Source: an uncultured Selenomonadaceae bacterium
Lineage (GTDB): Bacteria > Bacillota > Negativicutes > Selenomonadales > Selenomonadaceae
DNA: 64,000 nt
Assembly (NCBI GenBank): GCA_905234235.1
Contig: CAJOHN010000003.1
Location: 1-64,000, forward strand
Reading direction: 5' to 3'
Positions within the stretch are counted from its first letter, which is position 1. The number at the start of each line of letters is the position of its first letter. Below the pieces are notes generated by a model. The model searched no databases. It saw only the letters and a program-made list of their open reading frames with translations, and was not told the origin of the DNA. Below, piece after piece: positions 1-64,000 of this stretch. Made by a program: the position numbers and the translations under genes.

Positions 1-26
1 GCCACTTCGATTAACTTTTTCTTCAG
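1..26 (-). CDS. DUF1156-type adenine DNA methylase, first codons only
   Basis: Only the first nine codons lie in the window, reading L/M-K-K-K-L-I-E-V-A. This matches from memory the opening of DUF1156 DNA methylases, which continue ALPLEAINxxSxREKSIRHGHPSTLH. A strong AGGAGG site (positions 40-35) sits 8 bases before an in-frame CTG at 26-24. The only in-frame alternative is a GTG at 35-33 that overlaps the ribosome site, so CTG, a rare start, fits best. The gene follows the helicase on the same strand after about 55 bases, the order seen in helicase/methylase defence operons. The family call rests on a very short stretch. Confidence 0.5.
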
Positions 27-81
27 CCCAAACACCTCCTCTAAAAAATTTTGCGACAGCTATACAGCCGCCGCGCAGATT

Positions 82-3000
82 TTAATGCATGTTCAGATTT
101 TTTTCAAGAAGAATTTTTCCTTGTCGCATGAGCGAGGAAATTTTGTACGTACTACTGACAACAGCAAAGTCGGGCGGACTGGTAAACGGCGTTTTGAGAT
201 AAACCACGTGAGCCGAATTGTTATCGACAGTGACGATTGCGAGGATAAAATTTTCGGGCGAGTTCAGCGCGGTTAAAATTTCGTTTTTCGTCACAGTAAC
301 CGTATCGGCTCCGGAAGCGCGCCCTTTGACTTCAATAAAACGCGGACGCCCGCTCTGTTTTTCGCGGGATTCAATATCGTAGCCGCACTTATTGTTGCTT
401 ACGTCGCTGGGGACATTACCAAGCTCGCGCTCAATCTTCATGACTGTTTCCATTGCGATTTTTTCGATACGCGAACGCGCCACAACATCCGTCGCGAAAT
501 TTTTCTCGGCAGAATATTTGAAGTAACCGCGAGGAACAATCAACGCGCCGCCTACCACGACGGGAGGCGATGTTAAAATTTTTCGCTCCAAAGTAATTTC
601 AGCAAGTCGGCGATTTAATTGATTTGCCAATTCATCTGCGCACCGTCTTGCCTGTTCGGAGTTAAGTTTATCCGTTGCGCTCAAATCGTTGGCGCGTTCA
701 TCCCAATAACTGATTTCACTGCGCAACCGCGTTTTGAGTTCACGTTCAAGCTTATCGAGATACAATTTTTTCTTCGCGGCGCACTCTTGACGATACGGCA
801 CTAAAATATTTTTTATCGTGTAACTGACCGCAAAATCCTCAACATTATTTTTAAGCCAATGTAACTTTTGAATGACCGACAAAATTTTTTCGCGTTCGTT
901 ATGTGTCGGCGACCGATAATCAAGATACGGCGCGGGACTTGTTGGAACCGTGCGACCATCCTCTAAAATTTCCACGAAATGCAATCGCTTAGCAATAACC
1001 TGCGACCGTCCGTCAGAAAGTTTAACTTCGACGTAGAAAAGCAATCGAAAATCTTGCCCAACGTCAGCGTCGTCAATAAATATCGTGCCGCGCTTGAGTA
1101 CGTTTCCATATTGCTCAAAAATCTTGGAACTCACTGCCGTTAAAAGAGGATGACCGGAAGCTAAAAGTTCAGCCGACTCAACGCCCGAAATATTGCAACT
1201 ATTCTTATCGAAACAAATCCGCTTATAACTTTTCGCCACAGGCTCGCCAAAAATATTTCGCATAGAATTATTACGGATGACACTCGGAACGTGCTGAATT
1301 TCATAGTGACCGTTATTGCGTTTATAAATTTGCCCACCCAACTTTTCAAACGCAGTCAGAAAAAATTTCTCGGTAAAATACGGTTGAAGTTTATGCAACT
1401 CCCCTCGTTCCATCATCTGATTTATATCCGCAACCTTAGCAAATCCCAGCGTGTCATCCGTCAATGTTCGTTCCCCTAAAAGTTCCCGCAACTTATCCGC
1501 GTTAAAACTTTTGTCAACGACTTTATCTAAGCGATTAATAACTTTCGGGTTGTCGCCATAACGAATCGCCTCAATCAGAAGTTCATGCAACGGCTTGTTA
1601 TCAAAAGAAACTTTGCCCATTATGTCAAAAACTTTCCCGCCGAGAGCCGCACGCTCCTCCTCCAATTTTTTCAAGAGCCGATAAAAGACTTGCCCCTCAC
1701 GAGTATTACTCGCTACCAAATTCCACAAGTGGCAAACTTCTTTCTGCCCAATCCGATGAATACGACCGAATCTTTGCTCCAAGCGATTTGGATTCCACGG
1801 CAAGTCATAGTTAATCATCAAGTGAGCGTTTTGAAGATTGATACCCTCGCCCGCCGCGTCCGTCGCAACGAGTATGAAAACATTCTTATCCGATTTGAAT
1901 TTCTCTTGAATTTTGCGGCGTTCCTTATGCTTCATTCCGCCGTGTATTGTGACGACCGCTTCATCGCGACCAAACAACGTAGAAATTTTATCCCGAAGAT
2001 AATCTAACGTGTCGCGGTGTTCCGTGAAGATGATTAACTTATCGCGCTCGCCTTTGTGATTCAAAAATTTTCCTTTGCTCTGAAGAAGTTCGGAAAGCTC
2101 ACGCCACTTTTTATCCTCGTTACTTCTGAAAACTTTCTTTGCCGCCTCCGTAAGTTGTTCGAGAGTTTTAATTTCATTGCGCAGTTCCTTAATTGTACGC
2201 GCAGCAGTAACTCGTTCAGCAATCTCCTCTTCCCTAGTTTCGAGTTCCCCGCTCGGAGATTCTTCGTCAAATGATTCTGCGGATAAGTCTTCGGAAATTT
2301 TCTTATCGCGTAAGATTGTTTGCAATCGTTTGGTTCTACGCTCAAGAGATCTGTAAATTGCTTGCGGCGAGGAAGCCAATCGTCTTTGTAAAATCGTCAT
2401 GGCGAATCCAATCGAAACTTTTTTATTTCCCGTCAGCCTGTCAGCGCGATTAAAACCATCGGAAACATAGTTCGTTACAAGTTCATAAAGATTCATTTCG
2501 CTCGGCGACAGATTATAACTTACGGTGTAAGCCAAACGTTCAGGGAAGAGCGGTTTGCCCTCGAATGTAATTAAATCTTCTTTAACCAATCGCCTCATTA
2601 TGTCCGAAACATCAACGTGCCCTCTAATCCGCTTGGCACCTGCAAACCTATCCGGGTCGACAAGTGACATAAACAAATGGAAGTCTTCTTCGTTGCCATT
2701 ATGCGGCGTCGCAGTCATTAATAAAAAATTTCCGGTAATCTTGCTGAGCAATTGACCGAGCTTAAAACGTTTCGTGTACTCAGTTTTATTACCCCAAATT
2801 GTTGCGGACATCTTATGCGCCTCGTCACAGACGATTAAATCCCAAGTTACAGCTCGCAGTTTGTCTTTAAATTCGTCATTACGGGATAAAACGTCCATGC
2901 TTACAATGCCGAAATTCACATCTGCAAAAACATTGGCGGCTAAATTTATTTTTTCGCTTGTTAAAATCTCAAAACTAAGATGGAACTTACACTGAAGTTC

Positions 3001-3324
3001 TTCCTGCCACTGTTCAATCAATGTTCGCGGACAAACAATCAAGCACCTTAACACGTCGCCACGAATTGCCAATTCCTTAATCAACATCCCCGCCATAATT
3101 GTTTTACCGGCACCAGGGTCGTCAGCCAAAACGAATCGCAAAGGTTGTTGCATTAACATTCTCTCATACACTGCAGAAATTTGATGCGGTAAAGGTTCTA
3201 TTAACGAAGAATGCACGGCTAGATAAGGCTCAAAAAGATATGCAACGCCCATTCGATATGCTTCAGAAACTAAACGAAAATCATCAGAGTCAGAATCAAA
3301 TTGCCAATGCGATGACGTATTCAA
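82..3324 (-). CDS. SNF2-family helicase with C-terminal DUF3883 domain (defence system)
   Basis: The protein has 1080 residues. Seen: Walker A in ADDPGAGKTIMAG (about residue 67), a DEAH box (VCDEAH, about 165), motif III MTATPHNG (about 205), the helicase C-terminal lobe with FTEHRDTLDYL (about 435), and motif VI RLEQRFGRIHRIGQ (about 515). Near residue 1010 the C-terminus carries RFIEVKGRA, the E-x-K core of DUF3883, a PD-(D/E)XK-like fold. The start is TTG at 3324, 9 bases after GGGAG. Helicases of this build are found in phage-defence operons with DUF1156 methylases, and such a methylase seems to start just downstream. Known family: ATP-driven translocase coupled to a nuclease-like domain. 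Inferred: role in recognising or restricting foreign DNA. DISARM DrmD is a distant relative, but no other DISARM gene is visible. Confidence 0.85.
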   Translation of the reverse strand: MNTSSHWQFDSDSDDFRLVSEAYRMGVAYLFEPYLAVHSSLIEPLPHQISAVYERMLMQQPLRFVLADDPGAGKTIMAGMLIKELAIRGDVLRCLIVCPRTLIEQWQEELQCKFHLSFEILTSEKINLAANVFADVNFGIVSMDVLSRNDEFKDKLRAVTWDLIVCDEAHKMSATIWGNKTEYTKRFKLGQLLSKITGNFLLMTATPHNGNEEDFHLFMSLVDPDRFAGAKRIRGHVDVSDIMRRLVKEDLITFEGKPLFPERLAYTVSYNLSPSEMNLYELVTNYVSDGFNRADRLTGNKKVSIGFAMTILQRRLASSPQAIYRSLERRTKRLQTILRDKKISEDLSAESFDEESPSGELETREEEIAERVTAARTIKELRNEIKTLEQLTEAAKKVFRSNEDKKWRELSELLQSKGKFLNHKGERDKLIIFTEHRDTLDYLRDKISTLFGRDEAVVTIHGGMKHKERRKIQEKFKSDKNVFILVATDAAGEGINLQNAHLMINYDLPWNPNRLEQRFGRIHRIGQKEVCHLWNLVASNTREGQVFYRLLKKLEEERAALGGKVFDIMGKVSFDNKPLHELLIEAIRYGDNPKVINRLDKVVDKSFNADKLRELLGERTLTDDTLGFAKVADINQMMERGELHKLQPYFTEKFFLTAFEKLGGQIYKRNNGHYEIQHVPSVIRNNSMRNIFGEPVAKSYKRICFDKNSCNISGVESAELLASGHPLLTAVSSKIFEQYGNVLKRGTIFIDDADVGQDFRLLFYVEVKLSDGRSQVIAKRLHFVEILEDGRTVPTSPAPYLDYRSPTHNEREKILSVIQKLHWLKNNVEDFAVSYTIKNILVPYRQECAAKKKLYLDKLERELKTRLRSEISYWDERANDLSATDKLNSEQARRCADELANQLNRRLAEITLERKILTSPPVVVGGALIVPRGYFKYSAEKNFATDVVARSRIEKIAMETVMKIERELGNVPSDVSNNKCGYDIESREKQSGRPRFIEVKGRASGADTVTVTKNEILTALNSPENFILAIVTVDNNSAHVVYLKTPFTSPPDFAVVSSTYKISSLMRQGKILLEKNLNMH

Positions 3325-3509
3325 AACAAAACACTCCCTTATAAAGATTGGAAATTGTGTTTAACTCTACTGCAAAATCAATCATAAATCTTGAACATAA
3401 ACTGTAGATTATTACCAATCAGCATTACGGGCTGTTTGATTTTTTGTTATAGGCTACAGGGATTGATAACATTTTTTACATGTATACTTGAATACAATAG
3501 CTGGCACGA

Positions 3510-3537
3510 TTGACTTAAGATTTTGGTATAGTATAAT
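3510..3537 (+). promoter_or_regulatory. sigma-70 promoter of the amtB operon
   Basis: TTGACT (3510-3515), a 16-base spacer and a perfect TATAAT (3532-3537) lie 45 bases before the amtB ATG. The rest of the 247-base gap (3325-3572) is A/T-rich and must also hold the divergent helicase promoter, for which I see no convincing match. Confidence 0.65.
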
Positions 3538-3581
3538 TCCGACATCAGCTGATAAAGATTTTTAGTTAGGTAGTGATTGTT

Positions 3582-4883
3582 ATGAACAGTGGAGACACGG
3601 CATGGGTTTTAATCAGTGCGGCGTTGGTTTTCATCATGACGCCGGCGGTTGCCCTTTTCTACGGAGGAATGGTTCGGAGTAAAAATGTTCTTTCAACGAT
3701 AATGCAGTCGATGTTTATTCTCGGCATGGTCAGCGTTGAGTTTATCCTAATCGGCTACACAATGGCTTTCGGCTCTGACGTAAACGGCTTAATCGGTGAC
3801 TTATCAAAGGTCGGGCTGGCAGGCGTCAGCTACAACATTCTTGAAGGCGGCACGATTCCCGAATTGGCGTTCGTGGCGTTCCAATGTATGTTCGCGGCGT
3901 TGACTCCTGCGTTGATAACGGGCGCATTCGCCGAACGTATGAAGTTTAAAGGCTTCGTGTTGCTGATGTTGTTCTGGGCGATTTTCATATACAACCCGAT
4001 GGCGCATTGGGTTTGGGGCGGAGGATTCTTGGCACAACTCGGCGCGTTGGACTTTGCGGGCGGTCTCGTGATTCATATCTTGAGCGGCGTGAGCGGTTTG
4101 ACAATTTGTATCCTGCTTGGTAAGCGTCGCGGCTACGGCAAGCGGGCGATTGTTCCGCACAATATCCCGATGACAGTTTTGGGAGCGGCAATTCTCTGGA
4201 TTGGTTGGTTCGGTTTCAATGCGGGCTCTGCGCTCGGTGCCAATGAACTTGCGGCAAATGCATTCGTCGTTACTCAAATTGCGGCGGCGGCGGGATTGCT
4301 CGGCTGGGTTTTAGTTGAATGGATTCGTCACGGCAAACCAACTGTTATCGGCGCGGTATCGGGTTGCGTCGCGGGCTTGGTTGCGATAACTCCGGCGGCG
4401 GGCTACGTAACAATTCTCCCGAGCGTCGCGATTGGTTTAGTCGGCGGTATCGTTTGCTACTTCGCGGTTGCTGTCGTCAAAGCAAAGTTCGGTTATGATG
4501 ATTCACTCGATGCATTCGGCGTTCACGGAGTCGGCGGCATGTGGGGAGCGATTGCAACGGGACTTTGGGCAACGACTGCGGTTAATCCCGACGGCGCGAA
4601 CGGTCTTTTTTACGGCGAAACGGATTTATTCTTCGCGCAGATAATTTCAATCGGCGTGGCAGTGATTTTCGCGGTAGTCGGCTCGGCAGTACTTTATAAA
4701 ATCGTAAGCGCAATCGTTTCGATACGTGCTGACGAGGCGGAAGAAGTTACCGGACTGGATTTGGGCGAGCATGGCGAACGTGGTTATAACACCGGCGTTT
4801 TCACCGGAACAGCAAATTTTCTTGGCGGTTCAGAGGAGTACAGCTTGACGTTATTCCCCAGCGTCAAAGGTTCGCAAAGTTGA
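3582..4883 (+). CDS. amtB: Ammonium transporter AmtB
   Basis: Amt/Rh-family ammonium channel of the inner membrane, about 433 residues with eleven or so hydrophobic segments. Seen: the family opening GDTAWVLISAALVFIMTPA, ALFYGGMV, the periplasmic-gate segment AHWVWGGGFL, the pore segment VIHILSGVSGL and the twin-histidine region DAFGVHGVGGMWG. An in-frame GTG at 3573 is only 2 bases from the TTAGG ribosome-site remnant, so the ATG at 3582 is preferred. The next gene starts 9 bases after the stop and encodes PII, the usual AmtB partner, which blocks the channel when nitrogen is plentiful. Confidence 0.95.
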   Translation: MNSGDTAWVLISAALVFIMTPAVALFYGGMVRSKNVLSTIMQSMFILGMVSVEFILIGYTMAFGSDVNGLIGDLSKVGLAGVSYNILEGGTIPELAFVAFQCMFAALTPALITGAFAERMKFKGFVLLMLFWAIFIYNPMAHWVWGGGFLAQLGALDFAGGLVIHILSGVSGLTICILLGKRRGYGKRAIVPHNIPMTVLGAAILWIGWFGFNAGSALGANELAANAFVVTQIAAAAGLLGWVLVEWIRHGKPTVIGAVSGCVAGLVAITPAAGYVTILPSVAIGLVGGIVCYFAVAVVKAKFGYDDSLDAFGVHGVGGMWGAIATGLWATTAVNPDGANGLFYGETDLFFAQIISIGVAVIFAVVGSAVLYKIVSAIVSIRADEAEEVTGLDLGEHGERGYNTGVFTGTANFLGGSEEYSLTLFPSVKGSQS

Positions 4884-4892
4884 GGTGAGCTT

Positions 4893-5267
4893 ATGAACAG
4901 GAAAATGACTAAGATTGACATCGTGACTCGTCCATCGAAATTGGAAGAACTCAAAGACGCGCTGAACGCAATCGGCGTTTTGGGTATGACAGTTTCGCAA
5001 GTTTATGGTTGTGGCTTGCAGAAAGGGCACAAGGAAGTTTATCGCGGACACGAGTACGAGGTTAATCTTGTTCCTAAAATAAAGGTTGAAACTGTCGTCT
5101 GCGAGGTGCCCGTTGAAAAGGTTTTGGAAGTCGCGCAGAAAGTTTTGCGGACGGGGAAATTCGGCGACGGGAAAATTTTCGTCTACGAATTAAGCGACGC
5201 AGTAAGAATTCGCACGGGGCATCGCGGAGCCGAAGCGATTATGGATATACCCGGCGAGAAACATTAA
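4893..5267 (+). CDS. glnK: Nitrogen regulatory protein PII (GlnK type)
   Basis: A 124-residue PII signal protein. Seen: N-terminal beta strand MTKIDIVTRPSKLEELKDAL, the T-loop region GCGLQKGHKEVYRGHEYEV with a tyrosine at the position usually uridylylated, and the C-terminal signature KVLRTGKFGDGKIFVYEL. PII trimers bind ATP/ADP and 2-oxoglutarate and control AmtB and glutamine synthetase. The ribosome site GAGGTGAG overlaps the amtB stop, so translation is probably coupled. Its place between amtB and glutamine synthetase supports the GlnK name over GlnB. Whether the tyrosine is modified cannot be told from here; no glnD is in the window. Confidence 0.95.
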   Translation: MNRKMTKIDIVTRPSKLEELKDALNAIGVLGMTVSQVYGCGLQKGHKEVYRGHEYEVNLVPKIKVETVVCEVPVEKVLEVAQKVLRTGKFGDGKIFVYELSDAVRIRTGHRGAEAIMDIPGEKH

Positions 5268-5281
5268 CAGGAGGCAACAAA

Positions 5282-7165
5282 ATGAAAAATTTGCTCTACA
5301 CAATCAAGGCAAACACTCCCAAAGAGGAGATTATTCAACAACTGCGCGAGCACCAAGAAATAAAATTTGTGTCGTTGGTCGGGATTGATTTGGCGGGCAA
5401 CGACACTGATGAAAAAATCCCGATGCGGCTTTTCCTTAAGGATATTGACGATTTTTACGCGGGGACTGCTGTTCAAACTGACGGCTCAAGCGTCGTGTTG
5501 CCGGGTATCGCCACGCTCAACAACGCCAAAGTCGATATGCCCGTCGATCCGACTGTTAATTGGTTCGTCGATTATAATTTTGAATACTTCGACGACGAAA
5601 CGAATTGCCCCGTTGGAACGTTGCGCATTCCGAGTTTTCTGATTCACGAGGGTAAACACGTCGACAGCCGCGCCATTTTGACTGACACTTTGGCTTTCGT
5701 TAAGCGTGAACTTCTCGATCTCTTCCATAAGTTCCCCGAAGTTGACGGGCTTGACGTGAGCGGCTCCGCGATAACCGATATTGTTTTCACGTCGGCGACG
5801 GAGCTGGAATTTTGGGTAAAAACTCCGCTTGAAGATGCGGTGATTGAAGAAATGAGCGCGTCGCAGGTTATGCAGGAGCAATATTGGCAAAGAACTCACG
5901 GTGCGGTTCGCTGTGCTTTGGAAAAATGTGTAATCGAGCTTGATAAATACGGTTTCGGCGTCGAAATGGGGCACAAGGAAGTTGGCGGGCTTAAGGCTCA
6001 AATTGATGAGTCGGGGCATTTAACGCACGTCTGCGAACAGCTGGAAATTGATTGGCGATTTGCTGACGCAGTGCAAGCAGCTGATAATGAAATGTTCGTG
6101 CGCACGATTGTTAAAGAAATTTTCCGCGCAGAAGGTTTGGAAGTCAGTTTCAAGGCTAAACCGATGATTGGATTGGCTGGAAACGGCGAACACACGCACA
6201 TTGGACTTGCGGCAGTCACGAGCGACGGGAAGTTACATAATCTTTTCGCCGCGAAAAATCCTTACGAAGATTTTATGAGCGCAGTCGGCTACGGCGCGAT
6301 TATGGGCTTGCTGAAAAATTACGAAGTCATCAACCCGTTTGTCAGCGCGACCAACGATTCTTTGAACAGATTAAAGCCCGGCTTTGAGGCTCCCGTTTGT
6401 ATCGTAACTTCGCTCGGACACACGCCGAAAATCCCAAGTCGTAACAGAACAATTCTTGCGGGCTTGATTCGTGATTTGAAAAATCCGATGGCGACGCGCT
6501 TTGAACTTCGCGCCTGCAATCCTTACACGAATACTTATCTGGTTTTGGCGGCGTCTTACTCGGCGATTCTCGACGGTGTGCGTTATGCGATTGAAAGATC
6601 ATCTGTCGATTTGCTTACCGAACTCAGCAAAAAGGCGGGGCAGGACGGTTTCTATCTTGAAAAGTCTCGTGCTTATCGTTCGGAGGCGGATGTTTTCGAG
6701 GACTTCACCGCCGAAGAACGCGACGCAATGTTTGGAGCACCTCCCGCAACCGTTTGGGAGAATATGCAGGCGTTTGAAAATTATCCCGCAAAAGTCAAAG
6801 TCATCACGGCTGGCGGCGCGCTTCGTACACAAATTATCAAGTCCTTCAAAATCGGCGCACTGCTACGTTGGAAGACCGAGATTATCGCGAGGATTTTGCC
6901 CGAAATGCGTAATATCGTCCGCAAGGCTCGCCTTATCGAAAGTAACAGCCGTACGGATCAAGACTCTTACAACTGGAATAAACTCAAGGACGCTCGCGAA
7001 TATCTCGCCAAAGATTCAATCGATAAAAAATCATTGTTCACGCGGCTCACCAACGCTTTAAACAGCGGAGACTTCGCAACGGCGTCAAAATTGCAAGTTG
7101 AGATGTATGTCAAGATCGAGGAACTCAAGCACCTCCACGATGAATACGTCAAAAACAATATCTGA
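5282..7165 (+). CDS. glnA: Glutamine synthetase, long form with C-terminal extension
   Basis: Glutamine synthetase makes glutamine from glutamate, ammonia and ATP. The protein has 627 residues, against about 440-470 for common type I enzymes and about 700 for type III. Seen: the catalytic-domain segments ATELEFWVKTPLED, VEMGHKEVGGLKAQID, AKPMIGLAGNGEHTHIGL (the histidine loop), NRLKPGFEAPV and SRNRTILAG. About 140 residues follow the catalytic domain and look mostly helical; their role is unknown. The ribosome site AGGAGG precedes the ATG by 7 bases. It sits downstream of the PII gene and upstream of glutamate synthase, so the operon holds the full GS-GOGAT route. I do not assign the subtype. 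Confidence 0.9.
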   Translation: MKNLLYTIKANTPKEEIIQQLREHQEIKFVSLVGIDLAGNDTDEKIPMRLFLKDIDDFYAGTAVQTDGSSVVLPGIATLNNAKVDMPVDPTVNWFVDYNFEYFDDETNCPVGTLRIPSFLIHEGKHVDSRAILTDTLAFVKRELLDLFHKFPEVDGLDVSGSAITDIVFTSATELEFWVKTPLEDAVIEEMSASQVMQEQYWQRTHGAVRCALEKCVIELDKYGFGVEMGHKEVGGLKAQIDESGHLTHVCEQLEIDWRFADAVQAADNEMFVRTIVKEIFRAEGLEVSFKAKPMIGLAGNGEHTHIGLAAVTSDGKLHNLFAAKNPYEDFMSAVGYGAIMGLLKNYEVINPFVSATNDSLNRLKPGFEAPVCIVTSLGHTPKIPSRNRTILAGLIRDLKNPMATRFELRACNPYTNTYLVLAASYSAILDGVRYAIERSSVDLLTELSKKAGQDGFYLEKSRAYRSEADVFEDFTAEERDAMFGAPPATVWENMQAFENYPAKVKVITAGGALRTQIIKSFKIGALLRWKTEIIARILPEMRNIVRKARLIESNSRTDQDSYNWNKLKDAREYLAKDSIDKKSLFTRLTNALNSGDFATASKLQVEMYVKIEELKHLHDEYVKNNI

Positions 7166-7181
7166 AAATTTTTCGGGGCGG

Positions 7182-7210
7182 CGGGCAGTAAAGCTACCCG
7201 TTGCCCTTTT
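7182..7210 (+). terminator. Possible attenuator hairpin between glnA and the glutamate synthase genes
   Basis: GGGCA (7183-7187) can pair with TGCCC (7202-7206), followed by TTTT. A shorter CGGG/CCCG pairing is also possible. The stem is short and the loop long, so at most it reduces transcription into the downstream genes. Confidence 0.3.
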
Positions 7211-7227
7211 GATTTGGAGGAGATTTT

Positions 7228-8328
7228 ATGTGTAGAATCGGAGCGGTAAAGAGTAAAAAACCGATTTATCCGTCCACAGCGTTGCGATTAATGCTACCAC
7301 AGCAAGAAGGGCATGATAATTCGGGATTTGCAATGGTCATGCAAGATTTATCTGGCGTATTTTCGCTTTACAAGGATAAACCGCTGCTTTCAATGGCTTG
7401 CACCAAGCAAGGAGCGCGTTTGGTCGAAGATTACATGTCCGCGCAGAATTTCGTTAAAATGGCGGAGTGGTTGCCCGTTCCCGACAAGAAAAAAGGCTTA
7501 GATATTCAAAATATGCCGTATTATATCTTCCGCAACTACGATTATCCCGAACATTACGACGACGAGGACAGTCGCGAGGCACTTTTACTCGATACTCGGC
7601 TTGCATTGCGGAAAATTTTGACTGAATCGGGTCAAGGATACGTTTATTCCTTTTGGCCCGACGTTTTGACGCTGAAAGAGATTGGAGACCCGCGAGATAT
7701 TGCAACTTACTTCCGACTTTGGGACGATAACGGAACTTTGCTTGCGAAAAACATAATTGTGCAGTGTCGGCAGAATACAAATTATAAAATCGTGCGTTAC
7801 GCGGCTCATCCGTTCTTTTTGCAGGGATATACGCTCTGCGCGAACGGCGAAAACACTTTTTACACGAAAAATAAGGAGTTTCAGAAGAATTTACATCGCG
7901 GCTACATCGGATTTGAATCTGACTCGCAAAATTTTTTATACACGTTGCATTACGTTTTGCACGAATTAAAATGGTCAATTCCTTATTATAAACACGTGAT
8001 AACGCCTTTACCGTTCGCAGAAATAGAAAATCGTCCCGACAAAGAAATTTTGCTGTCAATTCGCCAATCGCTGGCACATTTGGAAATAAATGGACCGAAT
8101 ACTATAATTGCGGGCTTGCCGGACGGAAAAATGATGACTTGTTGCGATTCAAAGAAGTTAAGACCCGTTGTAGTCGGCGGAGACGACAATATTATTGCGA
8201 TTTCGTCCGAAGTCTGCGGAATTAACGAAATTTTGCCCGACAGAAACATGGAACGCGATATTTATCCGAACGAGCGCGAAGTTGTGGTGATAAATAACAA
8301 TTTGGAGGTGACGAGATGGAAACAATAA
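7228..8328 (+). CDS. Glutamate synthase amidotransferase subunit (class II GATase domain)
   Basis: A 366-residue class II glutamine amidotransferase. Seen: Met-Cys-Arg at the N-terminus, so Cys2 would be exposed as the nucleophile after Met removal; EGHDNSGFAMVMQDL, matching the family's RGxDSxG area; and DDNIIAISSEVCGI near the C-terminus, as in GltB domain 1. It releases ammonia from glutamine for the FMN subunit encoded next. The ribosome site GGAGGAG is 5 bases before the ATG. Its stop overlaps the next start, so the two are probably translated together. In most bacteria this domain is fused into the roughly 1500-residue GltB; here it is a separate polypeptide. Confidence 0.85.
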   Translation: MCRIGAVKSKKPIYPSTALRLMLPQQEGHDNSGFAMVMQDLSGVFSLYKDKPLLSMACTKQGARLVEDYMSAQNFVKMAEWLPVPDKKKGLDIQNMPYYIFRNYDYPEHYDDEDSREALLLDTRLALRKILTESGQGYVYSFWPDVLTLKEIGDPRDIATYFRLWDDNGTLLAKNIIVQCRQNTNYKIVRYAAHPFFLQGYTLCANGENTFYTKNKEFQKNLHRGYIGFESDSQNFLYTLHYVLHELKWSIPYYKHVITPLPFAEIENRPDKEILLSIRQSLAHLEINGPNTIIAGLPDGKMMTCCDSKKLRPVVVGGDDNIIAISSEVCGINEILPDRNMERDIYPNEREVVVINNNLEVTRWKQ

Positions 8329-9941
8329 GAGTTCAAGACATTTCGGCGAACGATTTGCCCTGGAAAATAGAATATAATGCCGAGCGGTGCACAATGTGCG
8401 GAAGTTGCGTCGCGTCATGCACTTTCAAGGCGATAAAAGTTGATGTTCAGCGTAAATCAATGACTTTTTCGCAGGAAAATCAGCCCGAACCCGTTCATAT
8501 TCAAAAATCAATCCCCGTAATCAAACAAATTGCCGAAATTAACAATGCGTGCAGAGGTTGCGGCATGTGCGAGCGAGTTTGCCCGAATAATGCGATTCGA
8601 GCGGTGAGAAATCCCGATAATCGGAGAAATTTACTTTTTAATCGCCCGATTAAGCGCGGAGGACGCACAAATTTAAATGCGCAACGAACTTTGGACAAAA
8701 TTATCGTCGGAAGAATTTCTCAGATGACAGATCCGTCATTAGACGCGCAAAGACATACTTTTGACATCAGATCGCCTTTAGGACGAATTTTATCGCCAAA
8801 AGAACTTCCATTTGCAATTTCGGACGGAAAATTGGTTGCAAACAAAAAAATTCCGCCCGTTCGCTGGATTTATCCGCTAATTTTCTCTGATATGTCAATC
8901 GGAGCACTTTCAACGCGTGCTTGGGAGGCTGTAGCACTTGCGGCGGCATATTTGAACGAAAAATGCGGTTTACCCGTGCGAATGAGTTCTGGAGAAGGCG
9001 GAATGCCAGTTCCGCTCATGGAATCGGAGTATTTAAAGTATTTTATAATCCAAATTGCGTCGGGACACTTCGGTTGGAACAGAATTATTAAATCAATGCC
9101 GAAAATGAAGGTAGATCCCGCAGGAATTTTAATAAAAATCGGTCAAGGCGCAAAACCGGGCGACGGAGGCTTACTTCAGGCAGAAAAAGTTGCTCCACAC
9201 GTTCAAGCGATACGCGGAGTGCCGAAAGCGACATTATCATCGCCGCCGAATCATCAAGGGCTGTATTCAATCGAAGAATCGGTTCAAAAAATGCATTTGT
9301 CATTAAATGCGGCCTTTGGATTCAGAATCCCCGTTGCAATTAAATGCGCGGCGTCTTCAACGTCAGTTTCGGTTTATAACAATCTTTTACGCGATCCGTA
9401 CAAAATTTGCGGCGGATTTTTCATTGACGGCATACAAGGCGGCACGGGAGCGGCGAATGAGATTTCTTTAGACCACACAGGGCATCCAATCGTGTCAAAA
9501 ATTCGAGATTGCTATTTGGCGGCTGTTGAACAGGGTTCTCAAGGGCAAATTCCGCTTTACGGCGGCGGAGGTATCGGTTTAACGGGAAATGCGGCGGCTG
9601 ATGCGTTCAAAATGATTTGTTTAGGGGCTAACGGCGTTTTTTGCGGAAAAATTTTAATTCAGTTGCTCGGTTGCGTCGGAAATGAGCAAGGAAGGTGCAA
9701 TGCGTGCAATACGGGCAAGTGTCCGACGGGAATTTGCACTCAAAATCCGCGTTTAGTTAAAAGATTGGACGTTGATAGGGGCGCACAGCGAATTGTTGAC
9801 TATGTTTTGGCTTTCGACGCAGAATTTCGCAAGTTAATGGCTCCGATTGGCAATAGTTCGTTGCCGGTGGGCAGAAGTGACGCTTTAGTATCGACTGACA
9901 AGGCGATTGCGGAAAAATTAGGTATTCAATACGTTTGTTGA
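8316..9941 (+). CDS. Glutamate synthase FMN-binding subunit with two [4Fe-4S] motifs
   Basis: A 541-residue protein with a ferredoxin-like start (CTMCGSCVASC, CRGCGMCERVCP) followed by the FMN-binding TIM barrel of glutamate synthase. Seen in the barrel: MSSGEGGMPVPL, KIGQGAKPGDGGLL, IRGVPKATLSSPPNHQGLYS, DGIQGGTGAA, YGGGGIGLTGNAAADAFKM, and the Cys cluster CNACNTGKCPTGIC. This subunit reduces the 2-iminoglutarate formed from 2-oxoglutarate and ammonia. It is the stand-alone central domain found in archaeal-type glutamate synthases. The start overlaps the amidotransferase gene by 13 bases, with GGAGGTGA upstream. Confidence 0.9.
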   Translation: METIRVQDISANDLPWKIEYNAERCTMCGSCVASCTFKAIKVDVQRKSMTFSQENQPEPVHIQKSIPVIKQIAEINNACRGCGMCERVCPNNAIRAVRNPDNRRNLLFNRPIKRGGRTNLNAQRTLDKIIVGRISQMTDPSLDAQRHTFDIRSPLGRILSPKELPFAISDGKLVANKKIPPVRWIYPLIFSDMSIGALSTRAWEAVALAAAYLNEKCGLPVRMSSGEGGMPVPLMESEYLKYFIIQIASGHFGWNRIIKSMPKMKVDPAGILIKIGQGAKPGDGGLLQAEKVAPHVQAIRGVPKATLSSPPNHQGLYSIEESVQKMHLSLNAAFGFRIPVAIKCAASSTSVSVYNNLLRDPYKICGGFFIDGIQGGTGAANEISLDHTGHPIVSKIRDCYLAAVEQGSQGQIPLYGGGGIGLTGNAAADAFKMICLGANGVFCGKILIQLLGCVGNEQGRCNACNTGKCPTGICTQNPRLVKRLDVDRGAQRIVDYVLAFDAEFRKLMAPIGNSSLPVGRSDALVSTDKAIAEKLGIQYVC

Positions 9942-9951
9942 GGAGATTTTT

Positions 9952-12276
9952 ATGTTAAAAATAGCAACGACGAGAAATCATGAGCGAATGTCGACGCAAG
10001 ATCTTTTATTGATGATAGAATCGGCAGTACGCGACGGAGAAACGGATTTTGACATTTCTGCGAGCGGTCAGCACAATATTGGCGGCGCAGTTTGGAATTT
10101 GGAAGGAAAAACTTTAAAATTTCACATTACGAACGCGGGACAGCGAGTTGGGTCGATGTGTTTGCCGAATACGGAAATTATTGTCGAAGGATCGACTTCT
10201 GCGGACGTTGGCTGGCTGAATGCGGGCGGAATCATCACTGTAAAGGGCGATGCGGGCGATACGGCGGGACATTGCTCATCAGGCGGCAAAATTTATATCG
10301 GCGGGCGTGCAGGAACGCGAACAGGCTCTTTAATGAAACATGATCCGCTTTATGAGGAACCGGAGCTTTGGATTTTAAAAAATGTGGGAAGTTTTTCGTT
10401 TGAATTTATGGGCGGCGGTCGAGCGGTGATTTGCGGCGTCGATTGCGAAAATTTTTCGTCTGTAACGGGCGAAAGACCTTGCGTAGGCATGGTAAGCGGC
10501 GTAGTTTATGTTCGCGGGCAAATTTCCGACTTTCCCGAAGATATTTTATGTTTGGAACTTGATTCTGACGATATTTCGTTTTTAAAGGGCGGAATGAATC
10601 ATTTTTTGAACGCGATAGAAAAATCTGAGTTAATTGCCGAACTTTCGGACTGGAAAGAGTGGAAAAAACTTCGTCCGCTGACATTTGAGGAGAAAAAACC
10701 TCCGATTGTCCATAACATTGCCGATTTCAGGAAAAAAGATTGGATTAAGGGCGGAATTTTCCACAACGTGGCGACAGATGATTTTATCGTGTTGAATACG
10801 GTCAATCGCGGGCTTTATCGTCTGCGCGTGCCGAGTTGGGATAATGAAAAATTTTCTGCGCCGTGCCAGTTCATGTGTCCGACAGGTATTCCGACGCAAA
10901 AACGGCTAAATTTACTGCGTCAAGGTAAAATCGACGAGGCATTGAAACTTATTTTGAAATATACGCCGTTTCCCAGTTCGATTTGCGGAACTTTATGCCC
11001 AAATCCTTGCATGGAAGGTTGCACGCGCGGAAAAATCGACGAATCAATACAAATCGGCGCGTTGGGACTTGAATCGGCTCGCGTCGAGGTTGAGCCGCCG
11101 AAAATTTTAACCGGTAAGCGCGTCGGGATAATCGGAGGCGGCGTTGCGGGCTTGAGTGCGGCTTGGCAACTCGTTTTAATGGGGCATTCGGTCACAGTTT
11201 TTGATGATGCGGCGCAGATAGGTGGAAAATTGGCGCAAGTGATACCTCATTCGAGAATTTCGCCCGAATTGATAAAATCTGAAGTGAATCGCGTAGAAAA
11301 ACTCGGCGTGACGTTCAAAAGTAATTGCAAAGTTGATTTTGAGATGTTCAAAGCGATTTGCGAGGAGTTTGACGCGGTTTTGGTTGCGACGGGCGGAAAT
11401 AAGGCGCGATATTTTAATTGGGAAGGCGCGGAGAAGTTAATTCACGGCATAGAGTTTTTGAAATCGATAAATCGTGGCGAAGAAGTTCAAATCGGGAAAA
11501 ATATCGTGGTAATCGGCGGCGGAAATTCCGGCATGGACGTTGCGACGAGTGCATACGAGCAAGGCGCGGAAAAAGTTATCGTTGTGGACGTGATGAAGCC
11601 CGCCGCGTTTGAAAAAGAGATAAGACGGCTGAAAAATTTTGGCGGCGAGATAATTTATCCGTTTATGACGAAAAAAATCACCGACGAAGGAATTTTTTCC
11701 GACGACGGCAGATTTATAGCGGCGGATATGGTAATTGTGTCGATAGGCGAGGCACCTGTACTGAATTTCTTGCCTGAAGTAAAAAAATTTCGCGATTGGT
11801 TGGTTACGGACGATAAAAAAATGATTTTGCCCAAAGTTTTTGCGGCAGGCGACGTAATTAAGCCCGGCAGATTGACAGACGCGATAGGTGACGCTCGAAT
11901 TACTGCGATAGCGATTGATAAATATCTGCGCGGCGAAAAAATTTCTTTGCCGGCAAAAAAAATTCGCGTTCCCGACGAAAATTTATCCAAAAAATATTTC
12001 GAGAAGTGTCATCACTGCGATTTACCCGACCCTATGCATGAACATTTACGTTGCGTGAGTTGCGGCACGTGTCGCGATTGCAAAATGTGCTTAAATTCCT
12101 GTCCCGAAAAAGCTATCAGCCGCATTGAGCATGACGACGGCTCTTGGGAATACATTTCCGACGAAAATAAATGCATTGGTTGCGGAATCTGCGCGGGCGT
12201 GTGTCCTTGCGGCGTCTGGAACCTCAGCGACAATCCCGAAGAAATTCACATGTACAGAACCTACACCGCCAGTTAA
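9952..12276 (+). CDS. GXGXG domain fused to GltD-like NAD(P)H oxidoreductase
   Basis: A 774-residue fusion. Residues about 1-240 are the GXGXG beta-helix normally found at the end of GltB (GWLNAGGIITVKGDAGD, GGKIYIGGRAGTRTGS). Residues about 300-680 are a GltD-type flavoprotein with the Cys cluster CQFMCPTGIPT...CGTLCPNPCMEGC, an FAD motif GIIGGGVAGLSAAW, a pyridine-nucleotide motif VVIGGGNSGMDVA and the closing FAD motif AAGDVIKPGRLTDAIGDA. The C-terminus adds two ferredoxin motifs (CGTCRDCKMCLNSCP, CIGCGICAGVCPCG). It should pass electrons from NAD(P)H to the FMN subunit. The three proteins together equal GltBD. The GXGXG-GltD fusion differs from the classical split and is the notable point here. 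Confidence 0.9.
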   Translation: MLKIATTRNHERMSTQDLLLMIESAVRDGETDFDISASGQHNIGGAVWNLEGKTLKFHITNAGQRVGSMCLPNTEIIVEGSTSADVGWLNAGGIITVKGDAGDTAGHCSSGGKIYIGGRAGTRTGSLMKHDPLYEEPELWILKNVGSFSFEFMGGGRAVICGVDCENFSSVTGERPCVGMVSGVVYVRGQISDFPEDILCLELDSDDISFLKGGMNHFLNAIEKSELIAELSDWKEWKKLRPLTFEEKKPPIVHNIADFRKKDWIKGGIFHNVATDDFIVLNTVNRGLYRLRVPSWDNEKFSAPCQFMCPTGIPTQKRLNLLRQGKIDEALKLILKYTPFPSSICGTLCPNPCMEGCTRGKIDESIQIGALGLESARVEVEPPKILTGKRVGIIGGGVAGLSAAWQLVLMGHSVTVFDDAAQIGGKLAQVIPHSRISPELIKSEVNRVEKLGVTFKSNCKVDFEMFKAICEEFDAVLVATGGNKARYFNWEGAEKLIHGIEFLKSINRGEEVQIGKNIVVIGGGNSGMDVATSAYEQGAEKVIVVDVMKPAAFEKEIRRLKNFGGEIIYPFMTKKITDEGIFSDDGRFIAADMVIVSIGEAPVLNFLPEVKKFRDWLVTDDKKMILPKVFAAGDVIKPGRLTDAIGDARITAIAIDKYLRGEKISLPAKKIRVPDENLSKKYFEKCHHCDLPDPMHEHLRCVSCGTCRDCKMCLNSCPEKAISRIEHDDGSWEYISDENKCIGCGICAGVCPCGVWNLSDNPEEIHMYRTYTAS

Positions 12277-12438
12277 GGTGCGTTTTGAACAAACACTTAC
12301 TCCCCTTTTGTTGGCATGACGAGGCAAGCTTGCTAAAATCGCAGGCAGAGCTTTTCAATATAGGATGTTGCTTGTTTAACAGATGTACAATGTCACAGGT
12401 CGGAAGTCTTTTCAATGTCAACCAGAGGGGGATTTTTT

Positions 12439-13791
12439 ATGGTTATGCCGTCAACAGCAATCGACAGCGAACTGCACGGATTTTTATTCAGCACCGACGA
12501 GATGCGCGAAACTCTCAGCGACCGCGCTTGGGTTCAGAAGTGGTTGGATACCGAAGCCGCACTCGCTAAAGCTCAAGGCGAACTCGGTGTTATTCCGAAA
12601 GAAAAAGCCGACATCATCAACGAATACGCCAAAGCCGAACTCCTCGACGCAAAAGCTATCGGCGAATTCTTCAAAAGCTCGATAACGATTGTGCCGCTCC
12701 TTAAAGAGTTCAAAAAAATTCTTCCCGAAAACGCTGGCGAATACGTTCATTGGGGCGCGACCAGTCAAGACATCGTCGACACGGGAATTATCCTCCTTCA
12801 ACGCGACGCTTACAAAATTATTTTGCGCGACATGAAAGCTTGCCTCAAAGCTTGCTTAAAATTGGCAAAAAAATATCGTTCGGTGCCTCAAGCGGGCAGA
12901 ACTCACGTCGTGCACGCGATTCCGATAACTTTCGGCTACAAAGCGGCGGTTTGGGCTGATGAACTCGGTCGCGACATCGAACGCCTCGAAGCAATGGCTC
13001 CGCGTGTTTTTGTCGGTGAAATGGCGGGCGCAGTCGGAACTTTGGCATCTCAACCGGAAAAAGGTCTCGAAACTCAAAAGCGCATGTTTGAAATTCTCGG
13101 TTTGGGCGTCCCGACAATCGCTTGGCACGTCGCAAGAGATTCGCAAGCCGAATTCGTCAGCACTTTGGCAATCTGCGCGGGAACTTTGGGCAGAATCAAC
13201 CACGAAATTTTTACATTGCAGCGTTCGGAGATTTTGGAACTCGAAGAACCGTTCTTCATGGGTAAAATCGGTTCCTCGACCATGCCTCAGAAACGCAATC
13301 CTGCCGTTTTGGAAAATGTGCTCGCAGTTCTTCGAAACGTCCGCAGTATCGCACCGGCAATCGTCGAAAGCATGATTAGCGAAAACGAACGCGACTGGGG
13401 TTGTTTCCTCAGCGAGTGGGAAGCTATTCCTCGCGCATGTCATCTTATGGCGGCGGGCTTGGCGAAGTCAAAACACATTTTGGAGAACTTAATCGTCTAC
13501 GAAAAGCACATGGAGCGCAATTTGGACTTGCAAAAGGGTTTAATCGTCTCGGAAAACGTAATGATGCATTTGGCGACGAAACTCGGACGCATGACGGCTC
13601 ACGAAGTGGTTTACAAGGCGGCAATGGAGTCTTACGAGAAAGAAATTCCGCTTAAATCCGTTTTGATGAAGACTCCGGAAGTTACGGCGGCGTTTACGGA
13701 AGAAGAAGTCGATTTCATGGTTGATCCGCACAATTACGTTGGACTTGCGCCGATTTTCGCTGACAGAGTCATCGAGAAATACGACAAATAA
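12439..13791 (+). CDS. Fumarase/aspartase-superfamily lyase (PurB/PcaB-like)
   Basis: A 450-residue member of the superfamily that splits C-N or C-O bonds and usually releases fumarate. Seen: HWGATSQDIVDTG, AGRTHVVHAIPITFGYK, and the signature GSSTMPQKRNP at about residue 285. GATSQDI with MPQKRNP is closer to the PcaB-like branch than to housekeeping PurB, so adenylosuccinate lyase is possible but not certain. An ATG frame opens earlier, but GAGGGGG ends 7 bases before the ATG at 12439, which is therefore the start. It stands just upstream of an anion transporter, which suggests a dicarboxylate-forming catabolic pair. The 161 bases before it show no clear promoter. Confidence 0.8.
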   Translation: MVMPSTAIDSELHGFLFSTDEMRETLSDRAWVQKWLDTEAALAKAQGELGVIPKEKADIINEYAKAELLDAKAIGEFFKSSITIVPLLKEFKKILPENAGEYVHWGATSQDIVDTGIILLQRDAYKIILRDMKACLKACLKLAKKYRSVPQAGRTHVVHAIPITFGYKAAVWADELGRDIERLEAMAPRVFVGEMAGAVGTLASQPEKGLETQKRMFEILGLGVPTIAWHVARDSQAEFVSTLAICAGTLGRINHEIFTLQRSEILELEEPFFMGKIGSSTMPQKRNPAVLENVLAVLRNVRSIAPAIVESMISENERDWGCFLSEWEAIPRACHLMAAGLAKSKHILENLIVYEKHMERNLDLQKGLIVSENVMMHLATKLGRMTAHEVVYKAAMESYEKEIPLKSVLMKTPEVTAAFTEEEVDFMVDPHNYVGLAPIFADRVIEKYDK

Positions 13792-13814
13792 AAAAATCCC
13801 TGACACAAATTTTT

Positions 13815-13844
13815 AGCCGGGCAGTTTGACCTGCTCGGCTTTTT
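13815..13844 (+). terminator. Hairpin with T-run between lyase and transporter
   Basis: AGCCGGGCAG (13815-13824) pairs with CTGCTCGGCT (13831-13840) across a 6-base loop with one G-T wobble, and TTTTT follows. It has the form of an intrinsic terminator, but the transporter start lies only 18 bases later. It may set a lower level for the second gene rather than end the unit. Confidence 0.6.
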
Positions 13845-13861
13845 CTAAGGAGGGAAAACTT

Positions 13862-15274
13862 ATGGACGCCAACAAAAAGAAAAGATTCGCCGCCGTCGTG
13901 ATTTTTGGGTTGATTTTGTGGTTTTGCCCGCATATCGAAGAGATAACGGACGTTGCATGGCATTTATTCGCGATTTTCGCGGCGACGATTCTCGGATTTA
14001 TTCTTCAACCCATGCCGATTGGCGCGGTTGCATTTTTGGGCGTAACTATGGCGGCATTAACGGGTGTCGTCACCGTCGGCGTTGCAATTTCCGGCTACGG
14101 CAACTCTACAATCTGGTTAATCATCTGCGCGTTTCTTTTGGCACGTGCATTCATCAAAAGCGGTCTCGGTCGGCGCATTTCATTTTTAATTATCAAAGCT
14201 ATCGGAAAATCTTCGTTGACGCTCGGCTACGCGATAACCCTCGCCGATTTTGTCATGAGTCCCGCGACGCCTTCAAGTACTGCCCGCGCAGGCGGCATTA
14301 TCTATCCGATTATCAGAAGTCTTTCGACGGCACTCGGCTCGGAACCCGGCGCGACGGCTCGGAAATTCGGCGCGTACATCATGCAGATTGAATATCAGGC
14401 GAACGCGATAACTTGCGGCATGTTCATGACGGCAATGGCAGGCAACCCTATGGCTGTGGAACTCGCGGCGAAGGCAATCGGCGTTGAAATAACTTGGAGC
14501 TCATGGGCAATGGCGGCTATCGTTCCCGGCTTAATCTCGCTGGCTGTCATGCCGATTCTGATTTACAAACTCTTCACTCCGGAAATTCACGAAATGCCTC
14601 ACGCAAAGAACATGGCGATTGAAGAACTCGAAAAAATGGGCGCGATGAGTTACGCGGAAAAAGTTGTAGCTTTCGTATTCGTCGGAGCGTTGGCACTTTG
14701 GGGCACGTCGGAACTAACTCACATGAACGCGACGGGCGTCGGCATGTTGGCGGTTACTGTTCTGATAATTTCGGGCGTTCTGACTTGGCAAGACGTTTTG
14801 CAGGAAAAAGGCGCATGGGACACGATGTTTTGGATGGGCTCGTTGATAGCGTTGGCAAGCGCGTTGGCTAAGTCGGGCTTCATCAAAACTGTTTCGGGCT
14901 TGGCAGGCGCGGCAATTCAATCGGCAGGATTTTCTTGGCTGACGGCGTTTATGATTCTGATTTTGATTTATGTTTACTCGCATTACGCCTTCGCAAGCGT
15001 CTCGGCACATATCAGCGCAATGTACGCGGCATTTTTATCCGTTTCGGTCGTCGTAGGAACTCCGCCGCTTTTGGCAGCGATAGCTTTTGCGGCTCTGTCC
15101 AACATTATGATTCCGCTTACTCACTACGGCGGCGGCGCGGCTCCGATTCTTTACGGCGCGGGCTTCGTCACTCAAGGCAAGTGGTGGCAACTCGGTTTCA
15201 TCATGGTTACTGTCAACTTGGTCATCTGGCTCGGCATTGGTAGCCTCTGGTGGAAAGTTATCGGTCTCTGGTAA
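13862..15274 (+). CDS. DASS-family anion:Na+ symporter or antiporter
   Basis: A 470-residue polytopic membrane protein of the divalent anion:sodium symporter family (SLC13/CitT-like). Seen: a short charged start (MDANKKKR), about a dozen hydrophobic segments, an SPATPSSTARAGG element close to the family's first SNT-type hairpin, and GAAPILYGAGFVTQGKWW in the second half. AAGGAGGG ends 8 bases before the ATG. These carriers move di- or tricarboxylates such as succinate, citrate or tartrate; the substrate cannot be read from the sequence. Being next to a fumarate-forming lyase suggests import of a dicarboxylate or exchange for fumarate or succinate. Confidence 0.85.
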   Translation: MDANKKKRFAAVVIFGLILWFCPHIEEITDVAWHLFAIFAATILGFILQPMPIGAVAFLGVTMAALTGVVTVGVAISGYGNSTIWLIICAFLLARAFIKSGLGRRISFLIIKAIGKSSLTLGYAITLADFVMSPATPSSTARAGGIIYPIIRSLSTALGSEPGATARKFGAYIMQIEYQANAITCGMFMTAMAGNPMAVELAAKAIGVEITWSSWAMAAIVPGLISLAVMPILIYKLFTPEIHEMPHAKNMAIEELEKMGAMSYAEKVVAFVFVGALALWGTSELTHMNATGVGMLAVTVLIISGVLTWQDVLQEKGAWDTMFWMGSLIALASALAKSGFIKTVSGLAGAAIQSAGFSWLTAFMILILIYVYSHYAFASVSAHISAMYAAFLSVSVVVGTPPLLAAIAFAALSNIMIPLTHYGGGAAPILYGAGFVTQGKWWQLGFIMVTVNLVIWLGIGSLWWKVIGLW

Positions 15275-15285
15275 ACAAACAGCAA

Positions 15286-15930
15286 TTATTTTTTAGCCGT
15301 CGCAAAATTAACAGCAACCATAAAAATCATCGACAGAACAACGAGCAATATTGCCTGCTGAAAAGCTAAGTCATAATCGTTGGCTTGAACCGCCGCATAA
15401 ATCGCCGTCGACATGGTTTGAGTTTCGCCGGGTATGTTACCGGCAAACATCATCGTCGCACCAAATTCTCCCATCGTTCGCGTGAATGCCAAAACCGTCC
15501 CCGCCAATATTCCAAAACGAGCGTTGGGCAACATTATCTGCCAAAAGATTTTTGTTTCACTGACGCCGAGAGTCCGCGCCGCGTCGATTATGTTTCGGTC
15601 TAATTGTTCAAAGGCTCCGCGAGTCGTCCGATACATCAGCGGCAACGATACCACTACCGCCGCGATTACTGCCGCTTGCCACGTGAATACTAAGCTTACG
15701 TCGAATTGCAATAGAAATTTCCCGATGGTACTGCGCTTGCCGAAAATCAGTAACAAAAAAAATCCGACGACGGTCGGCGGTAAAATCATTGGCAACGTTA
15801 ATATCGCGTCGGCTATTCCTTTGAAGCGGCGCAAATTTATGACTGCGCGGGCAAAAAATATTCCAAGAAAAAATGTTACGGCAGTCGCCGCGATAGAAGT
15901 TTTCAACGTTATGACAAGCGGGCTGTCCAT
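15286..15930 (-). CDS. modB: Molybdate ABC transporter permease ModB
   Basis: A 214-residue inner-membrane permease with five or so hydrophobic segments. Seen: LTLPMILPPTVVGFFLL near residue 45, typical of ModB, and the cytoplasmic EAA loop AARTLGVSETKIFWQIMLP, followed by TRTMGEFGATMMFAGN. It forms the channel of the ModABC importer. It is the last gene of modABC, 4 bases after modC with GAGG upstream of the ATG. It ends 11 bases from the convergent DASS gene, leaving no room for a separate terminator. Confidence 0.95.
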   Translation of the reverse strand: MDSPLVITLKTSIAATAVTFFLGIFFARAVINLRRFKGIADAILTLPMILPPTVVGFFLLLIFGKRSTIGKFLLQFDVSLVFTWQAAVIAAVVVSLPLMYRTTRGAFEQLDRNIIDAARTLGVSETKIFWQIMLPNARFGILAGTVLAFTRTMGEFGATMMFAGNIPGETQTMSTAIYAAVQANDYDLAFQQAILLVVLSMIFMVAVNFATAKK

Positions 15931-15934
15931 TTCC

Positions 15935-16963
15935 TCAACCTCTCAAAAAAATAATTTTATCGGCGAGCAGACATAAAAAAACTTCGCCGTTCTTGTCACG
16001 AAAGTTTTTATCGACTTGCCAACGGAGCGGCAAAGCATTTTCTGCGGCGCGAACGGTTACGGTAAAATTCAGCGGCTCTTCGACAACGCCGATTATCTCG
16101 AACGGAAAAATATTTTCTCCCGCCTCCGAACACGATTCCAAAGCGTGGGCATGTATCCCGATGAATTTCAAATCGTCGGGGATTTTTTTTGCGCTTAACG
16201 TCAGTTGCCAATCCTCAGCAAAAATTTTATCGTCGGAGATTTTTTTCGCGGCGGATATGTTTTGGCAACCGGTTAAAAGTGCGGCGGCTTTTGTCGGTGG
16301 GCGTTGGAAAATTTCGTGCTTAGTTCCGAGAGCCTCAATTTTGCCCGCGTTTATGACTGAAACCCTGTCCGCCAATCGAAACACTTCCGCCCTGTCATGC
16401 GAAACTAAAATTGCCGCGCCGTAAATTTTTAAGACTTCATTAAGCTCCCGCTCAAGTTGCCACTTCAAATGGCTGTCGAGTGCGCTGAACGGTTCATCTA
16501 AAAGCAAAAGCTCCGCGTGCGACGCTAAAACCCTCGCAAAGGCAACGCGTTGAGCTTGTCCGCCGCTGAGTTCATGCGGATAAGAATTCTCTAAGCCGTC
16601 AAGTTTGAACCGCGCCAGATTTTCCTTGAGCTTGAAGAGTTTTTCATCACGCGTTCCGATTGCCGCGAACAAAATATTTTCTGCAACGGTCATGTTCGGG
16701 AAGAGCGCATAATTTTGGAACAGATAACCCACGCGGCGAACTTGAGGCGGCAAATTTATTTTCTTCGCGCTGTCAAAGAGCGTGCGCCCATTTAAAGTAA
16801 TTCTGCCCTCGTCAGGCTTTTCAATACCGGCGATAATTTTCAACGTCATTGACTTGCCCGAACCCGACGCCCCTAAAAGCGCAAAAATTTCGTCCCGGAC
16901 GCTGAATTCAACTTCCAGAACGAAATCGCGCAAATTTTTTCTTATGTAAACGTCAAGTTTCAT
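15935..16963 (-). CDS. modC: Molybdate ABC transporter ATP-binding protein ModC
   Basis: A 342-residue ABC ATPase. Seen: Walker A GASGSGKSMT, Q-loop LFQNYALFPNMTV, signature LSGGQAQRVAFARVLA, Walker B LLLLDEPFSALD and switch histidine LVSHDRAEV. The last 120 or so residues form a regulatory TOBE/MOP-like region, as in ModC proteins that sense molybdate. It powers molybdate import with ModA and ModB. Its ATG overlaps the modA stop by 4 bases, so the two are translationally coupled. Confidence 0.95.
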   Translation of the reverse strand: MKLDVYIRKNLRDFVLEVEFSVRDEIFALLGASGSGKSMTLKIIAGIEKPDEGRITLNGRTLFDSAKKINLPPQVRRVGYLFQNYALFPNMTVAENILFAAIGTRDEKLFKLKENLARFKLDGLENSYPHELSGGQAQRVAFARVLASHAELLLLDEPFSALDSHLKWQLERELNEVLKIYGAAILVSHDRAEVFRLADRVSVINAGKIEALGTKHEIFQRPPTKAAALLTGCQNISAAKKISDDKIFAEDWQLTLSAKKIPDDLKFIGIHAHALESCSEAGENIFPFEIIGVVEEPLNFTVTVRAAENALPLRWQVDKNFRDKNGEVFLCLLADKIIFLRG

Positions 16964-17748
16964 TCGACGACCGCAAAGCCATATTTCTCAAAAACTTTTT
17001 TGGCATCGGCACTGCTCGTGAAGTCCAAGAATTTTTTTGCGGCGTCAACATTTTGACTGCTTTTTACCACAGCGGCGGGATAGATAACGGGTTTGTGAGT
17101 GTCCGCCGACGCAACGGCTATGACTTTTACTTTATCGGAAACAGCCGCGTCGGTGGCGTAGACGATACCGCAATCAGCCTCGCCCGTCTCAACCCACGAA
17201 AGCACTTGCCGAACGTCGGAGCCGTAAACAGCTTTGGCTTTGACGGCGTCCAAAATTCCAAGCTTAGTCAGAATTTCCTCGCTGTACTGACCGACGGGCA
17301 CGCCTTTAGGTTCGCCGAGTGCAACGTGAACGACATCCGCGCCGGTGATGTCTTCAAAAGTTTTAATTTCCTTCGCGCTGTCATTGGGAACGATTAGGAC
17401 AACTTCATTGCGGAGTAAATCTTTCCGAGTCCCTTCGACGAGTTCGCCTTTCTCTTCGAGAAGATTCATTTGCTTTTGCGCGGCGGAGAAAAATAAATCG
17501 GTCTTGCCGCCGTTTTCAATCGCCTGTTCAAGCGCGCCGCTCGACCCGAAGTTAAAAACAAGCTTAACGTCGGGATTGTCCTTTTCATAGATGGTTGCGA
17601 GTTCCTTCATTGCGTCGGTTAAGCTTGCCGCCGCCGATACGTGCAACTCGACGGGCTCAGCGGATTTTTTTTCGACTTCACCGCCGCCGCCACCGCAACC
17701 CGTCATCAGCAAAGTCGCCGCGCAGAGACCAACAAAAAATTTCTTCAT
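16960..17748 (-). CDS. modA: Molybdate-binding lipoprotein ModA
   Basis: A 262-residue substrate-binding protein. Seen: a lipoprotein signal peptide with lipobox LMTGC (Cys18) and a glycine-rich linker, then VSAAASLTDAMKELA, NFGSSGALEQAIENG, EPKGVPVGQYSEEIL and GSDVRQVLSWVETGEADCGIVY, all characteristic of ModA. It captures molybdate (or tungstate) outside the cytoplasmic membrane. The ribosome site AGGAGG is about 7 bases from the ATG. It is the first gene of modABC and is divergent from the nitrate reductase genes, whose product needs molybdenum. Confidence 0.95.
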   Translation of the reverse strand: MKKFFVGLCAATLLMTGCGGGGGEVEKKSAEPVELHVSAAASLTDAMKELATIYEKDNPDVKLVFNFGSSGALEQAIENGGKTDLFFSAAQKQMNLLEEKGELVEGTRKDLLRNEVVLIVPNDSAKEIKTFEDITGADVVHVALGEPKGVPVGQYSEEILTKLGILDAVKAKAVYGSDVRQVLSWVETGEADCGIVYATDAAVSDKVKVIAVASADTHKPVIYPAAVVKSSQNVDAAKKFLDFTSSADAKKVFEKYGFAVVE

Positions 17749-17774
17749 GATACAATGTCCTCCTTTTCAAATTA

Positions 17775-17803
17775 GGGAAGGCGATACAGTTTCCCATATC
17801 ACC
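17775..17803 (-). promoter_or_regulatory. Inverted repeat in the modA leader, possible operator or RNA element
   Basis: GGCGATA (17780-17786) and TATCACC (17797-17803) form an imperfect inverted repeat. In modA mRNA this is a 7-pair stem with one U-G pair and a 10-base loop. The loop contains a run complementary to the bases just 3' of the stem (TTCCC 17791-17795 against GGGAA 17775-17779), so a pseudoknot is possible. It ends about 27 bases before the modA ATG. It could be a DNA site for a ModE-like repressor or a folded leader RNA. I could not match it to a named family. Confidence 0.4.
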
Positions 17804-17894
17804 CCGGCTCAACGTCATGGCATAAAGCTTTAGACATTTTCGCTCGGAGAATAATTTAACTTCAAGCAGTTTAGCACATAAAAATTTTTTCACA

Positions 17895-17908
17895 GTGATA
17901 TTTATCAC
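17895..17908 (+). promoter_or_regulatory. Crp/Fnr-family operator of the nar operon
   Basis: A perfect palindrome GTGAT-ATTT-ATCAC. This is the 5-4-5 layout of Fnr/Dnr sites (TTGAT-N4-ATCAA), with G/C in place of the outer T/A. Its centre (17901.5) is exactly 41.5 bases upstream of the start site predicted from the -10 box at 17931-17936, the classical class II activator position. Confidence 0.65.
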
Positions 17909-17930
17909 ATTGCCACGAAAAAATTTCTGA

Positions 17931-17936
17931 TAGAAT
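17931..17936 (+). promoter_or_regulatory. -10 element of the nar operon promoter
   Basis: TAGAAT preceded by TGA, with no good -35 box, as expected for a promoter that depends on an activator at the palindrome 22 bases upstream. Predicted transcription start near 17943, giving an 18-base leader to the narG GTG. Confidence 0.5.
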
Positions 17937-17960
17937 TTTCGCCAAAAGGAGAGTGGTAGC

Positions 17961-20069
17961 GTGGGCAATATCTTTAAAAAGTTGAAATATCTGAGCCCCC
18001 TTGAACGCGGCGACCATCAGCAGATAAACAAGGGCGAACGCGATTGGGAAAATATGTACCGTGATCGTTGGTCGTTCGATAAATGTGTTCGTTCGACTCA
18101 TGGCGTCAACTGTACGGGCTCTTGCAGTTGGAATATTTACGTCAAGAATGGATTGGTGGCGTGGGAGAATCAAGTTCATGATTACCCCGAAACGTCGCCC
18201 GAAATGCCCGACTTTGAACCTCGCGGTTGTCCTCGCGGCGCAAGTTTTTCTTGGTATCTTTACAGCCCGCATAGAATTCGCTATCCGTATCTGCGCGGTG
18301 AACTTGCTGATTTATGGCGGGAGGCTCGGAAAAATTATCCGACGGCTCTTGAGGCTTGGCAATCGATAGCCAACGACCCCAACAAAATGAAACTTTATAA
18401 AGAAGCGCGCGGGATGGGCGGCTTTGTTCGTTCCAATTGGGATGAAGTTTCCGAACTCGTCGCGTCAAGTCTCCTGCATACCGTTCAGAAATATGGTTGC
18501 GATAGAATTTTTGGCTTCTCCGTCATTCCCGCAAAGTCCATGTTGAGTTATGCGGCAGGTTTAAGATTTGTTCAACTTATGGGCGGCGCGGGTTTAAGTT
18601 TTTATGATTGGTATGCTGACCTTCCTCCGGCAAGTCCGCAAGTTTGGGGCGACCAAACCGACGTTCCCGAAAGTTCCGACTGGTACAACGCGGGCTACAT
18701 CATAACTTGGGGCTCCAACGTTCCGCAGACGCGCACGCCCGACGCGCACTTTTTAACGGAAGTCCGATACAAAGGTACAAAGGTTGTATCAATCGCGCCC
18801 GACTACGCCGAATCGACAGCCGTAGCCGACACTTGGATTAGTTTAAAAACCGGCTCCGACGCCGCGCTCGGTATGGCGATGGGGCACGTCATCTTAAAAG
18901 AATATTTTATCGACAATCCCGCTGAATTTTTCATTGAATACAATCGCAAGTACACGGACTTTCCGTTTTTGGTTACGGTTGAAGAACGCGACGGGAAGTT
19001 TTATTTTGGCAGATTTTTGAACGCAAAAGATTTTGGGCGCGACGATAAGCACGCCGAGTTTAAGCATTATGTCATAGACGAAAAGAGCGGCGAACTTGTT
19101 ATACCTAATGGCACGATGGGCGACCGTTGGGACAGACAAAATAAATGGAACCTTCGCGAGGAAAATTCCGATACGGGCGAGATGATTTGTCCGAAGTTAT
19201 CAATCTGCGCGGAACGTGATGATGTCGTCGAAATTGATTTCCCTTACTTCGGCAACGACAGAGGCGAAAATGCGACGATTGCCCGCGCTGTTCCCGTTAA
19301 GAAAATTAAAACCAAAGACGGCGTGAAATTAGTTACGACGGTTTACGATTTGACGTTGGCTAATTACGGAATTAACGTCGGGCTTGGTGGCGAGTGTGCA
19401 AGTTCCTATAACGAAGACACGCCTTATACTCCGCGTTGGCAAGAAAAATTTACCGGTGTCAATGCCGAAATGGTTATTCATACTGCCCGCGAATTTGCCG
19501 ATAACTCGCTTAAAACTAACGGGCGCACAATGGTTATCATGGGCGGCGGCATTAATCACTGGTATCACGCCGACGTTATTTATCGCACGATTTTAAATCT
19601 GTTGATGATGTGCGACTGCGAAGGTCGTAACGGCGGCGGTTGGGCTCACTACGTCGGGCAAGAAAAATTGCGTCCGATTGAAGGCTGGGCTCGCGTCATG
19701 ACAGGTACCGATTGGCAAGGCGGCGCGAAACTCCAAAACTCCACGTCGTTTTTCTACTTTGCAACCGACCAATGGCGCAACGAAGAAATCGATACGGCTC
19801 CGCTTGTCGCGCCCAATGTCAAGCCACGTTATCGTCATCCCGGCGATTATAATATTTTGGCGGCAAGGCTCGGTTGGTTGCCCGCTTATCCGTCGTTCAA
19901 CAAGAGCGGACAGAAAATTTTCGACGAGGCTAAGGCGGCAGGTTTCGAGGGCATTGACGGCCTCAGAAAATTTGTCGCGCAGAGTTTGAAAAATAAAACG
20001 TTGGAATTTGCTTGGGAAGACCCTGACGCTCCCGAAAATTTCCCGCGCAGGTGGCGCATTGCAAGGTAA
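17961..20069 (+). pseudogene. narG: narG 5' part, nitrate reductase alpha subunit, interrupted
   Basis: The first 697 or so residues of the molybdenum subunit of membrane-bound nitrate reductase. Seen: the NarG-specific H-x3-C-x3-C [4Fe-4S] start (HGVNCTGSC), PRGCPRGASFSWYLYSP, YDWYADLPPASPQVWGDQTD holding the Mo-ligand Asp, and a MGGGINHWYHAD segment. The frame stays normal through EDPDAPENFPR (20046-20048) and then runs into RWRIAR-stop. The protein should continue with about 50 residues containing the conserved WRSNLLGSSGKGxEY-type stretch; these are absent. GTG start after AGGAGAG. It is either a real mutation or an assembly error. If real, nitrate reductase is probably inactive. Confidence 0.85.
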
Positions 20070-21330
20070 GCTTGATTTGTTGGTTGATTTGGATTTCAGA
20101 ATGGCGGCGAGTGCACTTTATGCAGATGTCGTTTTGCCGACTGCGACTTGGTACGAGAAAGACGATTTATCCTCGACGGACATGCACCCGTTTGTTCATC
20201 CGTTCCAAGCGGCAGTTGATCCGTTATGGGAGGCGCGGAGCGATTGGGATATTTTCCGCACACTCGCGCAAGCAGTTTCCAAAGTCGCGACCGAAGCCAA
20301 GTTGCCGATTTATAAAGATGTTTTTGCCGTCCCGATTCAACACGATTCCGAAGGCGAAACTGCTCAGCCCGAAGGAAAAATTTTAGATTGGAGCAAAGGC
20401 GACTGCGAGCCGATACCCGGAAAGACTATGCCCGCGATTGCGATGATTGAACGCGATTACACCAAGATTTACGACAAGTGGATTGCGCTCGGCGAAAATA
20501 TCAAAAAGGGCAACGGCATTAAAGGGCTCGGCTGGAAGTCCGACGATTTGTACGAGGAAATTCGCCCGCGCAACGGCATTATCGAAGACAAGAATTTAAT
20601 TTCTTACGGTCTGCCTTCGATGTACACTGCCAAACAAGCTTGCGATGCGGTTATGGGGCTTTCGACGACAACTAACGGAAAAGTCGCAGTCAGAGCTTGG
20701 GCAGATTTGGAACGCAAAACCGGCTTGGATAACTTAACCGACCTTGCCGCCGATAGACAGAGCGAACGCTTTACTCATGAAATGATGTTTGAATGGGGCG
20801 AAGCGATGAGCGTCTACAAGCCGATGCTGACTTTCAAGCCGCTGAAAAATCCGCTTAAACAAACCAAAGAAATAACGCTGAAATTTTTGACGCCGCATAA
20901 CAAATGGTCGACGCATTCAATGTATTTCGACAGCCAACAACTTTTAACTTTGTTTAGAGGCGGACAAACGGTTTGGCTCAACGAGAAAGACGCGGCTGAA
21001 ATTGGCGTCAAGGATAACGATTGGTGCGAAGTTTACAACCGTAACGGCGTCGTCATTTCCCGCGCAGTTGTCAGCCCCAGATTGCCTCGCGGCGTTATGT
21101 TCATGTATCACGCGCAGGACAGACATATAAACGTTCCGATGTCGAAAATTTCGGGAACTCGCGGCGGCACGCATAACACTCCAACGCGAATCCACATGAA
21201 GCCTACGCATATGATCGGCGGCTACGGTCAACTCAGTTACGGCTTCAATTACTACGGCACGACGGGCAATCAGCGTGATATTTACGTCGTTGTTCGCAAA
21301 GCGCAGGAGGTTATTTGGCATGAAGATTAA
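20050..21330 (+). pseudogene. narG: narG 3' part, in a different frame
   Basis: The C-terminal 426 residues of NarG continue in the +1 frame relative to the 5' part, beginning at about GGALQGKLDLLVDLDFRM. They run through LPTATWYEKDDLSSTDMHPF, LTFKPLKNPLKQTKEITLKF, NPxxPRGVMFMYHAQDRH-like residues and the GGYGQLSYGFNYYGTTG end. The domain is the usual NarG C-terminal beta barrel that covers the cofactor. No ribosome site or sensible start precedes it, so it is not an independent gene. It overlaps the narH start by 11 bases, and narHJI are intact. Confidence 0.85.
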
Positions 21331-22741
21331 AGCGCAAGTTTGCATGGTTATGAATCTGGACAAGTGCATAGGTTGCCATACCTGCTCGATAACCTGCAAA
21401 AATGTTTGGACGAATCGCCCTGGCGCGGAATACATGTACTTCAATAATGTCGAGACGAAACCGGGAGTCGGCTATCCGAGAAATTGGGAAGACCAAGAAA
21501 AGTGGAAGGGCGGCTGGGAAGTCGACGGCAGTGAATTGAAATTGCGGACAGGCTCCAAGCTCGGCAGGATTTTGAAACTTTTTTATCATCCTCAACAGCC
21601 CGAACTTGACGATTATTACGAGCCTTGGACTTACGATTACGAAACTTTGATAACGTCGCCGCGCAGAAAACATCAGCCGGTAGCGCGTCCGCGTTCGCTT
21701 ATAACTCAACGTCGTATGGAAATTAAATGGGGACCTAATTGGGATGATGATTTGGCGGGCGGTGATTCGGCTCGCTCTGATGTCAACTTGAAAAAAATCG
21801 GCGAAGAAATTGCCCTTGAGTTCAGCGATATTTTCATGAAGTACTTGCCGCGAAATTGCAATCACTGTTTGAATCCCGCATGTGTGGCGGCGTGTCCGAG
21901 CGGCGCGATTTATAAGCGAGAAGAAGACGGCGTCGTTCTCGTAAGCCAAGATATTTGTCGCGGCTGGCGTCATTGCATTCCTTCTTGCCCGTATAAAAAA
22001 GTTTTCTACAACTGGAAGACCAATAAAGCCGAAAAGTGCACGTTCTGCTATCCGCGTCTCGAAAACGGCTTGCCGAGCGTATGCACTGATACTTGCGTCG
22101 GGCGAATTCGTTACATGGGAATTTTGCTTTACGACATGGACGCAGTAAAAGCCGCCGCCAAAACTAAAGATTCTAAGGAAATTTATGCGAACGTACTCGG
22201 CTTAATCAAAAATCCGAACGACCCGGAAGTTTTAGAATCTGCGCGGAGAGAAGGCATTTCGGAGGCAGTCTTGAACGCGGCAAAAATTTCTCCCGTCTAT
22301 CAAATTATTCAAGGGTGGAAGTTGGCATTGCCGCTCCATCCCGAATTCCGTACGTTGCCGATGGTTTGGTATATCCCGCCGCTCAGTCCGATAGCTAAAA
22401 AATTCGAGGAGAAAGTTTATCTGCCGAACTCGGAAGCGATGCGAATCCCCGTAAAATATTTGGCGGAATTGTTCACAGCCGGCAACACGCAGATAATCTT
22501 GCAAGTCCTTCAACGGTTACTTGACATGCGTACGGTTATGCGTTGTAAGGAAGTCGGCGAATCTCCTCCGCAAAATTTAGAGTTCGACGCTTACGAATAT
22601 GAAAAAATGTACAAGCTCCTCGCGCTGGCAAAATATTCCGAACGAATCAAATTGCCCGCCGGCGTGCAAGGTAAGACGCACGAACAATTACGCGAACTTC
22701 AAGGCTCCGCGGGTTACATTTGTCCGGGAGGATTCTGCTGA
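21320..22741 (+). CDS. narH: Nitrate reductase beta subunit NarH
   Basis: A 473-residue iron-sulphur subunit carrying four clusters between NarI and NarG. Seen: CIGCHTCSITC, CNHCLNPACVAACPSGAIYKR, CRGWRHCIPSCPYKK (the Trp replaces a Cys and marks the [3Fe-4S] cluster) and CTFCYPRLENGLPSVCTDTC. The start is the ATG at 21320, 9 bases after GCAGGAGG. An in-frame upstream ATG at 21275 lies inside narG and has no ribosome site. It overlaps the end of narG and abuts narJ. Confidence 0.95.
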   Translation: MKIKAQVCMVMNLDKCIGCHTCSITCKNVWTNRPGAEYMYFNNVETKPGVGYPRNWEDQEKWKGGWEVDGSELKLRTGSKLGRILKLFYHPQQPELDDYYEPWTYDYETLITSPRRKHQPVARPRSLITQRRMEIKWGPNWDDDLAGGDSARSDVNLKKIGEEIALEFSDIFMKYLPRNCNHCLNPACVAACPSGAIYKREEDGVVLVSQDICRGWRHCIPSCPYKKVFYNWKTNKAEKCTFCYPRLENGLPSVCTDTCVGRIRYMGILLYDMDAVKAAAKTKDSKEIYANVLGLIKNPNDPEVLESARREGISEAVLNAAKISPVYQIIQGWKLALPLHPEFRTLPMVWYIPPLSPIAKKFEEKVYLPNSEAMRIPVKYLAELFTAGNTQIILQVLQRLLDMRTVMRCKEVGESPPQNLEFDAYEYEKMYKLLALAKYSERIKLPAGVQGKTHEQLRELQGSAGYICPGGFC

Positions 22742-23265
22742 TGGACGAGTACAAAAAAGTTTTACAAATCGCAGCGTTCCTGTTCGAGTATCCCGATGAA
22801 AATTGGCGTAAGGAATTTCCGGAATATCGAGCCGCCGCGCAGGAACTTCAAAATCAGCAGACGCGGGAAGTTTTTCAAGATTTATTCGACTATATCGAGC
22901 AGGTCGGGCATAAAGAATATGAGCAAGAATACGTTCGCAAATTCGATTTTTCGCAGAACACAAATCTTTACTTGACGACGCACAATCGGACAGACTTTGG
23001 TAAGCAATCCAATGAAATGCACGAGTTCAAGCAACTTTTCTTGGATAACGGTTACGATGTGCAGAAAGAGTTGCCCGATTATTTGCCCGCGATTTTGGAA
23101 TTGGCTACGACGGTCGAGCCTGCACAGTCTAAAAAAATTTTGGAGACGGCTCAAGCAAAAATTGAACTACTGCGCGAACGATTCATTGAGGCGAAACTCC
23201 CGCAAGTCTTTTTGCTTGACGTAATCCTTTCGCAGATCGCAACTTTGGAGGTGACAGAAAAATGA
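22741..23265 (+). CDS. narJ: Nitrate reductase assembly chaperone NarJ
   Basis: A 174-residue cytoplasmic chaperone of the TorD/NarJ family that holds NarG while the molybdenum cofactor is inserted. Seen: FLFEYPDENWRKEFPEYR near the N-terminus, YEQEYVRKFDFSQNTNLYLT, matching the family's Y-V-x-T-F-D-x-x-x-x-x-x-L-Y-L-T signature, and a helical acidic middle. The ATG at 22741 follows GGAGG by 8 bases and touches the narH stop. It overlaps narI by 4 bases. Confidence 0.92.
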   Translation: MDEYKKVLQIAAFLFEYPDENWRKEFPEYRAAAQELQNQQTREVFQDLFDYIEQVGHKEYEQEYVRKFDFSQNTNLYLTTHNRTDFGKQSNEMHEFKQLFLDNGYDVQKELPDYLPAILELATTVEPAQSKKILETAQAKIELLRERFIEAKLPQVFLLDVILSQIATLEVTEK

Positions 23266-23936
23266 GCGGATTTTTTTGGACGGCTCTGCCCTATATAGCC
23301 TTTGCAACTTTAATCGTCGGCACTGCTTATCGGTATTGGACGGGCGAACGCGGTTGGACAACTAAATCGAGCGAGTTCCTGAGTAAAAAAAGTTTGATGA
23401 TAGCCGGTCCGATGTTCCATTTGGGTTTATTAATGGCTTTTGGTGGTCACGTTATCGGAATTCTGATTCCCAAAAGCTTGACGGACGGCGTCGGTATCTC
23501 GGAACATCTGTATCACATAATTTCATTGGCGGGCGGCATTCCGGCGGGACTTTTATTTTTCGGCGGCTTCTTCCTGCTTATGCGTCGACGTTTCGACAAC
23601 CCGCGCATGAAAGTAAATACAAGTACGATGGACGGCGTGATTTATTTCGTAATTTTCTTGACGATAGTAACCGGCTTCGGCGGAACTTTATTAAACGCAG
23701 TAGGACTTTTGGGCGACGGTTTCAATTACCGCGAATGCATAAGCCCTTGGTTCCGTTCCGTACTTGCTATGAGCCCCGACGCCGAACTTATGGCTGATAC
23801 GCCGATAATTTTCAAAGCGCATGTGTTTATGGCAATGATTACGATGATTCTGTTCCCGTTTACCCGTTTGGTTCATTGTTTGAGCTTCCCGTTTGAAATG
23901 TTTATGCGCAGCCCGATAATCTACCGGAGAAAATAA
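23262..23936 (+). CDS. narI: Nitrate reductase gamma subunit NarI (cytochrome b)
   Basis: A 224-residue diheme membrane subunit that takes electrons from quinol. Seen: five hydrophobic segments, a first-helix segment WTALPYIAFATLIVGTAYRY, histidines in GPMFHLGLLMAFGGHVIG and, near the end, in FKAHVFMAMITMILFPFTRLVH, the positions of the heme b ligands. The start overlaps the narJ stop, with GGAGGTGAC upstream. It completes narGHJI; only narG is damaged. Confidence 0.95.
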   Translation: MSGFFWTALPYIAFATLIVGTAYRYWTGERGWTTKSSEFLSKKSLMIAGPMFHLGLLMAFGGHVIGILIPKSLTDGVGISEHLYHIISLAGGIPAGLLFFGGFFLLMRRRFDNPRMKVNTSTMDGVIYFVIFLTIVTGFGGTLLNAVGLLGDGFNYRECISPWFRSVLAMSPDAELMADTPIIFKAHVFMAMITMILFPFTRLVHCLSFPFEMFMRSPIIYRRK

Positions 23937-23939
23937 ATC

Positions 23940-25550
23940 ATGAGTGATAAAATGTTTTGCTATCAATGCCAAGAAACGGCGGGCGGCAAGGCTTGTAGCG
24001 TGTCGGGCGTATGCGGCAAGAAACCCGAAGTAGCCAAAGCGCAAGACTTGCTGATTTACGTGACGAAGGGGCTTTGCGCCGTAACCACTCAGCTCCGCGC
24101 AGAAAATAAAATCGTCAAGGTGCGGATAAATCGTCTCGTCACGCTGAATCTTTTCACGACGATAACTAATGCCAATTTCGACCGCGAAAAAATTATTGAA
24201 CGAGTCCAAAAAACTTTGATCGCGAAGAAAAGACTTTTGGCTGAAGTTGACGATAAAAAAACTTTGCCGACGGCGGCACTTTATTCGGGTGCTGATGTTG
24301 AAATCGGCGTCCTCGCGACTGCAGATGAAGACATTCGTAGTTTGCGCGAGCTTATAACTTACGGGCTCAAAGGAATGGCGGCGTATCTTTATCACGCCAA
24401 CGCGCTCAATTTTGACGACGAGAAAATTTCCGCGTTCATGCAATCTACTTTGGCAAAACTTTTAGACGACAGCTTGAACGGCGACGAATTAACTGCGCTT
24501 GTTCTTGAAACGGGTAGAGTCGGCGTCGCGGTTATGGCTTTGCTCGACAAGGCTAACACTGAAACTTACGGCAACCCCGAAATTTCCAAAGTGAAGCTCG
24601 GCGTCGGCAAAAATCCTGCGATACTCGTCAGCGGACACGATTTGCGCGACCTTGAACAACTGCTTGAACAAACAGAAGGTACGGGCGTTGATGTTTATAC
24701 TCACGGCGAAATGTTGCCCGCGCATTACTATCCGAAGCTGAAAAAATATCCGCACCTTGTCGGCAACTATGGTAATGCTTGGCAAATGCAGACGACCGAG
24801 TTTGAAAAATTCAACGGCGCGCTTCTTCTTACGACCAACTGCCTCGTTCCTCCGAAAGAAAGTTATCGCGATAGAATTTTTACGACGGGCGCGGTAGGTT
24901 ATCCCGCTTGCAAACGCATTGAGGAAGTCGACGGCAAAAAAGATTTCACTGAGCTAATTAGGTTAGCAAAAAAATTACCTGCACCGACCGAATTAGAGAC
25001 CGGCGAAATTGTCGGTGGCTTTGCGCACGAACAGGTTTTTGCCCTAGCTGATAAAGTTGTTGAGGCTGTAAAGAGCGGCGCGATTAGAAAGTTCGTCGTC
25101 ATGGCGGGTTGCGACGGGCGGCATAAGGCTCGCCAATATTACGCCGACTTTGCTAAGGCATTGCCGAAAGACACCGTGATTTTAACGGCGGGTTGTGCAA
25201 AATACAAATACTTAAAACTTGAACTTGGAGACATCGGCGGGATTCCAAGAGTTCTCGACGCGGGGCAGTGTAATGATTCGTATTCGCTGGCGTTAATCGC
25301 GCTCAAGCTCAAGGAAGTTTTCGGACTCGACGACGTGAACAAATTGCCCATTGCCTACGTAATCGCTTGGTACGAGCAGAAGGCGGTTTTGGTTTTACTC
25401 GCGCTATTGTATCTCGGCGTAAAAAATATTCATCTCGGACCGACATTGCCCGCATTCCTAAGCCCCAACGTCGCAAAAGTTTTGGTTGAGAATTTCGGCA
25501 TAAGCGGCATTACAAACGTTGACAACGACCTCAAGGATTGGATTGGTTGA
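23940..25550 (+). CDS. hcp: Hybrid cluster protein (hydroxylamine/NO reductase)
   Basis: A 536-residue prismane protein. Seen: [20 protein letters not shown], an N-terminal C-x2-C-x8-C-x5-C cluster motif of the type found in anaerobes. Further on: [32 protein letters not shown], a TTNCLVPP cysteine, and the hybrid-cluster ligands in [23 protein letters not shown] and [15 protein letters not shown]. In known systems Hcp reduces nitric oxide or hydroxylamine and protects cells during nitrate or nitrite reduction. It begins 3 bases after narI, so it is in the nar operon. No hcr reductase gene is nearby. Confidence 0.93.
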
Positions 25551-25553
25551 GCG

Positions 25554-26537
25554 ATGAAAGAAATTAGAATTCAAGACGCCGTCGGACAAATTCTTTGCCA
25601 CGATGTTACGCAAATCGTTCGCGGCGTCGTCAAGGACGCTAAGTTTCGCAAGGGGCATGTCATAACGGCGGAAGATATTCCCGAACTTTTGAAGCTCGGC
25701 AAGGAAAATATTTTTGTTTGGGAAAACGACGAGACTAAGCTCCACGAAAACGATGCGGCGGAAATTCTGCGCGGCATTTGTCAAGGAGAAAATTTATCGG
25801 CGACCGACGTTAAGGAAGGCAAAATCGAACTCAAGTCGACTTGCGACGGTGTATTTCATGTTGACGCCGACAAACTCAACGAAATTAATTCGCTTGGAGA
25901 AATTTGCATTGCCACAGTCCAGAATAAAATTCCTGTTCGTAAAAATAAATCCGTCGCGGGAATGCGTGTGATTCCGCTGGTTATCGATAAGGAAAAAATG
26001 GCGAGTGTCAAAGAAATTGCGGGCGACGTTCCGTTAATGAAAATTGCTCCGTACAAAAATTTTAAAGTCGGATTGGTTGTTACCGGCTCGGAAATTTTTC
26101 ACGAACGTATCCAAGATACTTTTACGCCTGTCATCGAAGCAAAGCTGAAAAGTTTTGGGCTTGAAATTAATTGGCGCAGAATGTCGGACGACTCTAAGGA
26201 AATGACTCGCGAAAAAATTCTGGAGCTGTTAAGTTTGGGCGCGGAAATGATAATTTGCACGGGCGGAATGAGTGTCGACCCTGACGATAGAACTCCCGCC
26301 GCGATAATTTCGACGGGCGCAGAAGTTGTAACTTATGGCGTACCGGTATTGCCCGGCGCAATGTTCATGCTTGCTTACAAAGACGACGTGCCGATAATGG
26401 GCTTGCCGGGTTGCGTAATGTTTTGCTCGAAAACTATTTTCGATTTGGTGTTGCCGCGAATAATCACGGGCGAACGCTTAACTTGCAAAGATTTTACAAC
26501 GCTGGGCGTCGGAGGTTTGCTTCAATGGAAGGCATAA
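25554..26537 (+). CDS. Molybdopterin-binding (MoeA/MogA-like) protein
   Basis: A 327-residue protein. The N-terminal 160 residues resemble the MoeA linker and domain region (VGQILCHDVTQIVRG, VWENDETKLHENDAA). Residues about 170-310 form a MoCF_biosynth domain with VGLVVTGSEIFHERIQD, ICTGGMSVDPDDRTPAAI and a GLPGCVMFCSKTIFDLVLPR tail. Proteins of this build occur beside moeA in anaerobes and bind molybdopterin; their exact step is not established. The start follows hcp directly with a weak ribosome site. The last 13 bases overlap moeA. Confidence 0.8.
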   Translation: MKEIRIQDAVGQILCHDVTQIVRGVVKDAKFRKGHVITAEDIPELLKLGKENIFVWENDETKLHENDAAEILRGICQGENLSATDVKEGKIELKSTCDGVFHVDADKLNEINSLGEICIATVQNKIPVRKNKSVAGMRVIPLVIDKEKMASVKEIAGDVPLMKIAPYKNFKVGLVVTGSEIFHERIQDTFTPVIEAKLKSFGLEINWRRMSDDSKEMTREKILELLSLGAEMIICTGGMSVDPDDRTPAAIISTGAEVVTYGVPVLPGAMFMLAYKDDVPIMGLPGCVMFCSKTIFDLVLPRIITGERLTCKDFTTLGVGGLLQWKA

Positions 26538-27697
26538 GCTTTGAACGGGCGATTGAACTTTTGACGGCGAACGCCAAAGAAATTTCCGACGTTGAAAAAG
26601 TTCCGTTGATAAATTCCGTTGGGCGCGTGACGGCTCAAGATTATTTTGCGACTTTTGATAATCCGCCATTCGACCGCAGTCCGCTTGACGGTTACGCTCT
26701 TAATTCTTCTGAAACGCCGCGCAGATTTAAAGTTGTCGGCGAGGAATGCGCGGGCGATTTTTTTTCGGACGAAATTAAATCGGGCGAGGCGTTAAGAATT
26801 ATGACGGGCGCGGCTATTCCGAAAGGTTGCGACTGCGTAATTCGTCAGGAAGACGTGACTTTTGACGGCGAAAATATTTTTGTACCTTACAAACTTCACA
26901 AGCACGAAAATTATTGTTTTGCGGGCGAGGACATAAAAGCGGGCGCGTTACTTGTTGCTAAGAATGAAAAGTTGACGGCGGCTCACGTTGCGATTTTGGC
27001 AAGTCAAGGCGTGTCAAGCGTTGAAGTTTATCGGCGTCCTCGAATTGCGATTGCCTCAACAGGCGACGAACTTTTAAATTTAGACGAAAAAATTTCGGCG
27101 GGCAAAATTTATAACAGCAATTTATATTTATTGGCGGCGCGCTTGATTGAGCTTGGTTTCGAACCGAAAATTTTAGGTAACTTGCCTGACGACGTTGACA
27201 TCTGCGCGGAGAAAATTTCTGTTCTCAACGTTGACTTGCTGATAACGACGGGTGGCGTTTCCGTCGGCAAAAAAGATATTATGCATGACGTTGTTAAGAA
27301 AATCGGACGGCGAATTTTTTGGCGCGTGCTGATGAAGCCGGGTGCGCCCGTAATCGGTTGGACGTGCGGAAATTTTTTAGGCATAGCCCTTAGCGGAAAT
27401 CCGTTTGCGGCGTATGCGACCTTTGAACTTTTGGCGCGTCCCGTCCTTGCTGAAATGTCACACCGCGCAGATATTTTGTACAATCGCAGTCGCGGCGTCT
27501 TAGCGGATGATTTTCCTAAGAAAAGTTTTGGGCGCAGATTTATTCGGGCGAAGTTCGACGGCGAAAAAATTTACTTGCCAAGCCGTCACGAATCGGGCAG
27601 TTTGTATTCGGCGGCGGGTTGCAACGCGCTTGTCGATATTCCGGCGGGCTCAGATGAGTTAAAAGCGGGCGACGAGGTTGAAATAATTTTGCTATGA
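26525..27697 (+). CDS. moeA: Molybdopterin molybdenumtransferase MoeA
   Basis: A 390-residue MoeA, which inserts molybdate into adenylylated molybdopterin. Seen: PLINSVGRVTAQD, the signature DNPPFDRSPLDGYAL, IMTGAAIPKGCDCVIRQED, the MoCF_biosynth domain with IASTGDELL and TTGGVSVGKKD, and GNPFAAYATFELLARP. GGAGG lies 9 bases upstream of the ATG at 26525; an earlier in-frame ATG at 26411 lacks one and sits inside the preceding gene. It overlaps moaA by 4 bases (ATGA). Confidence 0.93.
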   Translation: MEGISFERAIELLTANAKEISDVEKVPLINSVGRVTAQDYFATFDNPPFDRSPLDGYALNSSETPRRFKVVGEECAGDFFSDEIKSGEALRIMTGAAIPKGCDCVIRQEDVTFDGENIFVPYKLHKHENYCFAGEDIKAGALLVAKNEKLTAAHVAILASQGVSSVEVYRRPRIAIASTGDELLNLDEKISAGKIYNSNLYLLAARLIELGFEPKILGNLPDDVDICAEKISVLNVDLLITTGGVSVGKKDIMHDVVKKIGRRIFWRVLMKPGAPVIGWTCGNFLGIALSGNPFAAYATFELLARPVLAEMSHRADILYNRSRGVLADDFPKKSFGRRFIRAKFDGEKIYLPSRHESGSLYSAAGCNALVDIPAGSDELKAGDEVEIILL

Positions 27698-28662
27698 AAG
27701 ACCAATACGGTCGCGAGATAAACTACGCCCGAATTTCAGTAACCGACCGTTGCAATCTGCGGTGCCGATATTGTATGCCCGAATGTGGAGTAAAGAAAAT
27801 TCCTCACGCGGAAATTTTGACGTTGGAAGAAATATTACGGGTAGGAAAAATTTTTTCTCGGCTCGGCATAAAAAAAATTCGGCTGACGGGCGGCGAACCA
27901 TTGCTAAGAAAAAATTTGCCCACGCTGATTCGAGAGTTGAAAAATATTTCGGGGATTGAACAAGTAACGCTGACAACCAACGGCGTTTTGCTGAAAAATT
28001 TTGCTCCAGAGTTAATCGCGGCGGGTTTGGACGGAATAAATTTAAGTTTGGACACTCTCGACGAAAAAATTTTTGAACAGTTGACGCGGCGAAAATTTTT
28101 CAAAGAAATTATAAGCGGGCTGGAAATATTGCTACGGGAAAATTTGGCGATAAAAATAAATTGTGTTCCTCTGCGCGGCGTCAACGACAGAGAAATTTTG
28201 GAGCTTGCAACCTTAGCGGAAAAAAATTTTATCAAAGTAAGATTCATCGAACTGATGCCGATAGGTTGCGCGATAAACTCCGGACTTCGTGGCATTCCGA
28301 CGGCAGAAATTTTCTCTGAGCTTGAAAAAAAATTCGGCGAACTAATTCCCGTCCATAAAAAAAATTCTCTGCAAGGTCCCGCAAAATATTTTCAACCTAA
28401 AAATTTTATCGGGGAAATCGGCTTCATCGACGCATTGGAACATAAATTTTGCGGCGAATGTAATCGAATTCGTTTGACGGCGGAAGGTTTCCTCAAGACG
28501 TGCCTTAGCTTTGACAACGGGCTCGACGTTAGAAATTTGTTACGTTCGGGCGTCGCGGATGAAAAGATTCTTGCCGAAATTCGCGAGACAATTTATCGCA
28601 AGCCACGCGAACATAACTTTGGCTGCAGTACGAATTTTCAAATGTATCAAGTGGGAGGTTGA
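27694..28662 (+). CDS. moaA: GTP 3',8-cyclase MoaA
   Basis: A 322-residue radical SAM enzyme for the first step of molybdenum cofactor synthesis, making 3',8-cH2GTP from GTP. Seen: the SAM cluster motif CNLRCRYCMPE near residue 23, LTGGEPLLRKN, LTTNGVLL, GINLSLDTLD, and the C-terminal substrate cluster CGECNRIRLTAEGFLKTC. The C-terminal residues QMYQVGG correspond to the family's conserved GG tail. It is coupled to moeA by a 4-base overlap. Its partner MoaC is encoded about 3.4 kb downstream in the same run. Confidence 0.95.
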   Translation: MKDQYGREINYARISVTDRCNLRCRYCMPECGVKKIPHAEILTLEEILRVGKIFSRLGIKKIRLTGGEPLLRKNLPTLIRELKNISGIEQVTLTTNGVLLKNFAPELIAAGLDGINLSLDTLDEKIFEQLTRRKFFKEIISGLEILLRENLAIKINCVPLRGVNDREILELATLAEKNFIKVRFIELMPIGCAINSGLRGIPTAEIFSELEKKFGELIPVHKKNSLQGPAKYFQPKNFIGEIGFIDALEHKFCGECNRIRLTAEGFLKTCLSFDNGLDVRNLLRSGVADEKILAEIRETIYRKPREHNFGCSTNFQMYQVGG

Positions 28663-28665
28663 GAT

Positions 28666-29589
28666 ATGGGCAGAATTAACGCGATTTGTATCAGCGAACG
28701 ACGCGGCACGGCAAAAAATTTAGTCGAGACGGCAACTTTTGTTACGGAGTTTGGAATTGCCGGCGACGCTCATGCGGGCGATTGGCACAGGCAAGTTAGT
28801 TTTCTTGGTCAAGCTGAGGTTGACGAATTTAAATCACGTGGCGCGCAGATTGAGGCGGGCGCGTTCGGCGAAAATATTCTTGCGGAAGGTTTTACGTTCA
28901 AAAATTTGCCGATTGGTACTCGTTTGAAGAGCGGCGAAGTTTTCTTTGAGATAACACAAATCGGCAAGGAGTGTCATAATCATTGCGCGATTTATCAACA
29001 AGTCGGCGATTGTATCATGCCGCGTGAGGGCGTTTTTGCTCGCGTATTGCACGGCGGGAAAATTTCAGTCGGCGATGATTTGGAGCTTGCCGAAAAAATT
29101 CCGTTGGACGCGGCGATTATAACTATGAGCGACAGAGGATTTCACGGCTTGCGCGACGAGGACATCAGCGGCGACCGTTGCGAAAAAGTTTTATCCGACG
29201 CGGGCTATAAAATTTCTGCGCGGACGATTTTACCCGACGTTAAAAAATTTCTAGTCGACAAATTGCTTGAGCTTTCTGACGCGGGGATCGGATTGATAGT
29301 GACGACGGGCGGCACAGGCTTTTCAATCAGAGATATTACGCCGGAGGCAACTTTAGAAGTTTGCACGCGACTTGCGCCGGGTATCCCCGAAGCCATGAGA
29401 AATTTTTCCATGCAAAAAACTCGTCGGGCAATGTTAAGCCGAGCGGTTGCGGGGATTCGTAAGCGTTCGTTGATTGTGAATTTGCCCGGCAGTCCGAAAG
29501 CCGTTGACGAATGTTTAAATTTTGTCCTGCCCGAACTTCAACACGGTATCGAAATTCTGCGCGGGGAAGATGGAAATTGTGCACGATGA
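28666..29589 (+). CDS. MOSC domain fused to MogA-like molybdopterin adenylyltransferase
   Basis: A 307-residue two-domain protein. Residues about 1-145 form a MOSC domain (GIAGDAHAGDWHRQVSFLG, FGENIL, GKECHNHCAIYQQVGDC), a sulphur- and Mo-binding fold. Residues about 148-305 form MogA (AAIITMSDRGFHGLRDEDISG, IVTTGGTGFSIRDITPEA, VNLPGSPKAVDECL), which adenylylates molybdopterin before MoeA acts. GGGAGGT precedes the ATG. It overlaps mobA by 4 bases. The fusion supplies the MogA step, which is otherwise missing from this cluster. Confidence 0.9.
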   Translation: MGRINAICISERRGTAKNLVETATFVTEFGIAGDAHAGDWHRQVSFLGQAEVDEFKSRGAQIEAGAFGENILAEGFTFKNLPIGTRLKSGEVFFEITQIGKECHNHCAIYQQVGDCIMPREGVFARVLHGGKISVGDDLELAEKIPLDAAIITMSDRGFHGLRDEDISGDRCEKVLSDAGYKISARTILPDVKKFLVDKLLELSDAGIGLIVTTGGTGFSIRDITPEATLEVCTRLAPGIPEAMRNFSMQKTRRAMLSRAVAGIRKRSLIVNLPGSPKAVDECLNFVLPELQHGIEILRGEDGNCAR

Positions 29590-30659
29590 AAATTTCATTG
29601 CTGATAATCGCGGGCGGCAAAAGTTCACGGCTCGGCACGGATAAACGTTTCGTAGAAATTGGCGGCATCGGAATGCTTGAAAACATTTTGCGAAAAGCTT
29701 CAGCTGTTGACTTCGCGGAAAAATTTTTATGCGTCGAAGAGGAATTGCCTGCGCTGAAAAGTTTAGCGGAGAAATTTGGCGTGAAAATTTTAGTCGATAA
29801 AATTCACGACGCGGGCGCAATGTCAGGCTTAGCAAACGGACTTGCCCGAATCAAAACCGATTGGGCGTTGGCAGTTTCGGCGGATATGCCGTTCTTCGAG
29901 TTTGACGCGGTGCTTCCGCTTACGAAAAAATTTTCAACAGTTCAAGCAGTCTTGCCGGTCGTCGGAGGAAAATTTCAACCGTTGGCGGCGTTTTATCGTA
30001 GAAATCTTGCTGAGTTATTTTACGACGAACTTTTAAACGGTCAGCGAAAACTCCTTACGGCAATAAAAAAAATTCCGCATGAACTGGTTGAGCTTTCGGC
30101 GAGAGAAAATTTTTTTAACGTGAACACCCGCGCAGATTTGCAACTGGCACGCGGCAGAGCGGCTAATCTCAATCGCAAGACGCCGATAATTTCAATCGTC
30201 GCGCCCGAATCCGGTACGGGTAAGACTACATTTATTGAACGCCTCATAAAAATTTTGTCCGCGCAGGGAATTAAAATCGGTGTGATAAAAAGCGACGCGC
30301 ACGGATTTAATTTAGACGTTGAAGGCAAGGACAGCTATCGTTTTCAATCGGCGGGAGCTGAGAGCGTGGCGGTTATTTCGCCTAAAAGTTGGTTCATGAT
30401 TCGGCAAACCACAACCCGCGCAGATTTTCAAGAAGTATTGGACGTGATGACGGGCGTTGATTTGATTTTTACGGAGAGCCGCACGAAAAATATTTTCCCG
30501 ACGATTTCATTGTGGCGCGGGCGTGGCGAAGTCATTGCCGACGATAAAGTTGCCGCGATTTTTACGAGCGAACCGTTTAAGAGCACGGAAATTATTCGCT
30601 GCGATATTAACGACTTATCTGCCGCCGAGAGACTTTGCAAATTTCTTGGCGGCTTATAA
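29586..30659 (+). CDS. mobAB: MobA-MobB fusion, molybdopterin guanylyltransferase and GTPase
   Basis: A 357-residue fusion. The first 190 or so residues are MobA (LLIIAGGKSSRLGTDKRFVE, the loop binding the nucleotide, and VSADMPFFEF), which attaches GMP to make the guanine dinucleotide cofactor needed by NarG. Residues about 198-357 are MobB, with Walker A VAPESGTGKTTFIERL, KSDAHGFNLDVEGKDSYRF and AGAESVAV. The start is the ATG at 29586 inside the ATGA overlap; in-frame codons upstream lie within the previous gene. Its presence fits the need of NarG for bis-MGD rather than plain molybdopterin. Confidence 0.9.
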   Translation: MKISLLIIAGGKSSRLGTDKRFVEIGGIGMLENILRKASAVDFAEKFLCVEEELPALKSLAEKFGVKILVDKIHDAGAMSGLANGLARIKTDWALAVSADMPFFEFDAVLPLTKKFSTVQAVLPVVGGKFQPLAAFYRRNLAELFYDELLNGQRKLLTAIKKIPHELVELSARENFFNVNTRADLQLARGRAANLNRKTPIISIVAPESGTGKTTFIERLIKILSAQGIKIGVIKSDAHGFNLDVEGKDSYRFQSAGAESVAVISPKSWFMIRQTTTRADFQEVLDVMTGVDLIFTESRTKNIFPTISLWRGRGEVIADDKVAAIFTSEPFKSTEIIRCDINDLSAAERLCKFLGGL

Positions 30660-30665
30660 AAAGGG

Positions 30666-32021
30666 ATGATAAAAATTATAGCTGAAGACATTTTAAAAAC
30701 TCTGGGCGCGAATCCTACCCGTAAAGAAATTCTGGCTAAGTGGGATCCGGAAAACGAGGCGTTTTGGCAGAAATTCGGCGAACGTATTGCCAAACAAAAT
30801 CTTTACACTTCGACTTGGGCGTTGACGTTGTCTTTTGTGGTTTGGACGCTTTGGGCGACAATCGCCGCGCAGTTGAATCAAATCGGCTTCCACTTCACCG
30901 ACGCACAAATTTTTACGCTGGCATCATTACCGGGACTTGTCGGCGCAACTTGCAGACTTTTTTATACCTACATGCCCGGATTACTCGGCGGGAAAAATTG
31001 GACGTTATTTTCAACCGCGCTTTTACTTTTGCCGATAATCGGGCTTGGAACGGCATTGCAAGACACCTCGACAAGTTACGACGAACTTTTTATTTTGGTT
31101 GCGCTAATCGGCGTGGCGGGCGGTAATTTCTCATCGTCGATGGCGAATATCGGATTCTTCTTCCCGAAAAAAAATAAAGGATTGGCGTTAGGGATTAATG
31201 CAGGCGTCGGAAATTTGGGCGTCTCGCTGATTTATCTGACGGCTCCGATTTTACTTGGAATGAGTTTCGGCGGATTGTTCGGCGACCCGCTGATTAACGT
31301 AAAAACGGGCGCGGAAGTTTACATTCAATCAGTTTGCTACGCGTGGGCAGTGCCGACAGTTTTAACGCTGGTGCTGATTTGGATTTTCATGGACAATTTA
31401 CCGTTGCCAAAGCAAAGCCCGAAAAGTATCCTGTCGATTTTCGGCAACAAACATACTTGGCTGATGACTTGGATTTATACTTGCGGCTTCGGACAATTTA
31501 TTGGTTATTCGGCGGCGTTAATGCTCTTACTCAATCGCGAGTTCCCCGAAGTTTCAATGGCATGGGGCGCGTTTCTTGGACCATTCATCGGGGCGGGCAT
31601 GAGACCGGTTGGCGGTTGGCTTGCCGATAAATTCAACAGCGGCTCCAAAGTTACGCTTTACTCGCTGATTTTAATGCTTGCGTCAATCATCGTGGTATTG
31701 CTCGGACTTCAAGCGCATAGCTTTGGAATGTTCTTCGCGGCGTTTTTATTACTGTTCTTGACGACGGGCTTTGTCAACGGCGCGTCCTTCCGCATGATAC
31801 CTTACATATTTAACAACCCGTTTCATTCGTCTTTGGTTACAGGATTCACGGCGGCGATTGCGGCTTATGGCGCGTTCCTTATCCCGAAAATTTTTGGCTG
31901 GGCGTACTCGAATTTTAACTTGGTGACGCCCGCCTTCTACGTTTTAATTGCGTTCACAGTCATAACGATTATTATCACTTGGTCTTTCTACGCACGTCCG
32001 AATTCGGGGATAAAATGTTGA
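30666..32021 (+). CDS. narK: Nitrate/nitrite transporter NarK
   Basis: A 451-residue major facilitator protein with twelve hydrophobic segments after a cytoplasmic start of about 50 residues. Seen: [20 protein letters not shown], the nitrate signature region [20 protein letters not shown] with [16 protein letters not shown], and the second-half counterpart [19 protein letters not shown]. It imports nitrate or exchanges it for nitrite. The ribosome site is poor (AAGGG touching the ATG), so it may rely on translation from mobAB, which ends 6 bases earlier. It overlaps moaC by 7 bases. Confidence 0.9.
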
Positions 32022-32488
32022 ATCATTTTGACGCGGCAGGTAACGCGATAATGGTTGACGTTGGCGGTAAAACTTTAACGGAGAGAGTTGCGGTCGCGAG
32101 CGGAAAAATTTTTATTAGCGCGGAAGTTTTTACGGCTATTCAATCTGGCACCGTCGGCAAGGGCGATGTATTGGGCGTAGCTCGCATTGCGGGAATTATG
32201 GCGGCGAAAAAAACTTCCGACGTTATCCCGCTGTGTCATCCGTTGCCGCTCAGTCATTGCGCCGTTGAATTTGAATTGTTATCGGAAGAGCTTGCCGTCA
32301 AAGTTATCGCGACAGTCAAAACCACTTGGGCGACGGGCGTTGAGATGGAAGCATTGCACTCTGTCAGTGTCGCTCTGTTGACGATTTACGATATGTGCAA
32401 GGCGATAGATAAAAGAATGACGCTGGGAGAAATTCATCTTGAACGAAAAGACGGCGGTAAAAGCGGCAGATTTTCTTTCGACGCCTAA
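32015..32488 (+). CDS. moaC: Cyclic pyranopterin monophosphate synthase MoaC
   Basis: A 157-residue MoaC, partner of MoaA. Seen: [50 protein letters not shown] (read in pieces, with the catalytic His and Lys region), [24 protein letters not shown], and [11 protein letters not shown]. The start is the ATG at 32015 inside the end of narK, after GGGGA; an in-frame codon at 31979 is within narK. It ends the nar-moco run. MoaD, MoaE and MoeB, needed for the sulphur step, are not in the window. Confidence 0.93.
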
Positions 32489-32503
32489 TAAAAGTAACCA
32501 AAA

Positions 32504-32536
32504 AAACCCTCCGACTTCATGCCGAAGGGTTTTTTG
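32504..32536. terminator. Bidirectional terminator after moaC and the HAD gene
   Basis: AAAAAACCCTCCG and CGAAGGGTTTTTT form a hairpin with one mismatch around the loop ACTTCATGC, with A and T runs on the two sides, so it can end both convergent units. Very similar hairpins lie at 43886-43920 and 59721-59759. Confidence 0.85.
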
Positions 32537-32548
32537 TTTGCTCAAAAT

Positions 32549-33631
32549 TTATTTCGTGGGTTTAACATCGTCGCCGTAAATCGTTTTGAAGTCGTTTTTC
32601 ATGGAAATTTGTATCCAACCGTTCTTATCCGCGAGTTTCCGACAACTTTCAGCCTTATTTTCATTACCAAGTTCGCGTTCGAGGTCGTCGCAGATAACAA
32701 AAAAGCTCAAACTACGATATTTATTGCCTGCAAGCGCGTAATTCAGCATTGAAGTATCTCCGCCGCTGTTGCCGAACGCCAAAACGGGTTGCTTGCCGAT
32801 TTCGTGCTCAATCGCAACGACTTTGTTCATTTTCAAGTTTTTCTGGGTGAGTTGCCCGCGAATCAAATAATCATCGTGTTGATAAGCGTAATTGTCGGCA
32901 GAAATGTCGCCCTGATTCGCTGCAAATATCTGCGGGTCGGTTCCGATTACATTATCGCTCGGAATGCCCAAAATTTTATCGCTCATGACGCGCATTGCTG
33001 GTCTGTCGCTGCCCGTGACGATATAAACCGTGAAATTATTCGCTTTTAAGTACTTAATAACCTCAACCATAGGCAAATAAAACGCTTCGCCCCATTTTAA
33101 GTTCGTGAGACCTTCGACGGGCTTATTCATGAATTTTTTGACGTAATCGGCGTATTCTTTGGTCGTCATGCCCGCAAATACCGCTTGTTGAGACTTTGCC
33201 TCGCCTAAATCGATTCCTTTTGGAAATTTTCCCGTCATAAAGTGCCCTAACTCAATTTCGGCGTTTACCATTTCCGCATAAGCCTTATCTTCGAGCGTCG
33301 GCGTATAATCGGGGTCGTGAAGGGCGCGTTCGAGGTAAAGCATCCATTCAAAGTAGCAAGGAGCCGTTTCGCAGATAAAAGTTCCGTCCATATCGAAAAC
33401 GGCGATTCTGTCTTCGGCGGGAATGAAATTTTTACTGCGCTTATTCGTCACATCGGTAACAAATTCGACTAATTTTTGATTCGCAACGGAATTTTTAGCC
33501 CAGAATTTAAAATCCTTAGCCTTTTTAACTTGTATATTAGCAATTTCATCGCGAGGCATAGCGTCAACGGCTGTAAACGGCGCAAAAGCAATCAGCCCCG
33601 CCGCAAGAGCCGCTAAAAATTTTTTCTTCAT
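32549..33631 (-). CDS. Secreted HAD-family phosphatase
   Basis: A 360-residue protein with a signal peptide (MKKKFLAALAAGLIAFAPFTAVDA, likely cut after AVDA). Seen: HAD motif I AVFDMDGTFICE near residue 83, motif II in VYIVTGSDRPAMR, and motif IV AFGNSGGDTSML, the acid cluster binding magnesium. The 100-residue cap between motifs I and II includes CYFEWMLYLERAL. It should remove phosphate from an unknown substrate outside the cytoplasm and resembles phosphoserine-phosphatase-like enzymes. It is a single gene with its own promoter and AGGAGG site, divergent from the regulator at 33772. Confidence 0.8.
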   Translation of the reverse strand: MKKKFLAALAAGLIAFAPFTAVDAMPRDEIANIQVKKAKDFKFWAKNSVANQKLVEFVTDVTNKRSKNFIPAEDRIAVFDMDGTFICETAPCYFEWMLYLERALHDPDYTPTLEDKAYAEMVNAEIELGHFMTGKFPKGIDLGEAKSQQAVFAGMTTKEYADYVKKFMNKPVEGLTNLKWGEAFYLPMVEVIKYLKANNFTVYIVTGSDRPAMRVMSDKILGIPSDNVIGTDPQIFAANQGDISADNYAYQHDDYLIRGQLTQKNLKMNKVVAIEHEIGKQPVLAFGNSGGDTSMLNYALAGNKYRSLSFFVICDDLERELGNENKAESCRKLADKNGWIQISMKNDFKTIYGDDVKPTK

Positions 33632-33665
33632 GATAATCCTCCTGCTTTTTATTTGATTGTCGAAG

Positions 33666-33692
33666 ATTATACCACTATCTTTGTGTTGTCAA
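33666..33692 (-). promoter_or_regulatory. sigma-70 promoter of the HAD phosphatase gene
   Basis: On the minus strand, TTGACA (33692-33687), a short 15-base spacer and TATAAT (33671-33666), 35 bases before the ATG. Both boxes match the consensus, though the spacing is tighter than the optimum. Confidence 0.6.
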
Positions 33693-33710
33693 TAAATTTT
33701 TCTTTATCTG

Positions 33711-33739
33711 TTATGGTTCCGCGCAGAATCATTTATAAT
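33711..33739 (+). promoter_or_regulatory. Possible promoter of the winged-helix regulator gene
   Basis: A perfect TATAAT (33734-33739) with a weak TTATGG 17 bases upstream. The spacer contains an intergenic copy of the dispersed oligomer CCGCGCAGA (33719-33727). Confidence 0.45.
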
Positions 33740-33771
33740 CAAAGAGAAATTCGTATCAGGTTGGAGTAATC

Positions 33772-35007
33772 ATGCAGAAATATTATTTGGACAGCGCGTT
33801 GAATGCAGCGCGCGAGATGATTCAATCTTATTTGGTAAACAGGAGCGTTGAGGGTCTCGTTAAGTATTTGAGTCCCGAAAATTTCAATTTCATGGGCTTT
33901 ATTGAGGGCAATGTCTTTGACTCGGCGGCAGAATTTCGCCAATACGCTGAACTTTCTTTGAATCAAACTCTGTCTTACAAACTTATCGACGAAAATTATT
34001 CGGTCTGCAGTCAATCGAACGACAGTTGCCAAATTCTCGCTAAAACTACTTTCATACACATTCGCACGCAAAAACCTTTCGTCTTGAATTACTTTTTTTA
34101 TTTCAATCAGCTCGACGATAAAGTAATTTGCACGCATTATCATGTTAGTCGTCAGTTTGATATGAATAAACCTATTCGGCTGGTGTTTTTCAACGAGAAT
34201 ATGCCTTACCCCAAACTTCCTTGGGAAATTCAAGCTTACAACGAGGATTTGCTGGAATTTATGAACTCGGACGTTGTAGCGGAAAAAAGTTTTTATTATG
34301 AAAATACTACGGGGGGGGGTATATTCCCTTACCGTCTTGTGAATCGCAAATACATTAAGCTTTTGGGCTACACGACGATACGAGAATTCATCACGGCGCA
34401 AAATTCCTCGTCGTTATCGAATGTACACGCGGCGGATAAAGATAGATACGTGGAATATTTGGCGAAACACTACGCGGAAAATATAGCAGGGCTAAATTCA
34501 GAGCCGCAATACAAATATCGGAGCACGTATTATCTGCGATACAGGTTGCAATCGCCAAATTTGGCAGATGAAGTTAATGTATTGGAATGGGGCAATTTCT
34601 TTACGGAAAAAAGTCGCACGATAGTAAATTGTTTCGTGTTGAATCTGAATGAGTCGGAAAAAATCTCCGCTAACGTTAAAATAAGCAGTTCCATCCGTTC
34701 GGAATACGGAATTCATATCAAACAAAATATTATCGTCTACCCGCGCAGTCGCAAAATTAAAATTGACAGCGAGACGATAGAGTTGACGCCGATTGAGTGC
34801 GAAATATTCCTTGTGTTGGTCGATAATCTGAATCAGCCGATAATGCCGGAGAAAATTTATGAAGCTATCTACCAAAATTCATCTCTGCGGATGACGAGCA
34901 ACGTTTTGCCAATGCACATCAGCAACATCCGCCGAAAATTAGGTGCGTACAGGCATTTAATCCAAATAAATTTCGTAAAAGGTAAAGGATACTGCCTCCA
35001 AATATAA
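33772..35007 (+). CDS. Winged-helix transcriptional regulator with an internal G9 tract
   Basis: A 411-residue protein. Residues about 325-411 form an OmpR/PhoB-type winged helix (IELTPIECEIFLVLVDN, HISNIRRKLGAYRHLIQINF, KGKGYCL). There is no phospho-acceptor receiver domain. The first 130 residues resemble an NTF2/SnoaL-like fold (AREMIQSYLVNRSVEGLVKY), and the middle could be a PAS-like sensor; both are guesses. At codons 180-183 there is a run of nine G (34311-34319). Changing it by one base gives a stop within about 20 codons and removes the DNA-binding domain. The gene is convergent with the giant surface-protein gene. Its targets are unknown. Confidence 0.75.
   Translation: MQKYYLDSALNAAREMIQSYLVNRSVEGLVKYLSPENFNFMGFIEGNVFDSAAEFRQYAELSLNQTLSYKLIDENYSVCSQSNDSCQILAKTTFIHIRTQKPFVLNYFFYFNQLDDKVICTHYHVSRQFDMNKPIRLVFFNENMPYPKLPWEIQAYNEDLLEFMNSDVVAEKSFYYENTTGGGIFPYRLVNRKYIKLLGYTTIREFITAQNSSSLSNVHAADKDRYVEYLAKHYAENIAGLNSEPQYKYRSTYYLRYRLQSPNLADEVNVLEWGNFFTEKSRTIVNCFVLNLNESEKISANVKISSSIRSEYGIHIKQNIIVYPRSRKIKIDSETIELTPIECEIFLVLVDNLNQPIMPEKIYEAIYQNSSLRMTSNVLPMHISNIRRKLGAYRHLIQINFVKGKGYCLQI
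34311..34319 (+). repeat. G9 homopolymer tract inside the regulator gene
   Basis: Nine consecutive G, in frame as Thr-Gly-Gly-Gly. This and the tract at 62884-62893 are the only G or C runs of this length that I noticed in the window. Confidence 0.9.
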
Positions 35008-35013
35008 AAAATA

Positions 35014-35049
35014 CTCGCGAGCCCTAAAAAGAGCTTGCGAGCTTTTTTT
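35014..35049. terminator. Terminator after the regulator gene
   Basis: CTCGCGAGC (35014-35022) pairs with GCTTGCGAG (35033-35041) with one mismatch, followed by CTTTTTTT. It lies between the convergent regulator and giant genes. The minus direction has a partial A run (35007-35011), so some two-way use is possible. Confidence 0.8.
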
Positions 35050-35077
35050 ATGTTCAAAAGTCAGAGGATTGGCGATT

Positions 35078-38000
35078 TTATTTAGAATCCCATTGGAGGT
35101 TTTCGTGGTTAGCGGAGTATTTGGAGCCGTCGGCGAGTTGATAAGTAACATTTTCGCGCCCGTCGACATTAAGAGAACCGCCGTCGAGGAAGTTAATGGA
35201 TACGGAGTCGGCGGTAATTTCGGTGCTGATGATTTGGTCGAGAGAAATATCGGAGAGGATGACTTTGTCGCCGTCGTTGATGTTTTGAATGGAATCGTTG
35301 CCGTTGCCGGTGAAGTAGAAGAAAGTATTGCGGGAGTTGCCGCCGATAAGTAAATCGTCAGTGTTGGCAGAGCCGCCCCATAAACTTGAATCGCCATGTC
35401 CTGCGCGGATGGTGTTGTTGAATTCGTTGCCGACGAGGGAAGTATTGCCTTCAACGTCGGAAGCGTCGAGCGTGCGGATTTTGCCGATAAAAGTTGTGCC
35501 GTGAGAATTATCGAGCCAAATTTCAGCACTGCCGACGGAAGAATCGACGGTAAGTGAAGAGCCGCCATTAGCAACGTAATAATTTGCCAGTCCGTCGTAA
35601 GAAATATTTTTGTCGACTTTGGCGATGAGGTTATTGACTTGGAAATCCTTGCCCGCCGCGTCGTTTAGAGTTAAAGCACTGTCGTCGGAAAGTTTGACAA
35701 CAACTTTGTCGCCGGAAACGAAGGCATTTTTTATTTCAGAGTCGCCGGTGTTAATTTTATCGGCGGTGGAAGAATTATCTTGAGTTAAGAACTCGAAATT
35801 GCTGATAGTATCGACTCCGTCGCCCGCAAGGAAATTGAAGACAGTCGAGCCTTTTTTATCTGCGGAAGAATTGCCGACCATGAAGTCACGACCTGCGCGG
35901 CTCCAAATATTTGTATCGCCGTTGCCTGCGGTTAAAGTTTCGCTACTCGCCGCGCCGATTAAACTGGATTGACCTTCGCCCGCCGTGAGTTGGTTGATAC
36001 CGTAGAAACGAATATCTTCCTGATTATTCAAATCAGCGAGCAACGAACTTTTGTAGCCTGTGAAGTCGACGCCCGATTGATCGCCGACGTAAACATCAGC
36101 AATCTCGTCGCCTAATTTTATGACTGCGCCTTTCTGCGCGACGGCGGTTTTATAATCTCTGCCGGTTGTATCCGTCTCCAAAATCTTGATGAAGTCGTCG
36201 CCGGAGGAAATATTTTGGAGTTGAACCTGCGCGACGTCCATTCGGGCATAGAGATTATCGCCGTCGAACGAGTTAAAGTCGAAAGAGGTGCTGTCGTCGA
36301 TTAATATTTTATCATTTCTGTCGTCGAAGCCGGCTTTAAAGTTTGCGACGATATTTCTGCCGTTGTTACCGGAAGCAATAGTCGCGCCGTCTTTGGTCTG
36401 CCGCAAATCGTAAGGCGTGAGGAAAATTTTATTGTTGCCGCCGCCGCCGTCGACAAAATCGCCTGCGCCCGCAAGAATGGTATCGTTGCCGTCGCCCGAA
36501 GTGAGATTGGAAGGTTTGCTTTTCTGATTATCGGAAGAATTTTCGGCGTAGTTACCTTTGAGCAGGGAGTTGCCGCTGAGTTCGTGAGTATCAACGACGC
36601 CGCCGTTAATGCCCGTGAATCCGATAATCTGCGCGGAACCGGAAACATCAGCGAGATTAACGAGCGTGGAAGAATTGGACGAATCATTGATTTCGACGGA
36701 AGTTGAATCGTCCAGCCAAACTTTATTGTCGACGAGCTGAATCGAATTGTCTTTAACCGCGCTCGCGATATTTTTTGTTTGCGTTTGAATAGCCGCGCCG
36801 GTTGAAGCGTCGTAATTATCGAGAGTGACGGAGCCGCTATAAGGAATAATTTTAGCCGCGCCGCTGTTGTTCATTTCCACTTGTGCGCGTGCGTTGTTCG
36901 CCAGTGCCACAGTATCCGCGCCGCCGCCGAGAGTTACGAAATTATTTGTTTGGCTACCGCTGATGACGCCCAAATTGCCGCCGTCCCCGAAGTGAATTTT
37001 CTTTTCGCCGGTTGCCTCGTTGCCGATGACGGCGATATTTTTCTTTGCGTTGTTGAAGAAAATTTCTTGGTTGCCGCCGCCGAGAGAAATAATTTGGGAT
37101 TCGTCGTTGCCGCGCAGGTCGATTTCGTTGTTGCCCTCAACTAATTGAGCCGCGCCGGTAATGTCGACGCTGGAAATTTCTTCGAGGACTTCGTCGGAAG
37201 AATCGGGCGTTGCGAGTTCGTCGTCGATTTTTATTGAGGAGAGACTTGCCGCGCCGACCAAAGTAATTTCGTTTTCGCCGACAGTGATAATCAAATCGTC
37301 TCCGCTCTGCGCCGAAGAATAATTGCCGCCGCTGATTGAGAGCGTGGAATCTGCGCGGAAGCCGTAGATAATATCGTTGCCGTCGCCTTCGGAATAAGTA
37401 ATCAAAACGTTGTTAGGATGTTCGTTATCTTCAGCGATTGTGATTTGGTCGTCACCTTTGCCGCCGCTGACGGTAGAATTGCCGCCGCTCATGATAATCG
37501 TATCATTGCCGTTGCCGCCGCCGATAAAAGAATTATCCGAATAGCCGGTGCTGATATAATCGTCGCCTGCGCCGCCGCTGATTGTTGCATAACCGCCCAT
37601 TTCCCAATCGCTACCGGGATTATCTGCTAAAGTTCCGAGAATCGTATCGTTCCCTCTGCCGCCGTCAATGTAAGTGCGACTTCCGCGACTTACGACGATA
37701 GAATCGTTGCCCGCGCCGCCGAGAAGTGTCGGGTAATAGGTGTGGTTGTTGTAGATTGTATCGTTGCCGTCGCCCGCGTTGATTGAATTACCCAATGCCG
37801 CCGAAAGAACTGTGCTGTCAACGTAGTTGGAGATAAAGTCGTCGCCCGCGCCCGTGTCAATCGTTACGCTCGTGCCGCTGTTTGAAATTGAATCGTTGTA
37901 TTTGGTTCCGCGCAGAGAAATTCCGTCGGCTGTGTTGTCGGTAATCCAACCCTCACCGTTCGCTTCGGCAACAAATCTGAACACGGCATTATTGTAGCCG

Positions 38001-39232
38001 ATAGAATCCGTTAAGCCCGCGCGTCCGTGCGTTGCGCCTTCGACGATAAATTGTTCCTTAACATTCGCGCCCGAAGCGTTGTAAAGACTTGTGAGCATAC
38101 TCATCGGGACAACGGTATCGGCGTCGCCCGTAATGAACAGCGACGGCATTTTAGCAGAAGAAATTGAATCAATCGGGGCGGCTTCGTGCAAGTAGTAGCC
38201 CGTCAAATTTTTTGCGACCGGATCCATAGCCGAAACGACTGCAGACGGTTGTTTAAGGTAAGCGTCGTTGATTATGCTGAAGACGTCCAAAACATTTGTA
38301 TAGCCGCAATCCTCGACAAGCGAAGTAACATTTTTAGAATCTGCGCGGGCGGCGGCGAGCATTGCGGTAGCGGAACCCATTGAGATACCGTGCAAAGTTA
38401 TCTTGGCGTTTGAATTTCGGCGTGCGATTTCCTGCGTCCAAAGTGCAACGTCTTCACTTTCAGCCGCGCCCATTGTTAGCCAAGTGCCTTCCGAATCTCC
38501 GGCGGCGCGTTGGTCAATCATCAAGACGTTGTAACCGTTGGCGAGATAAGCCGTCGCGTATTGATACATTGCGTCGTGATTGTGACCGTAGCCGTGAATC
38601 AACACAACCCATTTATCGTTTGAATCGTCGGGCGTGTAATGGACGGCATGAAGTTTCAGGTTATCGGAAGAAGTGATGCTCCAATCTTCTTTGGCGGAGT
38701 AATTTGTCGGTTCGTCACCGAGATCTTCGTTCGGGTGGAAAGCAACCGCCGCTATTGCGGGATAACCTGCCGCCGTGCGTTTCAAAGCCGATTCAACCAA
38801 CGTCACAATAGGATCTTGGGTATCGGATTCAATGTTGGCTGACGACAAGCTTGCCGCGTCGATTAAAGTAAGTTTGTTTTCGCCGATCGCCACGATAACA
38901 TCGTTGCCGCTTTTGGACGTGGAATAACTCGCGCCCGAAATGCTTAGCGTGGAAGTTGAATTGAAACCTTCGATAGAATCGTTGCCGTCGCCAGAAACGT
39001 ATTGGAAAAGAACTTTATCGCCGCCGTTGAAAATGGAATCGTCGCCTGCGCCGCCCAAAATTGTTATCGAGTCGCCGTCGTTCTCAATATAATCGTCACC
39101 GTCTCCGCCGTTAATTAAATCATCAGCAGGCTTATAAAATTTGCCGTTGACTTTTACAGTAGCGGCAACATTATAAATTGAGTCATTGCCCTTGCCGCCG
39201 ATTATCGTCGAAGATATGCTGTTATTCTTAAT
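35078..39232 (-). CDS. RTX-like repeat protein with alpha/beta hydrolase domain, C-terminal part of a split giant gene
   Basis: The frame is open back to 39276, but a start codon with a ribosome site is lacking, so this is the rest of the gene that begins at 43770. Seen: RTX-type nonapeptides (GGAGDDSI, GGKGNDSI, GGRGNDTI, GGAGDDYI, GGKGDDQI) that bind calcium in secreted proteins. Between them is a complete alpha/beta hydrolase (VVLIHGYGHNHDAMYQY, nucleophile in LHGISMGSATAM, Asp in ITGDADTVVP, His in EGATHGR). The second half has more repeats of the kind found in surface adhesins. Inferred: a cell-surface or secreted enzyme. No secretion gene is adjacent on this strand; the substrate is unknown. 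Confidence 0.8.
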   Translation of the reverse strand: MKNNSISSTIIGGKGNDSIYNVAATVKVNGKFYKPADDLINGGDGDDYIENDGDSITILGGAGDDSIFNGGDKVLFQYVSGDGNDSIEGFNSTSTLSISGASYSTSKSGNDVIVAIGENKLTLIDAASLSSANIESDTQDPIVTLVESALKRTAAGYPAIAAVAFHPNEDLGDEPTNYSAKEDWSITSSDNLKLHAVHYTPDDSNDKWVVLIHGYGHNHDAMYQYATAYLANGYNVLMIDQRAAGDSEGTWLTMGAAESEDVALWTQEIARRNSNAKITLHGISMGSATAMLAAARADSKNVTSLVEDCGYTNVLDVFSIINDAYLKQPSAVVSAMDPVAKNLTGYYLHEAAPIDSISSAKMPSLFITGDADTVVPMSMLTSLYNASGANVKEQFIVEGATHGRAGLTDSIGYNNAVFRFVAEANGEGWITDNTADGISLRGTKYNDSISNSGTSVTIDTGAGDDFISNYVDSTVLSAALGNSINAGDGNDTIYNNHTYYPTLLGGAGNDSIVVSRGSRTYIDGGRGNDTILGTLADNPGSDWEMGGYATISGGAGDDYISTGYSDNSFIGGGNGNDTIIMSGGNSTVSGGKGDDQITIAEDNEHPNNVLITYSEGDGNDIIYGFRADSTLSISGGNYSSAQSGDDLIITVGENEITLVGAASLSSIKIDDELATPDSSDEVLEEISSVDITGAAQLVEGNNEIDLRGNDESQIISLGGGNQEIFFNNAKKNIAVIGNEATGEKKIHFGDGGNLGVISGSQTNNFVTLGGGADTVALANNARAQVEMNNSGAAKIIPYSGSVTLDNYDASTGAAIQTQTKNIASAVKDNSIQLVDNKVWLDDSTSVEINDSSNSSTLVNLADVSGSAQIIGFTGINGGVVDTHELSGNSLLKGNYAENSSDNQKSKPSNLTSGDGNDTILAGAGDFVDGGGGNNKIFLTPYDLRQTKDGATIASGNNGRNIVANFKAGFDDRNDKILIDDSTSFDFNSFDGDNLYARMDVAQVQLQNISSGDDFIKILETDTTGRDYKTAVAQKGAVIKLGDEIADVYVGDQSGVDFTGYKSSLLADLNNQEDIRFYGINQLTAGEGQSSLIGAASSETLTAGNGDTNIWSRAGRDFMVGNSSADKKGSTVFNFLAGDGVDTISNFEFLTQDNSSTADKINTGDSEIKNAFVSGDKVVVKLSDDSALTLNDAAGKDFQVNNLIAKVDKNISYDGLANYYVANGGSSLTVDSSVGSAEIWLDNSHGTTFIGKIRTLDASDVEGNTSLVGNEFNNTIRAGHGDSSLWGGSANTDDLLIGGNSRNTFFYFTGNGNDSIQNINDGDKVILSDISLDQIISTEITADSVSINFLDGGSLNVDGRENVTYQLADGSKYSANHENLQWDSK

Positions 39233-42200
39233 CCATTGACGGAATTCTTGCCGGGTGCAAAAAATTTGCCGGTGCTATTCAAATTGCCGGGAACATTGTA
39301 AATGGTATCGTTGCCGTCGCCGCTGATGACTGTGACTAACTCGGCAACATTTTCAACGTAATTGTCACCGATGCCCGCGTCGATTGAAACACTTGCGGCA
39401 AAGTTGCTGATTAAATCGTTGCCGCCGAGCGCGTTTATCGTCACGTTTACGCCGCCGTTGGCTATCGTATCATCAGATTTGGTGCCGGTTATGAGCGTGT
39501 CGTTGTTCGTGCCCATGAGGAAAGCGGCACTTTCTCCAAGCCCGACGATATAATCTCCCGCGTTGGCGTTAATGGTCGTATTGTTGACGACGTAAGAATC
39601 TTTAGCCGAAACTTTCAAGCTTGCGTTGTTGTCGAGTCCGAGAATTTCATATTTCTTGCCGCTGCCGACGATTGAAATTTCCTCGTCCTCGTAAACGTTG
39701 AGCGAATTGTTGCCGTTTATTGCAAAGCCTCCGTCGGAGAAGTTGCCGCTTATCGTTCCGTTCAACTCGTTCACTTTGTCGGCATAAACCAAATTGTCTT
39801 CAAAGTGCGCCCTAAGTTCCGTGCCGACTGTCGAATCTTCAGCAATCGTATAAGTTTTTTCGCCGATTGTGAAATCGCCGTTCGTGTCCGTCTTAAGAAC
39901 ATAATAGCTGAGAGTGTCCTCGTTGTCGAGACTTGCGCCACCTTCAATCGTTGCGCCGTTTGAAATGCCGACAACTTTTTCCAAACCGATTGCGTCGGTT
40001 ACAACTTGATAGGAATCATCGCCGTGAACGATAAATTTTTCTGTAAATATCTTGCCGACATAAGGCGAATCTACATAGCCGAGATATTCTTCGCTTTCTT
40101 CGGTCAATGTGCGGCTGAAAATAAATCCGTCCGTCACGCCTTCAACAGAAACATTCATCGGGATAAGAACTTGTTCGCCGTCTTTTTCCAAGTAAGCTTC
40201 TTCCAGCGTGAAAACTTTTGCGTCGGCAGTGACGTTGCCCGCTTCCGCCAACATGAAAGATTTATCTTCGCCGAAACCGGTTGCCACGACGCCCGCGCCC
40301 AAAACAACAATATCGGGCTTGAGGCTGACATTGCCGCTACCCGCGAAAGTCATTCCGTCGTAATTAACAACGTCGTCGCTCGTGGTGAAAATCATTTGGT
40401 CATCAGTCGCCGTCAAAGCCAACTTCGCGGCACTCGTCGTGATTGTTTGATTGTTTATCGTGTAAGTTCCAGCCTCTGAAGTCGTGAAGTTGAGTGCGGG
40501 CATAAAGTTTTTCAAGTCGGTAGCAAAGTCGGTACCTTTGGAGATTTGGAAGAGATTGTGCCCGATAATTACGGAGCCTTTGTTGACTGTCAAAGTACTT
40601 TTCAAATTGCCGAGCGCGTAAGTGATTTTCAATTTGCCGGAGCCCGCGCCGTAAGTCATACCGGTTGCGCCGAAGTTCAAATAACCGTCGCCGTCAACTG
40701 ATTCAAGCGTCACATCTACTAATCGTCCGCCGAGCGAACCCGTCGCGGTGAGTTTAGTATCTTCTTCGATAGTGACGTTGCCGTCTTTGTACCACAGCGA
40801 ACCTTTGAGGCTTGATACTTCGGTTGCGTAGCCGTTAGCGGTTGTTAAATTCATGGCGAGGTTTTCATCGTCGGAAGTGATTTTAATTCCCTTGTCGGCG
40901 TCGAAGGAAACGGAGCCTGTAGAGCCGCTAGACGTGAATTTTAATTCGTTGCCGTCTTCCCAAGCGAGATTCATTTCAGTGCCGTTTTCAAGCGCGAGGC
41001 TGCCGTCTGAGCCGTATATTATCGTGCCGGTGATTGAGGCGTTGGCAGTGCGCGTGCCGTTTACCAAATTCAATTCGGCGTCGGCAAGTTTGAGGTTTGA
41101 AGTATCGTCGTCGGCTTCTACGTCGAATGCAAAATCCTCCGCCGCAACAACTTTGAAGTCGCTATCGTCTTGCAGATAAAAAGTCGAGCCTGCCGCGCAG
41201 GTGAATTTTTCGGTTGCGTTGTCGTAAGAAATGGAGCCGTCGGTTACGTCGAAAGTAAATGTGTTATCGATTTTAACTTTGCCGCCCGCGCAGGTTGAGC
41301 CGGTTTCGCTGATTGTGAGTGTTACGTTTTCGTCGAGAGCGGTAAAGCCTGCGCCGTTGATGATAATCGTGTCGTAATCGGCAAGCACAACTTGAACGTT
41401 ATCGGCGGTCGTCGTGACGTTCATGCCGTTGATTGTGTAGTTGCCCGCCGTCTCCAGCGTGAAGATAAATTCGTCGTCATTGCATTTGAAGTTGGAACCG
41501 ACAGAGATAACTTCTATTGGGTCCGAAGTTTCGGTGGCGTAAATATCAGTGAACGAGCCATTTTGAATTTCAAGCGTCGAGCCGTCAAGATAATCCAAAA
41601 CGAAAGGCGCGCCTTCGTTGGCGGTGTAAACGGTTCTGTCTGCCGTGAATTGCAGGGAGGCAGTGCCACCTGAAGTCCGCAATTCGGTTTCCCATTCATC
41701 GTAAAGCAAAAGATGAGCTTGCGTGCCGTCGGAAGCCGTAACAATTCCGCCGCTGTAATTGATTGAGCCGGTGATTGACGAGATGTTGACAATATCTAAA
41801 TCGTCCGTCGTCAAGACAACGTTCAAAGCGTCGGCTGTCGAAGGCGTGATAGTCAAACCGTTTTGCGGATTAAAAATGATTGAACCGCTGGCGTCGGTGT
41901 TGGCGGTTATCGTCAAGATGTTGCCGTCCTCGAAAACATTTTTAACAACTGTGCCCTCCGCGAGAGAAATTGAGCCGTCGAGTTTGTAAGTGAGCGAGCC
42001 GGTAACGTCAAGGGAAGCAGTACGAGTTTCGCCGTTTCTGGTTACGGAAAGTTGCAAGCCGCCGTCATCGGAACCGGGCGAGAATTTAAGACCGTCCGCG
42101 CCGATAGAAATTGCGCCGCCCGCCGCGTCGGTTGCCTTGAAATTCACAATGTAATCGTCGGAGAATTTGATTTGCAGTTCGGTACCTTCGACGACGTTTA

Positions 42201-43770
42201 AAGCTCCGTCCCAACCGAAAAGGAAACCGCCGCTTAAAACTTCGATGTCAACGGATATGGAACCGTTCGCACTGCCCAGCGCGAGATTCAACTTGCCGTC
42301 GCCGATTTCGGGCGTGATAGAAATTCCGTCCTCAGTCAAAGAAATTTTACTTGCGGCGTCGCCTTGTGCGGTGGCAGTGAGCGTATAATTTTTGAAGGCA
42401 AAAGCAATTTCCGTACCGTCTTTCAAAGTAAGCATGCTTGTTTCGGGGCTGAACATAAATTCGCCGTTGACGGTTAAATTGTTTTCAAAGAACGAATCAT
42501 CGTCGGATGAGTCAGTCATCATCAATCCGTTTTGCGCAGATGTCGAGCCGTCGCGTTTGAGGGAGATGTTAAATGAGCCGCCGTTTTCATCGGGAGTAAA
42601 GATTAAGTTGCCATTCTCGTCCGCCTCGATTTTAAAGCTTGCGCCGATGCCGTTGCCTAAAGTCGTATCGCCGACAACTTCAATTGACAATTCCAAATCG
42701 CTAATTCCCAGCGCGATTTTTGTGCCGTCGGTGAAGGAGAATCTTTTTTCTTCGGTGTCGAAAGTTATAGTGCCGTCGGTGATGTTTAATGAGCCGTTAA
42801 AAACTTGCGTGCCTTTTTTGCTAATCGAAATATTCAATGCGCCGTCGTCGTTGCCGGGCGTGAAAGAAATTCCGTTGTCCGTCAAGGCAATAGCAGTGGT
42901 AGCCTCGCCCGTCGCGGTTACGGTCAAAACCGTGTTGTTTTTCGTCGTGAAGTTGAAACTCGTATCTTTCGCGAAGGTGACGGCGTGGTCGTATCCGAGA
43001 GTAATTGTGCCGCTGGTGCATTCCAATTCGCCGCCGAAAATCGTTTTGTTGTTACGACTAAGTGCAACCGTGAGCGTGCCGTCGCCGGTGTTCGGAACGA
43101 AAGTCAATCCGTTTTCGCCCAAATCCATATTCAAGCCCGCGTCGGCGTTGAAAGCGGTCGCCGTTAATTTGTAGTCGCCGATGTTGAGGACTTCGCTTGA
43201 GCCTTTAACGAGAGTAAATCCTTGTTGAGTGAAATAATTTATTACCGTGCCGAGTTGTTCAAGTTGAAGTTGTCGAACGTCGCTGCCGTTGGTCAAGCTG
43301 AAGTCGCTGATTACGTGTTCGCTTTCGCTAGTGAGGGCGGTGCTACTAAAAATGTAAGCGGAATCGGTTACGAAATGATTTTGGTTGCGCAGAATAAAAT
43401 CGCCGCGTTTAGTGACAAGAGCGAGGTCGGAGCCGGCAGTTATAGCAAGCGTTCCGCCCGTGTAAGTGAATTCGCCGCTGATAAACTCAATCGGGAACGG
43501 TGTCATCGTAATAATATTGCCGTCGCTCGTGGCAGTGAAGTTGAATGTGCCGCCCGAAGCGTCGAAAGTGACGGTTGGAGAATTATCCGCGCCAGCAACG
43601 ACAGCCGAAACTTTACCGCTCGCAATGCCCGAAACTTTTCCGTCATCGTCGAGATTTAGTTCGGCGTCGCCGTCGAGAGCGGTGAAAATTACTCCGTCCA
43701 GCGTGAAAGTCTCGCCGGCAGAAATTATCTGCGCGGTAAACCTTTGCAAATCGAAAACAAAATCCTTCAT
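39202..43770 (-). CDS. Giant surface repeat protein, N-terminal part of a split gene
   Basis: 1522 residues in this frame. It starts MKDFVFDLQRFTAQ, an N-terminus I associate with very large repeat-rich surface proteins of Negativicutes. From about residue 200 a unit of 80-90 residues recurs at least six times, each with a core like GISFTPGNDDGALNISI or LKFSPGSDDGGLQLSV after an LTVTA-type strand. The end turns into RTX-like repeats (SGDGNDTIYN) and then runs out of frame as LRITAYLRR-stop. Reinserting 19 nt after 39232, as found in the neighbouring repeat, joins it to the C-terminal part to give about 2903 residues. AAAGGAGG precedes the ATG. An ECF-type promoter lies 57 bases upstream. Confidence 0.8.
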   Translation of the reverse strand: MKDFVFDLQRFTAQIISAGETFTLDGVIFTALDGDAELNLDDDGKVSGIASGKVSAVVAGADNSPTVTFDASGGTFNFTATSDGNIITMTPFPIEFISGEFTYTGGTLAITAGSDLALVTKRGDFILRNQNHFVTDSAYIFSSTALTSESEHVISDFSLTNGSDVRQLQLEQLGTVINYFTQQGFTLVKGSSEVLNIGDYKLTATAFNADAGLNMDLGENGLTFVPNTGDGTLTVALSRNNKTIFGGELECTSGTITLGYDHAVTFAKDTSFNFTTKNNTVLTVTATGEATTAIALTDNGISFTPGNDDGALNISISKKGTQVFNGSLNITDGTITFDTEEKRFSFTDGTKIALGISDLELSIEVVGDTTLGNGIGASFKIEADENGNLIFTPDENGGSFNISLKRDGSTSAQNGLMMTDSSDDDSFFENNLTVNGEFMFSPETSMLTLKDGTEIAFAFKNYTLTATAQGDAASKISLTEDGISITPEIGDGKLNLALGSANGSISVDIEVLSGGFLFGWDGALNVVEGTELQIKFSDDYIVNFKATDAAGGAISIGADGLKFSPGSDDGGLQLSVTRNGETRTASLDVTGSLTYKLDGSISLAEGTVVKNVFEDGNILTITANTDASGSIIFNPQNGLTITPSTADALNVVLTTDDLDIVNISSITGSINYSGGIVTASDGTQAHLLLYDEWETELRTSGGTASLQFTADRTVYTANEGAPFVLDYLDGSTLEIQNGSFTDIYATETSDPIEVISVGSNFKCNDDEFIFTLETAGNYTINGMNVTTTADNVQVVLADYDTIIINGAGFTALDENVTLTISETGSTCAGGKVKIDNTFTFDVTDGSISYDNATEKFTCAAGSTFYLQDDSDFKVVAAEDFAFDVEADDDTSNLKLADAELNLVNGTRTANASITGTIIYGSDGSLALENGTEMNLAWEDGNELKFTSSGSTGSVSFDADKGIKITSDDENLAMNLTTANGYATEVSSLKGSLWYKDGNVTIEEDTKLTATGSLGGRLVDVTLESVDGDGYLNFGATGMTYGAGSGKLKITYALGNLKSTLTVNKGSVIIGHNLFQISKGTDFATDLKNFMPALNFTTSEAGTYTINNQTITTSAAKLALTATDDQMIFTTSDDVVNYDGMTFAGSGNVSLKPDIVVLGAGVVATGFGEDKSFMLAEAGNVTADAKVFTLEEAYLEKDGEQVLIPMNVSVEGVTDGFIFSRTLTEESEEYLGYVDSPYVGKIFTEKFIVHGDDSYQVVTDAIGLEKVVGISNGATIEGGASLDNEDTLSYYVLKTDTNGDFTIGEKTYTIAEDSTVGTELRAHFEDNLVYADKVNELNGTISGNFSDGGFAINGNNSLNVYEDEEISIVGSGKKYEILGLDNNASLKVSAKDSYVVNNTTINANAGDYIVGLGESAAFLMGTNNDTLITGTKSDDTIANGGVNVTINALGGNDLISNFAASVSIDAGIGDNYVENVAELVTVISGDGNDTIYNVPGNLNSTGKFFAPGKNSVNGLRITAYLRR

Positions 43771-43827
43771 AAATGAAATGCCTCCTTTAAAAACTTAACA
43801 TGCTAAAAAAAATTTACCCCATTACGT

Positions 43828-43856
43828 CAGACGCTTGAAACTCAATTCTATTAGAG
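43828..43856 (-). promoter_or_regulatory. ECF-type promoter of the giant surface-protein gene
   Basis: On the minus strand CTCTAA (43856-43851), 17 bases, CGTCTG (43833-43828), preceded by an AAAAATTTTT stretch. The same two boxes with the same 17-base spacing precede both RiPP precursor genes. It ends 57 bases before the ATG at 43770. Confidence 0.65.
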
Positions 43857-43885
43857 AGTTTTGAAAAATTTTTCCCGCACTAACG

Positions 43886-43920
43886 AAAAAACCTCCGACA
43901 TTACGCCAGAGGGATTTTTT
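43886..43920. terminator. Bidirectional terminator below the antitoxin gene
   Basis: AAAAAACCTCCG pairs with CAGAGG and is followed by GATTTTTT, with one C-A mismatch in the stem and the loop ACATTACGC. On the minus strand it ends the antitoxin unit just before the giant gene's promoter. It belongs to the same hairpin family as 32504-32536. Confidence 0.75.
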
Positions 43921-43921
43921 A

Positions 43922-43999
43922 TCATTTATCGTCGTAATGTGTTCCGCATTGAGAGTAACCGTAGTCTGCAAAGCCGCGCTCACTGAATTTCTTGTGCAT
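43922..43999 (-). CDS. Short ORF overlapping the antitoxin end, 25 residues
   Basis: ATG at 43999 in the +1 frame of the antitoxin, overlapping its last codons and ending before the terminator. It encodes a 25-residue peptide whose middle reads SERGFADYGYSQCGTH. It has the position of a toxin gene but is far too short for a RelE-type toxin. It may be a remnant, a real small peptide or chance. Confidence 0.25.
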   Translation of the reverse strand: MHKKFSERGFADYGYSQCGTHYDDK

Positions 44000-44240
44000 T
44001 AACGAATTTCTCCCATTCTTCTGCCGTGAAACTTACGCATTTGCTTTCGTCAAACTCGCGAATCGACTTTTCCAAGTGTTTTTGATTTTCTTCGCTCCAA
44101 AACGGGTCGAGTTCCAATTTCCCGCCGTACTTTACGCTGTTCACCAATATTTTTATGCAATCTGTCAAGCTCATTCCTGTTTGTTCCTTAAATTCTTTCA
44201 AATCCTCGCTGTCAATCGTAAGACTTATCGTCTCTGTCAT
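43980..44240 (-). CDS. RelB/DinJ-family antitoxin
   Basis: 86 residues. The N-terminal half has the ribbon-helix-helix pattern of RelB/DinJ (ISLTIDSEDLKEFKEQTGMS, LTDCIKILVNSVKYGG). The second half has the family's PFWSEENQKHLEKSIREFDE segment. Such proteins bind DNA as dimers and neutralise a RelE-like mRNA-cutting toxin. A GTG three codons earlier is in frame, but the GAGG site sits 8 bases before the ATG at 44240. No full toxin gene follows before the terminator at 43886-43920, so this seems an orphan. It lies between the giant gene and the RiPP precursors. Confidence 0.75.
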   Translation of the reverse strand: MTETISLTIDSEDLKEFKEQTGMSLTDCIKILVNSVKYGGKLELDPFWSEENQKHLEKSIREFDESKCVSFTAEEWEKFVNAQEIQ

Positions 44241-44258
44241 TTTAATCACCTCAAGCGT

Positions 44259-44287
44259 ATTATAGCAAAAACTTTTTTCTCCGTCAA
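44259..44287 (-). promoter_or_regulatory. sigma-70 promoter of the antitoxin gene
   Basis: On the minus strand TTGACG (44287-44282), a 17-base spacer and a perfect TATAAT (44264-44259), 18 bases before the ATG. It runs back to back with the ECF-type promoter of precursor 1 and could allow autoregulation. Confidence 0.75.
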
Positions 44288-44337
44288 AGAAACAGGGTTA
44301 GGGATTCGTGAAGGGCTGGAAAAAATTTTTTCGGAGG

Positions 44338-44366
44338 CTCTAATGGATTCGGATTTTGAACGTCTA
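44338..44366 (+). promoter_or_regulatory. ECF-type promoter of RiPP precursor 1
   Basis: CTCTAA (44338-44343), 17 bases, CGTCTA (44361-44366), with AAAAATTTTTT just upstream as a possible UP element. It lies 35 bases before the precursor ATG. Both boxes and the spacing are shared with 44646-44674 and, with one change, with 43828-43856. Confidence 0.7.
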
Positions 44367-44401
44367 CATAAGTGAAGTACAAATTTAGGAGGCTGGTAAT
44401 T

Positions 44402-44599
44402 ATGGCGGTTGAACAGAAAAAGGCGGCTTTCGACGAGGCAAAAGATAAGTTAGAGGCGCGAATCGATAACAAAGCCGAAACCGAAGGCGAACTGTCCGAA
44501 GACGAACTCGAAGGAGTTGCGGGCGGCGTCAACGTTCAAAATCTCGGTGGTGCTTTCGGCGGCAGTCTTAACGGCAAGATGATTACTTGCGCCATTTAA
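44402..44599 (+). CDS. RiPP precursor peptide 1 with double-glycine leader
   Basis: 65 residues: a charged leader (MAVEQKKAAFDEAKDKLEA) ending in GELSEDELEGVAGG, the double-glycine site cut by C39 peptidase transporters, then a 23-residue core with one Cys near the end (VNVQNLGGAF...KMITCAI). AGGAGG is 9 bases before the ATG at 44402; an ATG frame opens at 44372 but inside the promoter. The leader is shorter than a Nif11 leader, while the DELExVAGG end is the same as in precursor 2. It probably gives a small modified peptide exported by the NHLM transporters downstream. Confidence 0.8.
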   Translation: MAVEQKKAAFDEAKDKLEARIDNKAETEGELSEDELEGVAGGVNVQNLGGAFGGSLNGKMITCAI

Positions 44600-44645
44600 C
44601 AGTTGATTAGCCGAGAGAAACAAAGTTAAAAAATTTTTTGGCAAG

Positions 44646-44674
44646 CTCTAACGGATTTCAACTTCAAGCGTCTA
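44646..44674 (+). promoter_or_regulatory. ECF-type promoter of RiPP precursor 2
   Basis: CTCTAA (44646-44651), 17 bases, CGTCTA (44669-44674), preceded by AAAAATTTTTT. It lies 80 bases before the ATG at 44755. This is the second of three matching promoters; the leader region before the ATG also copies that of precursor 1 (GGAGGCTGATAATTATG against GGAGGCTGGTAATTATG). Confidence 0.7.
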
Positions 44675-44754
44675 TATAGGCGTAAGGAAAAAGTTAATCA
44701 AGATTACCGCGCCGAAAGGCGTTGTGATAAAAAACATTTTGGAGGCTGATAATT

Positions 44755-45048
44755 ATGTCAGTAGATCAAGTAAAGGCTTTCTTGGCGAAAGCAGAAGAAG
44801 ACGCGGCTCTCGGGCAGAAGCTCAAAGACGCACAAGCAGCTTACACGGGCTCAAAAGAAGACGGCATTAAAGAGGTAGTCCTTCCCATCGCAGCAGCGGC
44901 AGGTTTCACCTTCACGGTCGACGACTTCAAAGCGGCTGCCACAAAGCCTGAAGGTGAAGCGTCCGACGACGAACTCGAAGCGGTTGCAGGCGGCTATGAC
45001 TGCACTGGTCTTGGTTGTTGGCTTACCTGTGCGTTTGTAACTTGGTAA
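44755..45048 (+). CDS. RiPP precursor peptide 2, Nif11-like leader
   Basis: 97 residues. Residues 1-60 match the Nif11 leader type (MSVDQVKAFLAKAEEDAALG, a helical middle, AAAAGFTFTVDDFKAA). The leader ends EASDDELEAVAGG and the core is YDCTGLGCWLTCAFVTW, with Cys at core positions 3, 8 and 12. The Cys-rich hydrophobic core next to a radical SAM enzyme suggests a thioether-bridged or otherwise rSAM-modified peptide; the actual change is unknown. GGAGG is 8 bases upstream. A truncated copy of its 3' end follows at 45055. Confidence 0.88.
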   Translation: MSVDQVKAFLAKAEEDAALGQKLKDAQAAYTGSKEDGIKEVVLPIAAAAGFTFTVDDFKAAATKPEGEASDDELEAVAGGYDCTGLGCWLTCAFVTW

Positions 45049-45054
45049 CCTTGA

Positions 45055-45153
45055 ATGACTGAAGGCGAAGCGTCCGACGACGAACTGTACTCTATTGCAG
45101 GCGGCTATGGTTGCACCGGCTTTGCTTCACAGAAAGAAAGTAAAGAAAATTAG
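45055..45153 (+). pseudogene. RiPP precursor 3, truncated copy
   Basis: 32 residues starting at an ATG 6 bases after the precursor 2 stop. The first part, TEGEASDDELYSIAGGYGCTG, repeats the end of precursor 2's leader and the start of its core. It then diverges into FASQKESKEN. The Nif11 part of the leader is missing and there is no ribosome site. It looks like a decayed tandem copy, although the GG cut site remains. It may still be read through from precursor 2. Confidence 0.6.
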
Positions 45154-45203
45154 GCGGGGTGGAATATCTTCCCTGCTTTTTTTCTAATAACGGAGGGTTG
45201 GAG

Positions 45204-46607
45204 ATGTTTTACAAACTCAAGAAAGATTATGTGTTGCGCGGCTGGAAATTTTTGCCGACAGGCGTAATCAAACGCGCGACACGGCAAATTAGGTTCTTGT
45301 CCGGTAAGAAATTTTCAGTGTTGAAGATGTGCAACGGGCTTTTGGATTCGGATAGCGTATCGTTTAATGACGAGCAACGCAAAATCATGGAAGAACTCCG
45401 CGCAGAGGGTTACGTTGAGGTAAATGAAACTCCGTCGCCGCTCGAAGACGGACAAGCCTACAAATTTTATGACAATCGCTTTATCAAGTCGGCTCATTGG
45501 GATATAACGGGCAAATGTAACTGCAAATGTCGGCATTGTTATATATCCGCGCCTCAACATAAAGTCGAAGAGTTCACTCACGAACAATGCATGGACATAA
45601 TCGCGCAAATGGCGGATTGCGGTACTCAAATCGTGCAGTTGACGGGCGGCGAGGTTCTCGTTCGGAAAGATTTCTGGGAGCTGGTTGACGCGCTGACAGA
45701 CGCTGACATAGCAATCGGTACGATTTATAGCAACGGACTGCTTATCAATGAAAAGTTTTGCGCGGAGTTGGAGCTTCGGAAATTGAATCCGACATTTCAA
45801 ATCAGCTTTGACGGTGTCGGCGGTTGGCATGATTGGTTGCGCGGCGTAGACGGAGCGGAAAGGCTGACATTACGTGCAATAAAACTTTTGCGAGAAAAAA
45901 ATTTGAATGTAGTTTGTGCGTTGGGACTTCACAGAGGCAACGCTCCATATCTGCGCGAGACGGTGAAAACGTTGGCGAGTGCGGGAGTTAATTATTTGCG
46001 CGTTGTGCCTATTACAGAAGACGGCGAAGCTTTGGGCATGAAAGACAAGCTTTTCTCGACCGTCGAGATGTACGACCTTCTGCTCGACTACATTCCGCAA
46101 TACATTGAAGACGGCGCACCTCTTCCGGTAAGTTTAATGGGGATTTTCAACGGAATTAACACGACCAAATACTCGATTAAGCTTGTGAAGAATCCCGAAG
46201 GAATTGATATTGACAAGCTGTGTTTGTGTCCTAATATTCGTAACTCGATTCACATAGATTTTAATGGCTTTGTGATGCCGTGTCCGCCTATGGGGTTTAA
46301 CGACGCCGGCAAGAAACGTTTTTCTACGATATTTGACAAGCCGCTGAAAGAATTGTTTAACGACGAAGCCTATATGAACTTCATCAACACGCGAATGAGA
46401 GATTATTTCAAAGCGAATCCTCGATGCGCGGCGTGCGAATATAAAAACCGTTGTTGCAGCGGCTGCCGAGGTCTGGCAATGGCTGATAACGGCGACGGTG
46501 ATCTTCTCGGCATTGATAAAGCGGTCTGCCTGTTCTTCAGGGGCGGCTATTATGACAGAGTGATTGCTCTCGGCGAAAAACTGAACTTGAAACGGATTGG
46601 CGCATGA
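45204..46607 (+). CDS. Radical SAM/SPASM peptide maturase with N-terminal RRE
   Basis: 467 residues. The first 85 resemble a PqqD-like peptide-recognition domain (VLRGWKFLPTGVIKRATRQI, ELRAEGYVEV). The radical SAM cluster motif is CNCKCRHCYIS near residue 110, with QLTGGEVLVRKDF and QISFDGVGGWHD after it. The C-terminal SPASM region has CLCPNIRNSIHIDFNGFVMP, then CAACEYKNRCCSGCRG and a last Cys in AVCLFF for auxiliary clusters. Such enzymes modify precursor peptides. The substrate is most likely the precursors just upstream. The start is the ATG at 45204, 7 bases after GGAGG; a GTG at 45159 has no site. Confidence 0.9.
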   Translation: MFYKLKKDYVLRGWKFLPTGVIKRATRQIRFLSGKKFSVLKMCNGLLDSDSVSFNDEQRKIMEELRAEGYVEVNETPSPLEDGQAYKFYDNRFIKSAHWDITGKCNCKCRHCYISAPQHKVEEFTHEQCMDIIAQMADCGTQIVQLTGGEVLVRKDFWELVDALTDADIAIGTIYSNGLLINEKFCAELELRKLNPTFQISFDGVGGWHDWLRGVDGAERLTLRAIKLLREKNLNVVCALGLHRGNAPYLRETVKTLASAGVNYLRVVPITEDGEALGMKDKLFSTVEMYDLLLDYIPQYIEDGAPLPVSLMGIFNGINTTKYSIKLVKNPEGIDIDKLCLCPNIRNSIHIDFNGFVMPCPPMGFNDAGKKRFSTIFDKPLKELFNDEAYMNFINTRMRDYFKANPRCAACEYKNRCCSGCRGLAMADNGDGDLLGIDKAVCLFFRGGYYDRVIALGEKLNLKRIGA

Positions 46608-48865
46608 TGTGGCTTAAAAATTTTTGGGACTTCATACTGGGGCGCGGCAAAATGGATATAACTCGTCGCGTCCTAAGATTTTTTCTTTTCGTCAGCGTAA
46701 TGACGTTGCTTTTATCGAGTATTCTAGCGTTGGGCGGAATTTTAACGACGGAAAATAAAATGCGGGCAATGGGGCAGTACTTGGGCGAATCGACGCGGGA
46801 AAATGTAACGGGAGTTGTTTCGGAGCGCGAAAAAGAACATTTGGAGCAACTCGTTCACGAAAAAGTTGTATTGATGGATGCGGCGATGGTAGACAGCGTT
46901 GCCGGTGATACCCAAATCCTCGCCGAAAACATGGAAGATATTTTATCCTCGCAGGAAAGTTATTTGCCCAAAGAATTGATTCGCTCGCAAAGCATTGAGG
47001 ACGGTTGGACATTATCACTCGCGCTTACACCGTCGGGCGTCGAGAATTTGGAAAATCTGCGCGGCAAAATATCAATGGCGGCGAATATCCAAAACAACTT
47101 AAAGAATGTCGCGCTGAGTTATTATGTCCCGTGCTCAGTTTACGCTACCTTTGAAGACGGCTTCGGCTTTGTCGTCGACACGGGCGAAGAGGACATGCGG
47201 GCGGACTACTTTGAAAACCCGATTGGTTATATGCCGCTGGATTTTAGGGAACGCCCTTGGTACAAGAAAGCAAAAGAGGAAAATGATGTAGCCTTCAGCG
47301 ACACAATGCTTAATGCCAGTGCCGCTAACAGCGATCCGATAGTCGTTTGCTCCGTGCCGATAAATGTTAATGGAGAATTTGTCGGTGTCGCGGGCATGGG
47401 TTTTTTCGTCAGAGATGTTGCCGGATTCTATTTCCAAACGGCGATTGGCAAGACAGGTTTTTGGTTTTTGATGAACAGACACGGGCAAGTTATCGTTTCG
47501 ACGAAAGAAGACGGCGATTTATCGGTTAAAGAAGGCTTCCCCGACGAGCGCAACAGTTCGGGGCAAAGTTTGGCAGTTGCTGAGGAAAAAATATCACGCG
47601 GTGAAGGAAATTTTAGTGTGGCATTGGCGGCTGAGAAAATATCACGCGGCGAGAAAGGCTTAATGACTGTGACGTTGGACGGCGAAGATTATTTCTTGGC
47701 ATTTGAGCCGTTGCAAAGCGTTGATTGGAGTTTCGGCGCGTTGATAAAGGTTTCGGAAGTCACGGCACCTGCAGACGCGGTTGCAAAGTCAATCGACAGC
47801 CAAACGGACGACTTCATCAGCAGTACAGAAAATTTTTCGTTGAAATTATTGCCGTTAATGGCGGTGGCATTCGCAATTTTATTGGCGGCGGTCTCGATTC
47901 TCAGCAAACGCGTAACCAAATCTATCGTCAAGCCGATTCATCAACTCGCGGACGGCGTGCGGGAAATTTCAAGCGGCAACCTTGACAAAAAACTTGACAT
48001 CAACACGGGCGACGAGATCGAACACCTTGCGACGTGTTTTAACGCCATGACTGACGAGTTAAAGATTTACATGGCGAACTTGGCGAAAGAAACCGCCGAG
48101 AATGAGCGCATTTCTACCGAGTTGAACGTCGCGACGAATATTCAGCAGAGCATGTTGCCGCATGACTTCCCGAGCCGCGCAGATTGTGAACTTTATGCGA
48201 CGATGCACGCGGCAAAAGAGGTTGGCGGAGACTTCTACGATTTTTATTTTCTCGATGAAAATCATTTGGTGATAACAATCGCAGACGTTTCGGGCAAGGG
48301 AGTTCCGGCGGCGTTGTTTATGGCAATTTCAAAAACGATTCTGCAAAACTTCGCGCTGTCGATGAAGAATCCCGATGATTTTTCCGCAGTGATGACGCTC
48401 GCCAACCAACAACTCTGCCAAAATAATGATGAAATGCTTTTCGTAACGGTTTTCATGGGAATGTTGGACTTGAAGACGGGCGAATTCATTTACGTGAACG
48501 GCGGACACAATCCTCCGCTGGTCTGCCGCGAAAATAAGTTTGAATATCTGGACGTGGGCAAGAGTTGTATGCTCGGAATTGATGAGGACGTGCCTTTTCC
48601 GCAGAAAAAAATTAAATTAGCGTCGGGCGATATGATTTTCCTGTACACGGACGGCGTAACGGAGGCAATGAACGAACGCGGCGAACTTTTTGGTGAAGAT
48701 TATCTGCACGAAGTCCTAAACCGCGAGGATAAATCGGAGTCGCTTGAAATTTTGCTTGAAAACATGCGCAGGGCGATAAAAATTCACGCGGGCGATGCCG
48801 AGCAGTCCGACGATATAACGATGTTAGCTCTGAAATGGAACGGAGGAAAGAAAATTGACGGTTGA
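46604..48865 (+). CDS. Membrane sensor with HAMP and SpoIIE/RsbU-type phosphatase domain
   Basis: 753 residues. A membrane segment near residue 30 (FFLFVSVMTLLLSSILALGG) is followed by a large extracytoplasmic sensor with a dCache-like stretch (DFRERPWYKKAKEENDVAFS, GKTGFWFLMNRHGQVIVST). A second membrane segment lies near 425, then HAMP (SIVKPIHQLADGVREISSGN) and a PP2C-type SpoIIE domain (AKEVGGDFYDFYFL, ITIADVSGKGVPAALFMA, VNGGHNPPLVC, YTDGVTEAMNERGE). RsbU-type phosphatases reactivate STAS antagonists; one such STAS gene lies at 51541. It overlaps the radical SAM gene by 4 bases. The inferred job is to sense an outside signal and turn on the system's sigma factor. Confidence 0.88.
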   Translation: MMWLKNFWDFILGRGKMDITRRVLRFFLFVSVMTLLLSSILALGGILTTENKMRAMGQYLGESTRENVTGVVSEREKEHLEQLVHEKVVLMDAAMVDSVAGDTQILAENMEDILSSQESYLPKELIRSQSIEDGWTLSLALTPSGVENLENLRGKISMAANIQNNLKNVALSYYVPCSVYATFEDGFGFVVDTGEEDMRADYFENPIGYMPLDFRERPWYKKAKEENDVAFSDTMLNASAANSDPIVVCSVPINVNGEFVGVAGMGFFVRDVAGFYFQTAIGKTGFWFLMNRHGQVIVSTKEDGDLSVKEGFPDERNSSGQSLAVAEEKISRGEGNFSVALAAEKISRGEKGLMTVTLDGEDYFLAFEPLQSVDWSFGALIKVSEVTAPADAVAKSIDSQTDDFISSTENFSLKLLPLMAVAFAILLAAVSILSKRVTKSIVKPIHQLADGVREISSGNLDKKLDINTGDEIEHLATCFNAMTDELKIYMANLAKETAENERISTELNVATNIQQSMLPHDFPSRADCELYATMHAAKEVGGDFYDFYFLDENHLVITIADVSGKGVPAALFMAISKTILQNFALSMKNPDDFSAVMTLANQQLCQNNDEMLFVTVFMGMLDLKTGEFIYVNGGHNPPLVCRENKFEYLDVGKSCMLGIDEDVPFPQKKIKLASGDMIFLYTDGVTEAMNERGELFGEDYLHEVLNREDKSESLEILLENMRRAIKIHAGDAEQSDDITMLALKWNGGKKIDG

Positions 48866-49607
48866 AGAATATTTTGCGCATTGCTATGAAGTGCCGCAGA
48901 TTTTACCGAGCTTGCCGCTTGCTGACGAAAAATTTTTAGTCAAGTGGCGCGAAGTTGAAGGCGACGCAATAAAATTCTTGTCGGAGCTTTACGGACGGGA
49001 ATTAAATCTGCGCGGAACGATAAAAATTTCATTCGCACAAACTTTGGCAGGGAAATTGCCGGTTATCGACACGGAAAATCACGACGACTTCACAATTTTG
49101 GCGTATTGGCTGATGAATCGGGAGAAAAAACCTTTACCGGTCACAGTCAACGCCTTCACGATACCGGCGAAGATTGACGGCGAGCCGCACAGAATCATTT
49201 TGCTCAATCGCGCCCCCTACAGCAACATTGACGCAGAAAAATTATCGTTGACGGCGGAAGATTGGCTGGAAAAATCGCACGCGATAAGACTTCGGCACGA
49301 ATCGGCGCATTATGAGACGTTGCGACTGTTCGGCGGCATGAAGAATCACGCACTCGACGAAATTTTAGCGGATTGTTTGGGACAAATCGCGGCGTTTGGA
49401 AATTTTGACGCGGACAGGCAAAGAATTTTCTTCGGACTCGACGGCGACAAATGCACGGGGCGTTTGCAATTCTACTGCCAAAAAGTTTCGCCGGACGAAC
49501 GTCCGAAGATTTATGCGGCTGTTGATAAATTTCTCGATAAAATTTCAGTCGACGGCAAAACGGAACTTGAAATCCTGTGTGAATTGGCGAGGAGGCGTTT
49601 GGCTTGA
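48855..49607 (+). CDS. Uncharacterised protein with an HExxH motif
   Basis: 250 residues, no family recognised. The middle carries RHESAHYETLRLFGG near residue 150 and HALDEILADCLGQIAAFG after it. This is an HExxH site with a downstream glutamate, the layout of zinc metallopeptidases. No signal peptide or membrane segment is seen. The start is a TTG 8 bases after GGAGG, overlapping the phosphatase gene. It lies in the middle of the RiPP operon, between the phosphatase and the TolC gene. Possible roles are a second leader or core peptidase, or cleavage of a regulator; neither is shown. Confidence 0.65.
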   Translation: MTVEEYFAHCYEVPQILPSLPLADEKFLVKWREVEGDAIKFLSELYGRELNLRGTIKISFAQTLAGKLPVIDTENHDDFTILAYWLMNREKKPLPVTVNAFTIPAKIDGEPHRIILLNRAPYSNIDAEKLSLTAEDWLEKSHAIRLRHESAHYETLRLFGGMKNHALDEILADCLGQIAAFGNFDADRQRIFFGLDGDKCTGRLQFYCQKVSPDERPKIYAAVDKFLDKISVDGKTELEILCELARRRLA

Positions 49608-50911
49608 AAAAATTATTAATCGCGCTGATGAGTTTGGCGGCGAGTGTGGCTTATGCGGCTGACTCGGAAGTTATCTCGTTGAATTTGGCGGAAAGTATTG
49701 ATTTAGCGTTGAAAAACAATCAGTCAATCGCGCAGAGCATGGAAGACCGCGAAGTTGCGCGTTGGCAATATAAAAATGCGCGGCGTCAATCGGGACCGAC
49801 TTTGAGTTACAATTTTTCGGGCAGACGTTACGGGCAAAGTGCCAGCGGGCGTCCAATGGAAACCGATAATGACTTCAATAACAGCCTCACGCTTTCGGTT
49901 CCGATTTATCACGGCGGGCGACTTCATAATCAGCGGAAGCAAACTCTTTACGCGCTGGATTCTGCCGAGTTGTCGCTGGAAGATACCAAGCAGGATATAA
50001 AACTCCAAACGACGCAGGCTTATTACGAGATTTTACGTTGCCGCGACATGATGAAAGTCCGCGAGGAAGAAATAACCGCCTTGCAGGAGCATTTGAATAA
50101 ATCGACGATAAGATACAAAGAGGGCGTTGTTGCGAAGTCGGATATTTTGGCTTCGACGGTCTCGTTAGCCGACGCGAAACAAAATTACGTGACGGCACGC
50201 GGCGATTACGAAAAGTCTTTGGCGAACTTGAACAATATCATCGGCTTGCCGACTGACACGCCGCTTTTGATTAGTGACGAGATGAATTCAACGACCTACG
50301 AGCCGACGGAAGAAAGTTGCATTGAATACGCGCTGGAAAATCGCCCGGATTACTTTTCGGCGGAATATGCGATAAAGCAGGCTGAGGCGGCGATAAAAAT
50401 TGCTGAAGCGGGCAGGAAACCGACGGTTGACGCCTCGATAAGCAAAGCGGCAGAGGGCGACAGGATTTTTAAATCGGATACGCGCCGTGATTGGCAAGCG
50501 GGCTTAACTTTGCAATGGAATATTTTTGACAACGGCGTAACGAGTGCAAGCGTCAATGAAATGCGAGCCAGATTGAAAAAAAGTCAGTCGGTTGCAGCTC
50601 AACTTGGCGATTCGATTCGCCTTGAAGTTCACAACGCCTATATCGACCTGCGAACCGCCGAAGAAAACATTTCCACGACGCAAATAGCGGTTGCCCGCGC
50701 AGAGGAAGATTATCATCTGGCGCAAATTCGCTACGTCGAGGGCGTCGGCACGAACTTGGAAGTTATCGACGCGCAAGAAAAACTCACGCAAGCCCGCACT
50801 AATTATTTTTCTGCACTTTACAGCTATCATGTGGCTAAAGCGACGTTGGAAAAAGCGATGGGCGTGCCGATTGACCTTGTTGTTCCCGATTACATTTCTG
50901 AAAGGAGGTGA
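49604..50911 (+). CDS. TolC-family outer-membrane efflux protein
   Basis: 435 residues with a signal peptide (MKKLLIALMSLAASVAYA) and two repeats of the outer-membrane efflux fold. Seen: LNLAESIDLALKNNQSIAQS, SLTLSVPIYHGGRLHNQR, and in the second half GLTLQWNIFDNGVTSASVNE, with long helical stretches and YVEGVGTNLEVIDAQEKLTQ at the end. It forms the outer-membrane tunnel for export. Its presence means the host has an outer membrane and that the peptide, or another product, leaves through it. TTG start 9 bases after GGAGG, overlapping the previous stop. Confidence 0.9.
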   Translation: MKKLLIALMSLAASVAYAADSEVISLNLAESIDLALKNNQSIAQSMEDREVARWQYKNARRQSGPTLSYNFSGRRYGQSASGRPMETDNDFNNSLTLSVPIYHGGRLHNQRKQTLYALDSAELSLEDTKQDIKLQTTQAYYEILRCRDMMKVREEEITALQEHLNKSTIRYKEGVVAKSDILASTVSLADAKQNYVTARGDYEKSLANLNNIIGLPTDTPLLISDEMNSTTYEPTEESCIEYALENRPDYFSAEYAIKQAEAAIKIAEAGRKPTVDASISKAAEGDRIFKSDTRRDWQAGLTLQWNIFDNGVTSASVNEMRARLKKSQSVAAQLGDSIRLEVHNAYIDLRTAEENISTTQIAVARAEEDYHLAQIRYVEGVGTNLEVIDAQEKLTQARTNYFSALYSYHVAKATLEKAMGVPIDLVVPDYISERR

Positions 50912-50915
50912 TATA

Positions 50916-51359
50916 ATGGAGTGGCAAAAATTTCCTGCGACGCGGGATGAATACTACTCGATGCTGGATTTCGTAATGGACGCGGCAGAAAAATCCGGCG
51001 TTCCCGATAAACAGCAAATGTATTTGGAATTGGGCTTTGAAGAGGCGGCGGCGAACGTCATTAACTACGCTTATGCTGAAAGTGAAGGCGGCGAAATTTC
51101 TATTCGGGCGTATCGCGAGGCGGAACATTTTTTCATTGAGCTTAAGGACAGCGGCGAGCCTTTTAATCCGCTTATGAAAGAGGAAAGCGACGAAAAACCT
51201 GCAGATTTGGAGTCCGCGAAGGTCGGCGGGCTTGGCATATCGTTTATGCGGCGAATCTTCGATGATATGACGTATCATTTCGGTCGCGACGGCGAATTAT
51301 TCTGCAATCATTTGAAATTGGGCATGAAACTCTCGGATAACGGGGAGGGCTTGCTGTGA
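50916..51359 (+). CDS. RsbW/SpoIIAB-like anti-sigma ATPase
   Basis: 147 residues of the GHKL ATPase fold. Seen: LELGFEEAAANVINYAYAES (N-box), FFIELKDSGEPFNP (G1) and KVGGLGISFMRRIFDDMTYH (G2 area). Kinases of this type bind a sigma factor or phosphorylate a STAS antagonist. AAGGAGGTGAT, a full match to the anti-Shine-Dalgarno, stands 5 bases before the ATG at 50916. It is coupled by 4 bases to the next small gene. With the phosphatase upstream and the STAS protein downstream it completes a partner-switching set. Confidence 0.88.
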   Translation: MEWQKFPATRDEYYSMLDFVMDAAEKSGVPDKQQMYLELGFEEAAANVINYAYAESEGGEISIRAYREAEHFFIELKDSGEPFNPLMKEESDEKPADLESAKVGGLGISFMRRIFDDMTYHFGRDGELFCNHLKLGMKLSDNGEGLL

Positions 51360-51544
51360 ACGTGGAGGAGGAATTAAAGAAAATAAACTTTGCGGAACTG
51401 AGCAGAGTACGGGAAGAATTACTGCGCAGGATTTTACTGGCGCGGAAACTTCGGCGGGAATTTGATGAAGAACTTGATTTTGAGGATTTGGAATCGATAG
51501 CCGCCGCAGGAAATTCGGGAATTATGGAGGTAAAGAGCAAGTGA
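51356..51544 (+). CDS. Small acidic/basic protein with a leader-like end
   Basis: 62 residues, GTG start in a 4-base overlap. A charged helical start (NVEEELKKINFAELSRVREE, LLRRILLARKLRREF) is followed by LDFEDLESIAAAGNSGIMEV. This end resembles the precursor leader end (SxDELExVAGG), but the double glycine has become AAG. No known family. Both overlaps (GTGA with the anti-sigma gene, GTGA with the STAS gene) tie it to the regulators. It could be a sensor of leader binding, a decayed precursor or an unrelated small helix. The similarity is by eye. Confidence 0.55.
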   Translation: MNVEEELKKINFAELSRVREELLRRILLARKLRREFDEELDFEDLESIAAAGNSGIMEVKSK

Positions 51545-51873
51545 GCACGGGAATTGAATTTAAAAGCACGAACCATAACGACTGGAAGATTTTTTCTATA
51601 GTCGGACGACTCGACACGGTGACAGCTCCCGAAGCAGATAAGGCGGTAGCCACCGCCGTTAAAGAAAACGATAAAATTGCTTTGGACATGACGGCGATGG
51701 ATTACATTTCGAGCGCGGGACTTAGAGTTTTGTTGAGAAATGCCAAGCAAGCGAAGCGTGCCAAGAAAAATTTCGTATTATTTGGCGCGAGCGGCATGAT
51801 TAAAGAAGTTTTGGAAGCTTCGGGCATGGATATGCTGGTTAAAATTTATGAAACTCTGGAAGATTTGCCCTGA
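51541..51873 (+). CDS. STAS-domain anti-sigma antagonist (RsbV/SpoIIAA-like)
   Basis: 110 residues. Seen: IFSIVGRLDTVTAPEADKAV, then MDYISSAGLRVLLRNAKQAK with the serine pair that carries the phosphorylated residue in the family, and FVLFGASGMIKEVLEASGMD. Dephosphorylated antagonists bind the RsbW-type kinase and free the sigma factor. The GTG start overlaps the small gene by 4 bases. It ends the first half of the RiPP operon. The 235 bases that follow have a T-run without a hairpin and a promoter near the end. Confidence 0.9.
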   Translation: MSTGIEFKSTNHNDWKIFSIVGRLDTVTAPEADKAVATAVKENDKIALDMTAMDYISSAGLRVLLRNAKQAKRAKKNFVLFGASGMIKEVLEASGMDMLVKIYETLEDLP

Positions 51874-52036
51874 ATATTGCAATTTGTATCGAGATAAAAC
51901 GAAATAATAAAGTTTAAAATCACTTACAAGGTCGGATTTCAATGAGATTCGGTCTTTTTTTGTTCAGTAAATTCGTCAGCAGAAAAAATTTGGTACATAA
52001 ATTAGAATAAATTTTTCTTTATCATTGCCGGACTGA

Positions 52037-52065
52037 TTGATTAACCATTTGATTTAGTCTACAAT
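52037..52065 (+). promoter_or_regulatory. sigma-70 promoter of the export half of the RiPP cluster
   Basis: TTGATT (52037-52042), a 17-base spacer and TACAAT (52060-52065), 43 bases before the adaptor ATG at 52109. It lacks the ECF boxes, so the exporters and the sigma gene can be made without the sigma factor. Confidence 0.6.
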
Positions 52066-52108
52066 TTTTACCGGTTGGATAAAAAAATCAGAAAGGAGAA
52101 TTTGTCTG

Positions 52109-53362
52109 ATGAAGCGACCTTTTTTTCTTGGTTTAGGCGTGATTTTAGTTCTGATAGTTGCGCTTATAACCTACGGGACTTATTTAAATCAGCGTGGCGA
52201 AAGTCAAATAGCGGAGCGAATGAGCGACCAAACAATTCCTCTGCGCGGGGCGAAAGTTGAAGTGCGGCAACTCAAGCCGAGATTGGCACTCGATACGCTG
52301 AATCTTTATTCGGACAGAATGGCGGACGCGGTGGCGTTACTCGACGGCAGAATCACTTCGATTGCCGCGCAGAAAAATGATCGCGTCGCTCAGGGGCAGT
52401 CTTTGTTTACCGTAACGAATGAATCTTATCCGATAAAAATTCGGCAGGCGGACATTGACGTTCTCAAAGTCGACAATGAAATTATCCAGAGTGATAACGA
52501 GATCTTAAAGGCTGAAACTAATCTTGCTCGCGCCAAAAGCGACTTTGAACGTTACAGCCGATTGATTGTGCAGGAGGCAGTCACAGCCGAAAAGTTCGAG
52601 GAGATTGAGGCGGTTTACAAAGAGGCGCAGGTTAATCTCAGGAATGCGCACGTTCAAAAGGAATCATTACTTGCGCAGAGGGATTATTTAAGCGCGCAGA
52701 AGGAACAACTCTTGATTGAAAATTCATACAGCGAAGTAACCGCGCCAATCGACGGCGAGGTTTTGATTCTGTACAAAACTCTCGGCTCATACGTGACGGC
52801 GGGCACTCCGATGGCTTTGGTCGGAGATTTTCGGACGCTGAATTTTTCCGTCGATATTGAAGACAAATTTTCAAGGAGATTCAGGACGGGCGAGATGGCA
52901 ACGCTCCATTTCAACCGCGCAGATTTTTCCAAGATTTACGACACGGAATATGAAGCGGGCAATTCCGGCAAAGATCAAAGATTCACGGCGCGCATCGTCG
53001 AGATAACTCCGTCGCCGTCAGTTCCCGCGTCGATAAGAAAAATTCTTTGGGAAGTCGATAACCGCGCAGGACTTCTTGAGCCACAAACTTACAACGCAAC
53101 GGCTTTGCAGATGACTATGCCGCGCACTTGTCTAACAATACCGCTTACGGCAATGACTTCGCCCGCGCAGAATGAAGTTTTCGTTGTCGCTGACGGGAAA
53201 ATTTATCGTCGTGAGATTGAAACAGGTTCTGACGACGGAACTTTTATCGAAGTCGTTAAAGGTCTCAAGGAAAATGAATTGGTCGTAACCAGCGGCACAG
53301 ACGGTCTTGAAGACGGCATGAAAGTTGATTTTACACTTGAAGGAGGCGAGGACATTGGCTGA
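52109..53362 (+). CDS. HlyD/RND-type membrane fusion adaptor
   Basis: 417 residues. One N-terminal membrane segment (FFLGLGVILVLIVALITYGT), a split biotinyl-lipoyl domain (LDGRITSIAAQKNDRVAQGQ and APIDGEVLILYKTLGSYV), a coiled coil between them (residues about 110-205, rich in Glu, Lys and Ala) and a beta-barrel C-terminal part. It bridges an inner-membrane exporter to TolC. AGGAG lies 11 bases before the ATG. It overlaps the next adaptor gene by 8 bases. Its build is more like RND-type adaptors than the NHLM adaptor encoded next. Confidence 0.85.
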   Translation: MKRPFFLGLGVILVLIVALITYGTYLNQRGESQIAERMSDQTIPLRGAKVEVRQLKPRLALDTLNLYSDRMADAVALLDGRITSIAAQKNDRVAQGQSLFTVTNESYPIKIRQADIDVLKVDNEIIQSDNEILKAETNLARAKSDFERYSRLIVQEAVTAEKFEEIEAVYKEAQVNLRNAHVQKESLLAQRDYLSAQKEQLLIENSYSEVTAPIDGEVLILYKTLGSYVTAGTPMALVGDFRTLNFSVDIEDKFSRRFRTGEMATLHFNRADFSKIYDTEYEAGNSGKDQRFTARIVEITPSPSVPASIRKILWEVDNRAGLLEPQTYNATALQMTMPRTCLTIPLTAMTSPAQNEVFVVADGKIYRREIETGSDDGTFIEVVKGLKENELVVTSGTDGLEDGMKVDFTLEGGEDIG

Positions 53363-54314
53363 ACCGAATCAACTCTTTAGTAAGGAAGCAATGGATAAAC
53401 TTCGCTCGCCGGAAAGATTGGATATGCTTTTCCCGATAACGACGCCAACAGGTTGGGTGATGATAGCGGCAATTTTAGTTTTGCTATTCTCAATCGTGCT
53501 GTGGTCAATTCTCGGCGCGTTCACGGTTCAAGCAACGGGCATGGGTTTAATAATGGACTCTGCGGGCGTCGTGAATGTCTCGCACATATCGGGTGGCAAA
53601 GTCTCGGCGGTTTATGTTAAGACGGGGCAACGGATTCACAGCGGCGATTTGATTGCGCAACTCGAACAAGCCGAACAAAATGCCGATACTCGCATGGCGC
53701 AACAAGGCATGGGGCTTGCAACCAACGACCGCGACGCTTTGAACAGAGTTTATCAATATGACGCCAAGAAACAACAGCAAAATGTTGCCGAATACATTTA
53801 CAGCGATTATGACGGAATTATTGATGAAGTTTTAATTGAGAAAGGCAAAGTTATTTCGAGCGGGACGCCTGTTTGCACGATTCGCTTAACTCAAAACCGC
53901 GACGAGCTGACGGGCATTTTCTATATTCCTGTCGACAAAGGCAAGCGCGTCGAACCCGGCATGACGATTCAGCTTGCGCCCAATGGCGTCGACACTTCGC
54001 AAGCAGGCAGTTTAATCGGCGTCGTGCGGAGTGTTTCGCAATATCCCGTTTCGGCGGATAGTATCCGTCAAAAACTCGGTAACGACCAACTCGCGCAATG
54101 GATTCAAAGCTCTCAAAACAGCGCACTCATGGAAATTAAATTCGATTTGGTTAAGGATAAAGATTCAGAATCGGGCTACCTGTGGACTTCGATTGTCGGC
54201 GAGCACAAAGAGATAACGGCGGGCAGTTTTTGCACGGGTTCGATTATTATTGAACGACAACCGCCGATTGAAAAAGTCTTCTACAAGCTCAGCCAATGGT
54301 TAAGGAGTCGTTGA
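53355..54314 (+). CDS. NHLM-type bacteriocin secretion adaptor (HlyD family)
   Basis: 319 residues. Seen: a short start with LFSKEAMDKLRSPERLDMLF, one membrane segment (WVMIAAILVLLFSIVLWSIL), a lipoyl-like half ISGGKVSAVYVKTGQRIHSG and its partner SDYDGIIDEVLIEKGKVISS. The coiled coil between them is short. This is the build of the NHLM system adaptor protein. The TTG at 53355 follows GGAGG by 8 bases; an earlier in-frame ATG at 53325 lies inside the upstream gene. It is one of two different adaptors in the operon and lies 1 base before the peptidase-transporter gene. Confidence 0.85.
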   Translation: MAEPNQLFSKEAMDKLRSPERLDMLFPITTPTGWVMIAAILVLLFSIVLWSILGAFTVQATGMGLIMDSAGVVNVSHISGGKVSAVYVKTGQRIHSGDLIAQLEQAEQNADTRMAQQGMGLATNDRDALNRVYQYDAKKQQQNVAEYIYSDYDGIIDEVLIEKGKVISSGTPVCTIRLTQNRDELTGIFYIPVDKGKRVEPGMTIQLAPNGVDTSQAGSLIGVVRSVSQYPVSADSIRQKLGNDQLAQWIQSSQNSALMEIKFDLVKDKDSESGYLWTSIVGEHKEITAGSFCTGSIIIERQPPIEKVFYKLSQWLRSR

Positions 54315-54315
54315 T

Positions 54316-56520
54316 ATGATAAACCGAATCAAAAATTTGTTCGGCTCTGCGCGGCGTGCGAAGGTTCCAACGATTTTGCAAATGGAAGCGGTCGAATGCG
54401 GCGCGGCGTCTTTAGCTATGGTTTTGGCGAGTTTCGGGCTTTGGGTTCCTCTTGAAAAAATGCGTCAAGAGTGCGGCGTCAACCGCGACGGCTCCAAAGC
54501 GTCGAACATAATCAAGGCGGCGCGGAAACGCGGTTGTGAGGCAAAAGGTTATCGCTGGAAGGCTGATACCCTCAGGGATAAGCCGTGCCCGATGATAATT
54601 CACTGGGAGTTTAATCATTTCGTCGTACTCGAAGGAATTATTAACGACGTTGCTTATCTGAACGATCCGGGTATGGGGCGGCGTAAAGTTCCTTGGGAAG
54701 AATTCCGCACGTCCTACACGGGCATTGCGATGACGTTCAAACCCGGCAAAGATTTCAAGCGCGAAGGTCACAGATACAGTATCGTTAAGGCGATTGCCGA
54801 AAAACTCGTTCAAGATAAAGCCGCAATGGTTTTCGTAATGCTGATTAGTTTCGGAATGATTTTCCCGTCGCTCGCAACGCCGGTGTTCAATCAAATTTTT
54901 CTTGACGACATTTTAAGCGGCAAGCACCCCGATTGGATGTTCAATTTGTGTTGTGCGATGGGCGGTACAATCTTTTTAATCGGCGTTTTGAATGCAATGC
55001 GAAGAAATTTACTGACGCGTTGGCAAAAAAAATTGACGCTCGCCGATTCGTCAAGATTTTTCTGGCACGTCATAAGATTGCCGATGAACTTTTTCCAACA
55101 ACGTTTTGCAGGCGAAATTGCCTCGCGTGTTGATTTCAATGAGCAGGTTGCGAACGTCCTTTCCGACCAAGCCGCAACCGCCGTTTTGGATTTTGTTATC
55201 GTAATTTTTTATCTGTCGTTGCTCCTTCAATACAGCGTGACGCTTACGATTATCGGTGTCGGGTTCAGCGTCGTGAATTTAGTTGTCTTTTTTATTTTGC
55301 GCCGACAAATTACGGATATGAACATGCAAGTTCAGCAGGCGAAGGGTAAAGAGTTCGGCACGGCGGTTAACGGCCTGACGATGATTGAAACGATTAAAGC
55401 CAACGGCAACGAGGGCGATTTTTTCGCGAAATGGGCAGGCTATCACTCCAAAGCTTTAATCGGAACGCAGGAAGTTCAAATGAAGTCGATGACAATGAAC
55501 GTTTTGCCGACTTTGCTGACGGGCGTGAACTCCGCGCTGATAATTACAATCGGCGGCTTTTCGATAATGGAAGGCGTCATGACGGCAGGCGTTTTCATGG
55601 CGTTCCAAAATCTGATGACGAGTTTTCAAACGCCGTTCAATAACTTGGTGCAACTCGGAACACTTTTACAATCGACGGAAATGCAAATGCAACGCCTCGA
55701 TGATGTTTATCGCTATCAAGTCGACAGTTTGAATTACCCAGAAGAAACTCGCGTAAATAATTTCAAGGGCACGCGTTTATCTGGCGCAATCGAACTTCGC
55801 AATATAAATTTTGGTTACAGTCCGCTTGAGCCGCCGCTTTTGGAGAATTTTAATTTGAAAGTCGAGCCGGGGCGTTGGGTTGCGATTGTAGGATTCAGCG
55901 GTTCGGGAAAATCGACGCTCTCAAAAATTCTTACGGGTTTTTACGAGGAATGGAGCGGCGACGTTTTATTTGACGGCGTTAAGCGTCGCGAAATTCCCCG
56001 CGATGTGATTGTCAATTCGCTGTCGTCGGTTGACCAAGATATTTTCCAAATTACCGGCACTGTTCGCGAAAATATCACGCTGTTCGATACTTCCGTCAAG
56101 AAAGATGACGTTATCCGCGCCGCGCAGGACGCTTGCATTCACGAAGATATTTTGAAACTCGAAGGCGGCTACGAGGCTAAAGTTTCCGAAGGCGGATTAA
56201 ATTTCAGCGGCGGGCAACGTCAAAGATTGGAAATTGCCCGCGCTCTTTGTTCTAATCCGTCGATTTTGGTTTTGGACGAGGCAACTTCCGCGCTCGACCC
56301 CGTCACCGAGAAAATTGTTTTGGACAATATTCGCAGGCGCGGTTGTTCGTGCTTTATCGTGGCGCACAGACTTTCAACAATCAGAGACTGCGACGAGATT
56401 GTCGTTTTGGACAGAGGCAAAGTCGTCGAACGCGGCACGCATCGCGAGATGATGTCTCACAACGGCGCATATAAACGCTTGATTGAAGGCAGCGATAAAA
56501 ATACGGAGGAGGCGAGCTGA
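54316..56520 (+). CDS. NHLM-type peptidase/ABC exporter (C39 peptidase fused)
   Basis: 734 residues. Residues about 15-145 are a C39 peptidase with the catalytic Cys in MEAVECGAASLAMVLASFG and the His in HWEFNHFVVLEGI. Six membrane segments span about 165-460. The ABC ATPase shows Walker A GFSGSGKSTLSK, signature FSGGQRQRLEIAR, Walker B ILVLDEATSALD and the switch His in VAHRLSTI. It cuts leaders after GG and exports the core. The substrates are most likely the VAGG peptides at 44402 and 44755. The stop and the next start overlap by 1 base. Confidence 0.93.
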   Translation: MINRIKNLFGSARRAKVPTILQMEAVECGAASLAMVLASFGLWVPLEKMRQECGVNRDGSKASNIIKAARKRGCEAKGYRWKADTLRDKPCPMIIHWEFNHFVVLEGIINDVAYLNDPGMGRRKVPWEEFRTSYTGIAMTFKPGKDFKREGHRYSIVKAIAEKLVQDKAAMVFVMLISFGMIFPSLATPVFNQIFLDDILSGKHPDWMFNLCCAMGGTIFLIGVLNAMRRNLLTRWQKKLTLADSSRFFWHVIRLPMNFFQQRFAGEIASRVDFNEQVANVLSDQAATAVLDFVIVIFYLSLLLQYSVTLTIIGVGFSVVNLVVFFILRRQITDMNMQVQQAKGKEFGTAVNGLTMIETIKANGNEGDFFAKWAGYHSKALIGTQEVQMKSMTMNVLPTLLTGVNSALIITIGGFSIMEGVMTAGVFMAFQNLMTSFQTPFNNLVQLGTLLQSTEMQMQRLDDVYRYQVDSLNYPEETRVNNFKGTRLSGAIELRNINFGYSPLEPPLLENFNLKVEPGRWVAIVGFSGSGKSTLSKILTGFYEEWSGDVLFDGVKRREIPRDVIVNSLSSVDQDIFQITGTVRENITLFDTSVKKDDVIRAAQDACIHEDILKLEGGYEAKVSEGGLNFSGGQRQRLEIARALCSNPSILVLDEATSALDPVTEKIVLDNIRRRGCSCFIVAHRLSTIRDCDEIVVLDRGKVVERGTHREMMSHNGAYKRLIEGSDKNTEEAS

Positions 56521-59207
56521 TGAAACTTTTAGCTGGACAACGATTAAAATTGCACGACGAAGATAAGTTTGTGCGATTGAAGTCGGGCGTGGCAGAAGTT
56601 TACGCCGTCACTCACTTAAAAGAATCGTTCCGACAAATTTTTTTAATGGAATTGCCGATAAACGGAGCCGCTTACCCGTCACTGGACGAATTTGAACGAA
56701 TCGACACGCAGATTTACGCCGTGCAAGATTCGGAGCTGGAAATTTTATCGTTCGATGATATTGAGCTGTCCGAACAAGTCAAATTAATGCGTTCGTGGTT
56801 CCAAAATTTGATAAAGCTGTCGTGGCTGAGGCTTTTGGCTGATAAAGGCGACGACGTTTTAATGAACTGGGTAAACGGGCAAGTCCTGCGCGGCTCCGAA
56901 GACGATTTGGACGCTTTAGTCGACGACTTCACCGAAAATGAACAGATTTTTGCAATGTTGCTCGGTATGCGCTTTGAGGCGGAAGATAAACGGCTTTCAT
57001 TGCGAATGGAAACGCGCAGTCGTCACAAGAAAAATCTTATCAACGCCGCGATTGATAATTTAAGCGGTGAGGAGTCACTTTACGGCGAGGATTCGGGCGG
57101 CGAAGGCAAATTGGAAGAAATTGCCTTCCTCGTTAAGCACGTCGCCAAATTTCTCGATATGCCCGCCAATAATTTGCAAGTCGCGCCTGAAGTCGTTAAG
57201 AAACTCGACCAAGTCGGCTTGATTCGGCGGCTCGTTCAAAAGGGAAATATGCAAATGCGCCTCGTGACGTTGGAGGGCGATTGGTTTCAGAAGGACAGCG
57301 GCGTTTTTATCGGCTACTTTGGCGACAAGAAAGAACTCGCCGCGTTTATTCCGCAAGCTCCCGACGTTTACAAACTGATTACCGCAAAAAATCCCGACGG
57401 AACTCTGATTGACAAACAAATTGCCGCGCAGATTGAGCCGAGCGCGTTCCAATGTTATGCGGGATTGCCGCTTCGCAAGCTGAAATTTATTGACCTGATG
57501 AAATTCATGCTGAAACGTAGTTGGCACGTCGATTATCGCCAGGTTTTGGCGGCAAGTTTTATCGCGGGTTTAATTCCGCTCCTCACGCCGATAATCACGG
57601 AAAGTATCTTCGCGGATATAATTCCGATACTCGACAGGCGCGGGCTGGTTATCGTCACGCAAGTTTCAATCGTTACGGCGTTTACAATGGCGGCGGTTTC
57701 AATCGTGCGTCAAATCGCGGTGCTCAGAATCACTTCGCATATCGACATGCAAACTGAAGCGGCACTCTGGGGCAGAATTTTAGCTTTGCCGACGAGTTTT
57801 TTCCGACGCTTTCAATCGGGCGAACTCGCGCAAAGAATTTTGGGCATTGAACAAATAAAAATGGTCATCAACGGCGACATGATCTCAGCGATATTCAACG
57901 TGCTGTTTTCGTTTTGGAGTTTAATGTTGATGTGCTACTACAGCCTGCAACTCACGGCGGCGGCGTTAGCGTTGTGGCTTGTGTACTTCGGCTTGACGGT
58001 TTTTATTTATCGCAAGGTCGGAATGTTTCAAGGCAAAATGGTTGCGGCTAAAAATTTAACGTCGGGACTTGTTCAGCAGATTTTTGCGGGCTTGCCGAAG
58101 TTTAGAATCAGCGGCGCGGAAGAACAGGCTTATTTCCTCTGGAGTAAAGTTTTCGGCGAGGAATGGAAATGGAATTTGCAACTGCGCCTGCAAGATAATT
58201 ACAGTAAAATTTTATCGGCACTGCAACCGCTGACACTGACTTTGTTGCTGTATTACGTGGCATTTTACGTTTTGAGCGACGTTAAGGGCGAAATTTTCGT
58301 GCCGGGCATTGATTACGCAAAATTTATCGCGTTCCAATCGGCGTTTACCGCTCTGAACATGACTTTGAACACGATGACGGGCTTAGTCGGACAATTCTTC
58401 AAGATTCAGCCGCAGATAGAGAATTTGCGCCCAATTTTGGAGGAGACGCCCGAAGTTGCAGAAGATAAACCTGATGCCGAAGTTTTGAGCGGCGCGATTG
58501 AAATTTCGCATTTAAGTTTTTCATACACCGAAGACGGACCTAACATTGTCGACGATATGAGTTTTAGGATTGCGGCGGGCGAAAATGTCGCGTTCGTCGG
58601 CAAAAGCGGTTGCGGAAAATCAACTTTGCTTCGTTTAATGCTCGGTTTTGAGAAACCAAAGAGCGGCGCAGTTTATTATGACGGTCAAGATTTGTCGGAA
58701 CTCAATGTTTCGTCGGTGCGCAGTCAAATGGGCGTGGTTTTGCAGAACGGTCAGCTTATGAGCGGCGATATTTTTACAAACATTGTTGGCGCGACTGCTT
58801 TGACGCAAGATGACGCTTGGGAAGCCGCTAAAGCCGCCGGACTCGATGAAGACATTAAAAAAATGCCAATGGGTATGCAAACCGTCATCAGCGAAGGCTC
58901 AAGCAACATTTCGGGCGGGCAAAGACAAAGAATTTTAATCGCCCGCGCCTTAGCCGCCAAGCCTGCGATTTTAATCTTCGATGAGGCAACTTCCGCGCTC
59001 GATAACCGCACTCAAGCCATTGTTACCGAAAGTTTGAACAAAAGGAACGTCACGCGCATTGTTGTGGCGCACAGATTGAGCACGATCGAAGATTGCGACC
59101 GCGTAATCGTCTTGGACGCGGGAAAAATCGTTGAGAGCGGCACTTTTGACGAACTCGTTGCGCTGAACGGGATTTTCGCCGATTTAGTTAGGCGGCAAAT
59201 GGCATGA
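56520..59207 (+). CDS. NHLM-type ABC exporter, second subunit, no C39 domain
   Basis: 895 residues. The first 330 or so form a soluble region without the Cys-His peptidase motifs (KLLAGQRLKLHDEDKFVRLK, RSWFQNLIKLSWLRLLADKG), as in NHLM transporters of this kind. Membrane segments follow from about 345, then an ABC ATPase with GKSGCGKSTLLRL, ISGGQRQRILIARALA, ILIFDEATSALD and VAHRLSTIED. It probably pairs with the preceding exporter as a heterodimer. The start overlaps the preceding gene's stop and the end overlaps the upstream codons of the sigma gene. Confidence 0.92.
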   Translation: MKLLAGQRLKLHDEDKFVRLKSGVAEVYAVTHLKESFRQIFLMELPINGAAYPSLDEFERIDTQIYAVQDSELEILSFDDIELSEQVKLMRSWFQNLIKLSWLRLLADKGDDVLMNWVNGQVLRGSEDDLDALVDDFTENEQIFAMLLGMRFEAEDKRLSLRMETRSRHKKNLINAAIDNLSGEESLYGEDSGGEGKLEEIAFLVKHVAKFLDMPANNLQVAPEVVKKLDQVGLIRRLVQKGNMQMRLVTLEGDWFQKDSGVFIGYFGDKKELAAFIPQAPDVYKLITAKNPDGTLIDKQIAAQIEPSAFQCYAGLPLRKLKFIDLMKFMLKRSWHVDYRQVLAASFIAGLIPLLTPIITESIFADIIPILDRRGLVIVTQVSIVTAFTMAAVSIVRQIAVLRITSHIDMQTEAALWGRILALPTSFFRRFQSGELAQRILGIEQIKMVINGDMISAIFNVLFSFWSLMLMCYYSLQLTAAALALWLVYFGLTVFIYRKVGMFQGKMVAAKNLTSGLVQQIFAGLPKFRISGAEEQAYFLWSKVFGEEWKWNLQLRLQDNYSKILSALQPLTLTLLLYYVAFYVLSDVKGEIFVPGIDYAKFIAFQSAFTALNMTLNTMTGLVGQFFKIQPQIENLRPILEETPEVAEDKPDAEVLSGAIEISHLSFSYTEDGPNIVDDMSFRIAAGENVAFVGKSGCGKSTLLRLMLGFEKPKSGAVYYDGQDLSELNVSSVRSQMGVVLQNGQLMSGDIFTNIVGATALTQDDAWEAAKAAGLDEDIKKMPMGMQTVISEGSSNISGGQRQRILIARALAAKPAILIFDEATSALDNRTQAIVTESLNKRNVTRIVVAHRLSTIEDCDRVIVLDAGKIVESGTFDELVALNGIFADLVRRQMA

Positions 59208-59215
59208 GGTGTATT

Positions 59216-59713
59216 ATGAACGACGAAGCGTTTGTTGAGTTGTATGAAAAATTTTTTCCGCGAGTTTACGGCATGGTTTTTGCGCGGCTTAAAGATATTT
59301 ATGCGGCTGATGACGTTGTCAGCGAAATTTTTATGAAGGTCGCGCTGAATTTGGATAGTCACGATGAAAAATTTGCGTTTTCGACGTGGCTGTATACGAT
59401 AGCGCGCAATACATTGACGGATTATTTTCGGCGGAAAGGGCGCAGTCGCGAAGACAGTTGGGATGAATTTTTCGAGCGCGAGGCTCCGGTTAATGAACAA
59501 CCCGAAGAAAAACTTTTAGCCTCCGAACGGACGAAAGATTTATTGCTGGCATTAGACAAATTAAACGAGCGGCAACGGCGAATCCTCGAATTAAAATATT
59601 GGGCAGGTTTTTCAAATGTCGAGATAGCTGAAGTTATGAATTTAAGCGCGAGCAATGTCGGCTTTATCCATTTTCAAGCGATAAAAAAGTTGCGCGAGCT
59701 GTTGGCAGCATAA
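59216..59713 (+). CDS. ECF-family RNA polymerase sigma factor
   Basis: 165 residues. Region 2 is seen in LYEKFFPRVYGMVFARLKD, AADDVVSEIFMKVALNL and STWLYTIARNTLTDYFRRKG. Region 4 is seen in LLLALDKLNERQRRILELKY and FSNVEIAEVMNLSASNVGFI, a helix-turn-helix. The linker (EREAPVNEQPEEKLL) is short. The ATG at 59216 follows GAGGTG by 6 bases; an in-frame start at 59204 overlaps the exporter. It closes the RiPP operon. The three CTCTAA-N17-CGTCTR promoters in the window are its probable targets, and the RsbW-like protein may hold it in check. Both links are inferences. Confidence 0.92.
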   Translation: MNDEAFVELYEKFFPRVYGMVFARLKDIYAADDVVSEIFMKVALNLDSHDEKFAFSTWLYTIARNTLTDYFRRKGRSREDSWDEFFEREAPVNEQPEEKLLASERTKDLLLALDKLNERQRRILELKYWAGFSNVEIAEVMNLSASNVGFIHFQAIKKLRELLAA

Positions 59714-59720
59714 ATAAAAA

Positions 59721-59759
59721 AAAAAAGCCCTCTGACTTAATGCCGGAGGGTTTTTTTTT
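59721..59759. terminator. Bidirectional terminator between the sigma gene and leuD
   Basis: A long A run, then GCCCTCTG and CCGGAGGG as stem halves around ACTTAATG, then nine T. It can end both convergent units. It is the third member of the hairpin family with near-identical loops (32504, 43886). Confidence 0.9.
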
Positions 59760-59778
59760 GTGTGTTAATCGTCAAGAA

Positions 59779-60264
59779 TCATTTTGTCTTGATGTAATTT
59801 ATGAGCCCGCCCGCGTCGGCGATACCCTGCACAAACGGCGGTAAAGGTTGAGCTTTAAAAATGTCGCCCGTCGTGAGGTTTTCAATCGTGCCGGTTGCCG
59901 TGTCGATTTTTAAAACGTCGTTGGCAGAAATTTTTTCAACGTCGTCGCCAATTTCGAGGAGCGGCAAGCCGATATTAATTCCATTGCGATAAAAAATCCT
60001 CGCGAAACTCGCCGCGATAACAACAGGAATCCCCGACGCCTTAATCGCAACGGGCGCATGTTCGCGACTGGAACCGCAACCGAAATTTTTTCCGCCGACC
60101 ATAACGTCGCCCGCCTTGACGTTCTGAGCAAAAGTTTCGTCAATGTCAACCATACAATGTTTAGCCAACTCCGCAGGGTCGAAAGTGTTCAAGTACCGCG
60201 CAGGGATTATCACATCAGTATCAATGTTGTCGCCGTAACGCCAGACTTTGCCTTCAATCTTCAT
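59779..60264 (-). CDS. leuD: 3-isopropylmalate dehydratase small subunit LeuD
   Basis: 161 residues, the swivel domain of isopropylmalate isomerase. Seen: [20 protein letters not shown] at the start and [20 protein letters not shown], both signatures of the family. The remaining part ([17 protein letters not shown]) matches the substrate-binding region. The short form without a long C-terminal tail is the type found in archaea and anaerobic bacteria. It follows leuC on the minus strand with no gap and ends before the terminator at 59721-59759. Confidence 0.95.
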
Positions 60265-61524
60265 TTAAATCACCTCATCGGGAGTAGAAATTTTTCCTGT
60301 AATCGCAGACGCCGCCGCCACAAACGGACTCGCCAAATAAACTTCGCTATCGACGTGCCCCATGCGCCCTCTGAAATTCCTATTCGTCGTCGAAACGCAA
60401 CGCTCGCCCGCGCTAAGAATTCCCATGTAACCTCCCAAGCAAGGTCCGCACGTCGGGCAACTCACTACACAGCCCGCATCGATAAACATTTCTATCCAAT
60501 GACAACGCAACGCCTCTTTATAAATTTCTTGACTGCCGGGAATGATTATACAACGAACATCGGGATGAACTTTTTTCCCGCGCAGAATCCCCGCCGCTAT
60601 GCTCAAATCTTCAAGCCGCCCGTTCGTGCACGAGCCGATAACTACTTGGTTAATTTTAATTTCGCCGAGTTCCTCGACGGGCTTAACGTTTTCCGGCAAA
60701 TGCGGCAATGCGACAACAGGTTTCAATTCGCTGAGATTAATTTCGACAGTTGAGGAATATTTAGCATCGTCGTCAGCGGCAACAGGCTCGAAAGATTTTT
60801 TTACTCGGCGCGCCGCATAAAGTTTTGCGCGTTCATCGAACGGGAAAACGCCCGCTTTTGCGCCCGCTTCAATCGCCATGTTGGAAATCGTCAAGCGGTC
60901 AGTCATTGAAAGTTCGGCGACGCCCTCGCCCGTGAATTCCAACGCTTTATAAAGTGCACCGTCAACGCCAATCTTGCCAATCAGTGTGAGGATAACGTCT
61001 TTGCCGCAAATATTTTTAGGTTTCTTGCCCGTCAAACGAACATTGATAGCTTCGGGAACTTTGAACCAAGCCTTACCGGTCGCCAAGCCGACAGCCAAAT
61101 CAGTTGTGCCGACTCCCGTCGAAAATGCGTTGACTGCGCCGTAAGTGCAAGTGTGACTGTCCGCGCCGATAATCAACATGCCCGGCGCAACGATACCGAA
61201 TTCGGGCAAGATAACGTGTTCAATGCCGACGCGTCCCTGTTCGTAGTAGTGCGTGATTTTATTTTTACGGGCGAAGTCGCGCATAATCTTTGCCAAGTCC
61301 GCGCTCTTGATGTCTTTGGCGGGTTGGAAGTGGTCAGGTATCAGCGCGATTTTTTCTGCGTCAAAGACAGGTCGCCCGATTTTTTCAAACTCTTTGATTG
61401 ACGGCGGTCCGGTTACGTCGTTCGCCATAACCAAATCCAAATCACAAATAACAAGTTGCCCCGCTTCGACGCTTTCAAGTCCTGCGTGTCGTGCGAGGAT
61501 TTTTTCGCTCATTGTCATGCCCAT
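60265..61524 (-). CDS. leuC: 3-isopropylmalate dehydratase large subunit LeuC
   Basis: 419 residues, the [4Fe-4S] aconitase-fold subunit that converts 2-isopropylmalate to 3-isopropylmalate in leucine synthesis. Seen: [20 protein letters not shown], the cluster ligand in VIGSCTNGR, and [13 protein letters not shown] with the other two Cys. The AGGAG site is 9 bases before the first ATG (61524); a second ATG follows two codons later. It is followed directly by leuD. Upstream it is preceded by a glycosyltransferase gene, not by another leucine gene. Confidence 0.95.
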
Positions 61525-61545
61525 GTTATCACTCTCCTAAAAATT

Positions 61546-62911
61546 CTACATATAACGCCGCTTAATCTCCTTGAAGACGGTATCCTCCCGCGTCGTGTCA
61601 AGTTGAATTTTCCAGCTCAGCTTGTGCAGGAAAGTATCCTTTAAAATTTTATCGTAAGGAAATGTCGCGTATGAATCATTCAGATGATTTTGTATGAAAT
61701 AAAGACCTATGTTGTTAATCGGTACCGCGTCAAAAATTTTCGTCACGCAAGGAATATTATCGTAAGCAAGAGCCATACTAAAATCTATCAGAAAATAATC
61801 AATCATCTCGTCGAAATCTTTCCAGTAGCTGTCGAAAAGTTCTTTCACAAACACGAACAGCGGATTATGAATAATCGTGGTGCCTTGAATAAAACCTGTC
61901 CATCTGCCGAAAGTTATATGTTGCGCGAAATTATTGCTGTAACTTTTTTCCTTGTAAAATCTCTGCGTAAAGTAATTCTGTTCCAAAAGATTTTTATAAT
62001 TTTCAAGCGGCTCAGTCACGAGGACAGTTGCATCGAGCCAAAGTCCGCCGTAGCGTTCCAAAAGATTAAAGCGTAGAATATCCGAGAAATGCGTTCGAGT
62101 AATTTTGCCTGCGCGGAATTTTTTCATAACGTGCGGCGCGAGATCGACATAGTCTGAAAAATTTTTCTCGTCGATGAAAACGATTTTGTAACGACCGGCG
62201 TTCTGCTTAAGGGAATTATAGCAACAACGAACGATTGGCGGCAAATTTTCTTCACCCTGCAACCAGCAAAAATAAATTTGATAATTTTCGACATGCGGGC
62301 AAGTTTTCTCGTTAATAACAGCTTGAGAATGCTTTTTAATCAGCGCGGAATATTTTTCTTGCAAGAACGCCAAAGTTTGTTCGTTACGTGCGATAGTTGC
62401 TTGCATTTGTGGCGTCAGAGGATTATTTGCGAGCTGTTGCCAGTTTGCAAACGTGATGAAATTTTCTCTGAGTTTAGCCGACCAAAGATCTGTATCGAGG
62501 CATTGCTGCGCTGAGTCCATGTCATTGAAGATAATCAACAGCAACGCGAGAGATTGTCGGCGAATGGGATTTTTCTCTTGGCTAAGTTGCTCCAACATTT
62601 TCCGCGAAATATTGAGTTCCTCATTAGCGAATTTTGTTACGCGTTGAGCCTCGCCCGCCAACTTCCAAAAATCTGAATAGAAACCTGCCGAGTAAATTTC
62701 TTCCAAATCTTTAAGCGGCATAGTTGAAAATTTTTCCGCCATCTGCAATCGTCGACAAAATAAATCAAAGTCCGCGTCTTTCCTTCCCAGCGCGATTAAG
62801 TCTTGCAAATTGTTAGCGTGTTGTTCCAATGCTTTCAGCTGAGTAGTTTTCTCGCGGAGTTCAGCCTCAACTGTAGATTTTACGGGGGGGGGGTAGCTTT
62901 TTCGCCTTCAT
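61546..62911 (-). CDS. Phase-variable capsular-polysaccharide-type glycosyltransferase, out of frame here
   Basis: From 62829 downward an open frame of 427 residues has the polysaccharide-synthesis glycosyltransferase signature near the middle (RYGGLWLDATVLVTEPLENY, a D-x-D-like motif) and many aromatic residues at the end. Its only in-frame start there is a TTG with no site. A perfect GGAGG with ATG 7 bases on lies at 62911, followed by MKAKKL and a run of ten C (62893-62884). With ten C the frame ends after 14 codons. With nine C it reads on without a stop into the main frame to give 454 residues. I therefore call the gene start 62911 and the present state off. It sits between ilvC and leuC. 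Confidence 0.75.
62884..62893 (-). repeat. C10 homopolymer (G10 on the plus strand) near the glycosyltransferase start
   Basis: Ten consecutive G on the plus strand, codons 7-10 of the glycosyltransferase. Length controls the reading frame: nine C gives the full protein, ten a 14-residue peptide. Confidence 0.9.
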
Positions 62912-62992
62912 AAAAATTCCTCCGATTAGCAAGAAGGAGCCGAGAGCAGAAAAACCCTACTCCCGACTCCCATCAAATCATTTATTTTTGAA

Positions 62993-64000
62993 TTAATCTT
63001 TAGAAAGGTCGGAGCCGTCTTTAAGCCAGCTCATCATGCCGCGCAGTTTTTTGCCGACGGTTTCGATTTGATGTTCGGCGTGAATTCTACGCTGTGCAAG
63101 GAAGTTGGCACGCCCCGCCGCACGATTTTCAACTAACCAGTTACGGGCAAACGTGCCGTCTTGAATCTCGGCGAGAGCCTTTTCCATAGCCTTGCGGACT
63201 TCCGGCGTGATAATCTTCGGTCCGGTGGTGTAGTCGCCGTATTCAGCCGTGTCGCTGATTGAATAGCGCATTTTCGCCATGCCGCCCTCGTAAATAAGAT
63301 CCACGATCAATTTCATTTCGTGACAGCACTCGAAGTAGGCAATTTCGGGTTGATAACCCGCCGCGACCAAAATTTCAAAGCCATTCTGAATCAAATGGGT
63401 TACGCCGCCGCAAAGGACGCATTGCTCGCCGAAAAGGTCAGTCTCGGTTTCTTCTTTGAACGTCGTTTGAAGGACGCCTGCGCGGGTGCCGCCGATTCCT
63501 CTGGCATAAGCAAGCGCAATGTCGAAACATTTACCGCTGACGTCTTGCTCAACAGCGAAAATGTCGGGAACACCGCTGCCCTCAACGAACGTTCTGCGAA
63601 CTAAATGTCCCGGTCCCTTAGGAGCTACCATAAAAACATCAATATCAGCGGAGGGAATGATTTGTTTAAAATGGATGCAAAAACCGTGTGAAAATCCGAG
63701 AGCCGCGCCACTCTTGAGATTCGGAGCGATTTCGTTGCGATATACGTCTGCCTGTTTCTCGTCGGGGATCAAAACCATAACGATGTCAGCTTGTTTAACC
63801 GCGTCGGCGACGTTGAAGACTTTAAAGCCGTCTTTCTCGGCGACGGCTTTAGATTTGGAGCCTTCATAAAGCCCGATTATTACGTTGAGACCGCTGTCCT
63901 TGAGATTTTTAGCTTGCCCGTGACCTTGAGACCCGTAACCCAACACGGCGATTGTCTTGCCGTTGAGAATGTCGAAATTAACATCGGCATCGTAATAAAC
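62993..64000 (-). CDS. ilvC: Ketol-acid reductoisomerase IlvC, cut by the window end
   Basis: 335 residues in the window; the N-terminus lies beyond 64000. Seen: a fragment of the start ([18 protein letters not shown]), the NADPH motif [45 protein letters not shown] and the catalytic-domain acids in [19 protein letters not shown], then the end [15 protein letters not shown]. The enzyme reduces and rearranges acetolactate in valine and isoleucine synthesis. The present ATG/GTG starts at the edge are not real starts since the frame is open to the window end. The glycosyltransferase and leuCD follow on the same strand. Confidence 0.95.

What the first reader, a model, noticed from the sequence alone, without database searches (positions are those of the whole stretch)
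71..60586. CCGCGCAGA is strongly over-represented: candidate DNA uptake sequence
I counted 36 exact copies (20 plus, 16 minus), about one per 1.8 kb, where chance gives about 0.5. They fall in all three codon phases (Arg-Ala-Asp/Glu, Pro-Arg-Arg, Ala-Ala-Gln) and in intergenic DNA, which argues against a peptide cause. There is no strand bias, unlike KOPS or Chi. A/T-rich bases often follow. The density is like that of Haemophilus or Neisseria uptake sequences. I know of no described uptake sequence in Negativicutes.
Basis: seen in the sequence. Interest (0 to 1): 0.85.

Follow-up and report, generated by a model that had tools for sequence, protein, structure and literature searches.

The report
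Candidate DNA-uptake tag in Quinella bacteria
The genome of an uncultured rumen bacterium carries a short DNA tag about once every thousand letters, with different spellings in its relatives, which looks like the 'take up my own DNA' labels described in two families of other bacteria; that it works this way is inferred, not shown.

Summary
The core is CCGCGCAG followed by A/G and T-rich bases, about one per kb. Codon-preserving shuffles expect 30 copies where 470 are seen. Density is equal in coding and intergenic DNA, with no strand or GC-skew bias; copies avoid lying within about 100 bp of each other. The host belongs to the Quinella group (rumen Selenomonadaceae): 37 of 66 genus genomes searched carry at least 200 copies, against 0 of 123 family members in other genera. 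Relatives use one-base variants: TCGCGCAG in a supported clade, probably also the palindromes CTGCGCAG and TCCGCGCGGA. Pilus ATPases, PilC, secretin, ComEA and ComEC are present. Best explanation: an independently evolved DNA-uptake sequence with dialects (about 0.7). The main rival is a methylation-linked repeat like HIP1; palindromic variants fit it, the asymmetric main motif and spacing avoidance do not. Uptake is untested, and three hallmarks of known uptake sequences are absent: inverted pairs, non-coding preference and graded mismatches.

The parts
71..79 (+). CCGCGCAGA copy
   Evidence: exact match
6124..6132 (+). CCGCGCAGA copy
   Evidence: exact match
7439..7447 (+). CCGCGCAGA copy
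   Evidence: exact match
11925..11933 (-). CCGCGCAGA copy
   Evidence: exact match
12188..12196 (-). CCGCGCAGA copy
   Evidence: exact match
13172..13180 (-). CCGCGCAGA copy
   Evidence: exact match
17718..17726 (+). CCGCGCAGA copy
   Evidence: exact match
18290..18298 (-). CCGCGCAGA copy
   Evidence: exact match
19204..19212 (-). CCGCGCAGA copy
   Evidence: exact match
21659..21667 (+). CCGCGCAGA copy
   Evidence: exact match
22238..22246 (-). CCGCGCAGA copy
   Evidence: exact match
24095..24103 (+). CCGCGCAGA copy
   Evidence: exact match
25766..25774 (-). CCGCGCAGA copy
   Evidence: exact match
26717..26725 (+). CCGCGCAGA copy
   Evidence: exact match
27201..27209 (-). CCGCGCAGA copy
   Evidence: exact match
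27463..27471 (+). CCGCGCAGA copy
   Evidence: exact match
28170..28178 (-). CCGCGCAGA copy
   Evidence: exact match
29215..29223 (-). CCGCGCAGA copy
   Evidence: exact match
29556..29564 (-). CCGCGCAGA copy
   Evidence: exact match
30128..30136 (+). CCGCGCAGA copy
   Evidence: exact match
30416..30424 (+). CCGCGCAGA copy
   Evidence: exact match
33719..33727 (+). CCGCGCAGA copy
   Evidence: exact match
36628..36636 (-). CCGCGCAGA copy
   Evidence: exact match
37350..37358 (-). CCGCGCAGA copy
   Evidence: exact match
37908..37916 (+). CCGCGCAGA copy
   Evidence: exact match
38340..38348 (-). CCGCGCAGA copy
   Evidence: exact match
43728..43736 (-). CCGCGCAGA copy
   Evidence: exact match
45398..45406 (+). 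CCGCGCAGA copy
   Evidence: exact match
47056..47064 (-). CCGCGCAGA copy
   Evidence: exact match
48175..48183 (+). CCGCGCAGA copy
   Evidence: exact match
49007..49015 (-). CCGCGCAGA copy
   Evidence: exact match
50695..50703 (+). CCGCGCAGA copy
   Evidence: exact match
52240..52248 (-). CCGCGCAGA copy
   Evidence: exact match
52365..52373 (+). CCGCGCAGA copy
   Evidence: exact match
52915..52923 (+). CCGCGCAGA copy
   Evidence: exact match
53163..53171 (+). CCGCGCAGA copy
   Evidence: exact match
54346..54354 (-). CCGCGCAGA copy
   Evidence: exact match
57424..57432 (+). CCGCGCAGA copy
   Evidence: exact match
60578..60586 (+). CCGCGCAGA copy
   Evidence: exact match
14284..14291 (+). core CCGCGCAG not followed by A
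   Evidence: 8-mer list
15843..15850 (-). core CCGCGCAG not followed by A
   Evidence: 8-mer list
20043..20050 (+). core CCGCGCAG not followed by A
   Evidence: 8-mer list
21060..21067 (+). core CCGCGCAG not followed by A
   Evidence: 8-mer list
22835..22842 (+). core CCGCGCAG not followed by A
   Evidence: 8-mer list
30259..30266 (+). core CCGCGCAG not followed by A
   Evidence: 8-mer list
30865..30872 (+). core CCGCGCAG not followed by A
   Evidence: 8-mer list
34741..34748 (+). core CCGCGCAG not followed by A
   Evidence: 8-mer list
35401..35408 (-). core CCGCGCAG not followed by A
   Evidence: 8-mer list
35893..35900 (-). core CCGCGCAG not followed by A
   Evidence: 8-mer list
37110..37117 (+). 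core CCGCGCAG not followed by A
   Evidence: 8-mer list
41193..41200 (+). core CCGCGCAG not followed by A
   Evidence: 8-mer list
41286..41293 (+). core CCGCGCAG not followed by A
   Evidence: 8-mer list
53062..53069 (+). core CCGCGCAG not followed by A
   Evidence: 8-mer list
56120..56127 (+). core CCGCGCAG not followed by A
   Evidence: 8-mer list
56886..56893 (-). core CCGCGCAG not followed by A
   Evidence: 8-mer list
60196..60203 (+). core CCGCGCAG not followed by A
   Evidence: 8-mer list
62109..62116 (-). core CCGCGCAG not followed by A
   Evidence: 8-mer list
63039..63046 (+). core CCGCGCAG not followed by A
   Evidence: 8-mer list
63478..63485 (-). core CCGCGCAG not followed by A
   Evidence: 8-mer list

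Best explanation
CCGCGCAG followed by A/G and T-rich bases is a DNA uptake sequence (DUS/USS-type self-DNA tag) of a naturally competent Quinella-group bacterium. Inferred mechanism: a type IV pilus made with PilB, PilC and minor pilins binds extracellular DNA through a sequence-specific receptor, most likely one of the minor pilins. PilT retracts the pilus and pulls DNA through the secretin; ComEA and ComEC carry it inward. Because tagged fragments are taken up and recombined preferentially, tags accumulate by biased uptake until most kb-sized fragments carry one; a second tag close by adds nothing, so close pairs are rare. Changes of receptor specificity gave the dialects of the genus. Shown here: the motif, its distribution, its dialects and the presence of the machinery genes. 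Inferred: competence, the receptor and uptake bias.
For: Genome-wide enrichment, 1,128 against 51. 470 in ORFs against 30.3 (sd 5.5, maximum 44) in 40 codon-preserving shuffles, with equal density between genes. Asymmetric core with an RTT-rich 3' flank in 536 copies. No strand bias (267/271; 272/254 by local GC skew) and avoidance of close spacing: <30 bp 1 against 15.7, <60 bp 8 against 30.9, <100 bp 25 against 50.5, while 60 control octamers average 0.72/0.95/1.04 of expectation. The avoidance repeats in 14 other C-type genomes (<200 bp: 7 against 25.0) and, more weakly, in 8 T-type genomes (27 against 42.6). Dialects: TCGCGCAGR 1,620 and 1,750 copies in G004 and G006 against 46 and 70 controls; the seven T-type genomes in a PilC tree form one side of a branch (support 100/99), and all labels together need 10 changes, shuffled mean 19.8, as low in 0 of 200. 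Restricted to the genus: at least 200 copies in 37 of 66, against 0 of 123 other-genus family genomes. Machinery in the same genome: PilB-type and PilT-type ATPases, PilC, four pilin-like genes, ComEC, PilQ-type secretin and ComEA. A similar locus is reported as the likely DNA-uptake locus of the Negativicute Veillonella parvula (PMC5397411, passages). An integrase/methylase island has 0 cores in 7 kb, expected 7.1, P 0.0009.
Against: No experiment; Quinella is uncultured. Single-mismatch neighbours are not over-represented as a group (1.01 by Markov; 1.18 by codon shuffle), unlike the graded pattern reported for H. influenzae and N. gonorrhoeae (PMC1939737, passages). No preference for non-coding DNA and no excess of closely spaced inverted pairs, both reported for known USS and DUS (PMC1626085, passages). 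Some relatives have palindromic variants, not a DUS trait that I know of. Relatives with the machinery can have little or no motif: G003, G007 and G013 have ComEC, ATPases, PilC, secretin and ComEA hits but only 23, 35 and 1 copies of CCGCGCAGA. No receptor was identified: the model of one minor pilin has no PDB match at E <= 0.001. The island depletion is a single case.
Confidence: 0.7

Rival explanations
1. A HIP1-like highly iterated sequence: an over-represented GC-rich octamer created and kept by a DNA methyltransferase and associated mismatch repair, unrelated to uptake.
For: Abundance of about 1,000 per Mb is in the HIP range, and HIPs switch between related variants between species (PMC4390886: abstract and section 2.3). 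All four variants share a GCGC centre; the G072 and G076/G060 variants are palindromic, and flanks in G076/G060 are symmetric. Raised single mismatches lie at positions 1, 7 and 8, and the HIP1 abstract reports a bias to first and last. N4/N6 methyltransferases (PF01555) occur in 56 of 60 genus genomes and C5 enzymes (PF00145) in 42 of 60.
Against: The main motif and the T dialect are not palindromic. The own genome has no PF01555 hit and one 267-aa PF00145 ORF matching only half the profile, in an integrase island. Eight motif-rich genomes (G010, G012, G017, G019, G024, G026, G036, G066) have no PF00145 hit; G012 and G030 have neither family, though genomes are incomplete and other methylase families were not searched. 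Short-range avoidance is not expected of a local repair process.
Confidence: 0.14
2. A chromosome-organisation or other DNA-binding-protein site (nucleoid protein, segregation or recombination element) kept by selection.
For: Genome-wide spread at about 1 per kb, in genes and between them, with avoidance of close pairs.
Against: I know of no such element with this density, no strand polarity and base-by-base dialect switching between sister clades. The spread within the genus (1 to 1,128 copies) suggests a dispensable, fast-changing specificity.
Confidence: 0.1
3. A Chi-like recombination hotspot read by AddAB/RecBCD.
For: A non-palindromic octamer over-represented genome-wide.
Against: No bias to the G-rich strand (272 against 254) and plus/minus 267/271; near-equal orientation in genes (253 same, 217 opposite); palindromic variants in relatives make a polar signal implausible there.
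Confidence: 0.02
4. Codon usage, protein motifs or composition produce the repeat.
For: In relatives other octamers also exceed codon shuffles modestly.
Against: 470 against 30.3 with amino acids and codon usage kept; all six phases used; intergenic density equal.
Confidence: 0.01

Closest known systems
Neisseriaceae DNA uptake sequence (DUS) and its dialects
   Same: About one copy per kb, no orientation bias (PMC1626085 passages); contiguous motif, dialects that keep an inner core and follow clades (PMC3630211 passages; PMC12616744 passages).
   Different: Unrelated sequence, different phylum, no excess of inverted pairs, some palindromic variants, no receptor or uptake shown.
Pasteurellaceae uptake signal sequence (USS)
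   Same: Asymmetric core with an AT-rich 3' side; somewhat more regular spacing than random; two sequence types split by subclade (PMC1626085 passages; PMC12616744 passages).
   Different: Unrelated sequence; no second downstream AT motif up to position 34 of the logo; no non-coding preference; no graded mismatch series.
Cyanobacterial HIP1 and alternate HIPs
   Same: Similar abundance; octamer; species-specific variants with a shared centre (PMC4390886, abstract and section 2.3).
   Different: HIPs are palindromic and go with a cognate methyltransferase; here the main forms are asymmetric, and neither PF00145 nor PF01555 is present in every motif-rich genome.
Veillonella parvula competence locus
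   Same: Negativicute; pilus/T2SS-type locus with two traffic ATPases, an F-domain protein and pilins, identified as the likely DNA-uptake machinery by mutagenesis (PMC5397411 passages).
   Different: Its authors thought a DUS unlikely to explain its DNA-source bias (section read). In the 23 genomes of other class families CCGCGCAGA reaches at most 77 copies (control 52); whether Veillonella is among them is not known.

Membership tests
DNA uptake sequence (DUS/USS class) | Short motif, roughly one copy per kb, far above a codon-aware expectation | tested here: met
   538 cores in 533 kb; 470 against 30.3 in ORFs; 1,128 nonamers genome-wide against 51
DNA uptake sequence (DUS/USS class) | No orientation bias | tested here: met
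   267/271; G-rich strand 272 against 254
DNA uptake sequence (DUS/USS class) | Spacing more regular than random | tested here: met
   Only at short range: <60 bp 8 against 30.9, repeated in other genomes; overall CV of spacing 1.00
DNA uptake sequence (DUS/USS class) | Type IV pilus and ComEA/ComEC machinery in the same genome | tested here: met
   PilB- and PilT-type ATPases, PilC, pilin-like genes, PilQ-type secretin, ComEA, ComEC; presence of genes only, several below the NCBIfam cut-offs
DNA uptake sequence (DUS/USS class) | Dialects with a conserved inner core that follow phylogeny | tested here: met
   T dialect one side of a branch, 100/99; labels 10 changes against shuffled mean 19.8; shared GCGC centre. 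Some genomes (G015, G018, G021, G026) are raised for both forms; the two palindromic dialects rest on few sites
DNA uptake sequence (DUS/USS class) | Preference for non-coding DNA and closely spaced inverted pairs | tested here: not met
   10.1 in ORFs against 9.8 per 10 kb outside; 4 oppositely oriented pairs under 60 bp, 8 pairs in all against 31.4 expected
DNA uptake sequence (DUS/USS class) | Graded over-representation of single-mismatch forms | tested here: not met
   1.01 and 1.18 for all single mismatches; only position 1 (A,T), position 7 (C,T) and position 8 (C,T) are clearly raised
DNA uptake sequence (DUS/USS class) | Depletion in recently acquired DNA | tested here: inconclusive
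   0 of 7.1 expected in one integrase island; no excess of long gaps elsewhere
DNA uptake sequence (DUS/USS class) | Preferential uptake of motif-bearing DNA; cognate receptor | not testable with these tools
   Candidate minor pilins only
HIP-type iterated palindrome | Palindromic repeat | tested here: not met
   Own core CCGCGCAG and the T dialect are asymmetric; palindromic forms found in G060, G076, G072 and tentatively G081
HIP-type iterated palindrome | Cognate methyltransferase present | tested here: inconclusive
   PF00145 in 42 of 60 and PF01555 in 56 of 60 genus genomes, but not constant in motif-rich ones; other methylase families not searched; genomes incomplete
Chi site | Leading-strand orientation bias | tested here: not met
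   272 against 254 by local GC skew

The most novel reading that the evidence does not exclude
One genus of rumen bacteria holds a third, independently evolved uptake-sequence system whose dialects shift base by base between asymmetric and fully palindromic forms around a fixed GCGC centre. That would imply a receptor that can read either a directional or a two-fold symmetric site, or uptake coupled to methylation, bridging DUS/USS and HIP-like repeats.
Probability: 0.25. Interest if true: 0.92.

Novelty: new variant of a known kind. Interest (0 to 1): 0.8.

Why it matters
The passages seen describe uptake sequences in Neisseriaceae and Pasteurellaceae, and one calls this requirement unique to them (PMC3630211; PMC12616744). 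A third case in another phylum would show that self-tagging for transformation evolves repeatedly. It would offer a genus of more than 60 sampled genomes with several dialects for receptor co-evolution tests, and predict natural transformation in an important uncultured rumen group. Ten searches of an open-access library listed no report of it, but several lists were capped; no paper held both 'DNA uptake sequence' and 'Negativicutes'. Subscription papers and preprints were not searched.

Tried and rejected
Rejected: codon or peptide origin, Chi, terminator or paired-repeat use. A constant C5 or N4/N6 methyltransferase is not supported. Depletion of CCGCGCGG and CCGCGGAG in the own genome first looked like dialect exclusion; avoidance of CGCGCG and CCGCGG explains it. 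The three longest motif-free gaps outside the window (of those listed: two in C2, one in C1) and two window gaps hold what read as mostly housekeeping genes, judged by eye from translations, not mobile DNA. The fold search for minor pilin 1 gave nothing useful; the second pilin model was not searched further after a missing library. Codon-aware de novo scans of relatives have a noise level near z 10 in the larger samples, so CGTGCAGA in G013 and CTGCGCAG in G081 stay tentative. Of 20 class genomes sampled de novo with 3.8-33 kb each, none showed a comparable octamer, but power was low. De novo counts used 3-78 kb per relative. The TT flank of the palindromic CTGCGCAG sites in G072 (one side 12, both 1, neither 15) is what independent sides give, so it shows no direction. 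The tree used 32 of 55 genomes with a PilC hit (own included); the other 23 were not used, among them G006, whose pilC is in two pieces. Dialect labels were assigned by hand. One search crashed (division by zero) after printing the counts used here.
Full report
OBSERVATION. Among 9-mers with at least 8 copies it is the strongest outlier of the window, and CCGCGCAG has 59 copies against 3.4. The window's genome (2,148,753 bases in 46 contigs, 85.7% complete) holds 551 + 577 copies, against 25 + 26 for the letters read backwards.

ANATOMY. In 533 kb of this genome (window plus stretches) CCGCGCAG occurs 538 times; 536 copies have full flanks. After the core comes A 0.57, G 0.29, T 0.14, C 0.00, then T at 0.53 and 0.54 and weaker T; A is depleted just before the core (0.11). 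So the unit is CCGCGCAG-R-T-T with a T-rich 3' side, about 1 per kb.

NOT CODONS. Shuffling synonymous codons (amino acids and codon usage kept, 40 shuffles) expects 30.3 cores in 463 ORFs (sd 5.5, maximum 44); 470 are there. For the 9-mer it is 263 against 12.4. All six phases are used. Density is 10.1 per 10 kb in ORFs and 9.8 outside. ORFs were called by a simple script, not a trained gene finder.

NO POLARITY, BUT SPACING. Plus/minus is 267/271, and 272 against 254 relative to the local G-rich strand. Neighbours closer than 30, 60 and 100 bp number 1, 8 and 25, where 15.7, 30.9 and 50.5 are expected; 60 other octamers average 0.72, 0.95 and 1.04 of expectation. The same avoidance appears in 14 other C-type genomes (under 200 bp: 7 against 25.0; 224 sites) and, more weakly, in 8 T-type genomes (under 200 bp 27 against 42.6, under 60 bp 9 against 13.7; 256 sites). 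For H. influenzae, two USS within 100 bp were reported not to raise detectably the chance of receptor binding (PMC7811141, passages), so redundancy of close copies is what an uptake tag predicts. Longer spacings are close to exponential (CV 1.00).

WHO. The genus is thus the Quinella group of rumen Selenomonadaceae (Negativicutes). The own genome's record was not listed. In the Quinella genome paper a term search of the main text finds no 'competence', 'pilus', 'pili' or 'transformation' (PMC9585023).

RANGE AND DIALECTS. Of 66 genomes of the genus searched, 37 have at least 200 copies, and 35 are also at least 5-fold over the reversed control; forward/reverse summed over the 37 is 10,193/10,258. 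Of 123 family genomes in other genera none reaches 200 (highest 179 in G117, control 77). Of 23 genomes of other families the highest count is 77 (control 52). Genus members poor in CCGCGCAGA often have TCGCGCAG: G004 1,620 against 46, G006 1,750 against 70, G025 1,607 against 79, G034 1,268 against 70, G035 1,206 against 121, G019 995 against 111 (TCGCGCAGR). A few genomes are raised for both forms (G015, G018, G021, G026). Codon shuffles confirm the T form where tested: G004 77 against 5.0, G006 61 against 4.8, G067 23 against 1.2, weaker in G019 (22 against 6.3) and G035 (15 against 3.8). Two further forms are palindromes: CTGCGCAG in G072 (23 against 1.1; tentatively G081, 6 against 0.2) and TCCGCGCGGA in G076 (36 against 1.9) and G060 (18 against 0.8), again in and between genes. 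The cores of these forms differ from CCGCGCAG by one base each and keep GCGC. In sampled DNA G003, G007, G013, G028, G032 and G061 show no strong excess of the tested forms; their whole-genome counts of CCGCGCAGA are low but not all at control level (G007 35 against 3, G032 50 against 11, G061 70 against 17, G003 23 against 12, G028 15 against 4, G013 1 against 3). In a tree of 32 PilC proteins the seven T genomes form one side of a branch (100/99), and all labels together need 10 changes against 19.8 for shuffled labels (as low in 0 of 200). C-type genomes do not form one group.

MACHINERY. In the own genome: PilT-type ATPase, PilC (T2SSF), an FtsE-like ABC ATPase and four consecutive short ORFs with pilin-like N-termini (L074 9137-13951); a PilB/GspE-type ATPase (L073; below the NCBIfam equivalog cut-offs); ComEC/Rec2 above NCBIfam's cut-off (L075), about 5 kb from a ComF-like phosphoribosyltransferase (the ComF name is my reading); a PilQ-type secretin (L259; best match TIGR02515 at 226 bits, below its cut-off of 284) and ComEA (L260; TIGR00426 67.7 bits over 53.1, TIGR01259 below cut-off). 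ComEC is found in 39 of 41 genomes of a relatives sample, a secretin in 40 of 41 and ComEA in 38 of 41 of a genus sample, PilC in 55 of 60. The general N-methyl pilin model scores in only three genus members of 25 searched (G003, G019, G023) and not in G000, so the pilin calls rest on position, signal-peptide-like starts and models with a long N-terminal helix and C-terminal strands (pLDDT 81 and 80); Foldseek found no PDB match at E <= 0.001 for the first. Since motif-poor relatives have the machinery too, competence genes alone do not predict the motif.

RIVALS. The serious one is a HIP-like, methylation-linked repeat: abundance, variant switching and palindromic variants fit, and raised mismatches lie towards the ends (A or T at position 1, C or T at positions 7 and 8). 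In G076 and G060 flanks are symmetric (A on both sides at 40 of 61 and 23 of 30 sites); in G072 the TT flank is on one side at 12 sites, on both at 1, on neither at 15, as independent sides would give. PF01555 methyltransferases occur in 56 of 60 genus genomes and PF00145 enzymes in 42 of 60. Against it: the main forms are asymmetric, spacing avoidance is unexplained, the own genome has no PF01555 hit, and its only PF00145 hit is a 267-aa ORF matching half the profile beside an integrase. Eight motif-rich genomes lack PF00145 hits, and G012 and G030 lack both families, but most genomes are incomplete and other methylase families were not searched.

AGAINST MY READING. Known USS/DUS favour non-coding DNA and form some close inverted pairs (PMC1626085, passages); this motif does neither. 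Graded excess of single mismatches (PMC1939737, passages) is absent: 688 against 678, 631 against 533. Motif depletion in foreign DNA rests on one island: 0 cores in 7,001 bases, 7.1 expected, P 0.0009.

VERDICT. The repeat is real, concentrated in one genus, codon-independent and dialect-forming, in a host with the genes of a transformation pilus. An uptake sequence is the best explanation at about 0.7; its function is unproven.

Noticed in passing
own genome sample of 533 kb (window plus L001-L020, L073-L076): Extreme avoidance of many palindromes: GGCC 108 against 4,602 expected, GATC 550 against 4,187, CCATGG 0 against 89, CCGCGG 6 against 749, GATATC 6 against 312, GGCGCC 12 against 368, GTTAAC 10 against 236, CTCGAG 12 against 227 (both-strand counts). 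Suggests long exposure to many restriction systems.
   Followed up: partly
L261 (G000:C5:128000-135000): Small island with a C5 methylase of 267 aa, a phage integrase and a 359-aa ORF without Pfam match, free of the motif.
   Followed up: partly
window 39202-43770 (-): 1,522-aa ORF without any Pfam match at E <= 0.001, beside a 1,326-aa ORF (35078-39058) whose N-terminal part is an alpha/beta hydrolase.
   Followed up: no
L074 11306-12028 and 18916-19803: An ftsE-like gene lies between pilC and the pilin genes, while an ftsX-like gene is about 7 kb away; in several T-dialect relatives an ORF whose start reads as ftsX follows ftsE and no clear pilin genes lie in the next 5 kb or so. Names are by my reading of translations.
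   Followed up: no
G006:C54:376-1564: pilC reads in two overlapping pieces, one holding a TAG stop, in a genome with 1,750 T-dialect copies; a sequencing error or a recent loss.
   Followed up: no
own genome sample: AAAATTTT is also strongly over-represented (1,092 both-strand counts against 323), as in many genus members; not explained.
   Followed up: no
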